Source: Rhodoferax sp.
Lineage (GTDB): Bacteria; Pseudomonadota; Gammaproteobacteria; Burkholderiales; Burkholderiaceae_C
Length of the DNA: 64,000 bases
Assembly: GCF_018063565.1 (NCBI RefSeq)
Contig: NZ_JAGPBB010000005.1
Coordinates: forward strand, 28,471 to 92,470
Reading direction: 5' to 3'
The notes beneath the pieces are model-generated. The model saw only the letters and a list, made by a program, of their open reading frames with translations. It did no database searches and had not been told where the DNA came from. Numbering within the stretch: the first letter of the stretch is position 1; every line of letters begins with the position of its first letter. Of this stretch, positions 1 through 64,000 are shown one piece after another. The translations under genes were made by a program, and so were the position numbers.

Positions 1-1274
1 AGGCGGTGCGGCGCGGCCAGACACTGGCGCTGGCTTACCTCGATCTGGATGGGTTCAAGCTGATCAACGACACCCATGGTCATGCGGTGGGTGACCAGTT
101 GCTGATTGCGCTGGCGACCCGCATGAAGCAGGCGCTGCGCGAAGGGGACACCATTGCGCGCATCAGCGGCGATGAGTTTGTCGCCATGCTGGTTGACTTG
201 AGCGATACCGCTGCCAGTGTGCCCCTGCTGCATCGCCTGCTCGCAGCAGTGGGTGAGCCGGTTCAGGTGGGTGGACTGAGTGTTCAGGTCTCGGCCAGTC
301 TGGGGGTGACCTTCTTTCCGCAGGAGCAGGACATCGAGGCCGACCAGTTGTTGCGGCAGGCCGATCAGGCGATGTACCAGGCCAAGGTGGCCGGCAAGAA
401 TCGCTATCACGTGTTTGATGCCGCCCACGACAGTCATTTGCGCGGGCACCATGAAAGCCTCGAGCGCATTCGTCTGGCTTTGAGCAATGGTGAGTTTGTA
501 TTGTATTACCAGCCCAAAGTGAACATGCGCAGCGGACAGGTGGTGGGTGTGGAGGCACTGATCCGCTGGCAGCATCCGCAACGGGGCCTGTTGTCACCCG
601 CACTGTTTCTGCCGGTAATCGAAGACGACCCATTGGCTGTGGATGTGGGCGAATGGGTCATTGACACGGCGTTGACCCAGATCGAGCTTTGGCAGGCCGC
701 TGGACTGAGAACCTCGGTCAGTGTCAATATCGGGGCACGCCAGTTGCAGCAGCATGATTTTGTCGAGCGCCTGCGCGCCCAATTGTCGGCGCATCCCCAA
801 GTGCAACCCGACCAGCTTGAACTCGAGGTGCTCGAGACCAGTGCACTGGCCGACATTGCTCAGGTGTCCAACGTGATAGAGGCGTGTGCGGCGCTGGGGG
901 TAATGTTTGCACTGGACGACTTTGGCACCGGCTATTCATCACTCACCTACCTCAAGCGCCTGCGTGTGGCGTTGCTCAAGATTGACCAGAGTTTTGTGCG
1001 CGACATGCTGGACGACCCGGATGATCTGGCGATTTTGCAGGGCGTGATCGGTTTGGCCGACGCTTTCAAGCGGCAGGTCATCGCCGAAGGGGTGGAAACC
1101 GTGGCCCACGGCACCATGCTGTTGCAACTGGGCTGCGAGCTGGCGCAAGGGTATGGCATTGCGCGTCCCATGCCGGCCGACCAGCTGCCGCCCTGGGTAT
1201 CGGGCTGGCAACCGGACGACGCCTGGTCGTGCCTGCCCTGGCTGGGCGGTCTGGATCAGATGTCGGAGCAATAA
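1..1274 (+). CDS. GGDEF-EAL domain c-di-GMP signalling protein (5' end outside the window)
   Basis: The reading frame is open at the left edge, so only the C-terminal ~424 residues are seen. A GGDEF domain comes first: LDLDGFKLIND, then a degenerate SGDEF signature at about residues 54-58, with a possible RxxD inhibitory site (REGD) just before it. An EAL phosphodiesterase domain follows from about residue 165. It has VEALIRW near 180, LELEVLETS, DDFGTGYSS near 303, KIDQSF, VIAEGVET and GCELAQGYG, so the residues expected for c-di-GMP hydrolysis look intact. The likely net activity is phosphodiesterase, with the SGDEF domain active or acting as a GTP sensor (inference). Any sensory or membrane part is upstream and cannot be judged. 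The gene is convergent with the MFS transporter, stops 8 nt apart. Confidence 0.93.
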   Translation, partial: AVRRGQTLALAYLDLDGFKLINDTHGHAVGDQLLIALATRMKQALREGDTIARISGDEFVAMLVDLSDTAASVPLLHRLLAAVGEPVQVGGLSVQVSASLGVTFFPQEQDIEADQLLRQADQAMYQAKVAGKNRYHVFDAAHDSHLRGHHESLERIRLALSNGEFVLYYQPKVNMRSGQVVGVEALIRWQHPQRGLLSPALFLPVIEDDPLAVDVGEWVIDTALTQIELWQAAGLRTSVSVNIGARQLQQHDFVERLRAQLSAHPQVQPDQLELEVLETSALADIAQVSNVIEACAALGVMFALDDFGTGYSSLTYLKRLRVALLKIDQSFVRDMLDDPDDLAILQGVIGLADAFKRQVIAEGVETVAHGTMLLQLGCELAQGYGIARPMPADQLPPWVSGWQPDDAWSCLPWLGGLDQMSEQ

Positions 1275-1282
1275 CCGCGCAG

Positions 1283-2488
1283 CTATCCGCCGTGCCGCTG
1301 CACCAGCGTCCAGGCAGATGCCGCAATCAGCGCACTCCAGAACCAAACCCCCAGCGTCAGTGGCAGTACCGTGCCGTCCATGTGGGTGCCGAGCCAGAAT
1401 CCCATGGCGAAGGCGCACAACATCATCAAAAAGCCGTTGACCGCAGACGCCGCGCCGGCAGCCTGCGGAAATGGCCCGACCGCGCCACTCTGGCCACAGG
1501 GCTGATGGATGCCATGGCCAATCATGAACAGAAGCTGTGGCAACAGGATGCTCCAGACGCTGATCACGCCGTTCAGGGTCAACAGCGCCATCAATGTGCC
1601 GCCACTGATCGACAGCCCGCCGGCCAGCGCCACCGAGCGGCGAACGCCAAAACGGCCGATCCAGCTGCGGCACACGAAGGTGCCACCGATGTAGGCGACC
1701 GAGTTGACAAACATCACCAGTCCATACTGTGTCTTGCTCAAGCCCAGCACACCGATAAAGACGAACGATGACGCGGCCAGAAAGGTGAAAAGGCCGCCGT
1801 ATGACGCCGCAGACAGGGCAGAAAACGCCAGAAAAGTGCGGTTGCGCAGAATGCTCTGCCAGGTCGATAGCAGCGTCGGCAAGCGCAGTGCCTGCGGGTT
1901 CCTGTTGGGCACGGTCTCTTCAAACTTCAGTGCCACCACCGCCAGACTGACCGCGCCAAACACGGCCAGTGCCAACAGCGCGTAGCGCCAGTTCAGCACA
2001 TCGGTCAGCAGCCCCCCCAGCGGTGCACTCATGCAGGCAATCAGGCCCAGGCCGCTGAGTCCCTTGCTCATGACGCGCGCGCCCTGGGTGGGTGCATACA
2101 GGTCACGAACAATGGCGCGCGCGCACATCACACCGGCACCCATGGCAACACCTTGTACGGTGCGCCAGACGATCAGCCAGAACATGCCGGGCGCCAGCGT
2201 GGCGCCGACAGAGGCCAGCACATAGGCCGCCATGCCGATCAGCAAAATGGGCCTGCGACCGTATTGGTCTGACAGCGGCCCCCACACCAGCTGCGACAGG
2301 CCAAACGCCAGCAGCAGCGCGGTGAGGGTGAGTTGCGCCTGCGGCATCGGCGCCCCCAGCTCGGCGGTGAGCACCGGCAAAGCCGGCAGGTACAGATCGG
2401 TGGTGACGGGCTGCAGGCCCAAAAGCAGCGAGAGCAGCAACACGATCACGCCGGGCTGCATCGGGATAAGAGTCGGTTTGGACGGCAT
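1283..2488 (-). CDS. Bcr/CflA-family multidrug MFS transporter
   Basis: This 401-residue protein has about twelve hydrophobic segments. Between the second and third lies the major facilitator motif A (LSDQYGRRPILLIG). The N-terminal DLYLPALPVL segment and overall length are typical of the Bcr/CflA drug:proton antiporter branch (bicyclomycin, chloramphenicol, sulfonamide type). It should sit in the inner membrane and export small molecules using the proton gradient. The substrate cannot be read from sequence. It starts at the ATG complementary to 2486-2488 and stands alone: convergent with the c-di-GMP gene and divergent from the small gene at 2590. Confidence 0.9.
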   Translation of the reverse strand: MPSKPTLIPMQPGVIVLLLSLLLGLQPVTTDLYLPALPVLTAELGAPMPQAQLTLTALLLAFGLSQLVWGPLSDQYGRRPILLIGMAAYVLASVGATLAPGMFWLIVWRTVQGVAMGAGVMCARAIVRDLYAPTQGARVMSKGLSGLGLIACMSAPLGGLLTDVLNWRYALLALAVFGAVSLAVVALKFEETVPNRNPQALRLPTLLSTWQSILRNRTFLAFSALSAASYGGLFTFLAASSFVFIGVLGLSKTQYGLVMFVNSVAYIGGTFVCRSWIGRFGVRRSVALAGGLSISGGTLMALLTLNGVISVWSILLPQLLFMIGHGIHQPCGQSGAVGPFPQAAGAASAVNGFLMMLCAFAMGFWLGTHMDGTVLPLTLGVWFWSALIAASAWTLVQRHGG

Positions 2489-2589
2489 GGCTTTGAGCGT
2501 AGCAGATCAGGGTTTTGCCAGACGCTGCGAGGCGCAGCCGGGGTTTTGAAGGTCACAATCTGCCACTGTCTGAATTGTGGGGAATTGTC

Positions 2590-2967
2590 ATGGCAATCGG
2601 CTGGTTGACGGTCTTGAAAATGGTGCCTTGGGCGGATGTGATTGAAAACGCGCCCAAGGTGGCGATCGGCGCGAAGAAACTCTGGGACAAGGTGGGCAAG
2701 AAGCCCGCCGCACCGGAGCTGGCCCCCACGGTGGTGTCCAGCACGCCAGAGCCAACCCTGGCACAGCTGCGCGACCAGGTGGCGGCACTGCAACAGGTCA
2801 CCGAAGATTTGCATCAGCAGATGCTGGACTCGACCGAACTGATCAAGACACTTGCCGAGCAGAACACCCAACTGGTGAAACGGGTGGAATCCAACCGCAA
2901 GCGGCTGCTGTGGCTGGCCTTGCTGCTGTTGCTGCTGGCTGGCTGGTCGGTGATGAAGTTTTATTGA
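2590..2967 (+). CDS. Small coiled-coil protein with a C-terminal membrane anchor, function unknown
   Basis: The protein has 125 residues if it starts at ATG 2590. An in-frame start at 2515 would add a basic, unpromising leader. The N-terminal ~40 residues (MAIGWLTVLKMVPWADVIE) look amphipathic and are followed by a Pro/Ala hinge. A heptad-like helix covers about residues 58-98 (AQLRDQVAALQQ to KTLAEQNTQLVKRVE). The last ~20 residues are a basic patch plus one strongly hydrophobic segment (LLWLALLLLLLAGW), which suggests a tail-anchored inner-membrane protein. I recognise no named family. It ends 40 nt before recC, and the gap is filled by a dispersed repeat (2963-3010), so cotranscription is possible but unproven. 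Confidence 0.7.
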   Translation: MAIGWLTVLKMVPWADVIENAPKVAIGAKKLWDKVGKKPAAPELAPTVVSSTPEPTLAQLRDQVAALQQVTEDLHQQMLDSTELIKTLAEQNTQLVKRVESNRKRLLWLALLLLLLAGWSVMKFY

Positions 2968-3010
2968 TAGCACACTTCTCTCTTTCAATAAGCGCCAAGG
3001 GCTGATTTTG
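2963..3010 (+). repeat. Dispersed AT-rich element, intergenic copy before recC
   Basis: The stretch has GATAGC on the left and AATAAGCGCCAAGGGCT followed by GATTTTG on the right. These words recur in this window at about ten other places. It fills the gap between the small gene and recC and includes the TTG that opens the longest recC frame, along with its AAGGG ribosome-binding candidate. Copy boundaries are approximate. Confidence 0.5.
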
Positions 3011-6000
3011 TTCACGAAAGCGCCGGAACGCCCACCCGTTGACGCTGCGCCGCCACGTGGTTTCATGGTGCTGCATGGCAACCGTCTGGAGGACTTGCGC
3101 GACCTGCTGGTGCAGTACCTGCAGGCACATCCGCTGCCACCGCTGGTGCCCGAAGTCATCCTGCTCCAAAGCAATGGCATGAAACACTGGCTGGAACTCG
3201 CCCTTGCCGATGACGCGGCGCTGGGCGTCTGCGCCGCGACCCGCATGGTCTTGCCCAGCAGTTACCTGTGGCAGATGTACCGCACGGTGCTGGGTGCCGA
3301 TGCGGTGCCATCCCGGATGCCGTTTGACAAGGCCGCGCTGCTTTGGCGGCTGCTGCGTTTGCTGCCAGCATTGTGCGAAACCCGCCCGGTGTACGCACCT
3401 TTAAAACGCTATCTGTCGGGCGACAACGCGCCGCGCAAGCTGTACCAGCTGGCGCTGCAGATTGCCGACGTGCTGGACGCCTACCAGAGCTATCGCGCCG
3501 ACTGGTTGTCCGACTGGGCGGGTGGGCTGGACCAGCTGCGCGGGCCGCTGGGCCAGTCACAGGCTTTGGCACCTGAGCACGCCTGGCAGGCGCAACTGTG
3601 GCGCGACCTTCGCACCGATGTGGGGGAAGGCTTGGCCGAGGCCTCGCGCGCCAGTGTTCACGAACGATTCTTGGCCGCCCTGAGTAATTTGAGTAGCTCT
3701 GAAAACAAGAGCTCTCAGCGCACGTCCGGATTGCCGCAACGCTTGATTGTGTTTGGAATCTCATCGCTGTCGATGCAGTCGGTGCAGGCGCTTGCCGGAC
3801 TGGGCCAAGTGTGCCAGGTACTGATGCTGGTGCAAAACCCGTGTCAATATTACTGGGGCGACCTGGTGGAGGGCCATGCCCAGCTGCGTCAGCAGGTGCG
3901 CCGACGCCAGCCGGTCAAGCCTCAGCCGGAACTGGTGACCACTGCCTCGCACCCCCTGCTGGCGTCGTGGGGGAAGCAGGGGCGCGACTACCTGCATTTG
4001 CTCGATGGTTTTGACCAGCCCGAGCAGTACCGGGCGCACTGGCAACGGGTGGACGTGTTTGTCGATCCTGCGGGTGAACCTGCGACACAGCTGGCGCAGC
4101 TGCAGTCGGCCATCCTGAACCTGACGCCACCACCGCCCGCACCGGTGGCGCAACCGATCGATGGCTCGATTGAATTCGTTACCGCCCACAGCGCCCAGCG
4201 CGAGCTGGAAGTGTTGCAGGACCATCTGCTGGCCTGGCTGGACGCCGATCCTGCCTTGCAAGCGCGCGAGGTCATGGTGATGGTGCCTGACATGGCGGTC
4301 TTTGCGCCGCATATCCATGCGGTGTTTGGCCGCTTCACGCCGGGGCAGCCGCGTCATGTGCCGTACTCGGTGGCCGATACCCCGGCGTGCCTGAGCCCGC
4401 TGGTACAGGCGTTGACGCAGCTGCTGAACCTGCCCGAGGCGCGTTTGACGCTGGCTGAATGGCTGAGCCTGTTTGAGGTGGCGGCGGTGCGCACCCGGTT
4501 TGGCCTGGATGCGGCGGGGGTGCAGCAAATTCAGAGCTGGCTGCAGACGGCCGGTGTGCGCTGGGGGCTCGATGCGGCGCACCGCCTGGCCTGGGGTTTA
4601 CCGCCAGGCGCACCGGATCTGGCGCATAACACCTGGGCATTCGGTCTGCGCCGGCTGCTGTTGGGCTACGCGCTCGGCCCGGTGGCGGGCGCTTGGGAAA
4701 GCGGTGCTGACGGGCTGTGGCAGGGCACGCTGGCACAACCGGCCATGAGCGGGCTGGACGGCCCGCTCATGTCTGCGTTGCTGGACTGGATCAACGCCAT
4801 CAGCCAAACCCTGCCCATGCTGCAGGCTGAACACTGCCCGGCGCAGTGGGGGCAGACCCTGCGTGCGCTGGTGGCGCGCTTTTTTGCCAGTGGCGATGAC
4901 ACGCAGGAGCTTGCCATCGGCCGCCTGCTGGCCCCGCTGGACGACTGGCTGCAAGCCTGCGAAGACGCGCAGCTCGACACCCCGCTGCCGCTGCAGGTGG
5001 TGCGTGAGCACTGGTTGTCCAAACTTTCCGAGGCGGGTCTGCAGCAACGCTTTTTTGGCGGCGGTGTGCAGTTTGGCACGCTGATGCCGATGCGCTCGAT
5101 TCCGTTCAAGGTGATCGCGCTGCTCGGCATGAACGACGGCGCTTACCCACGGGTGCAGGCGGCGCGTGATTTTGATTTGATGGCCAGCAGCTGGCGAGCC
5201 GGTGACCGCTCGCGCCGCGAGGACGACCGTTACCTGTTTCTGGAAGCGCTGTTGTCGGCACGGGAAAAGCTCTATGTGAGCTGGCAGGGTCACAGTGCGG
5301 CAGACAACAGCGCCCGCCCGCCCTCGGTGCTGGTGGCGCAGCTGCTCGATACGGTCAACGCCTGCTGGAGCCCGCCGCATCAGCCGCAGGCGCAGCCCTT
5401 GCAACCGTTTTCCAACGCCTATTTTGAGGCCGGTTCGGGCTTTGCCACCTATGCCGAAGATTGGCAGCGAGTCCGGCTTCCAGCGCTTGCTGAATCAGCG
5501 GATGAAGCGCCTGAAAAATTAGTCAATCCGGCGCTGGCCAGCGCCATCGCCCCTGCCCCCCAGGTGCTGACTTTGGGCGACCTGCAGTGCCTCCTGCGCC
5601 AGCCGGTCGAGGTGTTTTTGCGCCATCGGCTGCAAGTCGAGTTTGATGGCCTGGACGAGCTGGAGCAGGAAGACGAGCCGTTTGCGCTGAATCATCTGCA
5701 ACAGCATCGGCTGGGCGCAGCGCTGCTGCAGTCGGGTGCGCACGCGCAGGCGCTGGCGCAATTGCGCGGCGCCGGTGTGTTGCCCTTGGCCGGGTTTGGC
5801 CTGCGTGTCGGGCAAGACCTGTTGGAGCAGGCGCAGGCCGTGTGGCAGGCGCAAAACGCCTGGCTGCAGCGTTATCCGCAAGCGCTTGACGCGGTGACGG
5901 TGGACCTGCTGCTGGAGCCGGGCCTCAGCCTGAGCGGTGTCCTGTCCGGCCTGCATGCTGTAGCCGAGGTTGAGGCTGCACGTGCACCGTGTCTCCAGTT

Positions 6001-6511
6001 GGCGGCCCGAACCGGGGCCGTGCTGGAGGGCAAACCCGGTGCCCGGATGGCACGCGGTCATACCCTGGCCGGTTTGTGGGTGCGACACCTGGCGGGCTGC
6101 GCCAGCGGGCTGACGCTGACCAGTGTGCAATTGGGCGTCGATGGTGCGGTGGTGTTGCGGCCACTGGCGCCGGATGCAGCGCTAAGGCTGCTCCAGCCGT
6201 TGGCCCAAAGTTACCTTGCGGCCTGGGAACAGCCCTTGCCGTTGGCCTGCAAAACCGCCTGGGCTTATCTGCAAACGCTGCAGCACAATCCGGCGCTGCT
6301 GGCGGCCGGCAAACCCGCCAAAGACCCGCATGAGGTGGCGCGGGTGGTCTTCGAGGGTGGTCAGTACGGGGGTGAGCTGGCCGAGTCGGCTTACCTGCAA
6401 CGGGTGTTTGAAATCTATGGGCAGCTGCAGCCGGGTTTGCCACACTGGGCGCAGCGGCTGTACGGTGAATTGCTGGCCCACTGCGAACTTCTGCCTGAGG
6501 GGTTGCCGTGA
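3008..6511 (+). CDS. recC: RecBCD enzyme subunit RecC (exodeoxyribonuclease V gamma)
   Basis: RecC is the Chi-recognition and scaffold subunit of the RecBCD helicase-nuclease that processes double-strand breaks for RecA. It is a catalytically dead helicase fold, so helicase motifs are not expected and none are seen. Length (1167 residues), the opening HGNRLEDLRDLLVQYL resembling the E. coli HSNRLDVLEAL start, and the position directly before recB and recD identify it. The longest frame starts at TTG 3008 with AAGGG about 6 nt upstream. ATG 3065 would fit the E. coli N-terminus better but has no clear ribosome-binding site. Two AT-rich repeat-like patches fall inside the gene near 3690 and 5490. 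The stop TGA overlaps the recB start. Confidence 0.92.
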   Translation: MFTKAPERPPVDAAPPRGFMVLHGNRLEDLRDLLVQYLQAHPLPPLVPEVILLQSNGMKHWLELALADDAALGVCAATRMVLPSSYLWQMYRTVLGADAVPSRMPFDKAALLWRLLRLLPALCETRPVYAPLKRYLSGDNAPRKLYQLALQIADVLDAYQSYRADWLSDWAGGLDQLRGPLGQSQALAPEHAWQAQLWRDLRTDVGEGLAEASRASVHERFLAALSNLSSSENKSSQRTSGLPQRLIVFGISSLSMQSVQALAGLGQVCQVLMLVQNPCQYYWGDLVEGHAQLRQQVRRRQPVKPQPELVTTASHPLLASWGKQGRDYLHLLDGFDQPEQYRAHWQRVDVFVDPAGEPATQLAQLQSAILNLTPPPPAPVAQPIDGSIEFVTAHSAQRELEVLQDHLLAWLDADPALQAREVMVMVPDMAVFAPHIHAVFGRFTPGQPRHVPYSVADTPACLSPLVQALTQLLNLPEARLTLAEWLSLFEVAAVRTRFGLDAAGVQQIQSWLQTAGVRWGLDAAHRLAWGLPPGAPDLAHNTWAFGLRRLLLGYALGPVAGAWESGADGLWQGTLAQPAMSGLDGPLMSALLDWINAISQTLPMLQAEHCPAQWGQTLRALVARFFASGDDTQELAIGRLLAPLDDWLQACEDAQLDTPLPLQVVREHWLSKLSEAGLQQRFFGGGVQFGTLMPMRSIPFKVIALLGMNDGAYPRVQAARDFDLMASSWRAGDRSRREDDRYLFLEALLSAREKLYVSWQGHSAADNSARPPSVLVAQLLDTVNACWSPPHQPQAQPLQPFSNAYFEAGSGFATYAEDWQRVRLPALAESADEAPEKLVNPALASAIAPAPQVLTLGDLQCLLRQPVEVFLRHRLQVEFDGLDELEQEDEPFALNHLQQHRLGAALLQSGAHAQALAQLRGAGVLPLAGFGLRVGQDLLEQAQAVWQAQNAWLQRYPQALDAVTVDLLLEPGLSLSGVLSGLHAVAEVEAARAPCLQLAARTGAVLEGKPGARMARGHTLAGLWVRHLAGCASGLTLTSVQLGVDGAVVLRPLAPDAALRLLQPLAQSYLAAWEQPLPLACKTAWAYLQTLQHNPALLAAGKPAKDPHEVARVVFEGGQYGGELAESAYLQRVFEIYGQLQPGLPHWAQRLYGELLAHCELLPEGLP
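3682..3725 (+). repeat. Dispersed AT-rich element, copy inside recC
   Basis: GTAGCTCTGAAAACAAGAGC followed by TCTCAGCGC forms a short inverted repeat (GCTCT/AGAGC). It uses words shared with the other copies and is translated as a Ser/Asn-rich patch (NLSSSENKSSQR) near RecC residue 230. It stands out from the surrounding GC-rich codons. The match is partial. Confidence 0.4.
5480..5524 (+). repeat. Dispersed AT-rich element, second copy inside recC
   Basis: CCAGCGCTTGCTGAATCAGC on the left and GATGAAGCGCCTGAAAAATT on the right form an imperfect palindrome with AGCGCTT and AAGCGC arms, as in the other copies. It is translated in frame as an Ala/Glu-rich linker (LAESADEAPEKLV) near RecC residue 830. 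Confidence 0.42.
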
Positions 6512-9500
6512 TGCTGCACACCCTTGACCCGTTGACGCTGCCTTTGAACGGCTTGCAGCTGATCGAAGCCTCAGCCGGCACCGGCAAGACTTTCACCTTG
6601 GCGGCGCTGTATGTGCGGCTGGTGCTGGGGCACGGAGCGGGCAGCGGGCCACTGGGGCCGGGGCTGTTTCCGCCGCAGATTCTGGTGATGACCTTTACCG
6701 ATGCCGCCACCGCCGAGCTCCGTGAACGCATCCGTGAACGGCTGGCGCAGGCGGCACGCTTTTTCCAGACCGGTGACCGGGGCGCAGCGGACGACTTTTT
6801 GCTGGCGCTGCAAGGCCAGGTCGACCCGGGGCAATGGCCGCTGTGCGCCTGGCGGCTGGACATGGCGGCGCAGTGGATGGACGATGCGGCGATTTTTACC
6901 ATCCACGGCTGGAGCAGCCGCATGCTCAAAACCCATGCCTTTGACAGTGCCAGCCTGTTCACCCAGAACCGGGTCGAAGACGCCGAGCGCCTGCAGCTGA
7001 TGGCCACGCGGGATTACTGGCGCCGCTGGTTTTATGCGCTGGACGCCCACGCGCTGGGTGCGCTCAAAGTCTTGGGTGACACCCCGCAGGCGCTGCTGGT
7101 GCGGCTGCAGGCGCGCTGGAAAGCCTCCGAGCGCGCGCCGCAGTCCGATGTCCCTGCGCCTGAGCCCCCCGACAGGCTACTGGAGCGTTGGTCGGTCTGG
7201 CAACAGCAGCGCATGCCGCTGGAATCACTGGCACGCCAGGGCTGGCGCGACGACGTGATCCAGGCGCTGCAGGCAGCCGCTGCCGCCAAAACCCTCAAGG
7301 GCTACCGCAGCGACTGGCTGGGCGGCTGGTTGGCCAAAATGGCCGCCTGGGCGCAGGGCGAAGAGATTGAGCCAGAGGTGCTGGCGCGCTTCAGCCGTGC
7401 CACGCTGCTGGCCAAAGGCTGGTTGGATGCGGCCCGCTGGCCGGTGCTGGCGGACATCGAGGCGCTGCACACGCATGGGCTGGGCGAGCCCGAGGTCGCC
7501 GACACCTTGCTGGCGCACGCCGCGCAGGCCGTGTTGCGCGACTACCAGCGCGCCAAGGCACAAGCGGCGCAGTTTGATTTTTCGGATTTGCTTCAAAACC
7601 TGTACCACGCCTTGCAGGCACCGGATGGGCGTCTGGCAGCAGCCATTGCGGCACAGTATCCGGTGGCGCTGGTCGATGAGTTTCAGGACACCGACCCCTG
7701 GCAGTTTGGAGCCTTGCGCAGAATCTATAGCTGTAAACCAAATCAAGATGTGCGCTGCAGCCCAATTTTCCATGAAACTGTGACGTATCAAGGTGAGGCG
7801 GGCACGGTGCCCGCATCGCTGGGCCTGATCATGATTGGTGACCCCAAGCAGGCTATTTACAGCTTTCGCGGTGCCGACCTGGCCACCTATCTGCAGGCGC
7901 GCGAGCAGGCCCAGGGCATTTACACGCTGCCGGGCAATTACCGCTCCACCCCCGCGGTGGTGACGGCCGTCAGCCGGATGTTTGCCCAGGCCGACGCGCC
8001 CTTTGGTAGCGTTCCCTTTGTGGCGGTCAAAGCCTGCAATCACCAGGTGCGGCCACTGCAGGTCGCGGGTCAAACCCAGGTGGCGCTGACGGTGTGGCAT
8101 GTGCCTTTTGAAAAGACACCGACCAAGGACGACTTTTTACAGGCGCTGTCGGCCGTCTTTGCCAGCCAGATGGTGACCTTGTTGCAGAGTGCGGCAGCCC
8201 GTCCCGGCGACATGGCAGTGCTGGTGCGCGACCGGCATGAGGCGACCGCGATTCGCGCGGCGCTGTCCGCGCGCTCGGTGCGCAGCGTTTATCTGTCCGA
8301 GCGCAACAGCGTTTATGCCAGTCAACAGGCCCATGATTTGTGGCGGATCCTGCGCGCGGTGGCACAGCCCGGTGCCAGCCGCCTGGTGCGCGCAGCGCTG
8401 GCCACGCCCACCTGGGCCTTGAGCTGGTCGGCGCTGGATGCGCTGCTGGCCGACGAGGCGGGCTGGGACGCCCAGGTGGAGCAGTTCATGCAATGGCAGC
8501 AGGTCTGGCAGGCGCAGGGTTTTTTGCCCATGCTGTACCGCCTGCTGCACGATCAGGGGCTGGCGGCGCGCCTGTTGCAGCGCAGCACCCAAGGCGAGCG
8601 CGAGCTGACCAATCTGCTGCATCTGGGGGAGTTGCTGCAGGCCGCAAGCCTGGCGCTGCAAGGTGAGGGCGCGTTGATTCGTTATCTGGAGGCGCAGTTG
8701 CGCCACCCGCAGGCCAGCGGTGACGCCGCGCAGCTGCGTCTGGAGAGCGACGCGCAGCTGGTGCAGGTGGTGACGGTGCACAAGTCCAAGGGGCTGGAAT
8801 ACCCGCTGGTGTTTTTACCCTTTGTTTCGCTGTACCGGGCCGCGGAAAAAGACGCCGACCGACCCGACGCCGAGCGTCTGGCCGAAGACATCCGCCTGTT
8901 GTATGTGGCACTCACCCGCGCCCGGCAGGCGCTGTGGCTGGGCGTGGCGCAGGTGCGCGGCGATGTGGACGGCCCCAACCCGCAGCCCAAAAGCGCCGTG
9001 TCCCGGCTGCTGGGTCGCCGCGTGCCGGGTGACCTGTGGGAGCGCCTGCAGACGTGGGTTTGTGCTGACGTCCAAGTGCAGGCCGCACCGCGGCCCAGCG
9101 GGGCGAGTTACCAGCCGGTGCAGGGCCATGCCCCCACACCGCAACCGGCCCTTCAGCCACAGCGCCGGTTGACGCAGCGCTGGTGGAGTGCCAGCTTCAG
9201 CGCCCTGACGCGCGGGCTGATGCCGCACGGCATGGCAGACTTGCCCACCGAGCGCGATGAAAAAATGGGCGATGCCCAGCTCGATGCAACCACGCCGGAT
9301 GAACTGCCGCTTGCCCTGATGGGCGGCGGACCAGGCGCGCCCGGTAGCGATTTGCTGGCCATCGAGCCGGCGTTCAACAGCTTTCCTGCCGGTAGCCGTT
9401 ACGGCACCTTGTTGCACGATCTGCTGGAGTGGCAGGCTGCCCAGGGGTGGCTCGCAGCGTCTGCGCCTGCCGACCCGGCGCTGACCCAGGCATGGGATGC

Positions 9501-10137
9501 CTCGCTGGCGCGGCTGGGCCAGCGCCTGAACCTGGAGCCGCAACACGGCGCCCTGCTGGACCCCTGGATACGCGCCATTTTGCTATCCAATATGCCGCTA
9601 GCGCATAAAGATAAAGTATCTGATGCTATTCAATTAGGATCGATTCCGACTGAGCACTGCTGGCCCGAGATGGCCTTTACCCTGCCGGTCCAGCGGTTGG
9701 CCAGCCAACGCCTGGATCAGCTGATCGGGCAACATCTGTGGCCAGGTCAACCGCGTGCCGCCCTGCCGCGCCAGGCACTGGAGGGCATGTTGACCGGGTT
9801 CATGGATCTGGTGTTTGTGCATCAGGGGCGCTACTACGTGCTCGACTACAAATCCAACCGTTTGCCGGACTACAGCGGGGTACAGCTGCAGCAGGCCATG
9901 CTGGCGCATCGTTACGATGTGCAGGCCGCACTGTATGTGCTGGCGCTGCACCGCTTGCTGCGCTCCCGTCTGGGCCCGAGCTATGACTACGAGCGACACA
10001 TGGGCGGCGCCCTGTACCTGTTTTTACGCGGTATTGACCAGCCCGGGGGTGGCCTGTTGCCATTGCAGCCGCCGCGTGCGCTGATTGAGGCGCTGGATCA
10101 GGCGTTTGGCGCGACGGCGCGACTGGAGGTCGCCTGA
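6511..10137 (+). CDS. recB: RecBCD enzyme subunit RecB (exodeoxyribonuclease V beta)
   Basis: RecB is the 3'-5' helicase and only nuclease of RecBCD. Helicase motif I is EASAGTGKTFTLA near residue 20; motif II is DEFQDTD near 390; GDPKQAIYSFRGAD follows; motif VI includes LLYVALTRAR. The C-terminal nuclease domain carries MDLVFVHQGRYYVLDYKSN near residues 1095-1115, with the catalytic Asp and the DYK triad. Length (~1208 residues) is normal. The start is ATG 6511 (GTG 6508 is also in frame), overlapping the recC stop; the recB stop overlaps the recD start, so translation is probably coupled. Oddity: between RRIY and MIGDPKQ lie 34 residues where E. coli has about 9, and a second AT-rich patch lies near residue 1030. 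Confidence 0.95.
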   Translation: MLHTLDPLTLPLNGLQLIEASAGTGKTFTLAALYVRLVLGHGAGSGPLGPGLFPPQILVMTFTDAATAELRERIRERLAQAARFFQTGDRGAADDFLLALQGQVDPGQWPLCAWRLDMAAQWMDDAAIFTIHGWSSRMLKTHAFDSASLFTQNRVEDAERLQLMATRDYWRRWFYALDAHALGALKVLGDTPQALLVRLQARWKASERAPQSDVPAPEPPDRLLERWSVWQQQRMPLESLARQGWRDDVIQALQAAAAAKTLKGYRSDWLGGWLAKMAAWAQGEEIEPEVLARFSRATLLAKGWLDAARWPVLADIEALHTHGLGEPEVADTLLAHAAQAVLRDYQRAKAQAAQFDFSDLLQNLYHALQAPDGRLAAAIAAQYPVALVDEFQDTDPWQFGALRRIYSCKPNQDVRCSPIFHETVTYQGEAGTVPASLGLIMIGDPKQAIYSFRGADLATYLQAREQAQGIYTLPGNYRSTPAVVTAVSRMFAQADAPFGSVPFVAVKACNHQVRPLQVAGQTQVALTVWHVPFEKTPTKDDFLQALSAVFASQMVTLLQSAAARPGDMAVLVRDRHEATAIRAALSARSVRSVYLSERNSVYASQQAHDLWRILRAVAQPGASRLVRAALATPTWALSWSALDALLADEAGWDAQVEQFMQWQQVWQAQGFLPMLYRLLHDQGLAARLLQRSTQGERELTNLLHLGELLQAASLALQGEGALIRYLEAQLRHPQASGDAAQLRLESDAQLVQVVTVHKSKGLEYPLVFLPFVSLYRAAEKDADRPDAERLAEDIRLLYVALTRARQALWLGVAQVRGDVDGPNPQPKSAVSRLLGRRVPGDLWERLQTWVCADVQVQAAPRPSGASYQPVQGHAPTPQPALQPQRRLTQRWWSASFSALTRGLMPHGMADLPTERDEKMGDAQLDATTPDELPLALMGGGPGAPGSDLLAIEPAFNSFPAGSRYGTLLHDLLEWQAAQGWLAASAPADPALTQAWDASLARLGQRLNLEPQHGALLDPWIRAILLSNMPLAHKDKVSDAIQLGSIPTEHCWPEMAFTLPVQRLASQRLDQLIGQHLWPGQPRAALPRQALEGMLTGFMDLVFVHQGRYYVLDYKSNRLPDYSGVQLQQAMLAHRYDVQAALYVLALHRLLRSRLGPSYDYERHMGGALYLFLRGIDQPGGGLLPLQPPRALIEALDQAFGATARLEVA
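7719..7765 (+). repeat. Dispersed AT-rich element, copy inside recB beside motif II
   Basis: CTATAGCTGTAAACCAAATC is followed by GCGCTGCAGCCCAATTTTCC. The ATAGCTG and GCGCT..AG.CC words match the other copies. It is translated as SCKPNQDVRCSPIF and opens the extra RecB segment between RRIY and the GDPKQ motif. Codons here (AAA, CCA, AAT, CAA) differ from the GC-rich surroundings. Confidence 0.42.
9583..9640 (+). repeat. Dispersed AT-rich element, second copy inside recB
   Basis: TTTTGCTATCCAATATGCCG, then CTAGCGCATAAAGATAAAG, then GATGCTATTCAATTAGG. The TGCTAT, CTAGCGCATA and GCTATT words recur in the other copies. It is read in frame as LLSNMPLAHKDKVSDAIQLG near residue 1030, just before the nuclease domain, with a cluster of otherwise rare codons (CTA, GTA, TTA, GGA). 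Confidence 0.52.
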
Positions 10138-12002
10138 TGGTGCTGCGTGATCTAACTGCCGACGCGCCTGAACTGCCCTTGAATGCGCTGGACCTGGCGT
10201 TCGCAGAATTCTTGCAGCAGTCCCAGCCCAGCGATGACCCGCGCCACGCCTGGTTGGCCGCGCTGGTGAGTCACCAGTTTGGACGGGGCCATGCCTGTCT
10301 GGATCTGGATCAATGGCGTCAGCACGGAGTCCGGAGCCTGGGCTGGGAGGCCCAACTGCAAGAACTGCTGCCGCTTGATCTGGCGCTGGCCGCTGACCGC
10401 TTGCCGTGGTGCGTTGGGCCGTCCAGCCCGCTGGTGCTGGACGGCGCGCGCCTGTATCTGCGGCGCAACTGGCAGGCCGAACAAAGTATTCGGGCCTCGA
10501 TCCTGGCCCGGCTGGCGCAACCCTGCCCGGTGCCGCCCACGCTGGCCCCAGCGTTGGATGCCCTGTTTGGCACGGCATCCGACCGGGGCAGTCGTGGCCC
10601 GGACTGGCAAAAAGTGGCCTGTGCGCTGGCTGCGCGCCGGCGCTTCACCCTGATTACCGGCGGCCCGGGTACCGGCAAAACCACCACCGTGGTGCGTCTG
10701 CTGGCACTGCTGCAGTCGCAGGCGATGGCTGATGCCGGGGGCAGACCCTTGCGCATGGCGCTGGCCGCACCCACCGGCAAGGCAGCAGCACGGTTGGGTG
10801 AGTCGGTCGCTCGCGCCGTCAAACAGCTGCCCGCCGCCATGCAGCAGCACATCCCGACCCAGGCGCAAACCCTGCATAAACTGCTGCAGGTGCGTACCGC
10901 GGTGCAGGCAGTTGCGGCACCGGCGCTGGCACTTGACGTGGTGGTGGTGGATGAAGCGTCAATGATTGACCTGGAGCTGATGGCGCGGCTGCTGGCCTGT
11001 GTACCCCTGTCGGCCAGCCTGATCCTGCTGGGTGACAAAGACCAGCTGGCCTCGGTCGAAGCCGGTGCGGTGATGGGGCAACTGTGCGGCCAGGCGCAGG
11101 CCGGTGGCTATGACGGCGAAACGCTGGACTGGGTGCATGCGGTGACGGGGCAGGACATCAGTGCCTGGCGCGGCAGTGGCCCGGTGCTGGCGCAACAGAC
11201 CGTGATGTTGCGCCACAGCCACCGCTTTGCCGCCGACAGTCTGATTGGCCAGTGGGCCAGCGCGGTCAACGCCGGTGAGCGCCAAACCGTGGCCGGTTTG
11301 TGGGACGCCACGCCGCCCTGGCAGGCCCGCGCACCCGCCAGTGTGACCCGGCTGGAGCCACGCCTTGGCTTTGACAGCCAACTGGCGGCGCTGGTTCGGG
11401 TGGGCTGGCACGGCTGGCTGGCCGATTTGCAGGCACTGGCCGATCAGGACTGCAGCGATGCGCAGGCGCTGGCGCTGCTGCAGGCGCTGGGGCGGTTTCA
11501 GCTGCTGTGTGCGCTGCGCGATGGCCCCTGGGGGGTGACGGCGATCAACCGGGGCATTGCAAGGGCGCTGGGCCAACCCGTCGAGGGCTGGTTTGCCGGG
11601 CGTCCGGTGATGGTGACCCGCAATGACTACAACCTGGGTTTGATGAACGGCGACATCGGGCTGTGTCTGCCCACGGCGCGTGGTTTGCGGGTGGTGTTCG
11701 CCCAGGCCGTGCCGGATGGCGGCCTGCAGCTGCACTGGGTGTTGCCAAGCCGGCTGGACGCCGTGGAAACCGTGTTTGCCATGACGGTCCACAAGTCCCA
11801 GGGTTCCGAATTCGACCATGTGGCTCTGGTGCTGCCAGAGCGCATCGCGCCGGTGCTGACGCGGGAACTGCTCTACACCGGCATCACCCGCGCCAAACAA
11901 CAGTTGACGCTGGTCGTGCCGCAGGCGGGTGTGCTGCGTCAGGCAGCGGCGCAGAAGATACTGCGCAGCGGTGGCCTGTCCATGGCGTCCCAGTCCACTT
12001 GA
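10137..12002 (+). CDS. recD: RecBCD enzyme subunit RecD (exodeoxyribonuclease V alpha)
   Basis: RecD is the 5'-3' superfamily 1 helicase of RecBCD. The 621-residue protein has an N-terminal RecC-contact region. Walker A, ITGGPGTGKTTTVVRLL, lies near residue 176, followed by AAPTGKAAARL and Walker B VVVDEASMID near 270. LLGDKDQLASVEAGAV follows, and the late motifs MTVHKSQGSEFDHV and LLYTGITRAKQQLTLV are present. All core helicase motifs are intact. Its ATG overlaps the recB stop and it is the last subunit gene of recC-recB-recD. No protease gene (ptrA) is interleaved, unlike E. coli. Confidence 0.95.
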   Translation: MVLRDLTADAPELPLNALDLAFAEFLQQSQPSDDPRHAWLAALVSHQFGRGHACLDLDQWRQHGVRSLGWEAQLQELLPLDLALAADRLPWCVGPSSPLVLDGARLYLRRNWQAEQSIRASILARLAQPCPVPPTLAPALDALFGTASDRGSRGPDWQKVACALAARRRFTLITGGPGTGKTTTVVRLLALLQSQAMADAGGRPLRMALAAPTGKAAARLGESVARAVKQLPAAMQQHIPTQAQTLHKLLQVRTAVQAVAAPALALDVVVVDEASMIDLELMARLLACVPLSASLILLGDKDQLASVEAGAVMGQLCGQAQAGGYDGETLDWVHAVTGQDISAWRGSGPVLAQQTVMLRHSHRFAADSLIGQWASAVNAGERQTVAGLWDATPPWQARAPASVTRLEPRLGFDSQLAALVRVGWHGWLADLQALADQDCSDAQALALLQALGRFQLLCALRDGPWGVTAINRGIARALGQPVEGWFAGRPVMVTRNDYNLGLMNGDIGLCLPTARGLRVVFAQAVPDGGLQLHWVLPSRLDAVETVFAMTVHKSQGSEFDHVALVLPERIAPVLTRELLYTGITRAKQQLTLVVPQAGVLRQAAAQKILRSGGLSMASQST

Positions 12003-12015
12003 ACCCGGAGTCCGT

Positions 12016-13137
12016 ATGAAGATAACGCTGATGCAAACGCTTGCGCGTTTTTTTGTCCTGATTTCCGTTGGCACCAGTTTGGCCCTGGGCCAAACGGTCA
12101 GCGGGCTGTCGGGCAAAGCTGCAGCCATGGTCGGCCCGGAGGCGGGTCTGTGGGATGCCGGCCAGGGTTTCCAGTTTGATCTGGGAAAAAAGAAACGCCT
12201 GAAAGCGCGCCAGTCGGTCAGTGGCATCGCGTGCCAGATCACCAGCGCTGCACCAGGGCGGTGTTTGCTGGTGTTCGACGAAGGGGCGCAGGCGCGCTAT
12301 GCCACGCTCGCGGAAGGCCACTTGCAGCCCGAGGGGGAGGCGGTGGCATTTCCAGGGCGCAGCGGGGAGCTCGACGCTGAGGGGGCTGCGAGCGACGGGC
12401 GTTTTGTCTACATCACCGGTTCGCATTCGGCCAAGCGGGCTGACTGCGCCAGCAACCCCGACAGTCGCTGGGTGGTCCGGGCGCCGTTGAACGCCGACCC
12501 GATGCGGGTGGATGTGTCGGCTGCGGTCAGCAGTGCCAAACTGTGGACCCTGATGCTGGCACACCCTGAGTTGCAGCCTTTCGTCGGCGAGAACAAATGC
12601 CTGGGCACCGAGCGACCCGCCAAGGCACCGCAACGGCAAGGTCAGCAAGGCATCAACATAGAAGGTCTGGCGGTGCGCGACGGCCTGCTTTACTTTGGTT
12701 TGCGCGGGCCGGTGATCGGTGGGCAGGCGCGGGTGCTGTCGTTGCCAGCGGATGCATTGTTTGTCGCTGCGGCGGATCAGGCGGCAGCGCCCCGGCTCCA
12801 GGTCAGCCTGCTGGCACTGGGGGCACAGCGTGGCATCCGTGACATGGTGGCGGTGTCGGATGGTGTGCTGCTACTGGCCGGACCGGATGATGATGACCGT
12901 AGCCAGGAGGCAGGTTGGGCGGTGTTCTGGTGGGATGGTCGACCTGGCCATACGGGTCAGCCGCCCCGACTTTTGGCCGGTCTGGATCTGAGTCAGGTCA
13001 AACTGCGGGCTTGTGACGTCACCATCAAGCCTGAGGCGATGACGGTCTGGGCTGAAACCGCCACCGCCTACCGGCTGCTGATCCTGTCGGATGGCTTGTG
13101 TGACGGTGGCGCGCTGGTCTTTACCGTGCCACGCTGA
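12016..13137 (+). CDS. Exported DUF3616 family protein
   Basis: The 373-residue protein starts at ATG 12016. Its signal peptide (MKITLMQTLARFFVLISVG, cleavage probably after SLALGQ) predicts a periplasmic location. The mature part resembles DUF3616 proteins: RFVYITGSHSAKRADC, a central GINIEGLAVRDGLLYFGLR, and MVAVSDGVLLLAGPDDD, a pattern of blade-like strands suggesting a beta-propeller. Enzymatic function is unknown. It starts 13 nt after recD, so it may be transcribed with it, but nothing links it to DNA repair. Stop codons are convergent with the acyltransferase gene, 21 nt apart. Confidence 0.78.
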   Translation: MKITLMQTLARFFVLISVGTSLALGQTVSGLSGKAAAMVGPEAGLWDAGQGFQFDLGKKKRLKARQSVSGIACQITSAAPGRCLLVFDEGAQARYATLAEGHLQPEGEAVAFPGRSGELDAEGAASDGRFVYITGSHSAKRADCASNPDSRWVVRAPLNADPMRVDVSAAVSSAKLWTLMLAHPELQPFVGENKCLGTERPAKAPQRQGQQGINIEGLAVRDGLLYFGLRGPVIGGQARVLSLPADALFVAAADQAAAPRLQVSLLALGAQRGIRDMVAVSDGVLLLAGPDDDDRSQEAGWAVFWWDGRPGHTGQPPRLLAGLDLSQVKLRACDVTIKPEAMTVWAETATAYRLLILSDGLCDGGALVFTVPR

Positions 13138-13158
13138 TGCCAGCGCCCATTGACAGAC

Positions 13159-14493
13159 TCAAGTGGACTGCGCGCGGGCGGCAAGCCGCAGGTGCGTCGC
13201 CATGGCCTCGGCCAGCAAGCTGGCGCTGGCTTCCGGTAGACGGGCGGCGTCAAATCCGATGTTCAGGATCAGCTGGTTCTGGTAAGTGCTGGCCGCGGTG
13301 AACAGGGTCTGATAGGGCATCGGACACAACGCAAAGGAAATTGCCTCCACCGCCGGGTCTTCGCTCACCGTGTCGACCACGCCCAGGTTGCTGACCATGG
13401 TATTGGGCAGCGAAGCCAGCGATTTTTTTCGGAAAGCCGCCATGTGCTCAGGTAAAACGGGTGCGCCGTTGAGTCCGAACATGTGGTAGAGCAGGTGGCC
13501 TTCACCACGGGCGATCTGCCGTCGAGTCTGGCTGATGACGTCTCGCGCCAGGTCCCAAATGTCGGTGTCTGCGCCGACCCGAAAGGTGTTGGAGATCAAC
13601 GAGGTAAAAAACCCGGTCGGTGCGGTGGGTTGGGCCGGCTGCAGATGTTGGCGCAAGTCCACCGGACAAGACAATAAGAACACCGTCGACGGTGCATCGG
13701 GCTGTAACTGGCACTGCGCCAACAACTGGGCCGCACACAGCAGACCGTGTACGCTGCTGCCACGTGCTCGGGCCTGGGTGATCAAGGCCTGGGTGAGCTC
13801 GGCATCCAAGCGCTGGCGCAGCCAGCGGGGCCGCCGCTCGGATGCCTCGGCGGCCAGCCAGGGGATGGGCGGCACCGCGCCATGACGCCGGTAGTCATCG
13901 ATCAAGGTGGCTTTGAGTTGTTTTGCGGCCTCGGGCTGCTCGGTCCAGCGAAACTGCGGTGGAAACGCATCGACCATGGCTGGCAATGCAGCGGGGCGCG
14001 CAGCCTGCGACGTGGCGGCCGGCGCGGCCAGCAGGCGCAGCAGGCGCGCCAGCATGGCGCTGCCGGAGCGGCCGTCGGCAATCGCATGGTGAAAACTCAA
14101 GCCCAGCACCGAGCGTGCGGGCGCGACAAGCTCCAGATACAGGCAACGCATCAAGGGTGCAGTGCCGGTGGCAAAGGGCTGCGAGAGTTCGTGCTCGATC
14201 CAGCCCTGCCAGTCCTGTGCGCCACACCGCCGGATTTGCAGCGTGACGGGCTGGCCCGGAGCGGGTTCAAAGCGCAGGCCTGTGGTGTCGGTCCAGCTGA
14301 TGCTGGCTTGCAACAGCTGGTTTTCCTGCTGGATCAGGTCCAGTGCCGCCTGAATGCGCCCGGGCTCAAGATGCCCGGTGCGCTCGGCAAACACCACAAA
14401 GTTCATGCACGAGATGTGGTCTTGCAGAAAGAAAAAAGCCTCACCCGGATCAAGCGGGCGGGGCAGAGTTGCGGCGGCTAAGGCCGCTGTCAT
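13159..14493 (-). CDS. Condensation-fold acyltransferase (WS/DGAT or PapA-like)
   Basis: The 444-residue protein belongs to the CoA-dependent acyltransferase / condensation superfamily. The catalytic HHxxxDG motif is HHAIADG near residue 137. The opening [12 protein letters not shown] resembles the PLDRAE/MSPxE start of alcohol acyltransferases and PapA proteins, and a VSNLG segment near 367 matches the late conserved strand of the fold. It probably transfers an acyl group from a thioester to an alcohol or amine; the substrate is unknown. The start ATG overlaps the gcvP stop by four bases, so it is probably translationally coupled as the last gene of the glycine cleavage operon. That is an unusual partner and may be only positional. 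Confidence 0.72.
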
Positions 14494-17456
14494 TCGTCAC
14501 CCGCCAGCGATGCCACCGGCACACAGGAGCAGAACAGGTTGCGGTCGCCATACACATTGTCAATGCGTCCCACTGGCGGCCAGTACTTGCTTTGCTTCAA
14601 TGCAGGCACTGGAAATGCCGCCAGCGCTCGTGAATAGGGCTTTGACCACTCTGATTCAAGGAGCGTCGCGGCGGTGTGCGGGGCGTTTTTCAAAGGGTTG
14701 TTGTCGCGCGGCCAGAGGCCTTGCTCGACCTGGGCAATTTCACCACGGATGGCAATCATGGCGTTGATGAAGCGGTCAAGTTCGTCCAGCGTCTCGCTCT
14801 CGGTGGGTTCAACCATCAGCGTGCCTGGCACCGGAAAGCTCAAGGTGGGCGCGTGAAAGCCGTAGTCCATCAGCCGCTTGCTCACGTCCTCGGCGCTGAC
14901 GCCGTTGGCACCACCGGTGGCGTCTTTGAGGGGGCGCACATCCAGAATACATTCGTGCGCCACCCGGCCCGGTTTGCCATCCGCTGGCAGGCTGCTGTAA
15001 AGCGTGGGGAAATGCTCGGCCAAGCGGGCGCTGATGTAGTTGGCACTCAAAATGGCAGTTTCGCTGGCGGCTTTCAGGCCTTCGGCACCCATCATGCGGC
15101 AGTACATCCAGCTGATGGGCAACACCGCAGCGTTACCCAGCGGTGCGGCAGATACGGCACCCACCTGCGGGACATTGGCGGCATTGGACTTGTCAGCCTG
15201 ACTGGACAGCGTGCCCGTGGCGTGGCCCGGCAAGAACGGCACCAGATCGGCCACCACACACACCGGGCCGACACCGGGGCCACCGCCGCCGTGCGGAATG
15301 CAAAAGGTCTTGTGCAGGTTCAGGTGGCTCACGTCGCCGCCAAACTCGCCCGGTGCGGCCAGTCCTACCAACGCGTTCATGTTGGCACCGTCCACATACA
15401 CGCGTCCACCATGGCGGTGCACCAGCGCACAGAGTTCCTTCACCTGGGTCTCGAACACACCATGGGTGCTGGGGTAGGTGATCATCATCGCGGCCAGGTT
15501 GGCGCTGTGCTGCTCACATTTGGCTTGCAGGTCAGCCATGTCCACGTTGCCATGCGCATCGCAGGCGGTCACCACCACCTTCATGCCGACCATGGTGGCG
15601 CTGGCCGGGTTGGTGCCGTGAGCGCTGCTGGGGATTAGACAGATGTTGCGCTGGCTTTGCCCGCGCGAGGCGTGAAAGGCGCGAATCGCCAGCATGCCGG
15701 CGTATTCGCCCTGGCTGCCGGCGTTGGGTTGCAAACTGACACCAGCGTAACCCGTGGCTTGGCACAACCAGCTGCGCAACTGGGCGTCGAGCTCGGCATA
15801 GCCTTGGCGCTGGTCGGCCGGGGCAAAGGGGTGGATGTGGGCAAACTCGGGCCAGGTGATGGGGATCATCTCACTGGTGGCGTTGAGCTTCATGGTGCAA
15901 CTGCCCAGCGGAATCATGCTGCGGTCCAGCGCCAGATCAAAGTCGCTCAGACGGCGGATGTAGCGCAACATGCTGGTCTCGGAATGGTGGCTATTGAACA
16001 CCGGATGGGTCAAAAAGGCACTGCTGCGGCGCAGCTCGGCCGGGATCAGCGGCGCGGCGCTGGCCACAAGGTCTTCCACCTTGGGCAGGGCCTGGCCAGG
16101 TTTGGCAAACAGTTGCCACAACAGCGAAATGTCCTCGCGGGTGGTGGCTTCATCGAGCGAAATTCCCAGAAATCCGTCCCATGCCATTTGCAGGTTAACG
16201 CCAATATCCACGGCCTTCTTTGCTATGCTTATTGAATCTTCCCCGGCACGCACGGAAAGGGTATCAAAGACTTGCAGGCTTGCACCACGGTGGCTTAGGG
16301 TGTAGCCCATGGCGTGCAAACCTTTGGCCAGCACCGCGGTGAAGGTGGCCACGCGCTGCGCGATGCGCGTCAGGCCGACCGGGCCATGGTAGACCGCATA
16401 CATACTGGCAATCACCGCCGGCAGCACCTGCGCGGTGCAGATGTTGGAGGTGGCTTTTTCACGGCGAATGTGCTGCTCGCGGGTTTGCAGCGCCAGCCGG
16501 TAGGCCGGGTTGCCGTGGGCATCCACACTCACGCCCACCAGGCGCCCGGGCATGGAGCGCTTGAACTCGTCGCGGCAGGCCATGTAGGCGGCGTGCGGGC
16601 CACCATTGCCCATGGGCATGCCAAAACGCTGCGTGCTGCCAATGGCAATGTCGGCACCCATTTCGCCAGGCGGCACCAGCAGCGTGAGCGCCAGCAAGTC
16701 GGCGGCGACGATAAAGGCGGCTTGCTTGGTGTGCGCCTGGGCAATGGCGCTGCGCAGGTCGCTGATGGCACCGCTGCCGCTGGGGTATTGGTCCAGCGCG
16801 GCAAAGTAGTCACGGCTGGACAGCCAGTCGTCCCACTCCTGTGCGTTCATGGCCACCAGCACCTCGATGCCCAGCGGCTCGGCGCGGGTCTGGATGACCT
16901 CAATGGTTTGCGGGTGGCAGTCGCCGCTGACGATGAAGGTATTGCTCTTGTTTTTGACGCTGCGTTGCGCCAGCGTCATGGCTTCGGCAGCGGCTGTGGC
17001 CTCGTCGAGCATGGACGCATTGGCCATGGGCAGTGCGGTCAGGTCACAAATCATGGTCTGGAAATTGACCAGCGCCTCCATGCGACCTTGACTGATCTCG
17101 GCCTGATACGGCGTGTAGGCGGTGTACCAGGCCGGGTTCTCCAGAATGTTGCGCAGGATCACACCGGGTGTGTGCGTGCCGTAATAACCCTGGCCGATGA
17201 AGCTCTTGAACACCTTGTTCTTGGCGGCAATGGCTTTGAGCTCGGCAAGCGCTGCGGCCTCGGTGATGGCCGGCGGGATGTCCATGGGACGACTGCGGGC
17301 GATGGCGGGCGGCACGATCTCGTCCATCAGCGCCTGGCGCGACGGTGCACCCACGGCAGCCAGCATCACCGCCTCGTCGGCAGCACTGATGCCGATGTGT
17401 CGGGCCATGAATTCAGACGGGTTTTCGAGACTGGAGAGGAGGGATTGATCTGACAT
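14490..17456 (-). CDS. gcvP: Glycine dehydrogenase (decarboxylating), P protein
   Basis: GcvP decarboxylates glycine with PLP and passes the aminomethyl group to the lipoyl arm of GcvH. The 988-residue single-chain form fits the proteobacterial type. An in-frame start 81 nt upstream would run through the REP-like palindrome, so MSDQSLL at 17456 is preferred. The N-terminal half begins FMARHIG and contains GYYGTHTP. The C-terminal half carries the PLP lysine in [28 protein letters not shown] and [10 protein letters not shown] are also conserved. It lies downstream of gcvT and gcvH with a 134-nt gap before it, and its 3' end overlaps the acyltransferase start. Confidence 0.97.
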
Positions 17457-17514
17457 GATGTTGGGTGAGTTGGGGGCTAATCGATCAAACACGAGGTAGC
17501 CATTGGGGGGTCTA

Positions 17515-17571
17515 GCAGAAATGGGGTCGGATCCCAAATCATCATGAGTTGGGCTCTGACCCCATTTCTGC
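17515..17571. repeat. REP-like palindrome between gcvH and gcvP
   Basis: A near-perfect inverted repeat has 23-nt arms with two mismatches and an 11-nt spacer (17538-17548). The left arm begins GCAGAAATGGGGTCGG and ends CCCAA; the right arm is TTGGGCTCTGACCCC then ATTTCTGC. The AAATGGGGTCAGAGCCC core is, to my knowledge, common in proteobacteria near REP-associated tyrosine transposases. No transposase gene is next to it. As RNA it would form a strong hairpin in the gcvH-gcvP spacer and could stop exonucleases or lower gcvP expression. Confidence 0.82.
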
Positions 17572-17590
17572 GGGGCAAAAAACAGATTGT

Positions 17591-17965
17591 TCAGTGCGCC
17601 TCTGCTGCAAACGCCGTATAGCGGGTCTCATCCATCATGTCGTCAAGCTCAGCCGGGTTGTCCAGCGTCATCTTGAAGAACCAGCCCGCACCCAGCGGGT
17701 CGGAGTTGGCCAGTGAAGGGTCAGCGCGCAAGGCTTCATTGACTTCCGTGACCGTGCCGTTGGCCGGCATGTACACATCGGCCGCCGCCTTGACCGACTC
17801 CACCACGGCAGCGGCGTCTTTGGCGGCGTAGGTCTTGCCCACTTCGGGTAAATCGACAAACACCACATCGCCCAGCGCGTCCTGCGCGTGGTGGGTGATG
17901 CCGACGGTGCCAATGTTGCCGTCGATGTTGATCCATTCGTGGTCGGGGGTGTATTTAACGGTCAT
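17591..17965 (-). CDS. gcvH: Glycine cleavage system H protein (lipoyl carrier)
   Basis: GcvH carries the lipoyl group that shuttles the aminomethyl unit between the P, T and L proteins. The 124-residue length is normal. The lipoylated lysine sits in [14 protein letters not shown], and the usual start (KYTPDHEW) and [19 protein letters not shown] are present. It lies 57 nt downstream of gcvT and upstream of gcvP on the same strand, so it should share the glycine riboswitch. No L-protein gene is here; dihydrolipoamide dehydrogenase is usually shared with other complexes. Confidence 0.97.
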
Positions 17966-18022
17966 GAGAGAACTCCAGTGAAATGAGGTGAGTCAAAAAA
18001 GTTGCTGTGCACAAGGGAAAAC

Positions 18023-19168
18023 TTAGCCGCGGAAATAATTGGTCGGCACAAACGGCATCGACACCACTTGCATCGGTACCGCCTTGCCGCGCACCATGGC
18101 GTTGACCTTGGTGCCCAGCGACGCAAACTCAGGCGGCAGATAGGCCATGGCGATGGGCTGGTCGATGGTGGGGCCAAGCAGCCCACTGGTGACTTCGCCC
18201 AGGCGCTGACCGGTGGCGTCTTGCAGCTCGCTGTGCTCACGTACCGGAACCCGCTCCAGCGCCATCAGTCCCACACGTTTTCGGGCTAAAGCGCTTGTTC
18301 CACCTGCGAGTTGCGCTAGTATTTTATTAGCACCTGGAAAACCGCCTGCACGCGCGCCACCGGCACGACGCACCTTTTGCATGGCCCAGGCCAGGCCCGC
18401 TTCGACGGGCGTGGTGCTGGTGTCGATGTCGTTGCCGTAGAGCGGCAAACCGGCTTCAAGGCGCAGCGAATTGCGCGCGCCCAGGCCAATCGGTTTGACT
18501 TCAGGTTGTGCCAGCAAGGCTTGGGCCAAGGCCGGCGCGTCGCAGGCGTGCACTGAAATCTCAAACCCGTCTTCGCCGGTGTAGCCGCTGCGGGTCAAAA
18601 ACACCTCGATGGCTTGCGCGCCCGCTTGCACCCTGAAGTAGTCACCGGTCATGAACACCAGCTTTTCAACGCCGGGCGCCAGCCGCGACAGGGCCGCCAC
18701 AGCCTTCGGGCCTTGCAGCGCCAGCAGTGCGCGCTCGGGCATCGGGATGACTTCGCAATGGTGGCCGATTTTTGCCTGAATATGTGCAATGTCGGCGGCC
18801 TTGCAGGCACCGTTGACGATGACAAAGATGTCGGCACCCCGGTTGACAAACATCAGGTCGTCAAGAATGCCACCCTCGTCGTTGAGCAGCAGGCCATAGC
18901 GCTGTTTGCCCATCGGCAGGTCAATCACATCAACCGGTAGCAGCGACTCCAGCGCGGCCGCCGCTTCCGGGCCGACCAGGCGCAACTGGCCCATGTGCGA
19001 TACATCAAACAAACCGGCCGCGGCGCGCGTGTGCTTGTGCTCGGCCATCAGGCCGGCGGGGTATTGCACCGGCATCGAATAACCGGCAAAGGGCACCATG
19101 CGCGCGCCCAGCGCGATGTGCAGATCATTAAGGGGGACGCTCAACAGGGGAGCAGGAGACTCGGACAT
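18023..19168 (-). CDS. gcvT: Aminomethyltransferase, glycine cleavage T protein
   Basis: GcvT transfers the methylene unit from aminomethyl-lipoyl-GcvH to tetrahydrofolate and releases ammonia. The 381 residues from MSESPAPLL fit the family. Recognisable parts are [42 protein letters not shown] and the C-terminal barrel with RKRVGL and [11 protein letters not shown]. The longer upstream frame runs into the riboswitch and is not used. An AT-rich repeat patch at 18278-18333 encodes the [15 protein letters not shown] segment with a run of rare codons (ATA, CTA, ACA, TTA, CGA). It is the first gene of the operon. Confidence 0.96.
18278..18333 (-). repeat. Dispersed AT-rich element, copy inside gcvT
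   Basis: Read on the minus strand: GCTAATAAAATACTAGCGC, a 16-nt middle, then AAGCGCTTTAGCCCGAAAA. The CTAGCGC and AAGCGCT half-sites are the clearest pair among the in-gene copies. It is translated in frame, replacing a variable loop rather than clearly lengthening the protein. Confidence 0.55.
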
Positions 19169-19234
19169 CGTGTCACTCCAGGGGGGGCAGGCCAACAAAA
19201 AACCATGGCAAAACACACGGACTTGCCATGGGCT

Positions 19235-19485
19235 GCCCCCGCTGTCCGCTTTACCTGAGAGATTCGCCGGGCGGTGCCACACGGTCAGGTATGGCGGGCT
19301 GCGGGTTGCTCCTTCGGTGGGCTGCAGGCGGTGTGATGCACCGCATGCGGCCTCTCTCCAGTGGGGATACGTTCGCTGCCTTGCGGCGGCATCACGTTTG
19401 TCAGTCCTTTTGCCTGAGCGTTCAAACTGCTGCGATCAGCAACTCTGCGCCTTCGGCGGTTTTCGCGAGGAAAACTCTCTCCTGA
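19235..19485 (-). promoter_or_regulatory. Tandem glycine riboswitch upstream of gcvT
   Basis: On the minus strand there are two glycine aptamers in series. The first (about 19485-19400) has GGAGAGA, CGCCGAAGG and CTCAGGCAAAAGGACTG. The second (about 19365-19235) has CTGGAGAGAGG, CACCGAAGGAGCAA and ATCTCTCAGGTAAAGCGGAC. These are the hallmark conserved blocks of the gcvT RNA motif. It ends about 70 nt before the gcvT start. Glycine binding is expected to turn on the operon so that excess glycine is broken down. The mechanism (transcription or translation) is not clear from the short expression platform. Confidence 0.95.
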
Positions 19486-19541
19486 CCGCCAAATTCTACC
19501 TGCTCGGATTCGCGCTTGCAGTGTTGCGCGATGCGGCTGCC

Positions 19542-20540
19542 TTAAATCTGATGACAGTCATTGCCATAAAACCAAACCTGGTTGCGACCTGCCTGTTTGG
19601 CGTGGTACATGGCTGTATCCGCTCGTCCAATCAGCTTTTCCAAATCAACCGAATTGCCCCTGTACAAAGTGACGCCAATGCTGGCGGTGCAACAATGTTG
19701 AACGTAGTTATCGGTCCGCCCCTCGTGTTGCACCGTCAGCATGAAAGGTTCGGCCAATGTGACGCGGATTTTCTCAGCGACTTGGCCGGCGATTCTCTTG
19801 GATTCGTCTTCATCGATGCTCAATTCACTGAGCATCACGACAAATTCGTCGCCACCGAAACGGGCGACCGTATCCTCCGCCCGAACGCTGTTTTTCAGTC
19901 GCGCCGCCGCTTCAACAAGCAGTGCGTCACCGACCAAATGTCCGCTCTGATCGTTGATGGTCTTGAAGTTGTCCAGGTCCAGAACCATCAATGATCCATG
20001 AATGCCGTTGCGGTCACTGGCGGACATACTCTGTGTCAGACGATCCACGAGCAACCGGCGATTGGGCAAATGGGTCAGCGCGTCGTAAAAAGCCAGCTGT
20101 CGCACGCGCTCCTGCATTTGCTTGCTCTCGGTGATGTCGATCATGAAGCCGCTCCAGACAACGATCCCTGTCTCGGTCGCTGGATTTGGTCTTGAAGACA
20201 GATGAATCCACTTGATGCAGCCAGACCGCGTTCGTATCCTGAACTCGGAGGTAAACGCTTTGCCCTCCCTGTTGGCCGCGACATCCTCGTCTTTGACTCG
20301 CTGCAGATCCTCATCCAGTACCAGAGCCTCAAACAGGCTTGCATCGGCCAAAAGATCTTTTTCATTGAGTTCGAGAAGTTCACGGCATTTCGGTCCGACG
20401 AAAACCAGTTCGCGTCGTCCATCCGGCAGCATGACGTATTCGTAGAGCACGCTGGGCAAAATGGTCGTAAACCGTCTCAGACGCGTCTTGCCCCAGTCGG
20501 GCGGTACCAAGGTTTGGACTGGAATGTTTTCATGCATCAT
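19542..20540 (-). CDS. PAS-GGDEF diguanylate cyclase
   Basis: The 332-residue, apparently soluble protein starts at the first of two adjacent ATGs. Residues ~20-140 form a PAS/PAC sensor module (FVGPKCRELLEL, then SEFRIRTRSGCIKWIHL and WSGFMIDITESKQ). The GGDEF domain follows (LTHLPNRRLLVDRL) with an intact active site, ARFGGDEFVVML. An RAED inhibitory site lies five residues before GGDEF, so it should make c-di-GMP from GTP with product inhibition. The signal sensed by the PAS domain is unknown. It lies upstream of the glycine riboswitch on the same strand, probably as its own transcription unit, and is divergent from the AraC gene. Confidence 0.92.
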   Translation of the reverse strand: MMHENIPVQTLVPPDWGKTRLRRFTTILPSVLYEYVMLPDGRRELVFVGPKCRELLELNEKDLLADASLFEALVLDEDLQRVKDEDVAANREGKAFTSEFRIRTRSGCIKWIHLSSRPNPATETGIVVWSGFMIDITESKQMQERVRQLAFYDALTHLPNRRLLVDRLTQSMSASDRNGIHGSLMVLDLDNFKTINDQSGHLVGDALLVEAAARLKNSVRAEDTVARFGGDEFVVMLSELSIDEDESKRIAGQVAEKIRVTLAEPFMLTVQHEGRTDNYVQHCCTASIGVTLYRGNSVDLEKLIGRADTAMYHAKQAGRNQVWFYGNDCHQI

Positions 20541-20754
20541 CGTTTCTCTCCTTCAGGGGGGGCTTTGCGCTCAAGTCCCGATGCGGCATCACAAACAGCA
20601 AGTCATCAGCCTGCAGAAAGTCGCTGCCCGCATGGATGGTGAACACCGTAGGCTTGACGGGAATTTACGCAGAAACCGCCCTTCAGGCTTGACCAGGCGC
20701 GCCTTTCGCATGACCATTCGTGCCAACTTCAATTATTGTGACCAAAGGGCATCC

Positions 20755-21804
20755 ATGGCCAAATCAAAAAGTACGCTGGCGACGGTCTGGCTGATGGTGT
20801 TGCGCCTGATGGAACTGCATGGTCTGGATTCGCAGCAGCTCATCGCAGAACTGGGTGTTTCCGCGCAAACTCTGTGCGATGTTCAGGCCCGTATTCCCGC
20901 CCGAGTGGCTGATCTGGCGTTTGAAAGAGCCATGCAACGCCTGCCCGATCCGGCTTTCGCGCTCAGGGCCAGCGAGTGCTGGCACCCTTCGAACCTGGGA
21001 ACCATGGGCTATGCCTGGTTGTCAAGCCGAACATTGCACACGGGCCTGAAGCGTCTGGAACGCTTCTCCAGGATCATTGGCGATGATTTCAGCTACGAGG
21101 TGCGTGAGGATCAAGACGGTTTGCACGTTACTCACGACCATGGGCGTGGCGACAACCCGGTCGGCCACGTCATGACCGACTTTACGCTGTCGATCATTTT
21201 TGACATGTGTCGTAGCAATTTTGGCAGTCGACTCAGCGCCAGGCAGGTCCAGCTTCGACGCCCATGGCCTGCCAACACAGCACCGTGGGAAGCTTTTTTT
21301 GGATGCGCTGTGCAGTTTGGCGCCAACAAAGATAGTTTCTTGATTGATTCGGCTGCGGCCAATGCGCCTTTGACTTCGGCCAACAGCCTTCTGGCCAATA
21401 CCTTCGATGTCCTGCTGAGCGAGCAACTCGATCGCTATTTTCAGGATGACATTGTGAGCCGTTGCAAGACTTTTTTGCTGCGCGAGCTGACTTCTGGGCC
21501 ACCATCGGCAATCAGCACCGCCGCTGGGCTGGCAATGAGCCAGCGCAGTTTCCAGCGCCGATTACGCGAACTGGGACTGACCTATCGGGAGTTGCTCGAT
21601 CAAACTCGCCATGAACTGGCACGGCGCTATCTGGACGATCCTGCCAAGTCAGTGACAGAGATCACTTTTTTGCTCGGCTTCTCAGAACAAAGCGCTTTTA
21701 CCCGTGCCTTCAAGCGCTGGAGCGGCACCTCGCCATCTGGCTACCGCGGGACCCCCGTCACCGATTCGCTTGCTCAAAGGCGACTGCACGGGCCGACCGG
21801 ATAG
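20755..21804 (+). CDS. AraC-family transcriptional regulator with arabinose-binding-like N-terminal domain
   Basis: The 349-residue form from ATG 20755 matches the usual length of this branch; longer in-frame starts exist upstream. The N-terminal ~190 residues resemble the arabinose-binding-like domain of OruR/ArgR-type AraC regulators (HPSNLGTMGYAWLSS). The C-terminal ~100 residues hold the two helix-turn-helix units: STAAGLAMSQRSFQRRL, then VTEITFLLGFSEQSAF followed by TRAFKRWSGTSPSGYR. The ligand is unknown. It is divergent from the diguanylate cyclase (214-nt gap) and convergent with the ETF-ubiquinone oxidoreductase gene. Control of nearby lipid genes is possible but not shown. Confidence 0.87.
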   Translation: MAKSKSTLATVWLMVLRLMELHGLDSQQLIAELGVSAQTLCDVQARIPARVADLAFERAMQRLPDPAFALRASECWHPSNLGTMGYAWLSSRTLHTGLKRLERFSRIIGDDFSYEVREDQDGLHVTHDHGRGDNPVGHVMTDFTLSIIFDMCRSNFGSRLSARQVQLRRPWPANTAPWEAFFGCAVQFGANKDSFLIDSAAANAPLTSANSLLANTFDVLLSEQLDRYFQDDIVSRCKTFLLRELTSGPPSAISTAAGLAMSQRSFQRRLRELGLTYRELLDQTRHELARRYLDDPAKSVTEITFLLGFSEQSAFTRAFKRWSGTSPSGYRGTPVTDSLAQRRLHGPTG

Positions 21805-21815
21805 CCCGGTGCGCG

Positions 21816-23507
21816 TCACATCTCCGAATAATTCGGCCCGCCCCCGCCCTCAGGCGTGACCCACACAATGTTCTGTGTCGGGTCCTTGATGTCGCAGGTC
21901 TTGCAGTGCACACAGTTGGCCGCGTTGATCTGCAAGCGGTCGGTGTTGTCGGCGTTCTTGACAAACTCGTACACACCAGCCGGGCAGTAACGTGCCTCGG
22001 GACCGGCATATTTGGCCAGATTGACCTTCACCGGTACCGCGGCGTCTTTCAGTGTCAGATGCGCCGGCTGATTCTCCTCATGCGCGGCACTGCTGATGAA
22101 CACACTGGAGAGACGATCAAACGTCAGCTTGCCATCGGGCTTGGGGTACTCAATGGGCTGGCATTCAGCCGCCGGCTTCAAATATTCATGATCCGGTTTA
22201 TCGCGCCGGATGGTCCAGGGCATGTTGCCACCCAGGCTGAACTGCTCGATGCCATTCATCAACGTGCCCACCCGCAGACCGTATTTGAACCAGGCCTTGA
22301 AGTTGCGTGACTTGTTGAGCTCGGTGTAGAGCCAGCTCTCGCGGAAAGATTCAGGGTAGGCGTTGAGTTCATCCTGCGCACGGCCTGCGATGACGGCCTC
22401 ATAAGCCGCTTCAGCGGCGAGCATGCCCGACTTGATCGCCGCATGGCTGCCCTTGATGCGGCTGACATTGAGGTAACCCGCATCACAACCCACCAGCGCC
22501 CCACCCGGGAACACTGTCTTTGGCAAGGCCATCAGGCCACCAGCGGTGATGGCGCGGGCACCGTATGCTATTCTTTTCGCGGTGACTTCCCCTGCCGAGT
22601 TTTCCAGGTACCAACGGATGTTGGGGTGGGTCTTCCAGCGCTGGAATTCCTCAAACGGGCTCAGGTACGGGTTGGCGTAATTCAAGCCGGTGATGAAACC
22701 CATGGCTATTTTGTTGTCTGCCATGTGGTACAGGAAGGAGCCACCATAGGTTTTGTCATCCATCGGCCAGCCCGCAGTGTGCAGCACCAGGCCGGGTTCA
22801 TGTCGGGCCGGGTCCACTTCCCACAGCTCCTTGATGCCGATGGCATAGCTTTGCGGATCACAGCCGGCATCGAGCTGGTATCTGGCAATGAGCTGTTTGC
22901 CCAGGTGGCCACGTGCGCCTTCAGCGAAGATGGTGTATTTGCCCAGCAGTTCCATGCCGAGCTGGAAGTTGGGGCCGGGCTCGCCGTTTTTCTCCACGCC
23001 CAGGTTGCCGGTGGCCACGCCTTTGACCGCACCGGCGACGTCATACAGCACTTCGGCGGCGGTAAAGCCTGGGAAGATTTCCACACCCAGCGCTTCCGCC
23101 TGGGTCGCCAGCCAGCGGGTGAGTGCGCCCAGGCTGATGATGTAGTTGCCGTGGTTCTGGCTGCACTGAGGCAGGAACAGGTTGGGGGTGCGGTAGCCGG
23201 TGGTTTCACTGAGAAACAGCATGGCCTCTGCCGTGACGGGCTGGTTCAGTGGGGCACCGTCGGCTTTCCAGTTGGGCAGCAGTTCTGTGAGTGATTGCGG
23301 GTCCAGCACGGCCCCTGAGAGGATATGGGCACCGGGCTCGGAGCCTTTTTCCAGCACCACCACGGAGATCTCTTTGCCATGTTCTGCGGCAAGCTGTTTC
23401 AGGCGGATGGCCGTCGACAGGCCGGCGGGGCCACCCCCGACCACGACCACGTCGTAGTCCATCGATTCGCGGGGGCCGTGTTGGGTCAGGATTTCCTCGT
23501 TTGTCAT
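21816..23507 (-). CDS. etfD: Electron transfer flavoprotein-ubiquinone oxidoreductase
   Basis: This membrane-associated flavo-iron-sulfur enzyme passes electrons from ETF, reduced by acyl-CoA dehydrogenases, to ubiquinone. The 563-residue length fits. The FAD Rossmann motif is VVVVGGGPAGLSTAIRL near residue 18. The C-terminal 4Fe-4S domain has ARYCPAGVYEF and NCVHCKTCDIKDPTQN, giving four cysteines. The start MTNEEILTQHGPRESMDYD at 23507 is the family-typical one. It shares a divergent intergenic region with the SDR gene, consistent with a role in fatty or branched acyl oxidation. Confidence 0.96.
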   Translation of the reverse strand: MTNEEILTQHGPRESMDYDVVVVGGGPAGLSTAIRLKQLAAEHGKEISVVVLEKGSEPGAHILSGAVLDPQSLTELLPNWKADGAPLNQPVTAEAMLFLSETTGYRTPNLFLPQCSQNHGNYIISLGALTRWLATQAEALGVEIFPGFTAAEVLYDVAGAVKGVATGNLGVEKNGEPGPNFQLGMELLGKYTIFAEGARGHLGKQLIARYQLDAGCDPQSYAIGIKELWEVDPARHEPGLVLHTAGWPMDDKTYGGSFLYHMADNKIAMGFITGLNYANPYLSPFEEFQRWKTHPNIRWYLENSAGEVTAKRIAYGARAITAGGLMALPKTVFPGGALVGCDAGYLNVSRIKGSHAAIKSGMLAAEAAYEAVIAGRAQDELNAYPESFRESWLYTELNKSRNFKAWFKYGLRVGTLMNGIEQFSLGGNMPWTIRRDKPDHEYLKPAAECQPIEYPKPDGKLTFDRLSSVFISSAAHEENQPAHLTLKDAAVPVKVNLAKYAGPEARYCPAGVYEFVKNADNTDRLQINAANCVHCKTCDIKDPTQNIVWVTPEGGGGPNYSEM

Positions 23508-23641
23508 GGTGTTTCTCGCTTGATAATGGGCAGCGCCAGCCACCCGACACATGGGGCCTGAAATCTCAGAGCCACAGCAATTTTAGGCGGGTGAATGTGC
23601 TCATAATAGGACGATCGTTCTATAAAAATGGAGAATTGACG

Positions 23642-24424
23642 ATGGCATACAGCATGGATTTGTCGGGCCGGGTGGCCTTTATCACAGGGGCATCCAGTGG
23701 TTTGGGTGCCCAGTTTGCCCGCACCTTGTCGGCCGCAGGTGCGGCGGTGGTGTTGGCCAGCCGCCGCATTGAGAAACTGAAGGACTTGCGGGCCCAGATT
23801 GACGGCGAGGGTGGCGACGCCCATGTGATTGAACTGGATGTCACCGACCATGGCTCCATTAAATCGGCGGTGGCCCATGCCGAGACCGAGGTCGGCTCGA
23901 TCGACATTCTGGTCAATAACTCAGGCGTCAGTACCACCCAGCGCATCCAGGACGTGAGTGAGCGCGACTTTGACTACATGTTTGGCACCAACGTGAAAGG
24001 CGCTTTTTTTGTCGCGCAAGAGGTGGGCAAGCGGATGCTGGCGCGCGCACAAGGCGCTGCACCGGGCAGTTACACCGGCGGGCGCATTGTCAATGTGGCG
24101 TCGATGGCGGGTTTGCGGGTGTTGCCCAAAATTGGCGTGTATGCCATGAGCAAGGCGGCTGTGATCCAGATGACCAAGGCGATGGCACTGGAGTGGGGCA
24201 AGTTTGGCATCAACGTCAACGCCATTTGCCCGGGTTATATCGACACCGAGATCAACCATGCCCACTGGCAGACTGAGCAGGGGCAAAAACTGGTGCAAAT
24301 GCTGCCGCGCAAACGTGTGGGCCATCCACACGACCTCGACGCCCTGCTGGTGATGTTGTGCTCGGATCAAAGCCATTTCATCAATGGGGCGGTGATCTCT
24401 GCCGATGACGGTTTTGGCGTCTAG
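23642..24424 (+). CDS. Short-chain dehydrogenase/reductase
   Basis: A 260-residue classical SDR begins MAYSMDLSGRVAFITG, with GGAGAATTG-like sequence close before ATG 23642. The cofactor motif TGASSGLG is near residue 14, NNSG near 93, the catalytic Ser is in VNVASMAGL, and the Tyr/Lys pair is in YAMSKAAV. The opening beta-strand and CPGYIDTEIN are FabG-like, so it probably reduces or oxidises a 3-hydroxyacyl or similar alcohol with NAD(P)H. The exact substrate is unknown. It is divergent from etfD and overlaps the downstream DMT transporter by 20 nt, so they are likely cotranscribed. Confidence 0.9.
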   Translation: MAYSMDLSGRVAFITGASSGLGAQFARTLSAAGAAVVLASRRIEKLKDLRAQIDGEGGDAHVIELDVTDHGSIKSAVAHAETEVGSIDILVNNSGVSTTQRIQDVSERDFDYMFGTNVKGAFFVAQEVGKRMLARAQGAAPGSYTGGRIVNVASMAGLRVLPKIGVYAMSKAAVIQMTKAMALEWGKFGINVNAICPGYIDTEINHAHWQTEQGQKLVQMLPRKRVGHPHDLDALLVMLCSDQSHFINGAVISADDGFGV

Positions 24425-25349
24425 CACGACCGCGCCATCCACCCGACAACTGGGTCTTGGTGTGGCTGCGGGTCTGGCAGCGGGGGCCCTGTGGGGAATG
24501 GTGTTTGTGGTGCCCCGCATGACGCCCGGCCTGTCGTCGGTCGATCTGACGGCGGGGCGATTTGTCAGCTACGGTGCCATGGCGGCGCTGGCCATGGCCT
24601 TCACCTGGCGCAAACACCGCTGGCCAAGTCCGGCCCAGGCTGCCAGCGCCCTGGGCATGAGTGCGCTTGGCGCCACCGGCTATTACCTGCTGCTGGCGCT
24701 GTCCATCAGCGCGGTGGGCTCGGAGGTGCCGACCCTGATCATCGGAACCATTCCGATCTGGGTCATGTTGCTGGGTAAACCACAGGGCTTGAGATGGGCC
24801 GCGCTGCTGCCGGGTTTGCTGCTGACGGCGGGTGGCCTGGCGCTGATGATGCAGCACACTTGGGCCCATGCCAGCATGGGCATCACCGGTGGGCAGGAGT
24901 TCTGGTGGGGTGTGGCTTTGGCGCTGGCAGCCATGGTCAGCTGGACTGCCTTTGCGTTGCTGAATGCCGCCTGGTTGCGACGGCATCCGCTGGTCAGCGC
25001 TACCGAATGGAGTAACTGGTTGGGTATTGCCACCGGTTTGGGTGCCGTGTGCTTGTGGTTACTTCTGGGTTCGGAGTCAAATGACCTTCTGGCGCTGGAT
25101 GGGAAAGCCTTTATAGCTCTTGTTTGTATAGCTACTGGGATTGGTTCAGGCTGGGTTGCCAGCATTTTGTGGAACCTGGCCAGCCAGCGACTGAGTGTCA
25201 GTTTGTGTGGGCAGCTGATCGTGAGCGAGACCTTGTTTGGCCTGATGTATTCGTTCGCCTGGGACGGTCACTGGCCGGCGTCGGTCCAGTGGCTGGCGGC
25301 ACTGCTGTTTACGCTGGGTATAGTGGCGTCCATTCAAGCGCACCGTTAG
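24405..25349 (+). CDS. EamA-family DMT transporter
   Basis: The 314-residue protein has about ten hydrophobic segments in two EamA repeats (ALWGMVFVVPRMTPG in the first, SWTAFALLNAAWLRR near the second). This is an inner-membrane drug/metabolite-superfamily permease, probably an exporter; the substrate is not predictable. The ATG at 24405 lies within the end of the SDR gene, giving a 20-nt overlap and suggesting translational coupling. A repeat-like AT-rich patch (25104-25140) encodes FIALVCIATG within a transmembrane helix. The thioesterase gene follows after 33 nt. Confidence 0.87.
   Translation: MTVLASSTTAPSTRQLGLGVAAGLAAGALWGMVFVVPRMTPGLSSVDLTAGRFVSYGAMAALAMAFTWRKHRWPSPAQAASALGMSALGATGYYLLLALSISAVGSEVPTLIIGTIPIWVMLLGKPQGLRWAALLPGLLLTAGGLALMMQHTWAHASMGITGGQEFWWGVALALAAMVSWTAFALLNAAWLRRHPLVSATEWSNWLGIATGLGAVCLWLLLGSESNDLLALDGKAFIALVCIATGIGSGWVASILWNLASQRLSVSLCGQLIVSETLFGLMYSFAWDGHWPASVQWLAALLFTLGIVASIQAHR
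25104..25140 (+). repeat. Dispersed AT-rich element, copy inside the DMT transporter
   Basis: TTTATAGCTCTTGTTTGTATAGCTACTGGG contains two ATAGCT words about 17 nt apart. It is read in frame as part of a transmembrane helix with two rare ATA codons. It is short and has only one kind of half-site, so it is a weaker member of the family. Confidence 0.35.
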
Positions 25350-25382
25350 CTGCACGGGTCAGCACATGGGCAGAAAGACACG

Positions 25383-25802
25383 ATGAAGTACGAGATTCCC
25401 GAAGCAAAAAAACTGGTGTTTGAGTCGCTGATCCCGATTCGCTGGGGCGACATGGACGCGATGGGGCACGTCAACAACACGACCTATTTCAGATACCTGG
25501 AAACCATCCGCATCGACTGGTTGCGCAGCATTGGCGGCATGCCCAATCCGCTGGGGGAGGGGCCGGTGATCGTCAATGCGTTTTGCAATTTCTACAAGCA
25601 GCTCGAATACCCCGGCGAGGTGCTGGTCAAGATGTACACCAGCAACCCGGCGCGCACCACCTTCGAGACCTGGGGCACCATGGCGCTGCCCGATGCACCA
25701 GACGTGATCTGTGCGGCCGGTGGCGCAACCACCATCTGGGTTGACTTCCCGAAACAGAAAGCCATCGAGCTGCCGCAGTGGATGCGCAGCATCGTCAGCT
25801 AG
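25383..25802 (+). CDS. Acyl-CoA thioesterase, hot-dog fold (4HBT/YbgC-FadM type)
   Basis: The 139-residue single hot-dog domain carries the 4-hydroxybenzoyl-CoA thioesterase signature RWGDMDAMGHVNNTTYFRY near residue 20, including the catalytic Asp and the HVNN turn. Members hydrolyse acyl-CoA thioesters in the cytoplasm; chain-length preference is unknown. It is the third gene of a plus-strand run with the SDR and DMT transporter and lies close to etfD and the CoA-transferase genes, so a role in acyl-CoA turnover is reasonable (inference). Confidence 0.9.
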   Translation: MKYEIPEAKKLVFESLIPIRWGDMDAMGHVNNTTYFRYLETIRIDWLRSIGGMPNPLGEGPVIVNAFCNFYKQLEYPGEVLVKMYTSNPARTTFETWGTMALPDAPDVICAAGGATTIWVDFPKQKAIELPQWMRSIVS

Positions 25803-25813
25803 AAAGTGGGTTG

Positions 25814-26269
25814 TTAGCCGAGAAAATGACCGCTGCCAATCAGGCGGTCCACCTCGGCCTCGGCCGCCAGCCAGTCGTTCACCGGATCACCCAGCGTAAA
25901 GCCGCGGCGTTCGGCGATATAAAAGGCCGCCACCGCAACGTAATGATTCCGTTGCTCGGAGCTCATCGCGGGCTTGGGTGCAGTGGACGGTTTCAGCTGG
26001 GTCTGCGCCGCTGCGGTTTTCTTGACCGCAGGTTTCTTGGCTGTTGCCTTGACGGGTGCAGGCGCCGGCACTGCCTTTTCGGTCACCACGGCTGGTGTCG
26101 CTGCCACGGGCGCGGGCATGGGTGCAAAGGTGGTTTTGATGACGGGTTTGACCGCCGGGGTTTTGGCAGCGGCTGTCTTGGCTGTCGTTGTTTTGACAGC
26201 GGCTACTTTCTTGGGCGCTGCGCTGTCAGTTGCTGCCGTTTTGCTTGGGGCTTTGGTAGTCGTGACCAT
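25814..26269 (-). CDS. Lys/Ala/Thr-rich protein with C-terminal DUF2934 domain
   Basis: A 151-residue protein starts at ATG 26269 behind a strong AGGAGAG site 6 nt away. Residues 1-105 are low complexity: repeated Ala-Lys-Thr-Pro-Val units such as KTAAAKTPAVKP, strongly basic and resembling histone H1 tails. The C-terminal ~45 residues (VAAFYIAERRGFTLGDPVNDWL) match the short DUF2934 helix-turn-helix-like domain. The role is unknown. The basic tail suggests binding to DNA or another polyanion (inference). It is convergent with the thioesterase gene, 11 nt apart. Confidence 0.8.
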   Translation of the reverse strand: MVTTTKAPSKTAATDSAAPKKVAAVKTTTAKTAAAKTPAVKPVIKTTFAPMPAPVAATPAVVTEKAVPAPAPVKATAKKPAVKKTAAAQTQLKPSTAPKPAMSSEQRNHYVAVAAFYIAERRGFTLGDPVNDWLAAEAEVDRLIGSGHFLG

Positions 26270-26606
26270 GGCGTCTCTCCTGGGGGTTGAAGTAAGGTTA
26301 AAGTAAGTTGATTGTGGAGTGCCCGCATCACATTCGTTTTGATGCAGGTCATGAAAACGATTCAGCAAAACCCGTGCCAGTCATAAAGTGACCACGAAGA
26401 ACGCAGTGCCAGGACCGGATTGCTGATGTTTGAGCCTGAGGATTTTCGCATGAGTCCGGAAGGCCGGATTTCCTGGCGGTGACCTGCCATCAGATGTTGG
26501 CGCAGTGCCATCGCCATCGCGTCCTGGTAAAACGTTCAAGCCCCGAAAAAACACCGCCGAAGCTAGTATGCTCTGCGCCAGATTGATTTTGCAAGGAGAA
26601 CATGGC
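26270..26606. other. Intergenic region upstream of scoA and the DUF2934 gene
   Basis: This is 337 nt without a convincing gene. It must hold the promoters of two divergent genes. A possible -10 box TAGTAT (26564-26569) precedes scoA by about 40 nt, but no good -35 stands at the right distance. An AAGGAG ribosome-binding site for scoA lies at 26592-26597. Nothing repeat-like or structured stands out. Confidence 0.5.
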
Positions 26607-27314
26607 GTGAACAAGATATTCCCGGATGCCGCTGCCGCCTTGGCGGGCATGGTGCGCGATGGCCAGTTGTTGGCGGTCGGCGGATTTGGCCTTTGTGGCA
26701 TACCCGAGGCATTGATTGATGCCTTGCGTGACTCGGGGGTGAAGAACCTGACCGTGATCTCCAACAACGCCGGTGTCGACGGCTTTGGTCTGGGCAAGCT
26801 GCTGGAAACCCGCCAGATCAAGAAGATGATTTCCAGCTACGTCGGAGAAAACAAGGAGTTTGAACGCCAGTACCTGGCAGGTGAGCTGGAGTTGGAGTTC
26901 ACCCCCCAGGGCACCCTGGCTGAAAAATTGCGTGCCGGTGGCGCCGGCATCCCGGCGTTCTACGTCAAGACCGGTGTGGGAACCCTGGTGGCCGAAGGCA
27001 AGGAGAACCGGATCTTTGACGGCCATGCCTACATTCTTGAGCATGCGCTGGTGCCTGATGTATCGCTGGTCAAAGCCTGGAAGGCCGACAAAAGTGGCAA
27101 CCTGCTGTTTCGCCGCACTGCACGCAACTTCAACCCGGCCGTCGCGATGGCGGGCAAGTTCACTGTGGTGGAGGTGGAAGAAATCGTCGAGACCGGTACC
27201 TTTGACCCCGATTCGGTGCACCTGCCAGGCATCTATGTCAACCGCATCGTCTGCAATGCGACCCCTGAGAAACGCATTGAAAAACGCACCATCACCCCGA
27301 AAGCAGGAGTCTGA
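26607..27314 (+). CDS. scoA: 3-oxoacid CoA-transferase subunit A
   Basis: The A subunit of a two-gene succinyl-CoA:3-ketoacid CoA-transferase moves CoA from succinyl-CoA to acetoacetate or a related oxoacid. The 235 residues begin [14 protein letters not shown] from GTG 26607, which has AAGGAG 9 nt upstream. An ATG five bases earlier is out of frame and stops at once. The CoA-binding glycine motif [13 protein letters not shown] is near residue 25, and [18 protein letters not shown] is typical. The B subunit follows after 3 nt. Together with etfD and the thioesterase it suggests oxidation of short acyl or ketone-body substrates. Confidence 0.94.
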
Positions 27315-27317
27315 ATC

Positions 27318-27956
27318 ATGGCCTGGACACACGACGAGATGGCGGCCCTGGCTGCCAAGGAATTGCAGGACGGCTTTTACGTCAACCTGGGAATTGGTTT
27401 GCCGACACTGGTGGCCAACTTTGTACCCGATGACATCGAGGTCTGGTTGCAGAGTGAAAACGGCATGCTGGGCATAGGCCCGTTCCCTACCGAAGACGAG
27501 GTGGATGCCGATCTGATCAATGCGGGCAAACAAACGGTGACCACATTGCCGGGTTCGAGCATTTTTGGCAGCCATGACAGTTTTGCGATGATTCGCGGCG
27601 GCAAGATCAACCTGAGCATCCTGGGTGCGATGCAGGTCAGCGAACGCGGTGACCTGGCCAACTGGATGATTCCGGGCAAGATGGTCAAAGGCATGGGCGG
27701 TGCGATGGACCTGGTGGGTGGTGTACGCAGCGTGGTGGTGCTGATGGAGCATGTGGCCAAAAAGAAAGATGGCACGATTGACCTCAAGATCTTGCCGCAC
27801 TGCACGCTGCCATTGACCGGCGCTGCGGTGGTGGACCGCATCATCACCGATCTGGCGGTGATGGACATCACGCCGCACGGTCTCAAGGTGGTGCAACTGG
27901 CGCCAGGCGTGACGATGCAGGAACTGCAAAGCAAAACTGGCGTGGCGCTGCATTGA
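27318..27956 (+). CDS. scoB: 3-oxoacid CoA-transferase subunit B
   Basis: The 212-residue catalytic subunit pairs with the preceding A subunit. The active-site glutamate is in the family motif [12 protein letters not shown] near residue 50, preceded by [30 protein letters not shown] and the closing [15 protein letters not shown] are also characteristic. It starts 3 nt after scoA, so the two are cotranscribed and probably made in equal amounts. Confidence 0.95.
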
Positions 27957-27995
27957 GGGCAGTGGTTTTTGGCGGATCTCGATGGCCAGCGGCTT

Positions 27996-28310
27996 ATGCA
28001 GTGGATCTATCTGGGCATTGCGATTGTCTGTGAGGTGATTGCCACCTCGGCGCTCAAGGCCTCTGACGGTTTCACACGGCTGGCACCGTCGATGGTGGTG
28101 GTGGTCGGCTACGTGGTGTCTTTTTACTGTCTGTCACTGACACTGCGCAGCATCCCGGTGGGCATTGTGTACGCCATCTGGTCGGGCGTGGGCATTTTGC
28201 TGATATCGATGGTGGGCTGGCTTCTGTTTGGCCAGGCGCTGAGTCCGGTCACCATGTTGGGCATGGCTTTCATCACGGTTGGCGTGGTGATTCTCAATGT
28301 GTTTGCATGA
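27996..28310 (+). CDS. SMR-family multidrug efflux protein (EmrE/QacE-like)
   Basis: A four-helix small multidrug resistance protein of 104 residues from ATG 27996; a TTG start at 27969 would give 113. The essential membrane glutamate is in AIVCEVIATSALK (position 13, EmrE Glu14), and YAIWSGVG carries the conserved tryptophan of helix 3. SMR pumps work as dimers exchanging protons for cationic drugs or guanidinium compounds. The sequence does not tell drug-type from guanidinium-type with certainty. It follows scoB by 39 nt and is convergent with the MATE gene. Confidence 0.9.
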   Translation: MQWIYLGIAIVCEVIATSALKASDGFTRLAPSMVVVVGYVVSFYCLSLTLRSIPVGIVYAIWSGVGILLISMVGWLLFGQALSPVTMLGMAFITVGVVILNVFA

Positions 28311-28327
28311 ACCTGTATTGACAGGGC

Positions 28328-29749
28328 TCAGCAGGATGAGACTGGCTTGGCCAGTCTTGACGCAGCCACCCTGCGCAACAGCCACACCAGGCCCAGCGCG
28401 GCAATGGTCAACCCCACCACCAGCGCGATCCAGAAACCTTGCGCACCCATGGGCGCCGCTGGTGTCCAGGGCAGCCAGGTGGGGGCAATACCCAGCAGAT
28501 ACCCGAGTGGCAGCGAAAATACCCAGAACGCAGTGAGGTGAATCACCATCGGCGAACGGGTGACCTTGTAGCCCCGGATGGCACAGCTGGTCACCACCTG
28601 GGTTGCGTCGGAGAGCTGAAACAACGCGGCAAACAGCAGCAACTGAGCCGCCAGCGCGATGACGGCGGCATCGTCGGTGTACGCCTGTGCGATGGTTGTA
28701 GCCAACAGCGCCATCATCAGCGCCGATACCAACGCAAAAACCAGCCCCAGCGCCACCCCAACCCAGGATTGAAATCGGGCGTGCACTGCATCCCCCGCCC
28801 CCAGCGAATGTCCAACCCGCGTCAACAACGCCAGTCCCAAACTCAAAGGCACCATGAACACCAGAGAAGTGAAATTCAGCGCGATCTGATGCGCCGCTAC
28901 CTGGGTGCTGCCAAACTCGGCCACCAGCAGGGCGATCAGGCTGAAGGCGCTGCTCTCGGCGAAATAGGTGACGCCGATCGGTAACCCCAGCTTCAGCAGC
29001 ACTTTGATCTGAGCCCAGTCGGGCGGCTCGTAACGGGCAAATGGCCAGGTGCTGCGATAGGCCCGGGCATGGTGCATCCAGGCGATCAGCGCCAGCAGAT
29101 TGAATGCCACGGTGGCCAGCGTGGCCCACGCACAGCCCAGCCCGCCAAGCCTGGGAAAGCCCAGCATGCCAAACACCAACAGGCTGTTGACCACAATATT
29201 GAGCAGCAGCGACAGCAGGGCGATCACCATCAGCGGCTTGGTCTGGTTGATGCTGGTGCTGTAGCCATAAAGTACCCGGTAGCAGGCAAACAGTGGCAGC
29301 GACAGACTGGTGATCCGGGTGAACTCGATCGCCAGCGTTTGCACCCGTGGTTCCAGTGACATGTGATTGAACAGCTGGGATGCCCAATGACCAGCCAGGC
29401 AAGCGATCACACCCAGGCCGAACGCCTTCCATAAGGCCTGGCGAACGACCGACGGAATATGCACCCAATCGCCAGCACCGACATGGTGCGCCACGGTGGG
29501 GTTGACCGACATCATGATGCCCATCAAGGTGATGATCAGCATGTTCCAGATGGAAACTCCCAGCGACACACCTGCCAGATCTTGTGCCGAGGCATGACCC
29601 GCCATTCCGACATCGACCACCGCCATACCGACGGTGGCCAGTTGACCGATGAGCATCGGCCAGGCCAGCTGCCACAGCGCGCGCAGTTCAGTGACCAGAC
29701 GCCCGCGTTGGGCGGGGTGGCGAAGCAGGGATTGAAAGGGACTGAACAA
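28328..29749 (-). CDS. MATE-family efflux transporter (NorM-like)
   Basis: The 473-residue protein has twelve predicted transmembrane segments in two six-helix bundles. It begins with a MATE signature (LAWPMLIGQLATVGMAVVD), and GLPIGVTYFAESSAF marks the second half. It resembles NorM-type Na+ or H+ coupled exporters of cationic drugs. Next to the SMR pump, it makes a convergent pair of efflux genes. A small hairpin (CCTGT/ACAGG at 28313-28326) lies between the two stops. Confidence 0.92.
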   Translation of the reverse strand: MFSPFQSLLRHPAQRGRLVTELRALWQLAWPMLIGQLATVGMAVVDVGMAGHASAQDLAGVSLGVSIWNMLIITLMGIMMSVNPTVAHHVGAGDWVHIPSVVRQALWKAFGLGVIACLAGHWASQLFNHMSLEPRVQTLAIEFTRITSLSLPLFACYRVLYGYSTSINQTKPLMVIALLSLLLNIVVNSLLVFGMLGFPRLGGLGCAWATLATVAFNLLALIAWMHHARAYRSTWPFARYEPPDWAQIKVLLKLGLPIGVTYFAESSAFSLIALLVAEFGSTQVAAHQIALNFTSLVFMVPLSLGLALLTRVGHSLGAGDAVHARFQSWVGVALGLVFALVSALMMALLATTIAQAYTDDAAVIALAAQLLLFAALFQLSDATQVVTSCAIRGYKVTRSPMVIHLTAFWVFSLPLGYLLGIAPTWLPWTPAAPMGAQGFWIALVVGLTIAALGLVWLLRRVAASRLAKPVSSC

Positions 29750-29854
29750 ACTGAATAGGCGCAGACAGAAAAGCGCAGATTATCTGCTGCCAGTGGGTGC
29801 AAGCATCCTTTTGGCACCCGAAGACGCACGATGGCAACGCATCGTGCGGCATGC

Positions 29855-30199
29855 TCAGAACTCTATCTCAAGGTCATCTTCGCAAAAGTCAAACTTGGCT
29901 GGCTTGGCCTCGGTGTTGTCGGCGAAAACCGCTTTTACCCATTGTGCGCAGGCTTCATTGTTGGTGCTTTTGTCCCAGACCAGCTTGACCGTTGCGCCCG
30001 GCTGAATACCACGTCCAATATTGAACTGTCCCCAGGATTTCCGGTTCTCGGACACCAGTATTTTGGTGATGCGGGTATCGGTGGAGTTGTGCACATTGAA
30101 CGAAAAGTCGCTCGCGTGAGCCGTGCCCACCATAAGGGTAAGTCCCACGAGGGCCGCGCTCGCCAGCGACCAAACACCAAAAATACGGTGGAATGACAT
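29855..30199 (-). CDS. Small exported protein, function unknown
   Basis: The 114-residue protein has a clear signal peptide (hydrophobic stretch LASAALVGLTLMVGTAHAS; cleavage expected after AHA), leaving about 85 residues in the periplasm. The mature part alternates beta-strand-like segments (FSFNVHNSTDTRITKILVS, ATVKLVWDKS). It has exactly two cysteines, in EACAQW and FDFCEDD, which could form a disulfide. It ends in an acidic tail. I do not recognise the family. It stands between the MATE gene and mutL, on the same strand as both. Confidence 0.72.
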   Translation of the reverse strand: MSFHRIFGVWSLASAALVGLTLMVGTAHASDFSFNVHNSTDTRITKILVSENRKSWGQFNIGRGIQPGATVKLVWDKSTNNEACAQWVKAVFADNTEAKPAKFDFCEDDLEIEF

Positions 30200-30333
30200 G
30201 AGGTTTTGCTCCGTGAAGTAATGCGTTGACGGACCGGGATGGGGTCATGAAAATTCTATCCCTACGCTGCATTTGATGCTGGATAGTTTGACAAATGTCA
30301 AACCATTCGTGTGATACCGCACACCGCACTCCC

Positions 30334-32262
30334 TCAACGTCCCCGTAAGAACAGTGCGTCAAGCTCCTTCATGCCAATTTGCCGCCAGGTGGGGCGGCCA
30401 TGGTTGCATTGGTCGCTGCGTTGCGTGGCCTCCATCTGGCGCAACAGCGCGTTCATTTCTTCCAGGGTCAGGCGTCGGTTGGCGCGTATCGCCCCATGGC
30501 AGGCCATGCTGGCGAGCAGTTCGTTGTGGGCACGTTGGATCACGGTGCTGGCCTCGTGCTGACTCAGCTCTGCCAGCACGCCACGCGCCAACTCAACCGC
30601 GTCCCCTTGGGCCAAAGTCGTGGGCACTGACCTGACGGCCAGCGTTCTGGCCGAAAACGCGGTGATTTCAAGCCCCAAAGCCAGCAGGGTTTGGGCGTGT
30701 GTTTCGGCGGTACTGACTTCCAGCGGCGTTGCGGCAAAGCTGGCTGCAATCAACAGCGGCTGGCTCGGCAAAACGGGCCTCATACTTGATGCGGCCTGAG
30801 CACCCTGTTGAATCCATTGTGTTTTGAGCTGTTCATACACAATGCGTTCGTGCGCAGCGTGCATGTCCACCAGCACCAGACCCTGCGCGTTCTCCGCCAG
30901 AATATAAACACCGTGCAATTGCGCCAACGCTCGCCCGAGTGGCCAGATCGTTACGCCCTCGGTCGCCCCTGCAGTGGGCTCAGGTGCCATTGGCCTGTCA
31001 GCCGATGGCAGTTGTTTTGGCGCGCCCCATAACACCCCCAGATCCGTCACCTGATGATGAATGGGATCGGCAAAAGAAATAGCAAACTGTTCCCTTGGAT
31101 ATTGGGCTGAAGTCGTATTTTGTTCAAAAATGTTGGACTCTGGCGATGCCACCGGTGCAGGCCCGGTCGACTGGCCGGTGTGGGCGACTGGGGCTTGGCC
31201 AGCGCGGGGTTGCGCCAGGGCCGCTTCGATGGCGTGGCGCACAGCCTGGTGCACCTCGCGACCATCACGAAAGCGCACCTCGATCTTGGTTGGGTGCACA
31301 TTGACGTCGACACGGGCCGGATCGAGCTCCACGTACAAGGCATACACTGGCTGACGCTGCCCGTGCAAGACATCCTCATACGCGGTGCGCGCCGCGTGGC
31401 TGATGAGCTTGTCGCGTACAAAACGCCCGTTGACATAGCAGAACTGCTGATCAGCCCGCGACCGGGCGGCATCAGGCAGCCCTGCACGTCCCCACACCTT
31501 GATCAGGGGCGACAGGGCCATGCCCGGCGGCCGTGCGCTGGCATGGTCGACCCAGACCGATTCGGCGACAAAGTCACTGCCCAACACATCAGCGAGTCGC
31601 CGCTCCAGTGCCGGCAGTCTGTCTCGCTCACCACAGCGACGCCACTGCTCGATCAGTTTGCCCTCATGCCAGACATCAAACCCGACATCCGGGCGCACCA
31701 AGGCATGGCGGCGCACTGCGTCCACGCAGTGGGCCAATTCGGTGGCGTCGGTTTTGAGAAACTTGCGCCGAGCAGGGGTGCTGAAAAACAGCTCCTTGAC
31801 CTCCACCGTGGTGCCTTCGGCGCGGGCAACGGGTCTGATTTCGCCGCTCTGTCCCAGCAGCAAAAAAGCAGCAGAGTGGCCTCTGGCCCTGGAAAGAAAG
31901 CTGCAGTCAGCTATTGAATTGATGGCGGCAAGCGCCTCGCCGCGAAATCCCATGGTGGCGACCGACTCGAGATCTGACAGGCTGGCGATCTTGCTGGTGG
32001 CATGGCGTTTCAGGGCAATCGGCAGTTCGGACGGCACAATGCCGTCGCCATCGTCCTCCACGCTGATCAGCCGAACCCCGCCCGCAAGAAGCCGCACGGT
32101 GATGTGCTCGGCCCCCGCATCCAGCGCGTTGTCAAGCAACTCGCGCACCACGGAAGCGGGCCGCTCCACCACTTCGCCCGCAGCAATCTGGCTGATCAGT
32201 TCGTCAGGCAGTTCGCGGATCGGCCGATGCAAGGGCGGAGTATCGATGGGGGGAGAGTTCAC
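30334..32262 (-). CDS. mutL: DNA mismatch repair protein MutL
   Basis: MutL couples MutS mismatch recognition to strand removal. The 642-residue protein has the GHKL ATPase motifs ISQIAAGEVVERPASVV, ELLDNALDAGA, DDGDGI and GFRGEALAAI in the first 120 residues. A variable linker covers ~340-440 and the C-terminal dimerisation domain follows. The latter contains DMHAAHERIVYE, which fits the DQHAx2Ex4E nicking-endonuclease motif apart from Gln to Met. This is the form typical of bacteria lacking MutH (known biology; absence of mutH here cannot be tested). Its neighbours are unrelated. Confidence 0.96.
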   Translation of the reverse strand: MNSPPIDTPPLHRPIRELPDELISQIAAGEVVERPASVVRELLDNALDAGAEHITVRLLAGGVRLISVEDDGDGIVPSELPIALKRHATSKIASLSDLESVATMGFRGEALAAINSIADCSFLSRARGHSAAFLLLGQSGEIRPVARAEGTTVEVKELFFSTPARRKFLKTDATELAHCVDAVRRHALVRPDVGFDVWHEGKLIEQWRRCGERDRLPALERRLADVLGSDFVAESVWVDHASARPPGMALSPLIKVWGRAGLPDAARSRADQQFCYVNGRFVRDKLISHAARTAYEDVLHGQRQPVYALYVELDPARVDVNVHPTKIEVRFRDGREVHQAVRHAIEAALAQPRAGQAPVAHTGQSTGPAPVASPESNIFEQNTTSAQYPREQFAISFADPIHHQVTDLGVLWGAPKQLPSADRPMAPEPTAGATEGVTIWPLGRALAQLHGVYILAENAQGLVLVDMHAAHERIVYEQLKTQWIQQGAQAASSMRPVLPSQPLLIAASFAATPLEVSTAETHAQTLLALGLEITAFSARTLAVRSVPTTLAQGDAVELARGVLAELSQHEASTVIQRAHNELLASMACHGAIRANRRLTLEEMNALLRQMEATQRSDQCNHGRPTWRQIGMKELDALFLRGR

Positions 32263-32344
32263 CCGAGCATTCTAGAAGCCAGCCCACGGTGCCGGATGGG
32301 TGGACGCCGACGCTCATGCAAGGGCTGGCTTGTCGACGGCTACA

Positions 32345-33301
32345 TTACAGGCCGCCAACCGTTTCGTTGTAATCCGAGATGCCTTCCCAAATGTCCCAGG
32401 CCGCAAACGCCATGGGCACCCCGACCTTGGCGATGCCCGCCAGTCGCGCGGTGCGCGCAGCCTGGTTGGCAAGCTGCTGCTGGCCGGCGATCTGTGAGCC
32501 TGCACGCTGGACGATGTTGCGTGCTTTGGCTACTTGCGCCTTGCGCAGACCTTCCTGCGACAGGCGTTGTGAGAACTTGCGAATCTCGCCCTCCGCCGAG
32601 CGGATGATCTGCTCGGCTCGCCCTTGCTGGGCCAATGCCTTGACCTGGCTGGCGGCGGCGGCACCACCCAGTAACTCACTGCTGGCCGCTTTACCAACCT
32701 CGATGCCCACGGCCTTGGCGCTGGAGCCCTGTTCCCAGGTTTTGATCAGGGAGCAAGACGAGCTAAAGCCCAGCGACACACCACTGCAGATCAGCGCACC
32801 TGCCGGTGCCAGCACGATCGCCCCCGTCGCCCCCAGTACCGCCACGCCAACGGTGCCGGCCAGCTTGATCCGGGCCAGATCAGTGATCGCCTGCTTGAGC
32901 TCTCCCGCCACCGCCAGGTTGATTTCGCTGGCATCCTGAAACAAGGCATTGACGGCGTCACGGGCGTGGTCACGGATTTTTGCCATTTCAGTGACATAAG
33001 TGTTGGCCACCACTGGCCCCTGCTCATTGAGTTTGCGCAACCACACCATCAGATACTGTTCGTGAAATTTATCAGTGGTCTGCTGAATCTGGGCATTGTT
33101 GCTCTGGCGCACCTCGACAACGCCAGGTGGCGTTTTCCAGAACAACACGCTGTACATCGCATTCATGACCCCGCTGTCGCGGTGGGTCACCCACTCGATC
33201 TGCGTATGTTGCTGGAACGAGACGGCCAGTGCCACCGATCTGAAAAAGCGGCTGACGGCATTCAGGTCGTAACAAATGGCGGCGATGGCAGGTGCGTTCA
33301 T
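32345..33301 (-). CDS. Unrecognised 318-residue protein with a central hydrophobic glycine-rich region
   Basis: I cannot assign a family. The N-terminal ~100 residues are mixed (AAICYDLNAVSRFFRSVALA, then HRDSGVMNAMYSVLFWKTPP). Residues ~105-160 are helical. About 150-190 is a small-residue-rich hydrophobic stretch (GTVGVAVLGATGAIVLAPAG) that could insert in a membrane. The rest is Ala/Gln-rich helix up to a short aromatic end (FAAWDIWEGISDYNET). There is no signal peptide. The glycine-zipper-like centre flanked by helices resembles pore-forming or polymorphic-toxin carriers, but this is only a suggestion. No immunity or secretion gene is adjacent. Codon use looks like its neighbours. Confidence 0.65.
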   Translation of the reverse strand: MNAPAIAAICYDLNAVSRFFRSVALAVSFQQHTQIEWVTHRDSGVMNAMYSVLFWKTPPGVVEVRQSNNAQIQQTTDKFHEQYLMVWLRKLNEQGPVVANTYVTEMAKIRDHARDAVNALFQDASEINLAVAGELKQAITDLARIKLAGTVGVAVLGATGAIVLAPAGALICSGVSLGFSSSCSLIKTWEQGSSAKAVGIEVGKAASSELLGGAAAASQVKALAQQGRAEQIIRSAEGEIRKFSQRLSQEGLRKAQVAKARNIVQRAGSQIAGQQQLANQAARTARLAGIAKVGVPMAFAAWDIWEGISDYNETVGGL

Positions 33302-33390
33302 TTTGGGTACCCGGTGGCGGTTTGCGTCCGATTTTGCGGCAAGTCCATCGGCAATGCAATGCTTCGGCTTGCCCGGAGATAATCTGCACC

Positions 33391-34059
33391 ATGGATATTT
33401 TGATGGCCCTGCTCGATTTTGTACTCCACGTGGACAAACACCTGGAGGTGTTTGTGCAAAGCTATGGTGCCTGGGTGTATGCCTTGTTGTTCTTGATTAT
33501 TTTTGTCGAGACCGGTGTTGTGGTCATGCCCTTTCTACCGGGCGACTCGCTGTTGTTTGTGGTGGGGGCCATGTGTGGCGTGGGTCTGATGAGTTACCCT
33601 TTGGTGCTCGGTCTCTTGCTGGCAGCCGCGATCTTGGGCAATCAGTCCAATTACACGATTGGCCGGTATTTTGGCCCCAAGGTTTTTGGCTGGGAAAATT
33701 CGCGCTGGTTCAACAAGCAGGCCTTTGATCAGGCACACGCGTTTTACGAGAAATATGGTGGAGTCACCATTGTGGCGGCTCGCTTTATGCCGTTTCTTCG
33801 CACCTTTGCCCCTTTTGTGGCGGGCGTGGCGCAGATGACACGCAGCAAATTTACCTTCTATGATGTGACGGGCGGCGCGTTGTGGGTGGTAGGCATTGTC
33901 ACTGTCGGGTATTTCTTTGGCAACTTTCCCTGGGTCAAGCAGCATCTGGACAAAATCATCTGGGCCATGATTCTGATTCCGGGTCTGCTGGTGTTGTTGG
34001 GCGCGTGGAAAAGTCGTCGCAAGGCGGCTCTGGCCAATGGTTCAACCCCGGCCCGGTGA
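33391..34059 (+). CDS. DedA-family inner-membrane protein
   Basis: The 222-residue protein from ATG 33391 has about five hydrophobic segments and the DedA/VTT signature: FVETGVVVMPFLPGDSLLF near residue 38, GNQSNYTIGRYFG, and the charged FYEKYGGVTIVAARFMPFLRTFAPFVAG near 115. DedA proteins act as lipid flippases (undecaprenyl phosphate or phospholipid) and support membrane potential homeostasis. The lipid handled by this copy is unknown. It is divergent from the 318-residue gene and convergent with the ROK regulator. Confidence 0.92.
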   Translation: MDILMALLDFVLHVDKHLEVFVQSYGAWVYALLFLIIFVETGVVVMPFLPGDSLLFVVGAMCGVGLMSYPLVLGLLLAAAILGNQSNYTIGRYFGPKVFGWENSRWFNKQAFDQAHAFYEKYGGVTIVAARFMPFLRTFAPFVAGVAQMTRSKFTFYDVTGGALWVVGIVTVGYFFGNFPWVKQHLDKIIWAMILIPGLLVLLGAWKSRRKAALANGSTPAR

Positions 34060-34107
34060 ACGGGCGCCGTGGCAAATGTTGCGGCGACTGTAAGGACTGC
34101 AGTGTGC

Positions 34108-35346
34108 TTACGCAATTTTCAGGAACAGATCCTGATCCGGTGCAAAATTGGCGTGCAAAGGCATCAGGGCACCGCCTAGTGCCCGGGCATCCGGGCCGAT
34201 GGTGCCAGCGATGACATTGGCATTCCACAAACCTTCCCAGCAGTAGTTGTTGAGCGCTGACTGCGTCGCTTCGATCAGTTGGGTTTGCAGGGTACGGCTG
34301 AACGAACCGTCGATCACCACCGCATCGATGTCGAGAAATGCAGTACCACTGACGACCGTATGGGCCAGTGCATTGGCAGCATGGCGCACCCATGCGGTGG
34401 TCTCTTCTTCAAACGGATAGGTCAGGGCACGCTCGTCGTAGGCGGCATGAGCGTCCAGCCCGAATGACTGCAGACGACGCTCCAGCTCCCACAGTGACGC
34501 ATGGCTGATCAGCTGGTCTGGCGGTGCTGGATCCGGGCGGAGCCTGTTTGCCAAGCGCATGGGCAATGAAGCCACGGCACCGGCGTTGCCGTGCAGTCCC
34601 CCATGCAAGTGCGAGTTGATCACCAGTCCGCCGCCCACAAAGGTGTCGACAAACAAGTAGAGGAAGTTTTTCAGGTCACGTCCACGCCCGGCAACCAGCT
34701 CGGCCACACAGGCCGCCGAGGTGTCCTTGGCAAAACTCACCGGAACATCGGTCAAGGCCTGAACCTCGGCGCGCAGGTCAATCTGATTCCAGGCCTGTGA
34801 CTGCGCCTCAGACAGACCCAGCATTCGGTGCCACCCGCCGATCTGGAATGGTGCGGCCACCCCCACACCCACCAGCCGGTTTTGCAGCGGCCCCAGCGTG
34901 GCACGCATGTCGCTCAGATGTTGGGCGATGGTGGGCAGCAGCAAGGCCACATCCGGGAAAGCGTAGTCCAGGCTCTGGCGTTGCCGGACCTGACCGGTAA
35001 AGTCCACCAGCAACCAGTCGGCACTGCGCCGACCGATCTTGATACCGATGGCAAACGCGCCGTCCGGATTCAGTGCCAGCGGAATCGAGGGCTGACCGAT
35101 GCGGCCCCGCACCGGGCTGTGCCGGATGAGCAACTGGTCTTCTTCAAGCCGGGTGGTGATCAGGCCAATGGTCTGTGCCGTCAGACCGGTGAGCCGGGCC
35201 AAATCCGCCTTGGGCAAGCTGCCATTGAGGCGAATGGCTTGCAACACCACACGTTCATTGAACTGGCGCATGCCCACGTGATTGGAGCCACGTGGGCGTA
35301 ACAGTGACGGAGGATCGTCCGCTGGGGCATGCTTGGCAGGTGTCAT
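34108..35346 (-). CDS. ROK-family transcriptional regulator of the sugar uptake cluster
   Basis: The 412-residue protein has an N-terminal winged helix (LPKADLARLTGLTAQTIGLI near residues 39-58) and a ROK sugar-kinase-like domain (GVGVAAPFQIGG, then LHGGLHGNAGAVASLP). The cysteine-rich zinc motif usual in NagC/Mlc is not seen. It should repress sugar-transport genes until its sugar ligand binds. Its start overlaps the stop of the FucU-like gene by 4 bases, making it the last gene of frcB-frcC-frcA-fucU-ROK and suggesting autoregulation. Confidence 0.88.
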   Translation of the reverse strand: MTPAKHAPADDPPSLLRPRGSNHVGMRQFNERVVLQAIRLNGSLPKADLARLTGLTAQTIGLITTRLEEDQLLIRHSPVRGRIGQPSIPLALNPDGAFAIGIKIGRRSADWLLVDFTGQVRQRQSLDYAFPDVALLLPTIAQHLSDMRATLGPLQNRLVGVGVAAPFQIGGWHRMLGLSEAQSQAWNQIDLRAEVQALTDVPVSFAKDTSAACVAELVAGRGRDLKNFLYLFVDTFVGGGLVINSHLHGGLHGNAGAVASLPMRLANRLRPDPAPPDQLISHASLWELERRLQSFGLDAHAAYDERALTYPFEEETTAWVRHAANALAHTVVSGTAFLDIDAVVIDGSFSRTLQTQLIEATQSALNNYCWEGLWNANVIAGTIGPDARALGGALMPLHANFAPDQDLFLKIA

Positions 35347-35795
35347 GGGCGCAGAGTTTCGCCGATCACGCCCTTGCGCAGGATAAAGTTGCCAAAAGGC
35401 TGTTTTTCGCCGGTCAGCACAATGGCATATGCCGCACCTGCCCGCTCATAAAACGCAAAGCGCTCAATCGCCTCGACGCTCTGGTTGGCCAAAAGTTGAG
35501 GGGTGAGGGCATGGATCACCTCACGCTGGAGGGCTGATCGGTAGTCTGGCGAAGTGCCGCTGACTGCCATGAAACCGGCCGGATGCACCACATCGGTGGC
35601 AAGCGGCAACAACGCGGTCACGGCGCGTACCACTGGCAGCATGGTCGTACCCGGCAATCGGATCACCGGTTTGCCCGCCGCAATGCGCATCGCCGTGAAG
35701 TTGGCATCCGCCAGCACCAGAGCGTCATCGTGGCCCATTTCCATCAAAATCTTCAGCAGCTCAGGGGTGAGCAAGGGGTCGATTCCTTTGAGCAT
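35343..35795 (-). CDS. RbsD/FucU-family sugar mutarotase
   Basis: The 150-residue protein begins MLKGIDPLLTPELLKILMEM, followed by GHDDALVLADANF. This is the conserved catalytic start of the RbsD/FucU family with the active-site His. It interconverts anomers of an imported sugar in the cytoplasm; FucU-type members also act on fucose. Position between the transport ATPase (9 nt) and the ROK regulator (4-nt overlap) says it works on the sugar imported by this ABC system. The exact sugar is not settled. Confidence 0.88.
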   Translation of the reverse strand: MLKGIDPLLTPELLKILMEMGHDDALVLADANFTAMRIAAGKPVIRLPGTTMLPVVRAVTALLPLATDVVHPAGFMAVSGTSPDYRSALQREVIHALTPQLLANQSVEAIERFAFYERAGAAYAIVLTGEKQPFGNFILRKGVIGETLRP

Positions 35796-35804
35796 GTCCG
35801 TCTT

Positions 35805-36602
35805 TCAGGCCAGCATTTCGGCGGGCAGATCCTCCACCGACTTGGCGCCCGTCATCACGGCCACCGTGTCACTCATGCTGATTTTTCTGGGGTTGACCAC
35901 GGCAGCCCGTTTGCCAAGTCTGGCAATGTGGATGCGGTCGGCTACTTCGAACACGTGGGGCATGTTGTGGCTGATCAGGATCACCGGCAGGCCCTTGTCC
36001 CGTACCCGGCGAATCAGCTCCAGCACCATGTTGCCTTCTTTCACACCGAGGGCTGCCGTGGGTTCGTCCATGATCACCACATGCTGTGCAAAGGCGGCAG
36101 CACGCGCCACGGCCACGCACTGACGTTGGCCTCCGGAGAGTGTTTCCACCGCCTGGGTCATGGAGCGGATGCCCACTTTGAGGTCGTTCATGCGGGCGAT
36201 GCTCTCTTGCAGCATCTTTTTCTTGTCGATCATTTGCAACACGCTGCCCAAGAAGCCGGGTCGACGGATCTCACGACCCAAAAACAGGTTTTCAGCGATG
36301 GTCATGGCTGGGGCCACCGCCAGGTCTTGGTACACGGTCTCGATGCCGGCACGGCGCGCGTCGATTGGACTCTTGAAATGGACTTGTTGACCGTCCAGAT
36401 AAATCTCGCCGGCATCCGGAATGGAGGCGCCGGCCAGGCACTTGATGAGCGACGACTTGCCAGCACCGTTGTCGCCGATCACCGCCAGAATTTCACCTGC
36501 ACGCAGCTCAAAGTCGGCGCCGTCCAGCGCGGTGACTTGACCGAAACGTTTGACCAGGCCTTTGGCCTGGATCACCAGTGGAGCGTTGGTAGAAGTGGAC
36601 AT
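35805..36602 (-). CDS. frcA: Sugar ABC transporter ATP-binding protein (FrcA-like)
   Basis: The 265-residue protein has one ABC domain: Walker A GDNGAGKSSLIK near residue 44, signature LSGGQRQCVAVARA near 150, and Walker B VVIMDEPTAALG. Carbohydrate-importing CUT2 ATPases such as RbsA are usually two fused domains. A single domain of this size matches FrcA of the rhizobial fructose/mannose/ribose importer. It lies 1 nt downstream of the permease gene and clearly belongs to this operon. Confidence 0.9.
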   Translation of the reverse strand: MSTSTNAPLVIQAKGLVKRFGQVTALDGADFELRAGEILAVIGDNGAGKSSLIKCLAGASIPDAGEIYLDGQQVHFKSPIDARRAGIETVYQDLAVAPAMTIAENLFLGREIRRPGFLGSVLQMIDKKKMLQESIARMNDLKVGIRSMTQAVETLSGGQRQCVAVARAAAFAQHVVIMDEPTAALGVKEGNMVLELIRRVRDKGLPVILISHNMPHVFEVADRIHIARLGKRAAVVNPRKISMSDTVAVMTGAKSVEDLPAEMLA

Positions 36603-36603
36603 T

Positions 36604-37563
36604 TCAGCGGACTCCCTTGCGCGACATCTGATCGGTGGCCACCGCCAGAATCACCAGAATACCGGTCACCAGAATCTGATAGACCGACGATACCCCCATC
36701 AGCGTCAAGCCGTTGCGGAATACCCCCACGATCATGGCGCCCACCAGGGTGCCCAGAATAATGCCGCGTCCACCAAACAGGCTGGTGCCGCCCAGCACCA
36801 CGGCGGTGATGGCATCCAGGTTCTCGGTTTGACCGGCATTGGGGTCTCCGGCGCCGATGCGCGCCACGCTCAACAGCGAGGCCAGACCGTAAAAAACGCC
36901 GGCCAGTACGTACACGCCCAACAGCACCTTGTCAGTTGAAATACCGGTCAGACGGGTCGCCTCCGGGCTGTTGCCGACCGCGTAGATATGGCGTCCCGGC
37001 GCAGTTTCACGCAGGAAAAGCCAGGTCAGAAGATACAGCACCAGCATCAGGATCACGCCATAAAGGATGTTGGTTTGCCCAATGCGAAACGAATTGCTCA
37101 ACCAGGTCATGCCCTCTGACACCTGGGTGACCGTCTGTGAGCCCGAATACAACTGGGTGATGGCGAACGTGATGTTGAGGGTGCCCAGCGTGACAATGAA
37201 GGGCGGCAACTTGGCTTTGGTGACCAGGAGGCCATTTACCAGACCGAAAAGGGCCGTGGCACCGATTCCCAGCATGATGGCCAGCGGGGCCGACAAGCCG
37301 TAGTCTGCAGCCGTCTTGGTCATGATGATGCTGCCCAGCGCCATGATCATTCCGCAGGAAAGGTCGATGCCGGCGGTCAGGATGACCAGCGTCTGGCCGA
37401 TGGCAATGGTGCCCACCACCATCACCTGTTGCATGATCAGCGAAAAATTCTGCAGTGACATAAAACGCTCGTTTTGCGTCGCGAAGAACATGCAGGCGAA
37501 CAGCAGGGCAATGAATGGCCCCAGCGTGCCCATGGGGGGTAATTTGTCGAGCAAGGATTTCAT
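36604..37563 (-). CDS. frcC: Sugar ABC transporter permease (FrcC-like, CUT2 family)
   Basis: The 319-residue protein has about nine to ten transmembrane segments. The CUT2 permease signature is AGIDLSCGMIMALGS near residue 65, and the C-terminal ITAVVLGGTSLFGGRG is the usual conserved cytoplasmic loop. It forms the membrane channel with the FrcA-like ATPase and receives sugar from the FrcB-like protein. A 168-nt gap with a GC hairpin (37603-37625) separates it from the binding-protein gene upstream, a common way to make more binding protein than permease. Confidence 0.92.
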   Translation of the reverse strand: MKSLLDKLPPMGTLGPFIALLFACMFFATQNERFMSLQNFSLIMQQVMVVGTIAIGQTLVILTAGIDLSCGMIMALGSIIMTKTAADYGLSAPLAIMLGIGATALFGLVNGLLVTKAKLPPFIVTLGTLNITFAITQLYSGSQTVTQVSEGMTWLSNSFRIGQTNILYGVILMLVLYLLTWLFLRETAPGRHIYAVGNSPEATRLTGISTDKVLLGVYVLAGVFYGLASLLSVARIGAGDPNAGQTENLDAITAVVLGGTSLFGGRGIILGTLVGAMIVGVFRNGLTLMGVSSVYQILVTGILVILAVATDQMSRKGVR

Positions 37564-37602
37564 GGCGGTGATGGCTCTGTGGTTTGAGAAAATCTCACAT
37601 GA

Positions 37603-37625
37603 CCCCCGACAGGCCGGTTCGGGGG
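37603..37625 (-). other. Intercistronic hairpin between frcB and frcC
   Basis: CCCCCGA and TCGGGGG form a perfect 7-bp stem around a 9-nt loop in the 168-nt spacer. No T-run follows on the minus strand, so it is not a classical terminator. It may stabilise the frcB message end or partly attenuate frcC. Confidence 0.45.
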
Positions 37626-37731
37626 CGGTGTGGCAGCGCCTGTGGCGTGCTGCCTTGTCTTCAATCAGACTTCTTGCCGTTGACCCGGTGCAACAGGGTG
37701 TGGCACCGGGCGACAGCGGTTCAGGTCCGGC

Positions 37732-38730
37732 CTACTTGTTGCCCCAGCACAGGTCCATTCCGGTCTTGACATCCTTGCTGTCCACGCCTGCCACAGCCTT
37801 GTTGGCGATCAGGGTGACGCCGGTGTCGGTGTAGCCACTGACCTTCTTGCCGGTCTTGGCGTACTCGACACCCGCTGCCACACCCATCGAAGCCATGCGC
37901 AGCGGGTACTGCTGGCTGGTGGCGGCAATCACGCCGGCACCCACGTCTTTCACGCCAGCGCATCCGCCGTCAACCGACACGATGATCACATTTTTCTCTT
38001 TGCCAGCGGCTTTCAGAGCCTTGAACGCACCCGCTGCAGCCGGTTCATTGATGGTGTAGACCAGGTTGATGTCGGGGTTCTTTTGCAGACAGTTTTCCAT
38101 GCCGGTCTGACCTTTGGCGGCATCGCCAAAGCTGTCGGCCATGCACACCACGCCCGCGGCTTTGCCGCCCAGCTCGTTGCTCTTGGCATCTGGCGCCGTC
38201 AAGCCAAAACCTTTCAGAAAGCCGTTGTGACGTTGCGCGCCGACCGGGTGGCCGGGGAACAGGTCGAGCGTGGCGATCACGGCCTTCTTGCCGCCCAAAG
38301 CTGCCTTGGCATATTGGCCAATCAGCACCCCGGCCTTGTAGTTGTCGGTGGCAAACAGGGCATCGACGGCGCTGACCGGGTCGGTTGGACTGTCCAGCGC
38401 AATCACCTGCACGCCCTGACTTTGTGCCTTCTTGATGGCCGGGATGATGGCTTTGGCGTCGCTGGGCGTGATCATGATGGTTTTGGCACCGGCTGCCACC
38501 ATGTTTTCGATGGCGGTGACTTGCCCGGCGTTGTCGCCGTCGGTTTTGCCGGCCGCCGACAACAACTTGGCGCCAAGCTTCTTGGCTTCGGCATCGGCCC
38601 CTTCCTTCATTTTGACGAAGAACGGATTGGACTCGGTCTTGGTGATCAGGCCGATCACCGGCTCGGCGGCAAACGCGGCGCTGGTGGCCAATGACAAGGA
38701 GCTCAGGAGCAGGGTGGTGGACAGTTTCAT
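37732..38730 (-). CDS. frcB: Sugar ABC transporter substrate-binding protein (FrcB-like)
   Basis: The 332-residue periplasmic protein starts at MKLSTTLLLSS (38730) and has a signal peptide cleaved near AAFAAEP. The mature part is a type I sugar-binding protein: IGLITKTESNPFF, ITPSDAKAIIPAI, ALDSPTDP. FPGHPVGAQRHNGFLKGFG is characteristic of FrcB-type fructose binders. Paired with a single-domain ATPase, a ROK regulator and a divergent PfkB kinase, fructose (or ribose/mannose) is the likely substrate. The start codon is divergent from the kinase gene. Confidence 0.92.
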   Translation of the reverse strand: MKLSTTLLLSSLSLATSAAFAAEPVIGLITKTESNPFFVKMKEGADAEAKKLGAKLLSAAGKTDGDNAGQVTAIENMVAAGAKTIMITPSDAKAIIPAIKKAQSQGVQVIALDSPTDPVSAVDALFATDNYKAGVLIGQYAKAALGGKKAVIATLDLFPGHPVGAQRHNGFLKGFGLTAPDAKSNELGGKAAGVVCMADSFGDAAKGQTGMENCLQKNPDINLVYTINEPAAAGAFKALKAAGKEKNVIIVSVDGGCAGVKDVGAGVIAATSQQYPLRMASMGVAAGVEYAKTGKKVSGYTDTGVTLIANKAVAGVDSKDVKTGMDLCWGNK

Positions 38731-38837
38731 GGTTTTCCTCAAGAGTAAGACCTTGCGGCCGGGTTGTGTACTTGGCGTCCGGAATGAGCAATTGCGCAAC
38801 AGCTTCGGGTAATCACGCTTGTTCATTCGACGTGGCT

Positions 38838-38875
38838 GAACTATAGTCCTCTCTGACTTAATAAATCAAGTTGTT
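38838..38875. promoter_or_regulatory. Divergent promoter/operator candidate between frcB and the PfkB kinase
   Basis: Two AT-rich palindromes sit in an otherwise GC-rich stretch. ACTATAGT (38840-38847) is perfectly symmetric and could supply a TATAGT -10 box on either strand. ACTTAATAAATCAAGT (38856-38871) is an imperfect inverted repeat of the size bound by ROK repressors. It lies directly upstream of the kinase start and about 125 nt upstream of frcB. The assignment to this cluster's ROK regulator is inference. Confidence 0.45.
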
Positions 38876-38881
38876 TTAGTT

Positions 38882-39892
38882 ATGGAAAACCCTAATATGT
38901 CAAAAATAGTTTCTTCAGCGCAGGTGGCCACCGCCGGTGAGGCCTTGATTGATCTGATCGCCGGCGCCGATGGCCGGTTCGAGCCTTGCCTTGGGGGGGC
39001 GGTTTACAACCTGACGCGCGCCCTGGCGCGCCAGGGCGTCGAAACCTTGTACCTGAACCCACTGTCGAAAGACCGCTTTGGGCGTCAGCTTGCCGCAGGC
39101 CTTTTGCAGGACGGTGTGCATCTGGCGGTGCCTGAACCGGTGCCGCAAGTGACCTCGCTGGCCGTGGTCAATCTGGACACGACGGGGCATCCGGACTATG
39201 CTTTTTATCGACAGGGGGTGGCAGACCGCGCGACCAGCGCCAACACCTTGACGCGGGCTTGCAGCGCGGTGGAGACACTCTCGGTGGTGTGTACCGGTGC
39301 TTTGGCTTTGTCGCCCGACGACGCCGAGACGTACCTGCCCTGGCTGGCCGCGCAACGCCAGGCCGGACGCACCGTGGTGGTGGATGCCAACTTGCGCCCC
39401 TCGGTGATGCCCAATCTGGAGCTGTACCGGCGGCATGTGTTAACCGCGTTGCAGTACGCCGATGTGATCAAGGCCAGCGACGAGGATCTGGCGTGCCTCA
39501 TGTTGCCCGGCGCTGACGCGCTGGCGCAGGCCTGGCATCTGCTGCAAAACACACGCGCCAGTCTGGTGGCCTTGACGCGCGGTGCCAGCGGCGCGGCTTT
39601 GTTGACGCGGCACGGGCAGGTGTTCCACGCGCGTGAATCACAAGCGGTGCCGGTGCTGGATACGGTTGGCGCGGGTGACTGCTTCCTGGCCGGGTTGGTG
39701 GTTGCCATGCTGGAACACCGTTTGCCGTCCGACTGGGGATGCGCTCAGGTTGCCACTGAGGTCGGCAAAGACTTGCTGGGCCGGGCCATTTGCAGTGCCA
39801 GCCTGTGTGTCATGCAGCGTGGCTGTGTGCCACCGTCGCGTGCACAAGTCCAGGCGCGACTGCGCCAGGTACCGATGGACTTCAGCGTCTGA
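38882..39892 (+). CDS. PfkB-family carbohydrate kinase (probable fructokinase)
   Basis: A 336-residue ribokinase-fold kinase; ATG 38897 is an alternative start. The first signature is GGAVYNLTRALARQG near residue 37. The second, containing the catalytic Asp, is DTVGAGDCFLAGLVV near 260, with the anion-hole GAGD intact. VATAGEALIDLIAG is the usual first strand. It should phosphorylate the incoming free sugar with ATP. The divergent frcBCA operon argues for fructose. A C-terminal extension with three cysteines (ICSASLCVMQRGCVPPS) is of unclear meaning. Confidence 0.9.
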   Translation: MENPNMSKIVSSAQVATAGEALIDLIAGADGRFEPCLGGAVYNLTRALARQGVETLYLNPLSKDRFGRQLAAGLLQDGVHLAVPEPVPQVTSLAVVNLDTTGHPDYAFYRQGVADRATSANTLTRACSAVETLSVVCTGALALSPDDAETYLPWLAAQRQAGRTVVVDANLRPSVMPNLELYRRHVLTALQYADVIKASDEDLACLMLPGADALAQAWHLLQNTRASLVALTRGASGAALLTRHGQVFHARESQAVPVLDTVGAGDCFLAGLVVAMLEHRLPSDWGCAQVATEVGKDLLGRAICSASLCVMQRGCVPPSRAQVQARLRQVPMDFSV

Positions 39893-39909
39893 TGGGTATC
39901 GGCAGTGGT

Positions 39910-40842
39910 TCAAATGTTGCGGCGGTACTGGGCGGAAACGTGTTCCAGCGCATCGACCAAGGTCTGGCGCAGCGGGTGTGGTGTTGTCATTTCGGGTAGC
40001 AGCAGGGAGACGCTGAACTTGATGGCTTGGGCAAGTGGCCGTACCACCAGGTCCGGTCCGGCCATGGCGTGAGCCGTGAGCGGGTTGACAATGGCGAGCC
40101 CCAGGCCCTGGCGCACCATGGCGCACACGGCCACCGCGCTGCTGGTTTCCAGGCAGGTGCGCCGGGGGACGTCGGCCTTGTCAAACATGGCGTCAATCAG
40201 TGTGCGGTAGGGGTCGCCCGGTGCCAGGCTGATGAACGGCTGGTTGGCAAAGTCCTGCAACTGGAGTTCGCTTTTGCGGCTCAGGGCGTGAACGGCAGGC
40301 AGCACTGCCACTTCGTTGACCTGGAGGAGACGGGCCAACGTCACGCCAACTGGCGCTTGCTCGGTCTCACCGAGTCCGATGTCAAAACGCTGCTCACTCA
40401 TGGCCTGCTCCAGCCAGGGTGAGTCCAGGGTTGACACGCTGACCACGGCTTGCGGTGCCAGGCGAGTAAGTTGCGCCAACGCACCTGGCACCAGAGCGTG
40501 CGCCAGGGCGGGCAGGCAGACCACACGCAAACGCTCGCCGGTGATGGTGCGCAGCTCCATCGCGCGGGCGGTGATCTGTTCGATCGAAATGAAGGAACGC
40601 TCGACTTCCTGCATCAACTCCAGCGCACGCGAGGTAGGCCGAAGCCGGCCGCGCACCCGGTCAAAGAGTGTGAACTCAAGCAATTGCTCCAAGCGGGCGA
40701 GCTCGCGACTGAGCGTTGGCTGGCTGGAGGCGGTGACCTCTGCAGCCCGACTCAGATTGCCGTGCAGCATGATGGCCCGAAACATGCTCAGTTGACGGTG
40801 GGTCAGCTTGGGTGGCGCAACACGTGCGGGTGCAAACTTCAT
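39910..40842 (-). CDS. lysR: LysR-type regulator of lysA
   Basis: The 310-residue LTTR has its HTH near residues 15-70 (LHGNLSRAAEVTASSQPTLS, then RELARLEQLLEFTLFDRVRG). Similarity to E. coli LysR, the activator of diaminopimelate decarboxylase, is seen from memory in RELARFE/LFxRVRGRLxPT, TSSAVAVCAMVRQGLGLAIV and NPLTA. The gene is divergent from lysA with an 80-nt gap, exactly as in E. coli. It should sense diaminopimelate or lysine and activate lysA. It is convergent with the sugar kinase, 17 nt apart. Confidence 0.9.
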   Translation of the reverse strand: MKFAPARVAPPKLTHRQLSMFRAIMLHGNLSRAAEVTASSQPTLSRELARLEQLLEFTLFDRVRGRLRPTSRALELMQEVERSFISIEQITARAMELRTITGERLRVVCLPALAHALVPGALAQLTRLAPQAVVSVSTLDSPWLEQAMSEQRFDIGLGETEQAPVGVTLARLLQVNEVAVLPAVHALSRKSELQLQDFANQPFISLAPGDPYRTLIDAMFDKADVPRRTCLETSSAVAVCAMVRQGLGLAIVNPLTAHAMAGPDLVVRPLAQAIKFSVSLLLPEMTTPHPLRQTLVDALEHVSAQYRRNI

Positions 40843-40863
40843 GGCGTAACTATATCCATACTG

Positions 40864-40889
40864 AATGCATCAAGCAATTAAACAGCATT
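40864..40889. promoter_or_regulatory. Candidate LysR operator in the lysR-lysA divergent region
   Basis: AATGC (40864-40868) and GCATT (40885-40889) form an inverted repeat with 16 nt between, in the AT-rich core of the 80-nt spacer. LTTR sites are interrupted dyads, usually with a T-N11-A core. Position fits control of both genes. No tested site for this family is used here. Confidence 0.4.
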
Positions 40890-40922
40890 GATTGAATTGA
40901 CTGGCGCGGGCATGATGGCGGC

Positions 40923-42191
40923 ATGAACCCATTTGCCCCCACCACCCTGGCCGAGTTGACCCAAACCCACGGCACGCCGCTGTGGGTCTACGACGCCGCC
41001 ACCATCGAGCGGCAAGTCGCCGGGTTGCGCCCGTTTGACGTGATCCGCTTTGCCCAAAAGGCCAATTCCAACACCCACATCTTGCGCCTGATGCGCCGCG
41101 CCGGGGTGTTGGTCGATGCGGTTTCTCTGGGAGAGATCGAACGCGCTCTGGCGGCTGGCTACAGCCCGGGCATCCACAAGGGCCACGCCGAAATCGTGTT
41201 TACCGCCGACCTGCTCGATCGCGCCACCCTGGCGCGGGTGACCGAGCTGGGCGTGCCAGTGAACTGTGGCTCGATCGACATGCTCGACCAGCTCGGGGCA
41301 GCCAGCCCTGGCCATCCGGTGTGGCTGCGCATCAACCCCGGCTTTGGCCATGGCCACAGCAACAAGACCAACACCGGCGGCGAACACAGCAAACACGGCA
41401 TCTGGCACACCGATCTGCCGCTGGCCTGCCAGCGCGTGCGCGCCAACGGGTTGCAACTGGTGGGGCTGCACATGCACATCGGCTCGGGGGTCGATTACAT
41501 GCACCTGCAGGAGGTGTGCGGTGCCATGGTGACGCTGGTGCAGACTGCCCTGGCGCAAGGCATGGATATGCAGGCGATCTCGGCCGGTGGCGGCTTGTCG
41601 ATTCCCTATCAGGCGGGTGAGCCGTCCATCGACGTGGCGCATTACTTCAGCCTGTGGGATGCGGCGCGCCAGCTGATCGCCACGCTGCTGGGCCACCCGG
41701 TGACGCTGGAGATCGAGCCCGGGCGTTATCTGGTGGCCGAGAGCGGCGTCCTGGTCACCGAAGTGCGTGCGACCAAACAAATGGGCGTGAACCCTTTTGT
41801 CATGGTCGATGCCGGTTTTAGCGATCTGATGCGCCCGGCCATGTACGGCAGCTTTCACGCCATGGAACTGCTCCATGCCGATGGCTCGCCGGTGCTGGGC
41901 GCGCTTCAGCCCACCGTGGTCGGCGGTCCGCTGTGCGAGTCGGGCGATGTGTTCACACAAGGCGAGGGCGGCGTGGTGCAACAGCGCCAACTGCCGCCAG
42001 CGCAGGTGGGTGATCTGCTGGTGCTGATGGATACCGGGGCCTATGGCGCGTCGATGTCCTCCAACTACAACACCCGCCCGCTGATCCCCGAGGTGCTGAT
42101 CGAAGCCGGCCAACCCCGGCTGATTCGCCGCAGGCAGACGGTGGCTGAGCTACTGGCGCTGGAAGTCACGCTGGGGCAAGAGACTTCATGA
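40923..42191 (+). CDS. lysA: Diaminopimelate decarboxylase
   Basis: This PLP enzyme makes L-lysine from meso-diaminopimelate, the last step of the pathway. The 422-residue fold type III decarboxylase has the PLP lysine in RFAQKANSNTHIL near residue 43 (the YAVKAN position). Other motifs are HMHIGSGVD, SAGGGLSIPYQ, EIEPGRYLV and, near 340, CESGDVF, which supplies the active-site Cys and Glu from the partner subunit. GYSPGIHKGHAEIVFT is unusual in wording but positionally normal. The divergent LysR regulator supports lysA over other decarboxylases of this fold. Confidence 0.92.
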   Translation: MNPFAPTTLAELTQTHGTPLWVYDAATIERQVAGLRPFDVIRFAQKANSNTHILRLMRRAGVLVDAVSLGEIERALAAGYSPGIHKGHAEIVFTADLLDRATLARVTELGVPVNCGSIDMLDQLGAASPGHPVWLRINPGFGHGHSNKTNTGGEHSKHGIWHTDLPLACQRVRANGLQLVGLHMHIGSGVDYMHLQEVCGAMVTLVQTALAQGMDMQAISAGGGLSIPYQAGEPSIDVAHYFSLWDAARQLIATLLGHPVTLEIEPGRYLVAESGVLVTEVRATKQMGVNPFVMVDAGFSDLMRPAMYGSFHAMELLHADGSPVLGALQPTVVGGPLCESGDVFTQGEGGVVQQRQLPPAQVGDLLVLMDTGAYGASMSSNYNTRPLIPEVLIEAGQPRLIRRRQTVAELLALEVTLGQETS

Positions 42192-42368
42192 GAACCATCC
42201 AGACTTACTGACTGGTCTTCCTGTCCGCCATCGACACGTTATGGCGCAACCCGCTGGCGTTCACGCGCAACTGCACCACCATCGGGTCAAGCATTACCAG
42301 GATGGTCCGTTGAATTGGCAGTACTTGAGCCCGACGCTCAAGGATGTGGACATGGGCTTTGCCGGGCG

Positions 42369-42833
42369 CTACTTTTTGTCGGCGACACCGACGCGCGTCA
42401 GCCCGGCTTCAATGGCGGCTTGCGTTGATTTGCTGGGGAACGACACGGTGATGGTTTTGTTAATGGCTTTGGCCTCGACTGCCACCAACATGCCGATTTC
42501 AGACTGGGTATCGACGGTGATCACGCGCAGCCCCTTGAAGCTGAAACCCTGCGTCGGGCCCATGCGCATTTTTGGGTTGTCGAGCATTTTCTGATAGTCA
42601 GCAAACGCTGCCAGCGGGGTCATCGTGACCATTCTGGGGTTGAGATGCGGGGCCGCCGGGTTGATGAAGCTGGCCTGCAGCTTGCTGCCGTCTTTTTCGA
42701 TCTCGTAAAACTTCAGCCCGTCAAGCGTCAGCCCGCTCATCCAGCTTTTGAATTGCGCCTCGCTCATGTCCGCCGCCATGGCGGCCGTGGTCAAGGCCAG
42801 CAAACACAGGGTCAGCAGTCGTTTCAGCGTCAT
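42369..42833 (-). CDS. Small exported protein, function unknown
   Basis: A 154-residue protein with a signal peptide (MTLKRLLTLCLLALTTAAM, cleavage after AMA). The mature ~133 residues have no cysteine and alternate amphipathic helix (SEAQFKSWMSGL) and strands (FSFKGLRVITVDTQS, INKTITVSFPS). I recognise no named family. It is the last gene of the minus-strand run after the PCu(A)C chaperone (56-nt gap), so a periplasmic metal or redox role can be guessed but not supported. Confidence 0.68.
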   Translation of the reverse strand: MTLKRLLTLCLLALTTAAMAADMSEAQFKSWMSGLTLDGLKFYEIEKDGSKLQASFINPAAPHLNPRMVTMTPLAAFADYQKMLDNPKMRMGPTQGFSFKGLRVITVDTQSEIGMLVAVEAKAINKTITVSFPSKSTQAAIEAGLTRVGVADKK

Positions 42834-42889
42834 GGTGTGTACTCCTAAGGGGAAGGTAAAAATCAGTATCGGGCCGGGCGGCTGAGAAC

Positions 42890-43342
42890 TCAGTGCTTCA
42901 TCGGCATATTGCCGCCACCCAGCGCCGTGACCGGTGCCTTGACTTCCTGGGTAAAGGTTTTTTTGGTCGTGGGGTCTTCAAACACCAGTGTGATCGGCAC
43001 CACGTCGCCGCCGCGCAACTGGCCTTTGAGGTCGATCAGCATCACATGAAAGCCGCCGGGTTTGAGTTCCAGCACGCGCCCGGGCACGATGTCCAGGCCT
43101 GGAATCTGGCGCATTTTCATCACATCGCCGTCCATCACCATCTCGTGGATTTCCACCACATGGGCCACCGGCGATTTGGCGCCGACCAGGCGCATGGCCT
43201 GGTCGGCGTTGATCTGCATGAAAGCACCGCTGGCCTGCTGTTTCGGCACAGTGCCGCGCACCCAGGCATCACGCACGGTGACCTGGGCTTGCGCCAGCGT
43301 GGCAACCGCAACCAGGCCTAGGGCGAGGGCAAAATTTTTCAT
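42890..43342 (-). CDS. PCu(A)C-family periplasmic copper chaperone
   Basis: The 150-residue form from MKNFALALG (43342) has a signal peptide ending at AQAQ. The mature domain begins VTVRDAWVRGTVPKQQASGAF, typical of PCu(A)C (DUF461). The copper ligands are in HEMVMDGDVMKM and, about 20 residues later, in GGFHVML, giving the H-Mx..HxM pattern. These proteins deliver Cu(I) to the CuA or CuB centre of cytochrome oxidase. A His/Met-containing C-terminus (GGGNMPMKH) may add a binding site. No SCO gene is adjacent. Confidence 0.9.
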   Translation of the reverse strand: MKNFALALGLVAVATLAQAQVTVRDAWVRGTVPKQQASGAFMQINADQAMRLVGAKSPVAHVVEIHEMVMDGDVMKMRQIPGLDIVPGRVLELKPGGFHVMLIDLKGQLRGGDVVPITLVFEDPTTKKTFTQEVKAPVTALGGGNMPMKH

Positions 43343-43428
43343 CGAAAGTCCTGAGTTAAACAATGGGTTGAATGGGCAAGGCTGGCAGTCTTGGAATTCC
43401 AGTTTTGTGGGTATATTGAAGCGGACAA

Positions 43429-44286
43429 TCAGCCCTTGGCCACGGGGCGTGCCGGGTCGCTGCACCATTCGCTCCAGCTGCCCGCATACAAGCGGGTTCT
43501 TCCCAGACCGGCCACTTCCATGGCGATCACATTCGGGACCGCACTCACGCCGCTGCCGCAGTGGTGGACGACTGTGGCGGGGTCGCGGCCGGCCAGCAGA
43601 GTTTCAAACTCGCTTCTGAGCTGAGCGGGCGATTTGAAGCAACCGTCCGCCCCCAGGTTGAGCGCAAATGGCCGATTCAGGGCACCCGGAATGTGCCCGG
43701 CCACCGGATCAATCGGCTCGATTTCGCCCAGATAACGCGGGGTGGCGCGGGCGTCCACCACCACCTGGCTGGGTCGGCCCAGTTGGCTGACGACTTCGGC
43801 TGTGGTTAACCAGGCAATCCTGGCCGGTGTCAGTACAAAGCTTGATCCGACCGGTTGCGGTCCGACACCGGATTCGAGTGCGCCCTGAGCGCCGACCCAG
43901 GCCTGCAGGCCGCCATCGAGCACCGCCACCGCTTCGTGGCCGGCCCATTTGAGCATCCACCACAATCGACCACCATAGTTCACACCTTGTCGGTCATACA
44001 CCACCGCCTGCATGTCCGGGCGAAACCCCACGCTGCCGAGCCAGGCGGCAAAAGACTCGCGTGTCGGCAGCGGGTGGCGTCCCGCACAGAGCGCCGGTTC
44101 CCCGGCGTGGGCACACAGGTGACGGTCAAGGTCGGCGCGCACGGCGCCAGCAATGTGGCTTTCCAAGTACTGGGCATCGCCTGCGCCGGGTTGCAGCAGC
44201 TCAGAACTGCAGTCAAATACCATTAGCGGCTGGCCACTGGCCTGCAGTGCCTGCAACTGGCTGACAGAAATCAGGGTGGTGTACAT
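43429..44286 (-). CDS. Thiosulfate / 3-mercaptopyruvate sulfurtransferase
   Basis: The 285-residue protein has two tandem rhodanese domains. The first is inactive (WWMLKWAGHEAVAVLDGG) and the second carries the catalytic cysteine in HHCGSGVSAVPN near residue 243. CGSGV resembles the active loop of mercaptopyruvate sulfurtransferases more than classical rhodanese CRKG(V/T). It moves sulfur to cyanide or a thiol acceptor. It lies 9 nt downstream of the EamA gene and before the copper chaperone. Confidence 0.9.
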   Translation of the reverse strand: MYTTLISVSQLQALQASGQPLMVFDCSSELLQPGAGDAQYLESHIAGAVRADLDRHLCAHAGEPALCAGRHPLPTRESFAAWLGSVGFRPDMQAVVYDRQGVNYGGRLWWMLKWAGHEAVAVLDGGLQAWVGAQGALESGVGPQPVGSSFVLTPARIAWLTTAEVVSQLGRPSQVVVDARATPRYLGEIEPIDPVAGHIPGALNRPFALNLGADGCFKSPAQLRSEFETLLAGRDPATVVHHCGSGVSAVPNVIAMEVAGLGRTRLYAGSWSEWCSDPARPVAKG

Positions 44287-44295
44287 CGGGTCTCC

Positions 44296-45183
44296 TTAGT
44301 GTTCCTCGGCGGGTGTGTCGGGCAGGGCACGGGTGCGCAGCACGGTGGCGGCAACGCCACTGCTGACGATCACCACCATGCCCAGCCATTCGATCAGGTC
44401 GATTTGATCGTCAAACAACCACAGACTGTAAAACGCGGCAAACACAATGCCGGCATATTGCAAATTGGCCACCAGCAGGGTGGCACCTCGACTGAAGGCG
44501 CGTGTCATGCACCATTGCCCCAGCGAGGCCAGCACCCCGATCGGTATCAACCAGGCAGCCGCCTGCCAGCTCACCGATGGCCAGGGCGTAAAACCGGTGA
44601 ACAACACCCCGATCAGCCCGGTGACGGCGGTCCCCACCGAAAAATAAAACACGGTGCGGCCTTCGGGCTCGCCGACCTTGCCCAGCGCGGTGACCTGCAG
44701 GTAGGCCATCGACGCTCCCAGCCCTGACAGCAACCCGATCAGCCCGGCAAACAACTGGTTCTGGTCCAGTGTGGGCCGCAGCATCATCACCACCCCGGCA
44801 AAACCGGCCAATACCGTGGCCATCAACGGACCCTGCCGCGTCGTCTTGCCGTACAGCAGTGCGCCGCCCACGACAAATGCGGCCACCCAGACCCCACTCA
44901 TGTAATTGAGCGTCATGGCGGTGGCCAAAGGCAGGTGTGAAATGGCATAAAACCAGCTGGCCAGTGAAAACACGCCAATGGCGGTGCGCCATGCGTGCAT
45001 CCAGGGCACCGGCGTGGCCAGCGGCGTGCCCCGTGCGCGCATCACCGCCCCCATGAACAGAATGCTGACCAGGCCGCGGTAAAACACCAGCTCCAGCAAA
45101 CTGAAGCTGCCCGAGGCGATCTTGATACCCACCGCCATGGTGGCAAACAGGAACGCCGCCATCACCATCCAAAGTGCTTGCAT
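44296..45183 (-). CDS. EamA-family DMT transporter
   Basis: The 295-residue inner-membrane protein has about ten hydrophobic segments and two EamA repeats (MALWMVMAAFLFATMAVG-type start, then LSGLGASMAYLQVTALGKV). It is probably a metabolite exporter of unknown substrate. It is unrelated in detail to the DMT gene at 24405. It lies 64 nt downstream of the Rieske oxygenase gene, and that spacer carries a copy of the dispersed element. It is followed closely by the sulfurtransferase gene. Confidence 0.87.
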   Translation of the reverse strand: MQALWMVMAAFLFATMAVGIKIASGSFSLLELVFYRGLVSILFMGAVMRARGTPLATPVPWMHAWRTAIGVFSLASWFYAISHLPLATAMTLNYMSGVWVAAFVVGGALLYGKTTRQGPLMATVLAGFAGVVMMLRPTLDQNQLFAGLIGLLSGLGASMAYLQVTALGKVGEPEGRTVFYFSVGTAVTGLIGVLFTGFTPWPSVSWQAAAWLIPIGVLASLGQWCMTRAFSRGATLLVANLQYAGIVFAAFYSLWLFDDQIDLIEWLGMVVIVSSGVAATVLRTRALPDTPAEEH

Positions 45184-45195
45184 CGGTTGATTGGG

Positions 45196-45247
45196 AATAA
45201 AAACTGCTTTCAGCGCAATTCTGGTAAGGGATTGAAGCTATCAATAA
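45196..45247. repeat. Dispersed AT-rich element, intergenic copy before the EamA gene
   Basis: Read on the minus strand: TTATTGATAGCTTCAATCCC, then GCGCTGAAAGCAGTTTTTAT. It has the same TTATTGATAGC opening as the copy before recC and a GCGCT..AAGC right half. It fills the Rieske-EamA spacer. Confidence 0.5.
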
Positions 45248-46378
45248 CTAATCAGAGCCGGTCAGCATCTGTTGCCGGTACCAGGCGTGAAAGTGCTGCA
45301 TACCGTCTTCCATCGGGCTCTGATAGGGACCAAGCTCGTTGTCGCCGCGCCCATACAGGGCTTTGCGCCCGGCATCCATGCGTTCGCCAATTTCGTCATC
45401 TTCGATGCAGGTTTCCATATAGGCGGCTTGTTGCGCCTCGACAAACTCGCGCTCGAAGGCCTGAATTTCTTCGGGATAGAAGAACTCGACCCTGTTGAGC
45501 GTCTTGTCGACGCCCATGGGGTGCAGCGTTGACACTGTCAACACATGGGGATACCACTCGACCATGATATGCGGGTAGTAGGTCAACCAGACCGCGCCGC
45601 GCTCAGGCATCAGGCCCTGACGGTATTGCAACAGTGCTTGGTGCCAGCGTCGGTAAACCGGTGATCCGGGTTGGCCAAATTGGCTCGACACGCCCACCGT
45701 CTGCACCGAATAGTGACGTCCAAACTCCCAGCGCAAATCGTCACAGCTGACAAAATGTCCCAGTCCGGGGTGAAAAGGGGCGACGTGGTAGTCCTCCAGG
45801 TAGACCTCGATGAAGGTCTTCCAGTTGTAGTTGCAGGTGTGCAGCTCGACCTTGTCCAATACAAAACCTGAAAAATCCAGCGTGGTGCGCTCGCCCATGG
45901 CGGCAAGATCCTGGCTGACCTGGCAGTCATTGGCCTCAAACAGCAAACCATTCCACTCCTGCAGCGGGTAGTTGCGCAGGTTCAGGCAGGGGTCGTGGGC
46001 AAAGTGGGGCGCGCCGATCAGCTTGCCTGCGGCTTGACTGGCGCCACCATCGTAGGTCCAGCGGTGGATCGGGCAGACGATGTTGCCGCCACTGGCAGCC
46101 AGAGATCCGCGCCCCTGCAGCATGAGCGCCTGACGGTGTCGGCAAACATTGGAAACCAGCTCGACGCCGCGCTCGGTGTGCACCAGCACCCGCCCACCCT
46201 GTTCATGCGCCAGGGCGCAGAAATCGCCCACTTGTGGAACACTTTGCACGTGACCGACATAACGCGGCCCGCGTTGAAACAGGGTTTGTAACTCGCGCTG
46301 GTACAGCGCTTCATCAAAATAAGTTGAAACTGGTAGTTGGCCGGTGGCCTGCTGCAGTTGAAGACTTAAATCAGACAT
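45248..46378 (-). CDS. Rieske non-heme iron oxygenase, large subunit type
   Basis: The 376-residue protein has a Rieske 2Fe-2S centre with CRH near residue 78 and CPIHRW near 100 (two Cys, two His). The C-terminal catalytic domain has the mononuclear iron ligands in EVYLEDYHVAPFHPGLGHF near 191-209 and probably a later Asp. It resembles ring-hydroxylating dioxygenase and choline-monooxygenase-like alpha subunits (phenylpropionate dioxygenase large-subunit group). The substrate is unknown. No beta subunit, ferredoxin or reductase gene is next to it, so reductant must come from elsewhere. Confidence 0.88.
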   Translation of the reverse strand: MSDLSLQLQQATGQLPVSTYFDEALYQRELQTLFQRGPRYVGHVQSVPQVGDFCALAHEQGGRVLVHTERGVELVSNVCRHRQALMLQGRGSLAASGGNIVCPIHRWTYDGGASQAAGKLIGAPHFAHDPCLNLRNYPLQEWNGLLFEANDCQVSQDLAAMGERTTLDFSGFVLDKVELHTCNYNWKTFIEVYLEDYHVAPFHPGLGHFVSCDDLRWEFGRHYSVQTVGVSSQFGQPGSPVYRRWHQALLQYRQGLMPERGAVWLTYYPHIMVEWYPHVLTVSTLHPMGVDKTLNRVEFFYPEEIQAFEREFVEAQQAAYMETCIEDDEIGERMDAGRKALYGRGDNELGPYQSPMEDGMQHFHAWYRQQMLTGSD

Positions 46379-46589
46379 GGGTGACCTGACCTAAAGACTC
46401 CCCACAGGGAGATGCACAAAAAAGGTGCCGTCAATAAAAACCAGCCTCAGCTGGCGCAAGAATGACGCGGATTGTACCTATACCCCCCTTCCTGCCTTTG
46501 TTCAGACCTGCCACCAGCGGGCGCTGCTGGGCGGTTGTAGGTTTGCCGGGAACGCCTAAAATCGGCAGCTTTCCACTTTCATCACTTGC

Positions 46590-46847
46590 ATGACCATGCC
46601 TTCTGCATCCCGACACGTCGCAGCGGTGAGCACCAGTTACCCAGCTGACTGGCACGAGCCGGAGCGTTTGGTGGGCAAGTGGCAATCAGCTGATCTGCCG
46701 CTGCAGGAGCAGTGGGCACAGTACCCGCGCGTTGCGGAACTGTTCGGCTCGGAACTGCTCGGCGCCAATCGCAAGCCTCTGGAAGCGGTTGAACAGCCGG
46801 TCAGGCGGCTGGATCAGGGTGCCTTGAAACCGCGGTCTGTCAGATAA
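46590..46847 (+). CDS. xseB: Divergent, possibly decayed exodeoxyribonuclease VII small subunit (XseB)
   Basis: The 85-residue frame sits directly before ispA, where betaproteobacteria normally keep xseB, and still aligns with XseB: TSY, ERLV, LPL, AQY, AEL, LEAVEQ and LDQGALKP are in order. Unusual changes break the all-helical hairpin: prolines at TSYPADW, HEPERLV, QYPRVAEL and EQPVRRL, and about five extra residues (GSELLGANRKP) in the second helix. Several are explained by single-base changes (CTG to CCG, CAG to CCG). The frame is still open and its stop lies 2 nt before ispA. It may still translate as a leader but probably cannot pair with XseA. Confidence 0.6.
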   Translation: MTMPSASRHVAAVSTSYPADWHEPERLVGKWQSADLPLQEQWAQYPRVAELFGSELLGANRKPLEAVEQPVRRLDQGALKPRSVR

Positions 46848-46849
46848 GC

Positions 46850-47857
46850 ATGTTGCCCGAGTTTGATTTCAGGAGTTGGATGGCGCAGCAATTGGCGCTG
46901 GTGGAGACTGCCCTGTCGGATTGGGTCAGCGCGGCCAGTACGGCAGACACCGATCATCGGGCGCCCGCAGATTTGGTGGCGGCCATGCGTTATGCCGTAC
47001 TCGATGGTGGCAAACGGCTGCGACCGCTGCTGGTGCTGGCGGCCTATCAGGCCGTCAGCTTCGGCTCCCATGCCCAACGCGCGGCGGACATCGAAGACTT
47101 TGGTGAGTTGGCGCGGCGCGGTGGTCTGTCGCACGACGATGACGAATCCGAAATTGCCGAGCCTGCCTTGCGCACCGCCTGTTCGGTGGAACTGATCCAC
47201 GCCTACTCGCTGGTTCACGACGATATGCCGTGCATGGACAACGATGTTCTGCGCCGTGGCAAACCCACGGTTCACGTCCAGTACGGCGAGGCCACCGCCC
47301 TGCTGGCAGGCGATGCCTTGCAGGCCCTGGCGTTCGAATTACTCACCCCCGACGAACTGGTGATGCCCGCATTGCAGCAGGCGCGACTGTGCCGTTTATT
47401 GTCGCGTGCGGCCGGTTGCGCCGGCATGGCAGGCGGGCAGGCCATTGATCTGGCCAGTGTCGGCAAGCAATTGTCTGAAGAACAGTTGCGCCAGATGCAC
47501 CGCCTTAAAACCGGTGCCTTGTTGCAAGCCAGTGTGGTGATGGGCGCAGTTTGTGGCGGGGCGTGCAGTGCCGCTCTGGTGGCGCTGCACGATTATGGCG
47601 AGGCACTCGGGCTGGCTTTTCAGGTGGTGGACGATATTCTGGACGTGACGGCAGACTCGTACACGCTGGGTAAAACCGCCGGCAAGGACGCCGACAACGA
47701 CAAACCGACCTATGTGTCGCTGATGGGCCTGGAGCAGGCGGCCGCATTGGCCCAGGAGCTATTGGCGCAGGCCCTGGCCGCGCTGCAGCGCAGTGGCCTG
47801 GCTGACACCCGCGCGCTTCGCGCATTGGCGGTGATGGTGGTGGAGCGTGACAATTGA
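46850..47857 (+). CDS. ispA: Farnesyl/geranyl diphosphate synthase
   Basis: This enzyme condenses isopentenyl diphosphate with allylic diphosphates to make C10-C15 prenyl diphosphates. The first aspartate-rich motif is VHDDMPCMDND near residue 123; the second is QVVDDILDVT near 260; GGKRLRPLLVLAA and RRGKPTVH are also conserved. Length (335 residues) exceeds the usual ~295-300. The excess is an acidic segment near residues 70-103 (HAQRAADIEDFGELARRGG, then LSHDDDESEIAEP) between helices before the first motif. It lies 2 nt after the xseB frame and 79 nt before dxs, forming an isoprenoid precursor pair. Confidence 0.93.
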   Translation: MLPEFDFRSWMAQQLALVETALSDWVSAASTADTDHRAPADLVAAMRYAVLDGGKRLRPLLVLAAYQAVSFGSHAQRAADIEDFGELARRGGLSHDDDESEIAEPALRTACSVELIHAYSLVHDDMPCMDNDVLRRGKPTVHVQYGEATALLAGDALQALAFELLTPDELVMPALQQARLCRLLSRAAGCAGMAGGQAIDLASVGKQLSEEQLRQMHRLKTGALLQASVVMGAVCGGACSAALVALHDYGEALGLAFQVVDDILDVTADSYTLGKTAGKDADNDKPTYVSLMGLEQAAALAQELLAQALAALQRSGLADTRALRALAVMVVERDN

Positions 47858-47870
47858 GCTGCGACATTGA

Positions 47871-47937
47871 AGTAAGCGCCTGATGTGGCCCTGGCCCAAT
47901 GTTGATATGCCCTTATAGCTATTAAAAGTAAAGCTTA
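47871..47937 (+). repeat. Dispersed AT-rich element, intergenic copy between ispA and dxs
   Basis: AGTAAGCGCCTGATGTGGCC on the left and CTTATAGCTATTAAAAG then TAAAGCTTATG on the right carry the AAGCGC and ATAGCT words in reverse order to the recC copy. It runs up to the dxs start and thereby shapes its ribosome-binding region, which has no good Shine-Dalgarno sequence. Confidence 0.45.
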
Positions 47938-49799
47938 TGCTGATGAATATTCCGTATCCCCTGCTGCAAGGCATTCATACCCCGGCAGATTTGCGGCGGC
48001 TGGCAAGAACCCAGCTCGAAGCTTTGTCGACGGAGCTGCGGGCTTACCTGCTGGACAGTGTTGCCAAAACCGGAGGCCACCTCAGTTCCAATCTGGGCAC
48101 GGTTGAGCTCACGGTCGCCCTGCACTACGTGTTCAATACCCCGCACGATCGGGTGGTGTGGGACGTCGGGCACCAGACTTACCCCCACAAGATCCTGACC
48201 GGACGCAAGGACCGCATGGCCAGTCTGCGCCAACTGGGTGGGCTGAGCGGCTTTCCGCAACGGGCCGAGAGTGAATTTGACGCCTTTGGCACGGCGCACT
48301 CCAGCACCTCGATCTCAGCGGCGCTGGGCATGGCGATGGCGGCCAAACTCAAGGGCGAGGAGCGCCAGGCGATCGCGGTGATTGGTGATGGTGCCATGAC
48401 CGCCGGCATGGCTTTTGAGGCGCTCAACAACGCCGGTGTGGCTGACTGTAATCTGCTGGTGATCCTCAATGACAACGATATGTCCATCAGCCCGCCGGTG
48501 GGTGCGCTCAACCGGTACCTGGCCAAACTGCTCAGCGGCCAGTTCTACACCACCGCCAAAAGTGCCGGTAAAACCGTGCTGAAGGGCGCGCCGCCGCTGT
48601 TTGAACTGGCCAAGCGCTTTGAAGAATCGGCGATGGGTATCGTCAAGCCCATCACCCTGTTTGAGAAATTTGGTTTCAACTATGTCGGACCCATTGACGG
48701 CCACGATGTGGAGACACTGGTGAGTGTTCTGGAGAACATTCGTCATCTCAAAGGACCGCAGTTTCTGCATGTGATCACCAAAAAAGGCCAGGGCTACAAA
48801 CTCGCCGAGGTGGACCCGATTGCCTACCATGGACCTGGCAAGTTTGATCCGGCAGTCGGTCTGCAAAAAAACAGCGCCGTGGCGCTGCCAAGCTTCACCC
48901 AGGTTTTTGGTGACTGGTTGTGCGACATGGCGGCGGCCGACGACCGGTTGGTGGCGATCACCCCTGCCATGCGTGAGGGTTCGGGTATGGTCGAATTCGA
49001 AAAGCGCTTTCCCAAACGGTTTTTTGACGTAGGTATTGCGGAGCAACATGCGGTGACCTTTGCTGCTGGCCTGGCCTGTGAGGGCTTGAAGCCGGTGGTG
49101 GCGATCTACTCCACCTTTCTGCAGCGGGCTTACGACCAGTTGATCCATGATGTGGCGATACAGAACCTACCCGTGGTGTTTGCGCTTGACCGCGCCGGTC
49201 TGGTCGGTGCCGATGGTGCGACTCACGCCGGGGCTTACGACATCCCTTATCTGCGCTGCATTCCCAACGTCAGCCTCGCCTGTCCTGCCAACGAGAACGA
49301 GTGCCGCCAGCTGTTGAGCACCGCCTATGCACAGTCCGGGCCGGTGGCGGTGCGTTATCCGCGCGGCGTGGGTGCCGGTGTGCCGGTGCAAAGCACTTTG
49401 GATGCCTTGCCGTTTGGCAAAGGCGAAATCTGTCGGCACGGTTCGCGGGTGGCCTTTCTTGTCTTTGGCACACTGCTGTATGCAGCCCTGGAAGTTGCAG
49501 AAAAGCTCAACGCCACGGTGGTCAACATGCGCTGGGTCAAGCCGCTGGATGTTGCCCTGTTGTGCCAGGTCGCCGCGACCCACGAAGGCCTGGTGACCCT
49601 GGAGGAGGGAGCGCTCATGGGCGGCGCAGGCAGTGCTGTCCTGGAAGCATTGGCCGCGGCGGGGCTCAGCTTGCCGGTTCTGCCCTTGGGCCTGCGTGAT
49701 GAGTTCATCGAGCATGGTGATCCGGGCAAACTGCTGGCTTTGCAGGGTCTCGATGCGAGCGGTATCGAAGCCAGTGTCAGGGCGCGTTATTTCGCGTGA
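47937..49799 (+). CDS. dxs: 1-deoxy-D-xylulose-5-phosphate synthase
   Basis: DXS joins pyruvate and glyceraldehyde 3-phosphate with thiamine diphosphate, the first step of the MEP isoprenoid pathway. The 620-residue length is standard. Motifs are [13 protein letters not shown] and [12 protein letters not shown], then the ThDP site [18 protein letters not shown] with [13 protein letters not shown]. The catalytic Glu is in [16 protein letters not shown] near residue 367, and [10 protein letters not shown] and [15 protein letters not shown] follow. It starts at ATG 47937 (an in-frame ATG at 47943 follows). It is downstream of ispA, the common proteobacterial order. Confidence 0.97.
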
Positions 49800-49853
49800 C
49801 AGATCAAATTTGCAGGCTTATGGATCCGCGCCGGTGATGCGGACCTGTGTGCA

Positions 49854-49890
49854 AGGGAAAACCCGTGCGCTGTGGTGGGCTGGTTTCCCT
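49854..49890 (+). other. Hairpin downstream of dxs
   Basis: AGGGAAAACC and GGTTTCCCT can pair (about 9 bp with one bulge) around a GC-rich loop in the 171-nt gap between dxs and the TRAP binding protein. No T-run follows, so it could be a factor-assisted terminator or a leader structure of the next gene. Confidence 0.35.
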
Positions 49891-49970
49891 AAAATGGCAA
49901 GGTTCAGGCTTGAGCGGCAGCCGCCCAAACGGGTGATTGCCAAGGTATTTGTAACCACAGGAGTAAATCG

Positions 49971-51053
49971 ATGGATCGTCGTTCCGTAATCAAAAATGCA
50001 GGCATTGCCGGAGTATTGGCGGCTGGTGCAGCACCGGCCGTGCATGCGCAGGCCGCTGTGCGCTGGCGTCTGGCATCGAGTTTCCCCAAGTCGCTGGACA
50101 CCATTTACGGTGCGGCTGAGGTGATGGCCAAGGCCGTCAAGGCCATGTCGGGCGGCAAGTTCGAAATTTCGGTGCACGCTGGTGGCGAACTGGTGCCACC
50201 GTTTGGCGTGGTCGATGGCGTGCAGAACGGCACGGTCGAAATGACCCACACCGTGCCCTATTATTTTTATGGCAAGAACCCGGCGTTTGCGATCGGCTCG
50301 GCGATCCCGTTTGGTATGAACGCACGCCAGATGACGGCCTGGATGATGCATGGCAACGGCCGCAAGCTGATGAACGAGCTGTATGCCGGCTACGGCATGA
50401 CCAGCTTTGCCGGCGGCAATACCGGTGTGCAGATGGGTGGCTGGTATCGCAAGGAGATCAAATCCATCGCCGACTTCAAGGGCATGAAGATGCGTCTGGG
50501 CGGTGGCTTGGTTGGTGAAGTGATGCAAGGCATTGGTGCCGTACCGCAAAGCATTCCCGGTGGCGAGGTGTATCAGGCGCTGGAAAAAGGCACGATTGAC
50601 GCGGCTGAATGGGTCGGTCCGTACGATGACCAGAAACTTGGCTTCAACAAGGTGGCACCGTTTTACTACTACCCGGGTTGGTGGGAAGGCGGCCCCGAAG
50701 TGGACTTTTTCGTCAACCAGAAAGCCATGGACAGCCTTTCGGCAGAAAACAAGGCCATCCTGGAAACTGCCTGTGCCATGGCTGCAACCGACATGCTGGC
50801 CAAGTACGATGCGTTTAACCCGACGGCACTCAAGCAATTGGTGGCTGCCAAGACCAAGGTGCTGCCATTCCCCAATGACGTGCTCGAAGCTTCGTTCAAG
50901 TCGGCCATGACGGTGTTTGAAGCCAACAATGCCAAGAGCCCCGAGTGGAAGAAGATCTACGCTGATTTCCGCAACTTCCAGCGCGACCAGGTGTTGTGGT
51001 TCCGCTTTGCTGAAGCCAAGTTTGACTCGTTCATGGCCACCCGCAAGCTCTGA
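49971..51053 (+). CDS. TRAP transporter substrate-binding protein, TakP-like (2-oxoacid)
   Basis: The 360-residue periplasmic protein has an RR-containing signal peptide (MDRRSVIKNAGIAGVLAAG), so Tat export is likely. The mature sequence closely follows Rhodobacter TakP, which binds pyruvate and other 2-oxo monocarboxylates with sodium: WRLASSFPKSLDTIYG, GGNTGVQMGGWYRKEI, GTIDAAEWVGPYDDQKLGF, YYYPGWWEGGP. It feeds the DctQ/DctM permease encoded convergently downstream. A rho-independent terminator follows. It is preceded by CACAGGAG ahead of the ATG. Confidence 0.92.
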   Translation: MDRRSVIKNAGIAGVLAAGAAPAVHAQAAVRWRLASSFPKSLDTIYGAAEVMAKAVKAMSGGKFEISVHAGGELVPPFGVVDGVQNGTVEMTHTVPYYFYGKNPAFAIGSAIPFGMNARQMTAWMMHGNGRKLMNELYAGYGMTSFAGGNTGVQMGGWYRKEIKSIADFKGMKMRLGGGLVGEVMQGIGAVPQSIPGGEVYQALEKGTIDAAEWVGPYDDQKLGFNKVAPFYYYPGWWEGGPEVDFFVNQKAMDSLSAENKAILETACAMAATDMLAKYDAFNPTALKQLVAAKTKVLPFPNDVLEASFKSAMTVFEANNAKSPEWKKIYADFRNFQRDQVLWFRFAEAKFDSFMATRKL

Positions 51054-51073
51054 CCTCCACTTTGCACCAGCAG

Positions 51074-51101
51074 AAAAAGCCCCGCACTGCGGGGCTTTTT
51101 T
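51074..51101 (+). terminator. Rho-independent terminator after the TakP-like gene
   Basis: AAAAAGCCCCGC, a 3-nt loop ACT, and GCGGGGCTTTTTT form an 8-bp GC-rich stem flanked by an A-run and a T-run. It begins 21 nt after the stop. The A/T flanks make it bidirectional in form, so it can also end the convergent permease transcript. Confidence 0.93.
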
Positions 51102-51149
51102 CATGGATCGCTGCTTTGGCGGCAACGATCTCAGTGGCCGAGGGCGGCG

Positions 51150-52952
51150 CTACTTTTTCTTCATCGCCTCTTCCATGGCTTTCATCGGGTCGTCCTCTGC
51201 CGCCGCCGCGGGGCTGGGTGTCGGCGCCGCGGCGGGTTGCCCATCGGCGGCCCCTGATGCCGCATCTTGCGGCTGAGCAGCCGCATCGGGCTCGAGCGCG
51301 GCAGGTGGCATGCTGAGCATCATCTCGGCACCCACCTTGTCCAGATCGACCGCCTCTTTCTTGTCCAGACCGCTGGAGACAATGCCGGGGAAGGCAATGA
51401 TCAGGCTCACCATGATGATCTGGATAATGACAAACGGCACGGCCCCCCAGTAAATCTGCATCGTGGTCACGGGCTGGATCATCTTTTTGGTCAGGCGGTC
51501 GGTGTATGCGCGGCCAGGGGCCACACTGCGCAGGTAAAACAGCGCAAAACCGAACGGCGGGTGCATGAACGAGGTTTGCATATTGACGCCCAGCAGCACC
51601 CCAAACCAGATCAGGTCGATCCCCATCTTCTCGGCCACCGGCGCCAGCAGTGGCACCACAATGAACGCCAGCTCAAAGAAGTCCAGGAAGAACGCCAGGA
51701 AAAAGACCATCACGTTCACGACGATCAAAAAGCCGAGCTGGCCCCCTGGCAGCGAGGTCAGCAGGTGTTCCACCCATTTGGAGCCATCCACGCCTTGAAA
51801 CACCAGACTGAACACAGTGGAGCCGACCAGAATGAACACCACGAAGCTCGACAGCTTGGTGGTGGTGGTCAGGGCCTGTTTCATCAGCGACATGCTAAGC
51901 CGCCCGCGTGACAGGGCCATCAGGAACGCGCCGACGGCACCCATGGCACCACCCTCGGTGGGGGTGGCAATGCCCAAAAAGATGGTGCCCAATACCAGAA
52001 AGATCAACAACAGGGGTGGAATCAGCACGAATGTCACGCGCTCGGCCATGCGTGAGAGCAGCCCGGCGCGGGTGAGCTTGTTGAGCACGGCAATCACGAA
52101 GGCAAAAACCACGCCGACGCACAGCGACACCACAATGGTCTCATCGGTGGGTACGGTCAGCACTTCTTGGCCCTTGAAGTAGCTCACGACTTTGGCATAG
52201 TTCTGCCCCAGGTAGACGGCCAGCCCGGTACTGAGCACCGTCAAAATACCCAGCGAGGGCAGGCCGCTGTTGCCGTTGTCTTCACGGATCGTGCGCGCTT
52301 CGGCGGGCAGGGCCGGCACCCATTGCGGTCGAATGAAAGCGATCAGCACCACATAACCGAAGTACATGATGGTCAGTGCAAAGCCGGGAACAAACGCGCC
52401 CTTGTACATCTCACCCACACTGCGCCCCAACTGGTCGGCCAGGATGATCAGTACCAGCGAGGGCGGAATGATCTGCGCCAGCGTGCCTGAGGCGGCAATC
52501 ACACCGCTGGCAATGCGCCGGTCATAGCCATAGCGCAGCATGATGGGCAGCGAGATCAAGCCCATCGAGATCACCGAGGCGGCCACCACACCGGTCGTCG
52601 CCGCCAGCAGCGCACCAACAAAAATCACCGCAATGGCCAGCCCGCCACGTAACGGTCCGAACAGTTGCCCGATGGTGTCAAGCAGGTCCTCCGCCATGCC
52701 ACTGCGCTCCAGAATCAAACCCATCAGCGTGAAAAAAGGGATCGCCAGCAGTGTGTCGTTTTGCATGATGCCAAAGATGCGCAGCGGCAATGCCTGCAGC
52801 AGAGCCTCTGGCAGCAGCCCGAGTTCGATCCCGACAAAGCCAAAAAACAGACCGCAGGCACCCAGGCTGAAGGCCACCGGAAAACCCATCAGCAGGAAGA
52901 CGATCAACCCCATGAACATGATGGGGGCGATGTTGTGTGCAAGAAATTCCAT
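51150..52952 (-). CDS. TRAP transporter large permease (DctM/TakM-like)
   Basis: The 600-residue protein has about twelve to fourteen transmembrane segments. Family features include FPVAFSLGACGLFFGFVG near the start, GVVAASVISMGLISLPIML, and LLGVNMQTSFMHPPFGFALF near 470. It is the sodium-driven channel of the TRAP system. The last ~55 residues form a Pro/Ala/Gln tail (PDAAAQPQDAASGAADGQP) that ends in a Met/Lys/Glu-rich helix (MKAMEEAMKKK), beyond the usual end of the family. It lies 16 nt downstream of the small permease gene and is convergent with the binding-protein gene. Confidence 0.92.
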   Translation of the reverse strand: MEFLAHNIAPIMFMGLIVFLLMGFPVAFSLGACGLFFGFVGIELGLLPEALLQALPLRIFGIMQNDTLLAIPFFTLMGLILERSGMAEDLLDTIGQLFGPLRGGLAIAVIFVGALLAATTGVVAASVISMGLISLPIMLRYGYDRRIASGVIAASGTLAQIIPPSLVLIILADQLGRSVGEMYKGAFVPGFALTIMYFGYVVLIAFIRPQWVPALPAEARTIREDNGNSGLPSLGILTVLSTGLAVYLGQNYAKVVSYFKGQEVLTVPTDETIVVSLCVGVVFAFVIAVLNKLTRAGLLSRMAERVTFVLIPPLLLIFLVLGTIFLGIATPTEGGAMGAVGAFLMALSRGRLSMSLMKQALTTTTKLSSFVVFILVGSTVFSLVFQGVDGSKWVEHLLTSLPGGQLGFLIVVNVMVFFLAFFLDFFELAFIVVPLLAPVAEKMGIDLIWFGVLLGVNMQTSFMHPPFGFALFYLRSVAPGRAYTDRLTKKMIQPVTTMQIYWGAVPFVIIQIIMVSLIIAFPGIVSSGLDKKEAVDLDKVGAEMMLSMPPAALEPDAAAQPQDAASGAADGQPAAAPTPSPAAAAEDDPMKAMEEAMKKK

Positions 52953-52968
52953 TTCAGTCTCCTGGCGT

Positions 52969-53577
52969 TCAGGCCGCTTTGGCTTGGGCGGCTTTTTCTT
53001 CAGCCAGTTTTTGAATGGCTTCGGCCAACTCTTCTTCGGCGGTTTTACCGACCGGTTTTTCCGTCGGATCCTCGATCACACCGGCCAGGAAAGCCAGCCG
53101 TTTGATCAGTTCCGACAGGCCCTGCAGCCATAGCAGACCAAAGCCCAGCGGCATCATCAGGTAAACCGGCCAGCGGATCAGACCACCAGCGTTGCTCGAC
53201 ATCTCGCCGCTGTGGAAACCTTTCAGGAAAAAAGGCAGGCTGAACCAGATGATGGCACTGCAAAACGGCAGCAGGAAAAAGGTGAAACCGAAGACGTCGA
53301 TCCAGGTTTGTGTTCGCTTGTGGAACCGACCGTAGATCACATCGATCTTGACGTGTTCTCCATTGAGCAGGGTGTAGGCAGATGCGAGCAAAAAAGTGGC
53401 GGCAAACAGGTACCACTGCACTTCTAGAAATGCGTTGGAGCCGATATTCAGGGCTTTCCGGACGACGGCGTTGATGGCACTGATGACAACCGAGGCCAGA
53501 ATCAACCAGATCACGTGTTTGCCGATGAAGCGGTTGACCGCGTCAATGGCGTTGGAAAGTTTCAGTAACGCTTGCAT
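52969..53577 (-). CDS. TRAP transporter small permease (DctQ/TakQ-like)
   Basis: The 202-residue protein starts at MQALLKLSNAIDAVN (53577) with GGAGACAAC directly upstream. It has four predicted transmembrane helices with the DctQ pattern (IWLILASVVISAINAVVRK, then EVQWYLFAATFLLASAYTL, NGEHVKIDVIY). The C-terminal ~40 residues are a charged helix (KTAEEELAEAIQKLAEEKA). It pairs with the large subunit 16 nt downstream. The longer in-frame extension upstream is not protein-like. Confidence 0.92.
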   Translation of the reverse strand: MQALLKLSNAIDAVNRFIGKHVIWLILASVVISAINAVVRKALNIGSNAFLEVQWYLFAATFLLASAYTLLNGEHVKIDVIYGRFHKRTQTWIDVFGFTFFLLPFCSAIIWFSLPFFLKGFHSGEMSSNAGGLIRWPVYLMMPLGFGLLWLQGLSELIKRLAFLAGVIEDPTEKPVGKTAEEELAEAIQKLAEEKAAQAKAA

Positions 53578-53750
53578 GTTGTCTCCAAGTCCAGAGTGGT
53601 CAATTGCGGCTGAACCCGGCCGACTTTGACTTGTCAATGAAGCGCGCAGTTTAGCGGCATCAGGTGTCTGGCAGCATTGAATAATTTCTGCCCGAGTGAT
53701 GAAAAAAGTTTGACGTGTCGCCGCAGGACCACGGTCATCCGCGCGATGCC

Positions 53751-54902
53751 CTATTGCGGTGCATTGGCGGGCTTTTGGTGGCGGTAATCCCACCATGGCA
53801 ACAACCGGCGCATGGACAGCACCTGACCACTTTGGTGGGTTTGGTAACCGGCAATGTGGGACAGCGCGCCCTCCCACTGGGGGGTTTGCAACAGTTGGCG
53901 CAACTGTGCCACACCGGGTTGGTCCAGGGCTGACTTCAGGCAGACGAGGTAGTAGCTTTCGTGCGCCAGCGGCACAAAGTCGAGCCCGGCCTGTTGCGCT
54001 GCCGCGGCAATGCCCAACCCGGCATCCGATTGGCCGCAGGCCACGGCTTGAGCCACCGCCGCGTGCGAGGGTTCGGTGTGTTCATACCCCTTGATCCGCT
54101 CGGCGCGCAAACTGGACTGCAACAGCAATTCGTCGAGCACCACCCGGGTTCCGCTGCCCAGACTGCGGTTGGCAAATCGAGCGCCGCGCTCGATCAGATC
54201 GTGCAGCGTGTGTAAACGCAAGGGGTTGCCCGGCGGCACCATGAGCCCCTGCGTCCGCGCAGCGAACCCGATGATCTTGTGCAGACCGGGGCGCAGCAGA
54301 GGTTTGTAAGTGCGCTCGGTCAGTGATTTCCTGACGCTGTCCTGTAACACGTGAAAGCCTGCCATCACGCAGCGCCCTTCGTTGAGGGCGCGAATCGCAT
54401 CCACGCTGCCGGTGAAGCGAATGTCCAGATGCAGCCGTCCGATCACGGGTGCTTTTGCCACCGGCGAGACCGGTAAATGGGCGGCCTGCAGCGCCAACTC
54501 ACGCAAGCGGGTCAATGCGTCATCGTGACTGGCGTACAGCGTCAGCACCTGGACAGTAGGGTCGAAGGCCTGGGCATAACTGTGTTCAAGTTCAGCGCGC
54601 AAGGCTTCGATCTGTGGCCCCAGGCGCGCCTGTGCCTGGCGCTCGGCCCACATCAGTTTGTTGCCAAACGGACTGAGCCGCGCGTTCTGACCCTTCTCCC
54701 AGATCAGCAAATCATTGCCAAGCTCTTGCTCCCAGCGCTTGAGTTCACCCCAGACATGGCGGTAACTCAACCCCAGAGCCCGCGCGCCTGCGGAGATCGA
54801 GCCCTGGCTGCTGATGGCCTGAAGCAGGTCGATCAGCGGATTACGCAGCAATGCCGGGCTGCTTTCGCGTGAAAGTGTGTAATGCAGTTGTAGCCTATGC
54901 AC
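53751..54902 (-). CDS. tupR: ModE-like HTH regulator with molybdate/tungstate-type binding domain (TupR-like)
   Basis: The 383-residue protein has an N-terminal ModE-type winged helix (ISSQGSISAGARALGLSYRHVWGELKRWE near residues 31-59). The C-terminal ~280 residues form a periplasmic-binding-protein-like domain (RFTGSVDAIRALNEGRCVMAGFH, then FANRSLGSGTRVVLDELL and QSDAGLGIAAAAQQAGLDF). This architecture is found in regulators next to molybdate or tungstate transporters. It is divergent from tupBCA with starts about 10-65 nt apart, so it almost certainly controls them in response to tungstate. Confidence 0.85.
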   Translation of the reverse strand: MHRLQLHYTLSRESSPALLRNPLIDLLQAISSQGSISAGARALGLSYRHVWGELKRWEQELGNDLLIWEKGQNARLSPFGNKLMWAERQAQARLGPQIEALRAELEHSYAQAFDPTVQVLTLYASHDDALTRLRELALQAAHLPVSPVAKAPVIGRLHLDIRFTGSVDAIRALNEGRCVMAGFHVLQDSVRKSLTERTYKPLLRPGLHKIIGFAARTQGLMVPPGNPLRLHTLHDLIERGARFANRSLGSGTRVVLDELLLQSSLRAERIKGYEHTEPSHAAVAQAVACGQSDAGLGIAAAAQQAGLDFVPLAHESYYLVCLKSALDQPGVAQLRQLLQTPQWEGALSHIAGYQTHQSGQVLSMRRLLPWWDYRHQKPANAPQ

Positions 54903-54929
54903 AGAGCTTCATATGGTCAGAGTTGGATT

Positions 54930-54946
54930 CGGTGGCTACGATACCG
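54930..54946. promoter_or_regulatory. Candidate TupR operator between tupR and tupB
   Basis: CGGT (54930-54933) and ACCG (54943-54946) form a short inverted repeat with 9 nt between, in the only stretch available for control of both divergent genes. It overlaps the longest possible tupB frame, which is one reason to prefer the later start at 54967. Confidence 0.3.
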
Positions 54947-54966
54947 CAACTTTTTCTTTGCGCCGC

Positions 54967-55710
54967 ATGACCACCTTTGTCGACAGCATTCACACGGCGT
55001 TAAGCCTGATTTCCACCCTCGATAGCGGTCTGATGGCCATCGTGGGTCGGTCACTGTCCGTCAGTGCCACGGCCTGTGCCCTGGCTTGCGGTATGGGGTT
55101 GGTGCTGGGCGCCTGGCTGGGGGTGGCGCGCTTTGCGGGGCGCAGTGCCGTGTTGACCTTGCTCAACACCTTGTTGGCGGTGCCCTCGGTGGTGGTGGGT
55201 CTGGTGATTTATCTGCTGTTGTCGCGTAGCGGGCCGCTGGGTTTTTTGGGCTGGCTGTTCAGTTTCAAGGCAATGGTGCTGGCGCAAACTCTGCTGGTGC
55301 TGCCGGTGGCGACGGCCCTGACGCGCCAGGCCATCGAGGATGCTGACAGTTTGCACGGTGAACAGCTGCAATCTTTGGGCGCCTCAACCTTGATGCGCAG
55401 TCTGTTGCTGGCCTGGGACGAGCGTTATGCGCTGCTGACGGTGGTGATCGCCTCGTTTGGTCGCGCCATCTCCGAGGTGGGTGCGGTGATGATTGTGGGC
55501 GGCAATATCGACGGGTTTACCCGTGTCATGACCACCGCGATTGCCCTGGAAACCTCCAAGGGCGATTTGCCGCTGGCGCTGGGTCTGGGCATGATTTTGC
55601 TGGCCGTGGTGTTGCTGCTCAACCTGTCGATCATGCTGCTGAGCCACTGGCGTGCGGCGCAGGAGGCGGGCGGAGGCACGGCACCGACGCTGCTGGCATC
55701 GCCGGGTTAG
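54967..55710 (+). CDS. tupB: Tungstate ABC transporter permease
   Basis: The 247-residue form from ATG 54967 has about six transmembrane segments and the binding-protein-dependent transport motif near residue 140 (LQSLGASTLMRSLLLAWDE). LLNTLLAVPSVVVGLVIYLLLSRSGPLG and FGRAISEVGAVMIVGGNI are typical of TupB permeases. An in-frame ATG at 54913 would add 18 residues over the regulatory region. It forms the channel for tungstate delivered by TupA. The ATPase gene follows after 6 nt. Confidence 0.92.
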   Translation: MTTFVDSIHTALSLISTLDSGLMAIVGRSLSVSATACALACGMGLVLGAWLGVARFAGRSAVLTLLNTLLAVPSVVVGLVIYLLLSRSGPLGFLGWLFSFKAMVLAQTLLVLPVATALTRQAIEDADSLHGEQLQSLGASTLMRSLLLAWDERYALLTVVIASFGRAISEVGAVMIVGGNIDGFTRVMTTAIALETSKGDLPLALGLGMILLAVVLLLNLSIMLLSHWRAAQEAGGGTAPTLLASPG

Positions 55711-55716
55711 CGCTCC

Positions 55717-56442
55717 ATGACGTTGCAGTCTGTGTTTGAGTTGCAGGGCGTGGCGGTGCAGTTTGGCTCGGAAACGCGCGGTGTCAGTGCGCTCAGTGGG
55801 CTTGACCTGCGCGTTCAGCCGGGTGAGCGCGTGGCCTTGGTAGGCTCCAACGGGTGTGGCAAGAGCACGTTGCTGCGGGTGTTGCATGGTCTGATAGCGC
55901 CGACCGCGGGGCAACTGAGGGTGAACCCCATGGCCCGGCAAGCGATGCTGTTTCAACGGCCTCACCTGTTGCGCCTGACGGTTCAGTCCAATGTGGCATT
56001 GGGTTTATGGCTGAACGGCACACCATGGGCGACTGCCCGGAGCCGGGCACTCAACGCTTTGCATCGGGTCGGTCTGGCTGAACTGGCACATCGTCACGCC
56101 CGCAAGCTGTCGGGCGGTCAACAACAGCGTGTGGCCTTGGCGCGGGCCTGGGCGATGGAGCCGCAGGTGCTGCTGCTCGATGAGCCCACCGCCAGTCTGG
56201 ACCCGCATGCCAAACGCGAGGTGGAAGCGTTGATTGACACCTTTGCACATCAAAACACCACCACCACTCTGGTGTTCGCCAGCCACAACCTCGGTCAGGT
56301 CAAGCGTCTGGCCAGTCGTGTGATCTACCTCGAGCAGGGCCGGCTGTTGGCTGATCTGCCGGTGCATGATTTTTTTAGCAACACGCTGTTGCAGACGCGA
56401 TACCCGCAAGCCCATTTTTTTGTCAAAGGAGAAAGTGTATGA
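55717..56442 (+). CDS. tupC: Tungstate ABC transporter ATP-binding protein
   Basis: A 241-residue ABC ATPase with Walker A VGSNGCGKSTLLR near residue 43, signature LSGGQQQRVALARA near 128, Walker B VLLLDEPTASLD near 150 and the switch His in FASHNLGQ. It lies between permease and binding-protein genes (6 nt after tupB, 4-nt overlap with tupA), so the three are one operon. No regulatory TOBE/Di-MOP domain is present, which fits TupC rather than ModC. Confidence 0.92.
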   Translation: MTLQSVFELQGVAVQFGSETRGVSALSGLDLRVQPGERVALVGSNGCGKSTLLRVLHGLIAPTAGQLRVNPMARQAMLFQRPHLLRLTVQSNVALGLWLNGTPWATARSRALNALHRVGLAELAHRHARKLSGGQQQRVALARAWAMEPQVLLLDEPTASLDPHAKREVEALIDTFAHQNTTTTLVFASHNLGQVKRLASRVIYLEQGRLLADLPVHDFFSNTLLQTRYPQAHFFVKGESV

Positions 56443-57287
56443 AGTCGAACTCAAGTTTTCAATCATTAAGGTCACTAGCGCATACCCAATATGCGTTTAA
56501 AGCTATGTTAACAATAGCTTTTGGTGCGGCTTCACTGGGCGTTGCCGCACAGTCCATCACGGTGGCGTCAACCACCTCGACTGAGCAGTCGGGCCTGTTT
56601 GGCTATCTGTTGCCAGAGTTCAAGAAGGCCAGTGGCATCGATGTCAAAGTGGTGGCCGTGGGTACCGGCCAGGCCATCGACATGGGGCGCCGCGGCGACG
56701 CCGATGTGATGTTTGTGCATGACAAGGTGGCCGAGGAGAAGGCAGTGGCCGAAGGGTTTGCCGTCAAACGTTTTGAAGTCATGTACAACGACTTTGTTCT
56801 CATTGGTCCCAAAGCAGATCCGGCCAAAACCAAGGGCAATGACATTGTCGAAGCACTGAAGAAGATCGCCACAGCCAATGCCGAGTTCATTTCGCGTGGC
56901 GACAAAAGTGGCACCCATGCCGCTGAACTGCGCTACTGGAAGCTGGCGGACCTGAGCGACAAAATGGGCAGTGGCTACAAGTCCTGCGGCTGTGGCATGG
57001 GACCGGCCTTGAATATGGCGGCGAGTTCGGGCGGCTACGTGTTGGCTGACCGTGGCACCTGGCTCAATTTCAAGAATCGGGCGGAGCTGGCAGTGCTGGT
57101 GGAAGGCGACAAGCGTCTGTTCAACCAATACGGCGTAATGCTGGTCAACCCGGCCAAACACCCTCACGTCAAAGCCGTCGATGGTCAAAAGTTTGTCGAT
57201 TGGCTCATTTCTGCCCCCGGACAGGCGGTGATAGGCAATTACAAGATCGGTGGCGAGTCCTTGTTTTTCGCCAACGCCGCCAAGTGA
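56439..57287 (+). CDS. tupA: Tungstate-binding protein TupA
   Basis: The 282-residue periplasmic protein begins with a signal peptide of unusual composition (LRSLAHTQYAFKAMLTIAFG, cleavage near GVAAQS). Part of it is encoded by a copy of the dispersed AT-rich element. The mature start VASTTSTEQSGLFGYLLP carries the TTTSTxxSGL motif of TupA, and GTGQAIDMGRRGDADVMFVHD, SRGDKSGTH and YVLADRGTWL complete the oxyanion site. It gives high-affinity tungstate uptake, probably for tungsten or molybdenum enzymes (inference). Confidence 0.95.
   Translation: MKSNSSFQSLRSLAHTQYAFKAMLTIAFGAASLGVAAQSITVASTTSTEQSGLFGYLLPEFKKASGIDVKVVAVGTGQAIDMGRRGDADVMFVHDKVAEEKAVAEGFAVKRFEVMYNDFVLIGPKADPAKTKGNDIVEALKKIATANAEFISRGDKSGTHAAELRYWKLADLSDKMGSGYKSCGCGMGPALNMAASSGGYVLADRGTWLNFKNRAELAVLVEGDKRLFNQYGVMLVNPAKHPHVKAVDGQKFVDWLISAPGQAVIGNYKIGGESLFFANAAK
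56464..56520 (+). repeat. Dispersed AT-rich element, copy inside the tupA signal peptide
   Basis: CATTAAGGTCACTAGCGCAT, then ACCCAATATGCGTTTAAAG, then CTATGTTAACAATAGCTTT. It contains CTAGCGCAT (also seen in recB) with its inverted partner ATGCG, and a CTATGTTAACAATAG inner palindrome. It is translated in frame as the start of the signal peptide with rare codons (TTA, AGG, CTA, ATA). Confidence 0.58.
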
Positions 57288-57311
57288 ACCGGCACCCGGG
57301 CAGGCGGTAGC

Positions 57312-57641
57312 CTACCCCAGCCACGCCGAGTTGCGCAGCAGCACGTAGAGCGCCGTCCCGGCCAGAATACTCAGCAGGGCGTGGCGACCCCACCACTGCA
57401 GCATCAGCACACAGGCCACTGCCAGCAGTTCGGCCCACGGGCCGAACGGGTTATTTTGTGCACTGCCCACCAGCGTGTGCAGCAACAGCAGCGTCATGAT
57501 GGCCAAGGGCAAAAAGCGCCCGAGTTTCTGCACGATGAGGTGGGATTTGAGGAATCTGGCCGCCAGAAACGGCAGGGCACGCAGCCCAAAGGTGACCACG
57601 GCCATGGCAACCATGGCCGTCAGGGCGTAAACGGGGTCCAT
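57312..57641 (-). CDS. azlD: AzlD-family branched-chain amino acid export subunit
   Basis: A 109-residue protein with four hydrophobic segments (VVTFGLRALPFLAARFL is the AzlD signature). AzlD is the small partner of AzlC in exporters of branched-chain amino acids or analogues. Its ATG shares one base with the azlC stop (TGATG), so translation is coupled. It is convergent with tupA, 24 nt apart. Confidence 0.9.
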   Translation of the reverse strand: MDPVYALTAMVAMAVVTFGLRALPFLAARFLKSHLIVQKLGRFLPLAIMTLLLLHTLVGSAQNNPFGPWAELLAVACVLMLQWWGRHALLSILAGTALYVLLRNSAWLG

Positions 57642-58342
57642 CAAGGAATGGGCTCCCGGCCGTGTGCCATCAGCCAACCGGTCAGCACACTCAGGGCAAT
57701 GGCTACCAGCAAAGCCTGGCCAGGCATCAGGATCTGGGCCAGGGTGTAACTGCCCAACGCCACCCACAAGGGCGCTGCGTTGTGGGCGCTGCGCCACTGC
57801 TCGATGGCCAGCACCGCAAACAGCGCCGTCAGTGCGAAGTCCAGTCCAACCAGCGGCACTTGCGCCTGCGTGCCGATCAACGCACCCAGTACCGTGCCCA
57901 AAACCCACCAGGTCTGATTCAGCAGGGCAACAGCCACCATTTGCCGCGGGCTGGTGCCACTGGGCAAAGTGGTGAGGACCGAGTAGGTCTCGTCGGTCAG
58001 GGCAAACACCAGATACCAGCGCGCCCACGGCGATGTCGGCAGGCGTTCGAGCAGCGATAACCCGTAAAAGACATGGCGCAGGTTGACAATCAGCGTGGCC
58101 AGGGCAATCGACGCCACCGGCAGTCCTGCGGCCAGCATCGACACCATCATGAACTGGGCTGCACCCGCAAATACCAGCACACTGGCGACCAGTGCCAGCC
58201 ACCATACCGCACCAGCCTGCACAAACAAGAAACCGAACACCATGCCTAGCGGCACGTAACCCATGGCCACCGGGATGGACAGGGTCCATACCGAAACGGA
58301 AGGCACCTTGGCCGGGACAGGGGGAGGGACGGGTGAGAACAT
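57641..58342 (-). CDS. azlC: AzlC-family branched-chain amino acid exporter
   Basis: The 233-residue form from ATG 58342 fits the family; in-frame ATGs further upstream (58387, 58420) are possible. It has about seven hydrophobic segments. Signatures are IPVAMGYVPLGMVFGFLFVQAG and AGAAQFMMVSMLAAG, then LRHVFYGLSLLERLP and FALTDETYSVL. Together with AzlD it exports branched-chain amino acids (for example valine in E. coli YgaZH). No Lrp-type regulator is adjacent. Confidence 0.92.
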   Translation of the reverse strand: MFSPVPPPVPAKVPSVSVWTLSIPVAMGYVPLGMVFGFLFVQAGAVWWLALVASVLVFAGAAQFMMVSMLAAGLPVASIALATLIVNLRHVFYGLSLLERLPTSPWARWYLVFALTDETYSVLTTLPSGTSPRQMVAVALLNQTWWVLGTVLGALIGTQAQVPLVGLDFALTALFAVLAIEQWRSAHNAAPLWVALGSYTLAQILMPGQALLVAIALSVLTGWLMAHGREPIP

Positions 58343-58587
58343 CAGCGACGATTCGGGGGTACTGCACAAACCACGCAGCCCGGACATTATCGCGGCCCGG
58401 GTACCCTTGATAATGCGCAATCAGCTACAGGAATTCACCATGAGGAAGCCGCCCAAAGTTGCCATTTTTTTGTCCGCTTGTGCTCACGGCAGTGGCGTGG
58501 CGGGACTCAACGCTGCGCCGCCAAAACGCTGTGGCACGTTGTATGACCCACAGCAGCCCCATCATGCACGCGCCGTCTGAGGCCCCC

Positions 58588-59208
58588 ATGATGTTGCCCG
58601 CGCTGTGCCGCAGCCGGGTGGAGGCGTTGCTTGATTCGGGTCAGCGCCGCATTCTGGGCATCGTGGCACCGCCCGGTGCCGGCAAGTCCACCCTGGCGAA
58701 AGCGCTGGCCGCCGAGTTCCCCGATGGCGTGCAGGTGGTGCCGATGGACGGCTTTCATCTTGCCAATAGCGAGTTGCTGCGCCTCGGGCGCTCGGGCCGC
58801 AAAGGCGCACCCGATACCTTTGACGCAGCCGGCTACGCAAACCTGCTGCAGCGTCTTGCGCAGCAGGGCACGCGGGAGGTGATTTACGCGCCGGATTACC
58901 GGCGTGAAATGGAAGAAGCGGTGGCCGGCGCCATTGCGGTGCTGCCCGATACCCGGCTCATCGTCACCGAGGGCAACTACCTGCTGCTGGACGACAGCCC
59001 CTGGCCGCGGGTGCGTGAGCAGATTGATGAAGTCTGGTACCTTGATGTGGACGACGTGCTGCGCCGCGAGCGTCTGCTGCAACGCCACCTGTTTTTTGGT
59101 CGCAGCCGGGAGCGTGCGCTGAGCTGGATCGCCAGCACCGATGAGCCCAACGCGGTGCGCATTGCCCGCACCCGCCACAAAGCCGACCTGTGTGTGCCCT
59201 GGTCGTGA
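58588..59208 (+). CDS. P-loop nucleoside/nucleotide kinase family protein
   Basis: A 206-residue protein if it starts at MMLPALCRSRVEALL; starts at 58543 or 58564 are possible, and none has a strong ribosome-binding site. Walker A is GIVAPPGAGKSTLAKAL near residue 20. VVPMDGFHLAN and YAPDYRREMEEAV match the uridine kinase/pantothenate kinase-like group, with a lid VLRRERLLQRHLFFGRSRE. Members phosphorylate nucleosides or sugars such as fructose; the substrate here is unknown. It is convergent with amiC, 16 nt apart. Confidence 0.85.
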   Translation: MMLPALCRSRVEALLDSGQRRILGIVAPPGAGKSTLAKALAAEFPDGVQVVPMDGFHLANSELLRLGRSGRKGAPDTFDAAGYANLLQRLAQQGTREVIYAPDYRREMEEAVAGAIAVLPDTRLIVTEGNYLLLDDSPWPRVREQIDEVWYLDVDDVLRRERLLQRHLFFGRSRERALSWIASTDEPNAVRIARTRHKADLCVPWS

Positions 59209-59224
59209 AGCGGCGACTGCCTGA

Positions 59225-60664
59225 CTACAGGCTGCGACTGCGTGCCAGCGGTGGATTCTTGGCGAAGTAGCGCTCGATCCCGCGCATCAAGGCATCGGCC
59301 AACTGCTCCTGATAGTCGTCGCTGTTGAGCTTGATCTCTTCTTCCGGGTTGCTGATGAAGGCGGCCTCCACCAGCACGCTGGGGATGTCGGGTGCCTTGA
59401 GCACCGCAAACGACGCCTGTTCCACCCGTGGTTTGTGCAGCTTGCCCACGCGCTGGATCTCATGGAGCATGTTGCCACCGAGTTGCAGGCTGTCCTTGAT
59501 CTGCGCCGTGGTGCTCATGTCAAGAATAGCGCGCTTGACCTGGGCATCACGTACTTTGACATTGACACCCCCAATCAGGTCGGCCTTGTTTTCCTTGTCG
59601 GCCATCCAGCGTGCAGCGCTGCTGGAGGCGCCGCCCTGGCTCAGGGCGAACACACTCGCCCCCTGCGGGTTGGGTGTGAAAAACGCATCCGCGTGCAGGC
59701 TGATGAACAGGTCTGCCTTGACCTTGCGCGCTTTGTCGACGCGGGTGTGCAGTGGCACAAAGTAGTCTGCATCACGTGTCAGAAAGGCGCGCATGGCGTT
59801 GCCCTTGCTGGTGGTCGCATTGATGCGTTCACGCAGCCGATGTGCCAGACGCAGCACCACATCTTTCTCATAGGTACCGGCCGGGCCAATGGCACCCGGG
59901 TCCTCGCCACCGTGACCGGGATCGAGTGCAATGATGATCAGCCGGTCGGTCGCATCGCCCGCCAGCGACGCTGCGCTTGTGGCGCCTGCATTTTTTGCAA
60001 GGTTTTGTGCGCCAGCGCTTTCTCCGTATGGTTTATTAGCTATATTAACAGTGGCAATCTGTTGGGCGTCACCCGGTCGGGGAGGCGCAGCGGACACCAT
60101 GGCCGCGGCTGCTGTGCCCTTCTGCGCAATCAGTTCACCCAGCGGGTCGTGGTCCTGGCCGGATTGCGGCGCGACAGAGCTGCCCGCCTGTGCGGATGCA
60201 GCGCTGGTATCCTGTAAGCGTTCGGCAATCAGCGCCGCCAGCGGGTCTTGCACTTGCGTCGGGTACAAGTCAAACACCAGCCGGTGCCGGTAGGCCGCCA
60301 CCGGTGGCAGGCTGAACACCTGCGGTGCAACGGATTGCTTCAGGTCCACCACCAGTCGAACCAGGCCGGGGGCAAACTGCCCGACGCGAATGCCATTGAT
60401 GGTGGGGTCGCTCGGGCCGACCTTGGCCACCAGCTCTTTCAACGCGGCGTTCAGCTCGATGCCGCTCACATCTACCGCCAGTCGCGGTGGATTGGGCACA
60501 AAATTCTGGGTAAAACTCAGCGACGCGTCCGATTCGATGGTGACGCGCGAGTAATCTACCGCCGGCCATACCCGCACCGCCAGAATGTTGGCGCCCCAGA
60601 CCAGATCCTGCCCGCTCAGCAGCAGCGCCAGGGTGCCGCCCTGGATCAGGGTGCGTCGTTTCAT
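59225..60664 (-). CDS. amiC: N-acetylmuramoyl-L-alanine amidase (AmiC type)
   Basis: A periplasmic amidase that splits the peptide from peptidoglycan glycan during cell separation. The 479-residue protein has a twin-arginine-like start (MKRRTLIQGGTLALLLSG), an N-terminal AMIN septum-targeting domain (~25-130), a low-complexity linker, and a C-terminal Amidase_3 domain. Zinc and catalytic residues are in IALDPGHGGEDPG near 240, KDVVLRLAHRL, ISLHADAF and LVEAAFISNPEEE. The linker contains a copy of the dispersed element. Its start overlaps the tsaE stop by four bases. Confidence 0.94.
   Translation of the reverse strand: MKRRTLIQGGTLALLLSGQDLVWGANILAVRVWPAVDYSRVTIESDASLSFTQNFVPNPPRLAVDVSGIELNAALKELVAKVGPSDPTINGIRVGQFAPGLVRLVVDLKQSVAPQVFSLPPVAAYRHRLVFDLYPTQVQDPLAALIAERLQDTSAASAQAGSSVAPQSGQDHDPLGELIAQKGTAAAAMVSAAPPRPGDAQQIATVNIANKPYGESAGAQNLAKNAGATSAASLAGDATDRLIIIALDPGHGGEDPGAIGPAGTYEKDVVLRLAHRLRERINATTSKGNAMRAFLTRDADYFVPLHTRVDKARKVKADLFISLHADAFFTPNPQGASVFALSQGGASSSAARWMADKENKADLIGGVNVKVRDAQVKRAILDMSTTAQIKDSLQLGGNMLHEIQRVGKLHKPRVEQASFAVLKAPDIPSVLVEAAFISNPEEEIKLNSDDYQEQLADALMRGIERYFAKNPPLARSRSL
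60001..60050 (-). repeat. Dispersed AT-rich element, copy inside the amiC linker
   Basis: On the minus strand: TGTTAATATAGCTAATAAAC, then GAGAAAGCGCTGGCGCAC, then AAAACC. It carries the ATAGCTAATAAA and AAGCGCTGG words seen in gcvT and elsewhere. It is translated as VNIANKPYGESAGAQN in the disordered linker before the amidase domain. Confidence 0.55.
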
Positions 60665-61161
60665 GGGCTGGTCTCCAGCGCCGCCGCCAGCAAGGCGTGG
60701 CCAGTGACACTGCGGGCGCTCAGGCGCACCTGGCGCGATTCGTCGTCCGCCACAGTCAGTTGCAGGCTGAGGTCGGGCGTTGGCAGGCAAGCGGCGGCCT
60801 TGTCGGGCCACTCGGCCAGTTTCAGCCCCGGGCTGGCAAAGATATCGCGAAACCCGGCATCTTCCCATTCGCGTGGGTCGTTGAAGCGGTAAAAGTCAAA
60901 GTGCCACACCGCCAGTTGTGCCAGCGTGTAGGGCTCAACCACCGCATAGGTAGGGCTCTTGATGCGCCCGGTCACGCCCAGTGCCCGCAGCAGGTGGCGC
61001 ACCAGGGTGGTTTTGCCGGCACCGAGTTCACCGTCGATGGCAATGAATGCGTTGTGCAACGCCGGCAGTGTTGCCAGCCGGGCCGCAAAAGCCCCGGTGG
61101 CGCGCTCGTCGGGCCACAGCACGGTTTTTACAATCGTCGGGTGAACAACATCGCAACACAT
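60661..61161 (-). CDS. tsaE: tRNA threonylcarbamoyladenosine biosynthesis ATPase TsaE
   Basis: TsaE is the ATPase that drives the TsaBD complex making t6A in ANN-decoding tRNAs. The 166 residues from MCCDVVHPTIVKTV contain Walker A DGELGAGKTTLVRHLL near residue 43, SPTYAVVEPY, and HFDFYRFNDPREWEDAGF, the family's most conserved region. It is upstream of and overlaps amiC, the usual proteobacterial order. Its start region overlaps the divergent queG start by 21 nt, so both promoters lie inside the opposite coding sequence. Confidence 0.95.
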   Translation of the reverse strand: MCCDVVHPTIVKTVLWPDERATGAFAARLATLPALHNAFIAIDGELGAGKTTLVRHLLRALGVTGRIKSPTYAVVEPYTLAQLAVWHFDFYRFNDPREWEDAGFRDIFASPGLKLAEWPDKAAACLPTPDLSLQLTVADDESRQVRLSARSVTGHALLAAALETSP

Positions 61162-62241
61162 GATCAGGGACGGGAGTGGGTCTCCAGAATACAGGACTGG
61201 GGGCAGGCACTGGGATTCTCGCAAATCGCGGTGGCCGACGTGAACTTGCAGCAGGCAGAGGCCGGATTATCGGCGTGGCTGGCGCATGGCTGTCACGGCG
61301 ACATGGCCTATATGGCCGCGCATGGCAGCAAACGGGCACGCCCGGCAGAGCTGGTGCCGGGTACGCTGAGTGTCATCACCGCCCGCATGGACTACCTGCC
61401 GGCCGATACCCCGGCGCAATGGCCTGCGCTTGAGCTTGGCCGCCTGCAACGCCCGACCGAGGCTGTGGTGTCGCTCTACGCCCGCGGACGTGACTACCAC
61501 AAGGTGCTGCGCAGTCGCCTGCAGCGCCTGGCAGAGCAGATTCACGCCGGGTTAGGACCTATCGGGTACCGGGTGTTCACCGACTCGGCACCCGTGCTGG
61601 AGGTGGAACTCGCGGCGCGCAGTGGCCTGGCCTGGCGTGGCAAACACACGCTGGCACTCAATCGTGACGCGGGGTCCATGTTCTTTCTGGGTGAGATCTT
61701 TGTCGATATGGCCCTGCCGGCTACACCGGCGCAGACCAGTCACTGCGGCAGTTGCCGTGCCTGCATCGATGTCTGCCCGACGCAGGCCATCGTGGCACCC
61801 TACCGGCTCGACGCCCGGCGCTGTATCTCTTATCTGACGATCGAGCACGCGGGTCCGATCCCGGAGCCGCTGCGCCCGTTGCTGGGCAACCGAATTTACG
61901 GTTGTGACGACTGCCAGCTGGTCTGTCCGTGGAACAAATTTGCCCGCCGCAGCCCCTTGCCTGACTTTGCCGCCCGCGACGCGCTGACCGACCCGGACTT
62001 GCTGCGCTTGTGGGCCTGGAGTGAGGCGGACTTTCTGCGCCTGACCGAGGGCAGCCCGATTCGGCGTATTGGTCATGTGCGCTGGCTGCGCAATCTGGCG
62101 GTGGCGCTCGGCAATGCGTTGCGCGCCGATCCGGGTGCAGTAACAGCAGAGGCCATGCGGCAGGCGCTGCAGGCGCAGCGGTTGCACCCCGATGTGATGG
62201 TGCGCGAGCATGTGCTCTGGGCACTGCGATGGGCCGCTTGA
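61141..62241 (+). CDS. queG: Epoxyqueuosine reductase QueG
   Basis: QueG is the cobalamin and iron-sulfur enzyme for the last step of queuosine synthesis in tRNA. The 366-residue form starts at GTG 61141; the frame is open further upstream but antisense to tsaE. Two 4Fe-4S clusters are bound by CGSCRACIDVCPTQAI near residue 200 and CDDCQLVCPWN near 257. The N-terminal domain (YLPADTP, SLYARGRDYHKVLR) binds cobalamin, and a HEAT-like C-terminus follows. It is divergent from tsaE, a conserved pairing of tRNA modification genes in betaproteobacteria as I recall. Confidence 0.95.
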   Translation: MNNIATHDQGREWVSRIQDWGQALGFSQIAVADVNLQQAEAGLSAWLAHGCHGDMAYMAAHGSKRARPAELVPGTLSVITARMDYLPADTPAQWPALELGRLQRPTEAVVSLYARGRDYHKVLRSRLQRLAEQIHAGLGPIGYRVFTDSAPVLEVELAARSGLAWRGKHTLALNRDAGSMFFLGEIFVDMALPATPAQTSHCGSCRACIDVCPTQAIVAPYRLDARRCISYLTIEHAGPIPEPLRPLLGNRIYGCDDCQLVCPWNKFARRSPLPDFAARDALTDPDLLRLWAWSEADFLRLTEGSPIRRIGHVRWLRNLAVALGNALRADPGAVTAEAMRQALQAQRLHPDVMVREHVLWALRWAA

Positions 62242-62354
62242 ACCTGTGCACAAAGGTACAGGAGTCTGGCCGCAGTCAGCCTGGGTGCTCACTACAATGC
62301 CCGATTTTCTGCTGATGCATCGCGGCCACTGCCGGATTCACGCAACACAATGCC

Positions 62355-63461
62355 ATGCTGATCAATCGCATCACCGTCGGTGAAGTCAAAGTCCCCCTCA
62401 AGGTGCCATTCAAGACCGCCTTGCGCACCGTCAACGAAGTGCACGATCTGGTGCTGATGATCGAAACCGACAGTGGGCTTGTCGGGTATGGATCTGCCGC
62501 CGCGACGGCGGTCATTACCGGCGATCTGATTGACTCGATGCGTGCCGGCCTGGCCCTGATTGCGCCCAAGCTGATCGGGCGCAAGTTGCTGGACTTCAAT
62601 GCCTTGCTGCGCACACTGCACCATGGCTTGGTGCATCACAGCAGCCTCAAGGCCGGGTTGGAAATTGCCTTGTACGACCTGCGGGCGCAAAGTGTGGGGC
62701 TGCCGCTGTACCAACTGCTGGGTGGTGGTGAACCGCAGATCAAGACCGACGTGACGATCAGCGTCAACCCGATCGACCTCATGGTCAAAGATGCCCTGCG
62801 TGCCGTTGCCGATGGCTTTGATGCTCTCAAGATCAAGGTGGGTGGGCAGACCTGGCGCGACGATGTGGAGAGTGTGCGGGCCATCCAGCGCGCGGTGGGT
62901 CCCAACACGCTGTTGTATCTGGATGCCAATCAAGGCTGGGAGCCCAAGCAGGCGGTGCAGGTGATTCAGGCGCTGGAGAAGAGTGGTGTGGTGCTGGAGT
63001 TTGTCGAGCAACCGGTCAAGGCCACCGATCTAGCCGGCTTGAAATTTGTCACCGACCATACGCTGACCCCCATTCTGGCCGATGAGGCCGTTTTCACCGT
63101 GGCCAATGCCTTGCATATTCTGAGTACCGGCAGCGCCGACATCATCAACATCAAGCTGATGAAAACAGCGGGTATCAGCGGTGCACTGGAGGTGGCCAGT
63201 CTGACGCGTATGCACCATCGGACCTGCATGATGGGATGTATGCTGGAAGGCGCGATCAGCGTCACCGCAGCGGCTCATGTGGCGGTGGCGAGTGACGATG
63301 TGGTGGCCTACATCGATCTGGATGGCCCGCAACTCTGCAACGGCAGCGCCGTGGAGGGGGGCATGAAGATGTCCGGACCGTGGATTCAGTTGCCCGATGC
63401 ACCGGGTCTGGGCATCACCGCCGTGCAGGGCTTGACGAATGTGAAGGTTTACCATGTCTGA
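62355..63461 (+). CDS. Dipeptide epimerase, enolase superfamily (L-Ala-D/L-Glu epimerase type)
   Basis: The 368-residue enolase-superfamily enzyme has the acid/base lysines in DALKIKVGG near residue 160 and NIKLMKTAG near 265. The metal ligands are in YLDANQGW, EFVEQPV and ILADEAVF. IDLDGP near 318 is the DxD motif that holds the free amino group in L-Ala-D/L-Glu epimerases, so a dipeptide substrate is favoured over muconate or mandelate. The likely role is recycling of murein peptides. It overlaps the next gene by 8 nt. Confidence 0.88.
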   Translation: MLINRITVGEVKVPLKVPFKTALRTVNEVHDLVLMIETDSGLVGYGSAAATAVITGDLIDSMRAGLALIAPKLIGRKLLDFNALLRTLHHGLVHHSSLKAGLEIALYDLRAQSVGLPLYQLLGGGEPQIKTDVTISVNPIDLMVKDALRAVADGFDALKIKVGGQTWRDDVESVRAIQRAVGPNTLLYLDANQGWEPKQAVQVIQALEKSGVVLEFVEQPVKATDLAGLKFVTDHTLTPILADEAVFTVANALHILSTGSADIINIKLMKTAGISGALEVASLTRMHHRTCMMGCMLEGAISVTAAAHVAVASDDVVAYIDLDGPQLCNGSAVEGGMKMSGPWIQLPDAPGLGITAVQGLTNVKVYHV

Positions 63462-64000
63462 AACCACCCATGGCACCGTGTTGCCTGCCTATCCGACCAG
63501 CCAACTGCGCATCCACCGCTTCGAAGCGTTGCCGCCGGGTCCCCGCCTGATCGTGCTGGGGGCCGTACATGGCAACGAAGTATGTGGTGCACGCGGCATT
63601 GAACGCGTGGTGGCGGAACTTGATGCAGGGACGCTGCAGTTGGCGTGCGGAGCGGTCACTTTTGTGCCGGTGACCAACCCGCTGGCCTACCTGAAGGTGC
63701 AACGCAACGGTGAGCGCAACCTGAACCGCAACCTGCGCCCCAGCGCCAGCCCGCAAGATTACGAGGATCATGTCGCCAACCTGCTTTGCCCCTTGCTGGC
63801 CGGGCATGATGTGCTATTGGATTTGCACTCTTTTCAGGCCCGATCGCAAGCCTTTGCGATGATCGGCCCGCCGGACAATAGCGGGCAACTGGAGCCATTT
63901 GCCCATGCTGCCCAAGAGCAGGCACTGGCGCTGCGCCTGGGCGTAGGTCGGGTGGTGGAAGGCTGGCTGTCGACCTATGCGGTGGGGGTGCAGCAACGCC
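63454..64000 (+). CDS. AstE/aspartoacylase-family zinc hydrolase (3' end outside the window)
   Basis: The first 182 residues are present. The zinc ligands of the M14-like AstE/AspA family are in GAVHGNEVCG near residue 40 (His and Glu) and LLDLHSF near 127 (His). The substrate-binding NGERNLNRNL lies near 87. Family members remove acyl groups from N-acyl amino acids or cleave murein peptides. The 8-nt overlap with the dipeptide epimerase recalls the E. coli ycjG-mpaA pair for murein peptide recycling, so a carboxypeptidase role on muropeptides is possible (inference). The C-terminal domain is cut off. Confidence 0.88.
   Translation, partial: MSETTHGTVLPAYPTSQLRIHRFEALPPGPRLIVLGAVHGNEVCGARGIERVVAELDAGTLQLACGAVTFVPVTNPLAYLKVQRNGERNLNRNLRPSASPQDYEDHVANLLCPLLAGHDVLLDLHSFQARSQAFAMIGPPDNSGQLEPFAHAAQEQALALRLGVGRVVEGWLSTYAVGVQQR

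What the first reader, a model, noticed from the sequence alone, without database searches (positions are those of the whole stretch)
2963..60050. A dispersed AT-rich element family, mostly inserted in frame inside genes
About eleven AT-rich patches share the words GATAGC/ATAGCT, CTAGCGC and AAGCGCT at spacings of roughly 10-20 nt, often as imperfect inverted repeats. Three are intergenic (2963-3010, 45196-45247, 47871-47937). Eight lie in coding sequence without breaking the frame: recC twice, recB twice, gcvT, a DMT transporter, tupA and amiC. Each in-gene copy is a cluster of codons rare in this genome (ATA, CTA, TTA, ACA, GGA). That pattern looks like a mobile or gene-converting miniature element tolerated as peptide, comparable in principle with Rickettsia palindromic elements. 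I recall similar words in other Comamonadaceae genomes but know of no formal description.
Basis: partly seen in the sequence, partly recalled or inferred. Interest (0 to 1): 0.75.

Follow-up and report, generated by a model that had tools for sequence, protein, structure and literature searches.

The report
Genome-wide 70-bp motif written over genes
Hundreds of copies of one 70-base DNA word pattern are scattered through Rhodoferax and some related bacteria, and about half of them lie inside genes where they are spelled out mostly by choosing different codons for the same protein rather than by inserting extra DNA, so the pattern looks like a DNA signal read by some still unknown protein and not like simple jumping DNA.

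Summary
The unit is a sharply bounded, dyad-symmetric stretch of about 70 nt, some 800 per family-positive genome by extrapolation, found in 22 of 141 genera of the family and 0 of 387 genomes elsewhere in the order.

In PurK, PepN, PriA, GcvP and MutL the site aligns within one residue to solved homologs. Family-positive Rhodoferax spell PurK and PepN sites with element-matching synonymous codons; family-negative relatives do not. Some sites did gain length: Tex +26 aa, groES-groEL spacer +32 to 60 nt against eight short spacers.

Best reading: a genome-wide double-stranded DNA recognition motif overlaid on genes, working like uptake sequences or HIP1; its reader is unknown. Two motif pairs of this family were listed in 2017 without explanation.

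The parts
56456..56527 (-). element copy over the 5' part (codons 7-29) of a TupA-like solute-binding protein gene
9579..9650 (-). element copy in recB (3' part), antisense to the gene
   Evidence: PWM 38.1; R2 E=0.005; same alignment region hit in 8 other Rhodoferax-type recB genes
25070..25141 (-). element copy in an EamA/DMT transporter gene
   Evidence: PWM 35.9; Pfam EamA
59993..60064 (-). element copy in amiC, between AMIN and amidase domains
   Evidence: PWM 29.7; Pfam AMIN and Amidase_3
45191..45262 (-). intergenic element copy
   Evidence: PWM 26.4
2946..3017 (+). element copy at a gene end / spacer upstream of recC; the stop codon of the upstream gene lies in its left part
   Evidence: PWM 24.7; sequence
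5461..5532 (-). element copy in recC, variable linker before the C-terminal domain
   Evidence: PWM 24.4; R2 hits in the same recC region of 7 Rhodoferax-type loci, the weakest at E=0.97
18269..18340 (-). element copy in gcvT, sense to the gene
   Evidence: PWM 23.2; Pfam GCV_T
47872..47943 (-). intergenic element copy
   Evidence: PWM 20.7
7706..7777 (+). element copy in recB after the conserved IY motif; this loop is longer than in most non-family homologs
   Evidence: PWM 19.4; R2 hits at the same place in L073 and L076
   Evidence: PWM 16.6; MutL by Pfam; gapless to PDB MutL
3687..3758 (+). second, weak element copy in recC
   Evidence: PWM 15.5

Best explanation
The family is a genome-wide, sequence-specific DNA recognition motif of about 70 bp with dyad symmetry. 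Consensus about AATTAAATTGCTATTAAATTAATAGCTGCTAGCGCTTATTTAATAAGCGCTAGAGGCCAATTTTATTTAAAA, with a free centre. I infer that a double-stranded-DNA-binding protein or machine reads it. While that factor is active in a lineage, selection or a biased-transmission drive keeps and spreads matching sites. In genes this happens mainly by substitution at tolerant positions, largely synonymous, in reading frames that avoid stops. In spacers and linkers it happens also by length gain. When the factor is lost the sites erode to normal GC-rich codons. It works like DNA uptake sequences or HIP1, and is not a DUS by length. Shown: overlay without length change at most tested gene sites, synonymous spelling, loss in nested lineages, retention of words without hairpin in PurK and PepN. 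Inferred: the binding factor, and drive or selection as the force.
For: Extra residues at in-gene copies against solved homologs: PurK 0, PepN +1, PriA 0 (local register uncertain), GcvP +1, MutL 0, GcvT +3 (and 4 more just before the site), UDG-like +3. At synonymous third positions inside the element, other family-positive Rhodoferax match the element-preferred base in 112/169 (PurK) and 109/176 (PepN), family-negative ones in 44/150 and 20/78; the matrix excluded the tested site. Synonymous shuffling destroys the in-gene hits, 0.04 against 8-9. Zero-copy G002 and G039 are nested among positives and have GC-rich codons at both sites, so the motif was lost there. Loop columns are near random while columns 45 and 51, outside the search pattern, are nearly invariant, which neutral decay of dead copies would not give. 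Among copies of G000 (27) and G049 (24) the highest pair identities do not exceed column shuffles. In 12 PurK/PepN copies the stem does not fold better than shuffles (mean z about -0.5) while the words remain; in 10 groES-groEL spacers it does (mean about -2.1, 5 of 10 at z -2 or lower). Frames: of 41 in-CDS copies in window, G009 and G049, 15 antisense-0, 12 sense-1, 0 sense-0, the frame with 5 stops in the consensus.
Against: Some sites gained length: Tex copy 1 +26 aa, Tex copy 2 +10, WaaC +5-7; groES-groEL spacer 83-87 nt with the element against 27-51 nt in eight element-free genomes, though six other element-free spacers are 64-173 nt, three of them with another repeat. Edges are sharp and the models hold about 50 bits, far more than recognition of some 800 sites needs, as expected of a copied unit. 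In G009 (46 copies after removing segmental duplicates) copies are more alike than column shuffles: maximum P=0.005, top 1% and spread P<0.001 (the set mixes strong and weak copies); in G000 one of six measures is borderline (P=0.015). Identity at 4-fold sites inside elements equals that outside among positives (0.65 v 0.64, 0.63 v 0.59), and codon identity inside is not unusual among windows of the gene, so selection on the DNA is inferred from composition and losses, not from slow change. Conservation against motif strength: PurK rho 0.54 P=0.04, PepN rho 0.11 P=0.67. No binding factor was identified. Distant homologs cannot exclude an insertion later trimmed.
Confidence: 0.58

Rival explanations
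1. A mobile palindromic mini-element (REP, MITE or RPE kind) that inserts or overwrites; copies in genes were trimmed to the old length or replaced a stretch of similar length by a template-switch or ssDNA-annealing event, then decayed.
For: Sharp edges and constant length; length gain in Tex (+26 aa) and in the groES-groEL spacer; bimodal copy number among congeners; one pair of similar copies 1.8 kb apart without similar flanks, and a general excess of similarity, in G009.
Against: Seven of 11 tested gene copies add at most 3 residues. No clear copy lineages in G000 and G049. The single-copy RAYT-like gene occurs in positives and negatives and carries a different repeat. The closest G009 copies are segmental duplicates with similar flanks. 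Loop columns are random while others are nearly fixed.
Confidence: 0.27
2. A functional RNA or DNA hairpin, such as a bidirectional terminator, mRNA 3'-end stabiliser or attenuator, spread into spacers; in-gene copies are by-products.
For: Spacer copies often abut stop codons and lie between convergent genes (34 of 125 copies in P. naphthalenivorans); groES-groEL copies fold better than shuffles on average.
Against: PurK and PepN copies lose the hairpin but keep the words; both orientations relative to transcription are used; covariation is weak (12/500 and 80/500 shuffles reach the observed pairing); one copy sits just before a separate terminator-like hairpin (L301).
Confidence: 0.1
3. A chance or codon-usage effect: AT-rich patches in a GC-rich genome that look alike.
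For: In-gene copies are AT-rich at third positions.
Against: Synonymous shuffles, reversed window, Markov windows and non-family relatives give almost no hits.
Confidence: 0.01

Closest known systems
Motif pairs GCTTAT(N)5AAGCG (Acidovorax ebreus TPSY) and ATAGCT(N)22CAAAAG (Polaromonas naphthalenivorans CJ2) in PMC5217627 (BMC Genomics 2017; section 13 and passages seen)
   Same: Similar words and spacing; 114 and 125 copies; close to gene ends, often between convergent genes; 18 of 125 in genes in P. naphthalenivorans. The paper says Rhodoferax ferrireducens T118 has the most significant pairs, 140.
   Different: Listed as potential novel motifs; in the parts I saw there is no 70-nt unit, no overlay on genes, no gain/loss analysis, no mechanism. 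Identity with our family is my inference from the words.
DNA uptake sequences (Neisseria) and USS (Pasteurellaceae); PMC2397512 passages
   Same: Many copies, also inside coding sequences; inverted pairs acting as terminators; enriched in genome-maintenance genes (here copies lie in recB, recC, mutL, priA; enrichment not tested).
   Different: DUS is 10-12 nt (29 nt for USS recalled) and spaced about 1.1-1.5 kb; here about 70 nt and about one per 5-6 kb; uptake not tested.
HIP1 of cyanobacteria (PMC4390886, start of abstract seen)
   Same: Abundant palindromic motif, low in exceptional genomes; location in coding sequence is recalled.
   Different: 8-bp GCGATCGC containing methyltransferase sites; much shorter.
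Rickettsia palindromic elements (review PMC10969869, passages)
   Same: Palindromic family found in frame in unrelated genes.
   Different: RPEs of about 150 bp integrate as translational fusions; here most tested genes show little or no net insertion.
BRE, betaproteobacterial repeat element (PMC3110155, section 14)
   Same: Short repeat of Bordetella and Comamonadaceae, some entirely in coding sequence.
   Different: About 90 bp, 69% GC in Bordetella, 4 copies in R. ferrireducens T118; ours is AT-rich and far more numerous.

Membership tests
Rickettsia-type palindromic element | inserts in frame and lengthens the host protein | tested here: not met
   7 of 11 gene copies add at most 3 aa, 2 partial, 1 full (26 aa), 1 not judgeable
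REP / RAYT system | cognate RAYT transposase linked to the repeat | tested here: not met
   Y1_Tnp in 38 of 40 congeners, positive and negative; of 19 RAYT-like loci examined 17 carry both halves of a different inverted repeat downstream; our element lies beside the gene in 5 of 7 positive single-copy loci
REP / RAYT system | extragenic location | tested here: not met
   CDS 16 of 33 (G009), 17 of 42 (G049), 8 of 12 (window), by my gene caller
REP / RAYT system | GTAG or CGTC tag at one end | tested here: inconclusive
   column 22 is A in 18 and G in 9 of 27 copies before TAG; criterion from title and start of abstract of PMC3733652
MITE | terminal inverted repeats and target-site duplication | tested here: inconclusive
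   dyad symmetry present; no conserved flank beyond columns 4-74; duplication at individual sites not tested
DNA uptake sequence / USS | strong over-representation, including overlay on coding sequence | tested here: met
DNA uptake sequence / USS | short core of 10-12 nt | tested here: not met
   information spread over about 70 columns
DNA uptake sequence / USS | promotes DNA uptake in competent cells | not testable with these tools
   needs a transformation assay
HIP1-like motif | 8-bp GCGATCGC | tested here: not met
   consensus differs and is about 70 nt
BRE | GC-rich 75-91 bp repeat | tested here: not met
   our copies have 28-61% GC, mostly 35-50%; BRE 69%
Rfam RNA family | match above gathering score | tested here: not met
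   only two glycine riboswitches in window and 5 loci, none at an element

The most novel reading that the evidence does not exclude
Comamonadaceae carry an unknown genome-wide recognition system: a protein reads a 70-bp dyad-symmetric site present some 800 times, and selection or biased transmission rewrites the codons of conserved genes, including recB, recC and mutL, to build and keep these sites; as far as I know this would be the longest overlaid genome signal.
Probability: 0.4. Interest if true: 0.9.

Novelty: new variant of a known kind. Interest (0 to 1): 0.72.

Why it matters
If right, a widespread environmental bacterial family has a further class of long DNA signal that reshapes codon choice inside conserved genes, and the loss of the signal in nested lineages makes the search for its reader feasible by gene-content comparison. 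It also warns that low-GC rare-codon patches in these genomes need not be horizontal inserts or inserted peptides.

Tried and rejected
Simple mobile insertion: rejected as the general route by gapless homologs. RAYT as mobiliser: Y1_Tnp in positives and negatives, with its own different repeat. Similar G009 copies as proof of copying: the closest are segmental duplicates with similar flanks; one further pair is left open. Orientation with replication: same-strand clustering among 96 of the listed G009 sites P=0.016, in G263 P=0.30, no clear relation to local GC skew in 30 loci; left open. Regular spacing along G009: not seen (CV 1.09, null range 0.82-1.19, 98 listed sites). RNA structure by covariation: weak. 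An exact search for ATAGCT near AGCGCT in the window gave 0 hits, since window copies are diverged. My gene caller mis-assigned some G049 genes: two translations look like shadow frames, so the G049 coding and frame counts (seven antisense-1) are less safe than the others. Literature: 9 full-text searches of open PMC papers; of the papers I opened only PMC5217627 appears to hold this family; other hits were seen as listings; subscription journals are not covered, so 'not described' is limited to those searches. Similar words in other Comamonadaceae genomes were in my own memory before the first search; that is recall, and the counts come. Genomes of the genome search are unnamed; the genus Rhodoferax is inferred from the closest RecD loci.

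Full report
What was checked. In the genome that holds the window (G000, 4.13 Mb, 196 contigs) a core pattern gives 14 exact hits, all with the same 28-nt spacing although the pattern allowed a range of five, and none for the reversed pattern. From 13 of these a covariance model R1 was built; its 133 matches at E<=10 in the genome are a lower bound, since only 150 of 1610 candidates were scored. An information profile of 27 copies shows sharp edges near columns 4 and 74 and no conserved flank. So there is a discrete unit of about 70 nt.

Window copies. The reversed window reaches -1.8 bits at most; 36 homologous loci of relatives outside the family (653 kb) give one hit; 31 loci of family-negative Rhodoferax (138 kb) give 2, against 78 in 35 loci of positives (160 kb) that were picked for known sites; 100 synonymous-codon shuffles of the window genes give 0.04 hits on average, maximum 1. 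Model R2 alone (28 copies) finds only two window copies with E below 0.01, so most are diverged. GC3 is lower inside than outside in 9 of 9 in-gene copies.

Distribution. The exact core occurs in 39 of 299 genomes of the family, 22 of 141 genera, with no reversed-pattern hit. Elsewhere in the order 0 of 387 genomes match a slightly different core, against 5 of 12 inside the family; the reversed control gave 6 hits. Plasmids: three places in two records, Diaphorobacter sp. HDW4A and Acidovorax sp. DW039; the best place in each lies 26 and 12 nt upstream of a gene. Of 80 named loci around recD, all 29 R2 hits at E<=1 lie in 9 Rhodoferax-type loci and none in the other 71.

Density and location. 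In ten evenly placed 20-kb stretches each of G009 and G049 the matrix finds 33 and 42 copies (the matrix was trained partly on the same stretches). With 12 in the 64-kb window this extrapolates to about 800 per genome. In coding sequence: 16 of 33, 17 of 42 and 8 of 12, against expected 0.83, 0.85 and 0.90 (binomial P 6e-6, 5e-11, 0.03), so genes are avoided but far from excluded. In-CDS frames over these three samples (41 copies): antisense-0 15, sense-1 12, antisense-1 7 (all in G049), sense-2 4, antisense-2 3, sense-0 none. Gene calls come from my own simple codon-usage caller, which mis-assigned at least two G049 genes.

Insertion or overlay. Eleven in-gene copies were compared with solved homologs. 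Extra residues at the site: PurK 0, PepN +1, PriA 0 with an uncertain local register, GcvP +1, MutL 0, GcvT +3 and 4 more just before it, a UDG-like protein +3, WaaC +5 to 7, Tex copy 2 +10 and Tex copy 1 +26, AmiC in an unusually long linker that cannot be judged. PurK, PepN, WaaC and the UDG-like gene are from G000, PriA and Tex from G009, GcvP from L078, the others from the window. In RecB the 3' site lies in a variable loop of similar length in non-family relatives, while one relative (L073) lacks about 20-23 residues there; the other RecB site and the RecC site are in variable linkers, longer in several family-positive species.

Codons. PurK and PepN were collected from 30 Rhodoferax genomes each. 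The PurK protein at the site is gapless in all 30; at PepN seven genomes with 0 or 3 copies are 1-3 residues shorter. Family-positive genomes write the site with element words, family-negative ones mostly with GC-rich codons; a few negatives (G016, G026, G033, G038) show what may be remnants in PurK. At synonymous third positions inside the element, positives other than G000 match the element-preferred base in 112 of 169 (PurK) and 109 of 176 (PepN); negatives in 44 of 150 and 20 of 78 (positives are genomes with at least 40 R2 matches, negatives those with 0; genomes with 1-14 were left out). Inside-element 4-fold sites are 63-67% A+T in positives and 21-22% in negatives, against 15-21% outside. 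Identity at 4-fold sites inside equals that outside among positives, so slow change is not shown. A PurK+PepN tree of 23 genomes puts two zero-copy genomes, G002 and G039, inside a positive clade: the motif was lost there and the codons returned to GC-rich.

Spacer site. Of 29 groEL loci read, the groES-groEL spacer is 83-87 nt in 10 genomes with the element and 27, 28, 28, 37, 47, 49, 49 and 51 nt in eight without; six more without it have 64-173 nt, three of these with a different repeat; one positive genome has Ns there, and in four the spacer was not found. Two of the eight, G031 and G018, hold the family elsewhere. Here the element came with extra length. Ten spacer copies (G022 in place of G021) fold better than shuffles on average (mean z about -2.1, 5 of 10 at -2 or lower), whereas 12 copies in PurK and PepN do not (about -0.5, the one low value by another pairing). 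What persists in these genes is the set of words, not the hairpin. Covariation tests are weak.

Copy history. In G000 (27 copies) and G049 (24) the highest pairwise identities equal those after shuffling each column among copies (one of six measures in G000 at P=0.015); in G009 (46 after removing segmental duplicates) they exceed it, P=0.005 for the maximum and P<0.001 for the top 1% and the spread. So a signature of recent copying is absent in two genomes and possible in one.

RAYT. A single-copy RAYT-like gene is in positives and negatives (38 of 40 genomes have Y1_Tnp). Downstream of it 17 of 19 loci share both halves of another inverted repeat with words like GTCCCCAATTA and AATCTGACCCC. 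Our element lies between gene and that repeat in 5 of 7 positive single-copy loci. So this RAYT is unlikely to be its mobiliser.

Mechanism. The simplest account of synonymous overlay, fixed spacing with a free loop, retention of words without a hairpin, erosion in nested losers and lack of clear copy lineages is a double-stranded DNA recognition motif held by selection or by biased transmission. Uptake sequences behave like this: the 2008 Neisseria paper describes inverted pairs as terminators, acquisition by recombination, and enrichment in genome-maintenance genes (passages). Length, density and untested uptake keep me from calling it an uptake sequence. The length gains in Tex and in the groES-groEL spacer, and the G009 similarity, leave room for a copied or overwriting unit.

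Prior art. PMC5217627 lists two motif pairs that match this family and says R. ferrireducens T118 has the most motif pairs of the genomes tested. I read section 13 and passages; supplementary tables were not available. It suggests only that transcription initiation is not their main role.

Noticed in passing
window 19232-19494 (-): Two glycine riboswitch aptamers in tandem (Rfam RF00504) upstream of gcvT.
   Followed up: no
L252, L254, L259, groES-groEL spacer: Three family-negative Rhodoferax genomes carry another repeat with words like ACGTACAGAAGTACGTTCCGG in the spacer where positives hold the element; possibly BRE of Bordetella, not compared.
   Followed up: partly
L326-L344, downstream of the RAYT-like gene: A single-copy RAYT-like gene kept across Rhodoferax, followed in 17 of 19 loci by its own inverted repeat (GTCCCCAATTA ... 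AATCTGACCCC).
   Followed up: partly
window 17515-17571: A 28-nt inverted repeat, 89% complementary, with similar GGGGTCRGA words; may belong to that RAYT repeat family.
   Followed up: no
L073, recB: This Comamonadaceae genome lacks about 20-23 RecB residues at the 3' element site where eight relatives carry the motif.
   Followed up: no
L165:2701-2772, 4241-4311, 14166-14237: Three similar element copies in one 20-kb stretch of G009 with similar flanks: duplication including the element.
   Followed up: yes
core hits of several genomes: The inner loop occurs in both orientations relative to the outer asymmetry (TTGATGGATAAG and TTATCCATCAAG), as if it flips.
   Followed up: no
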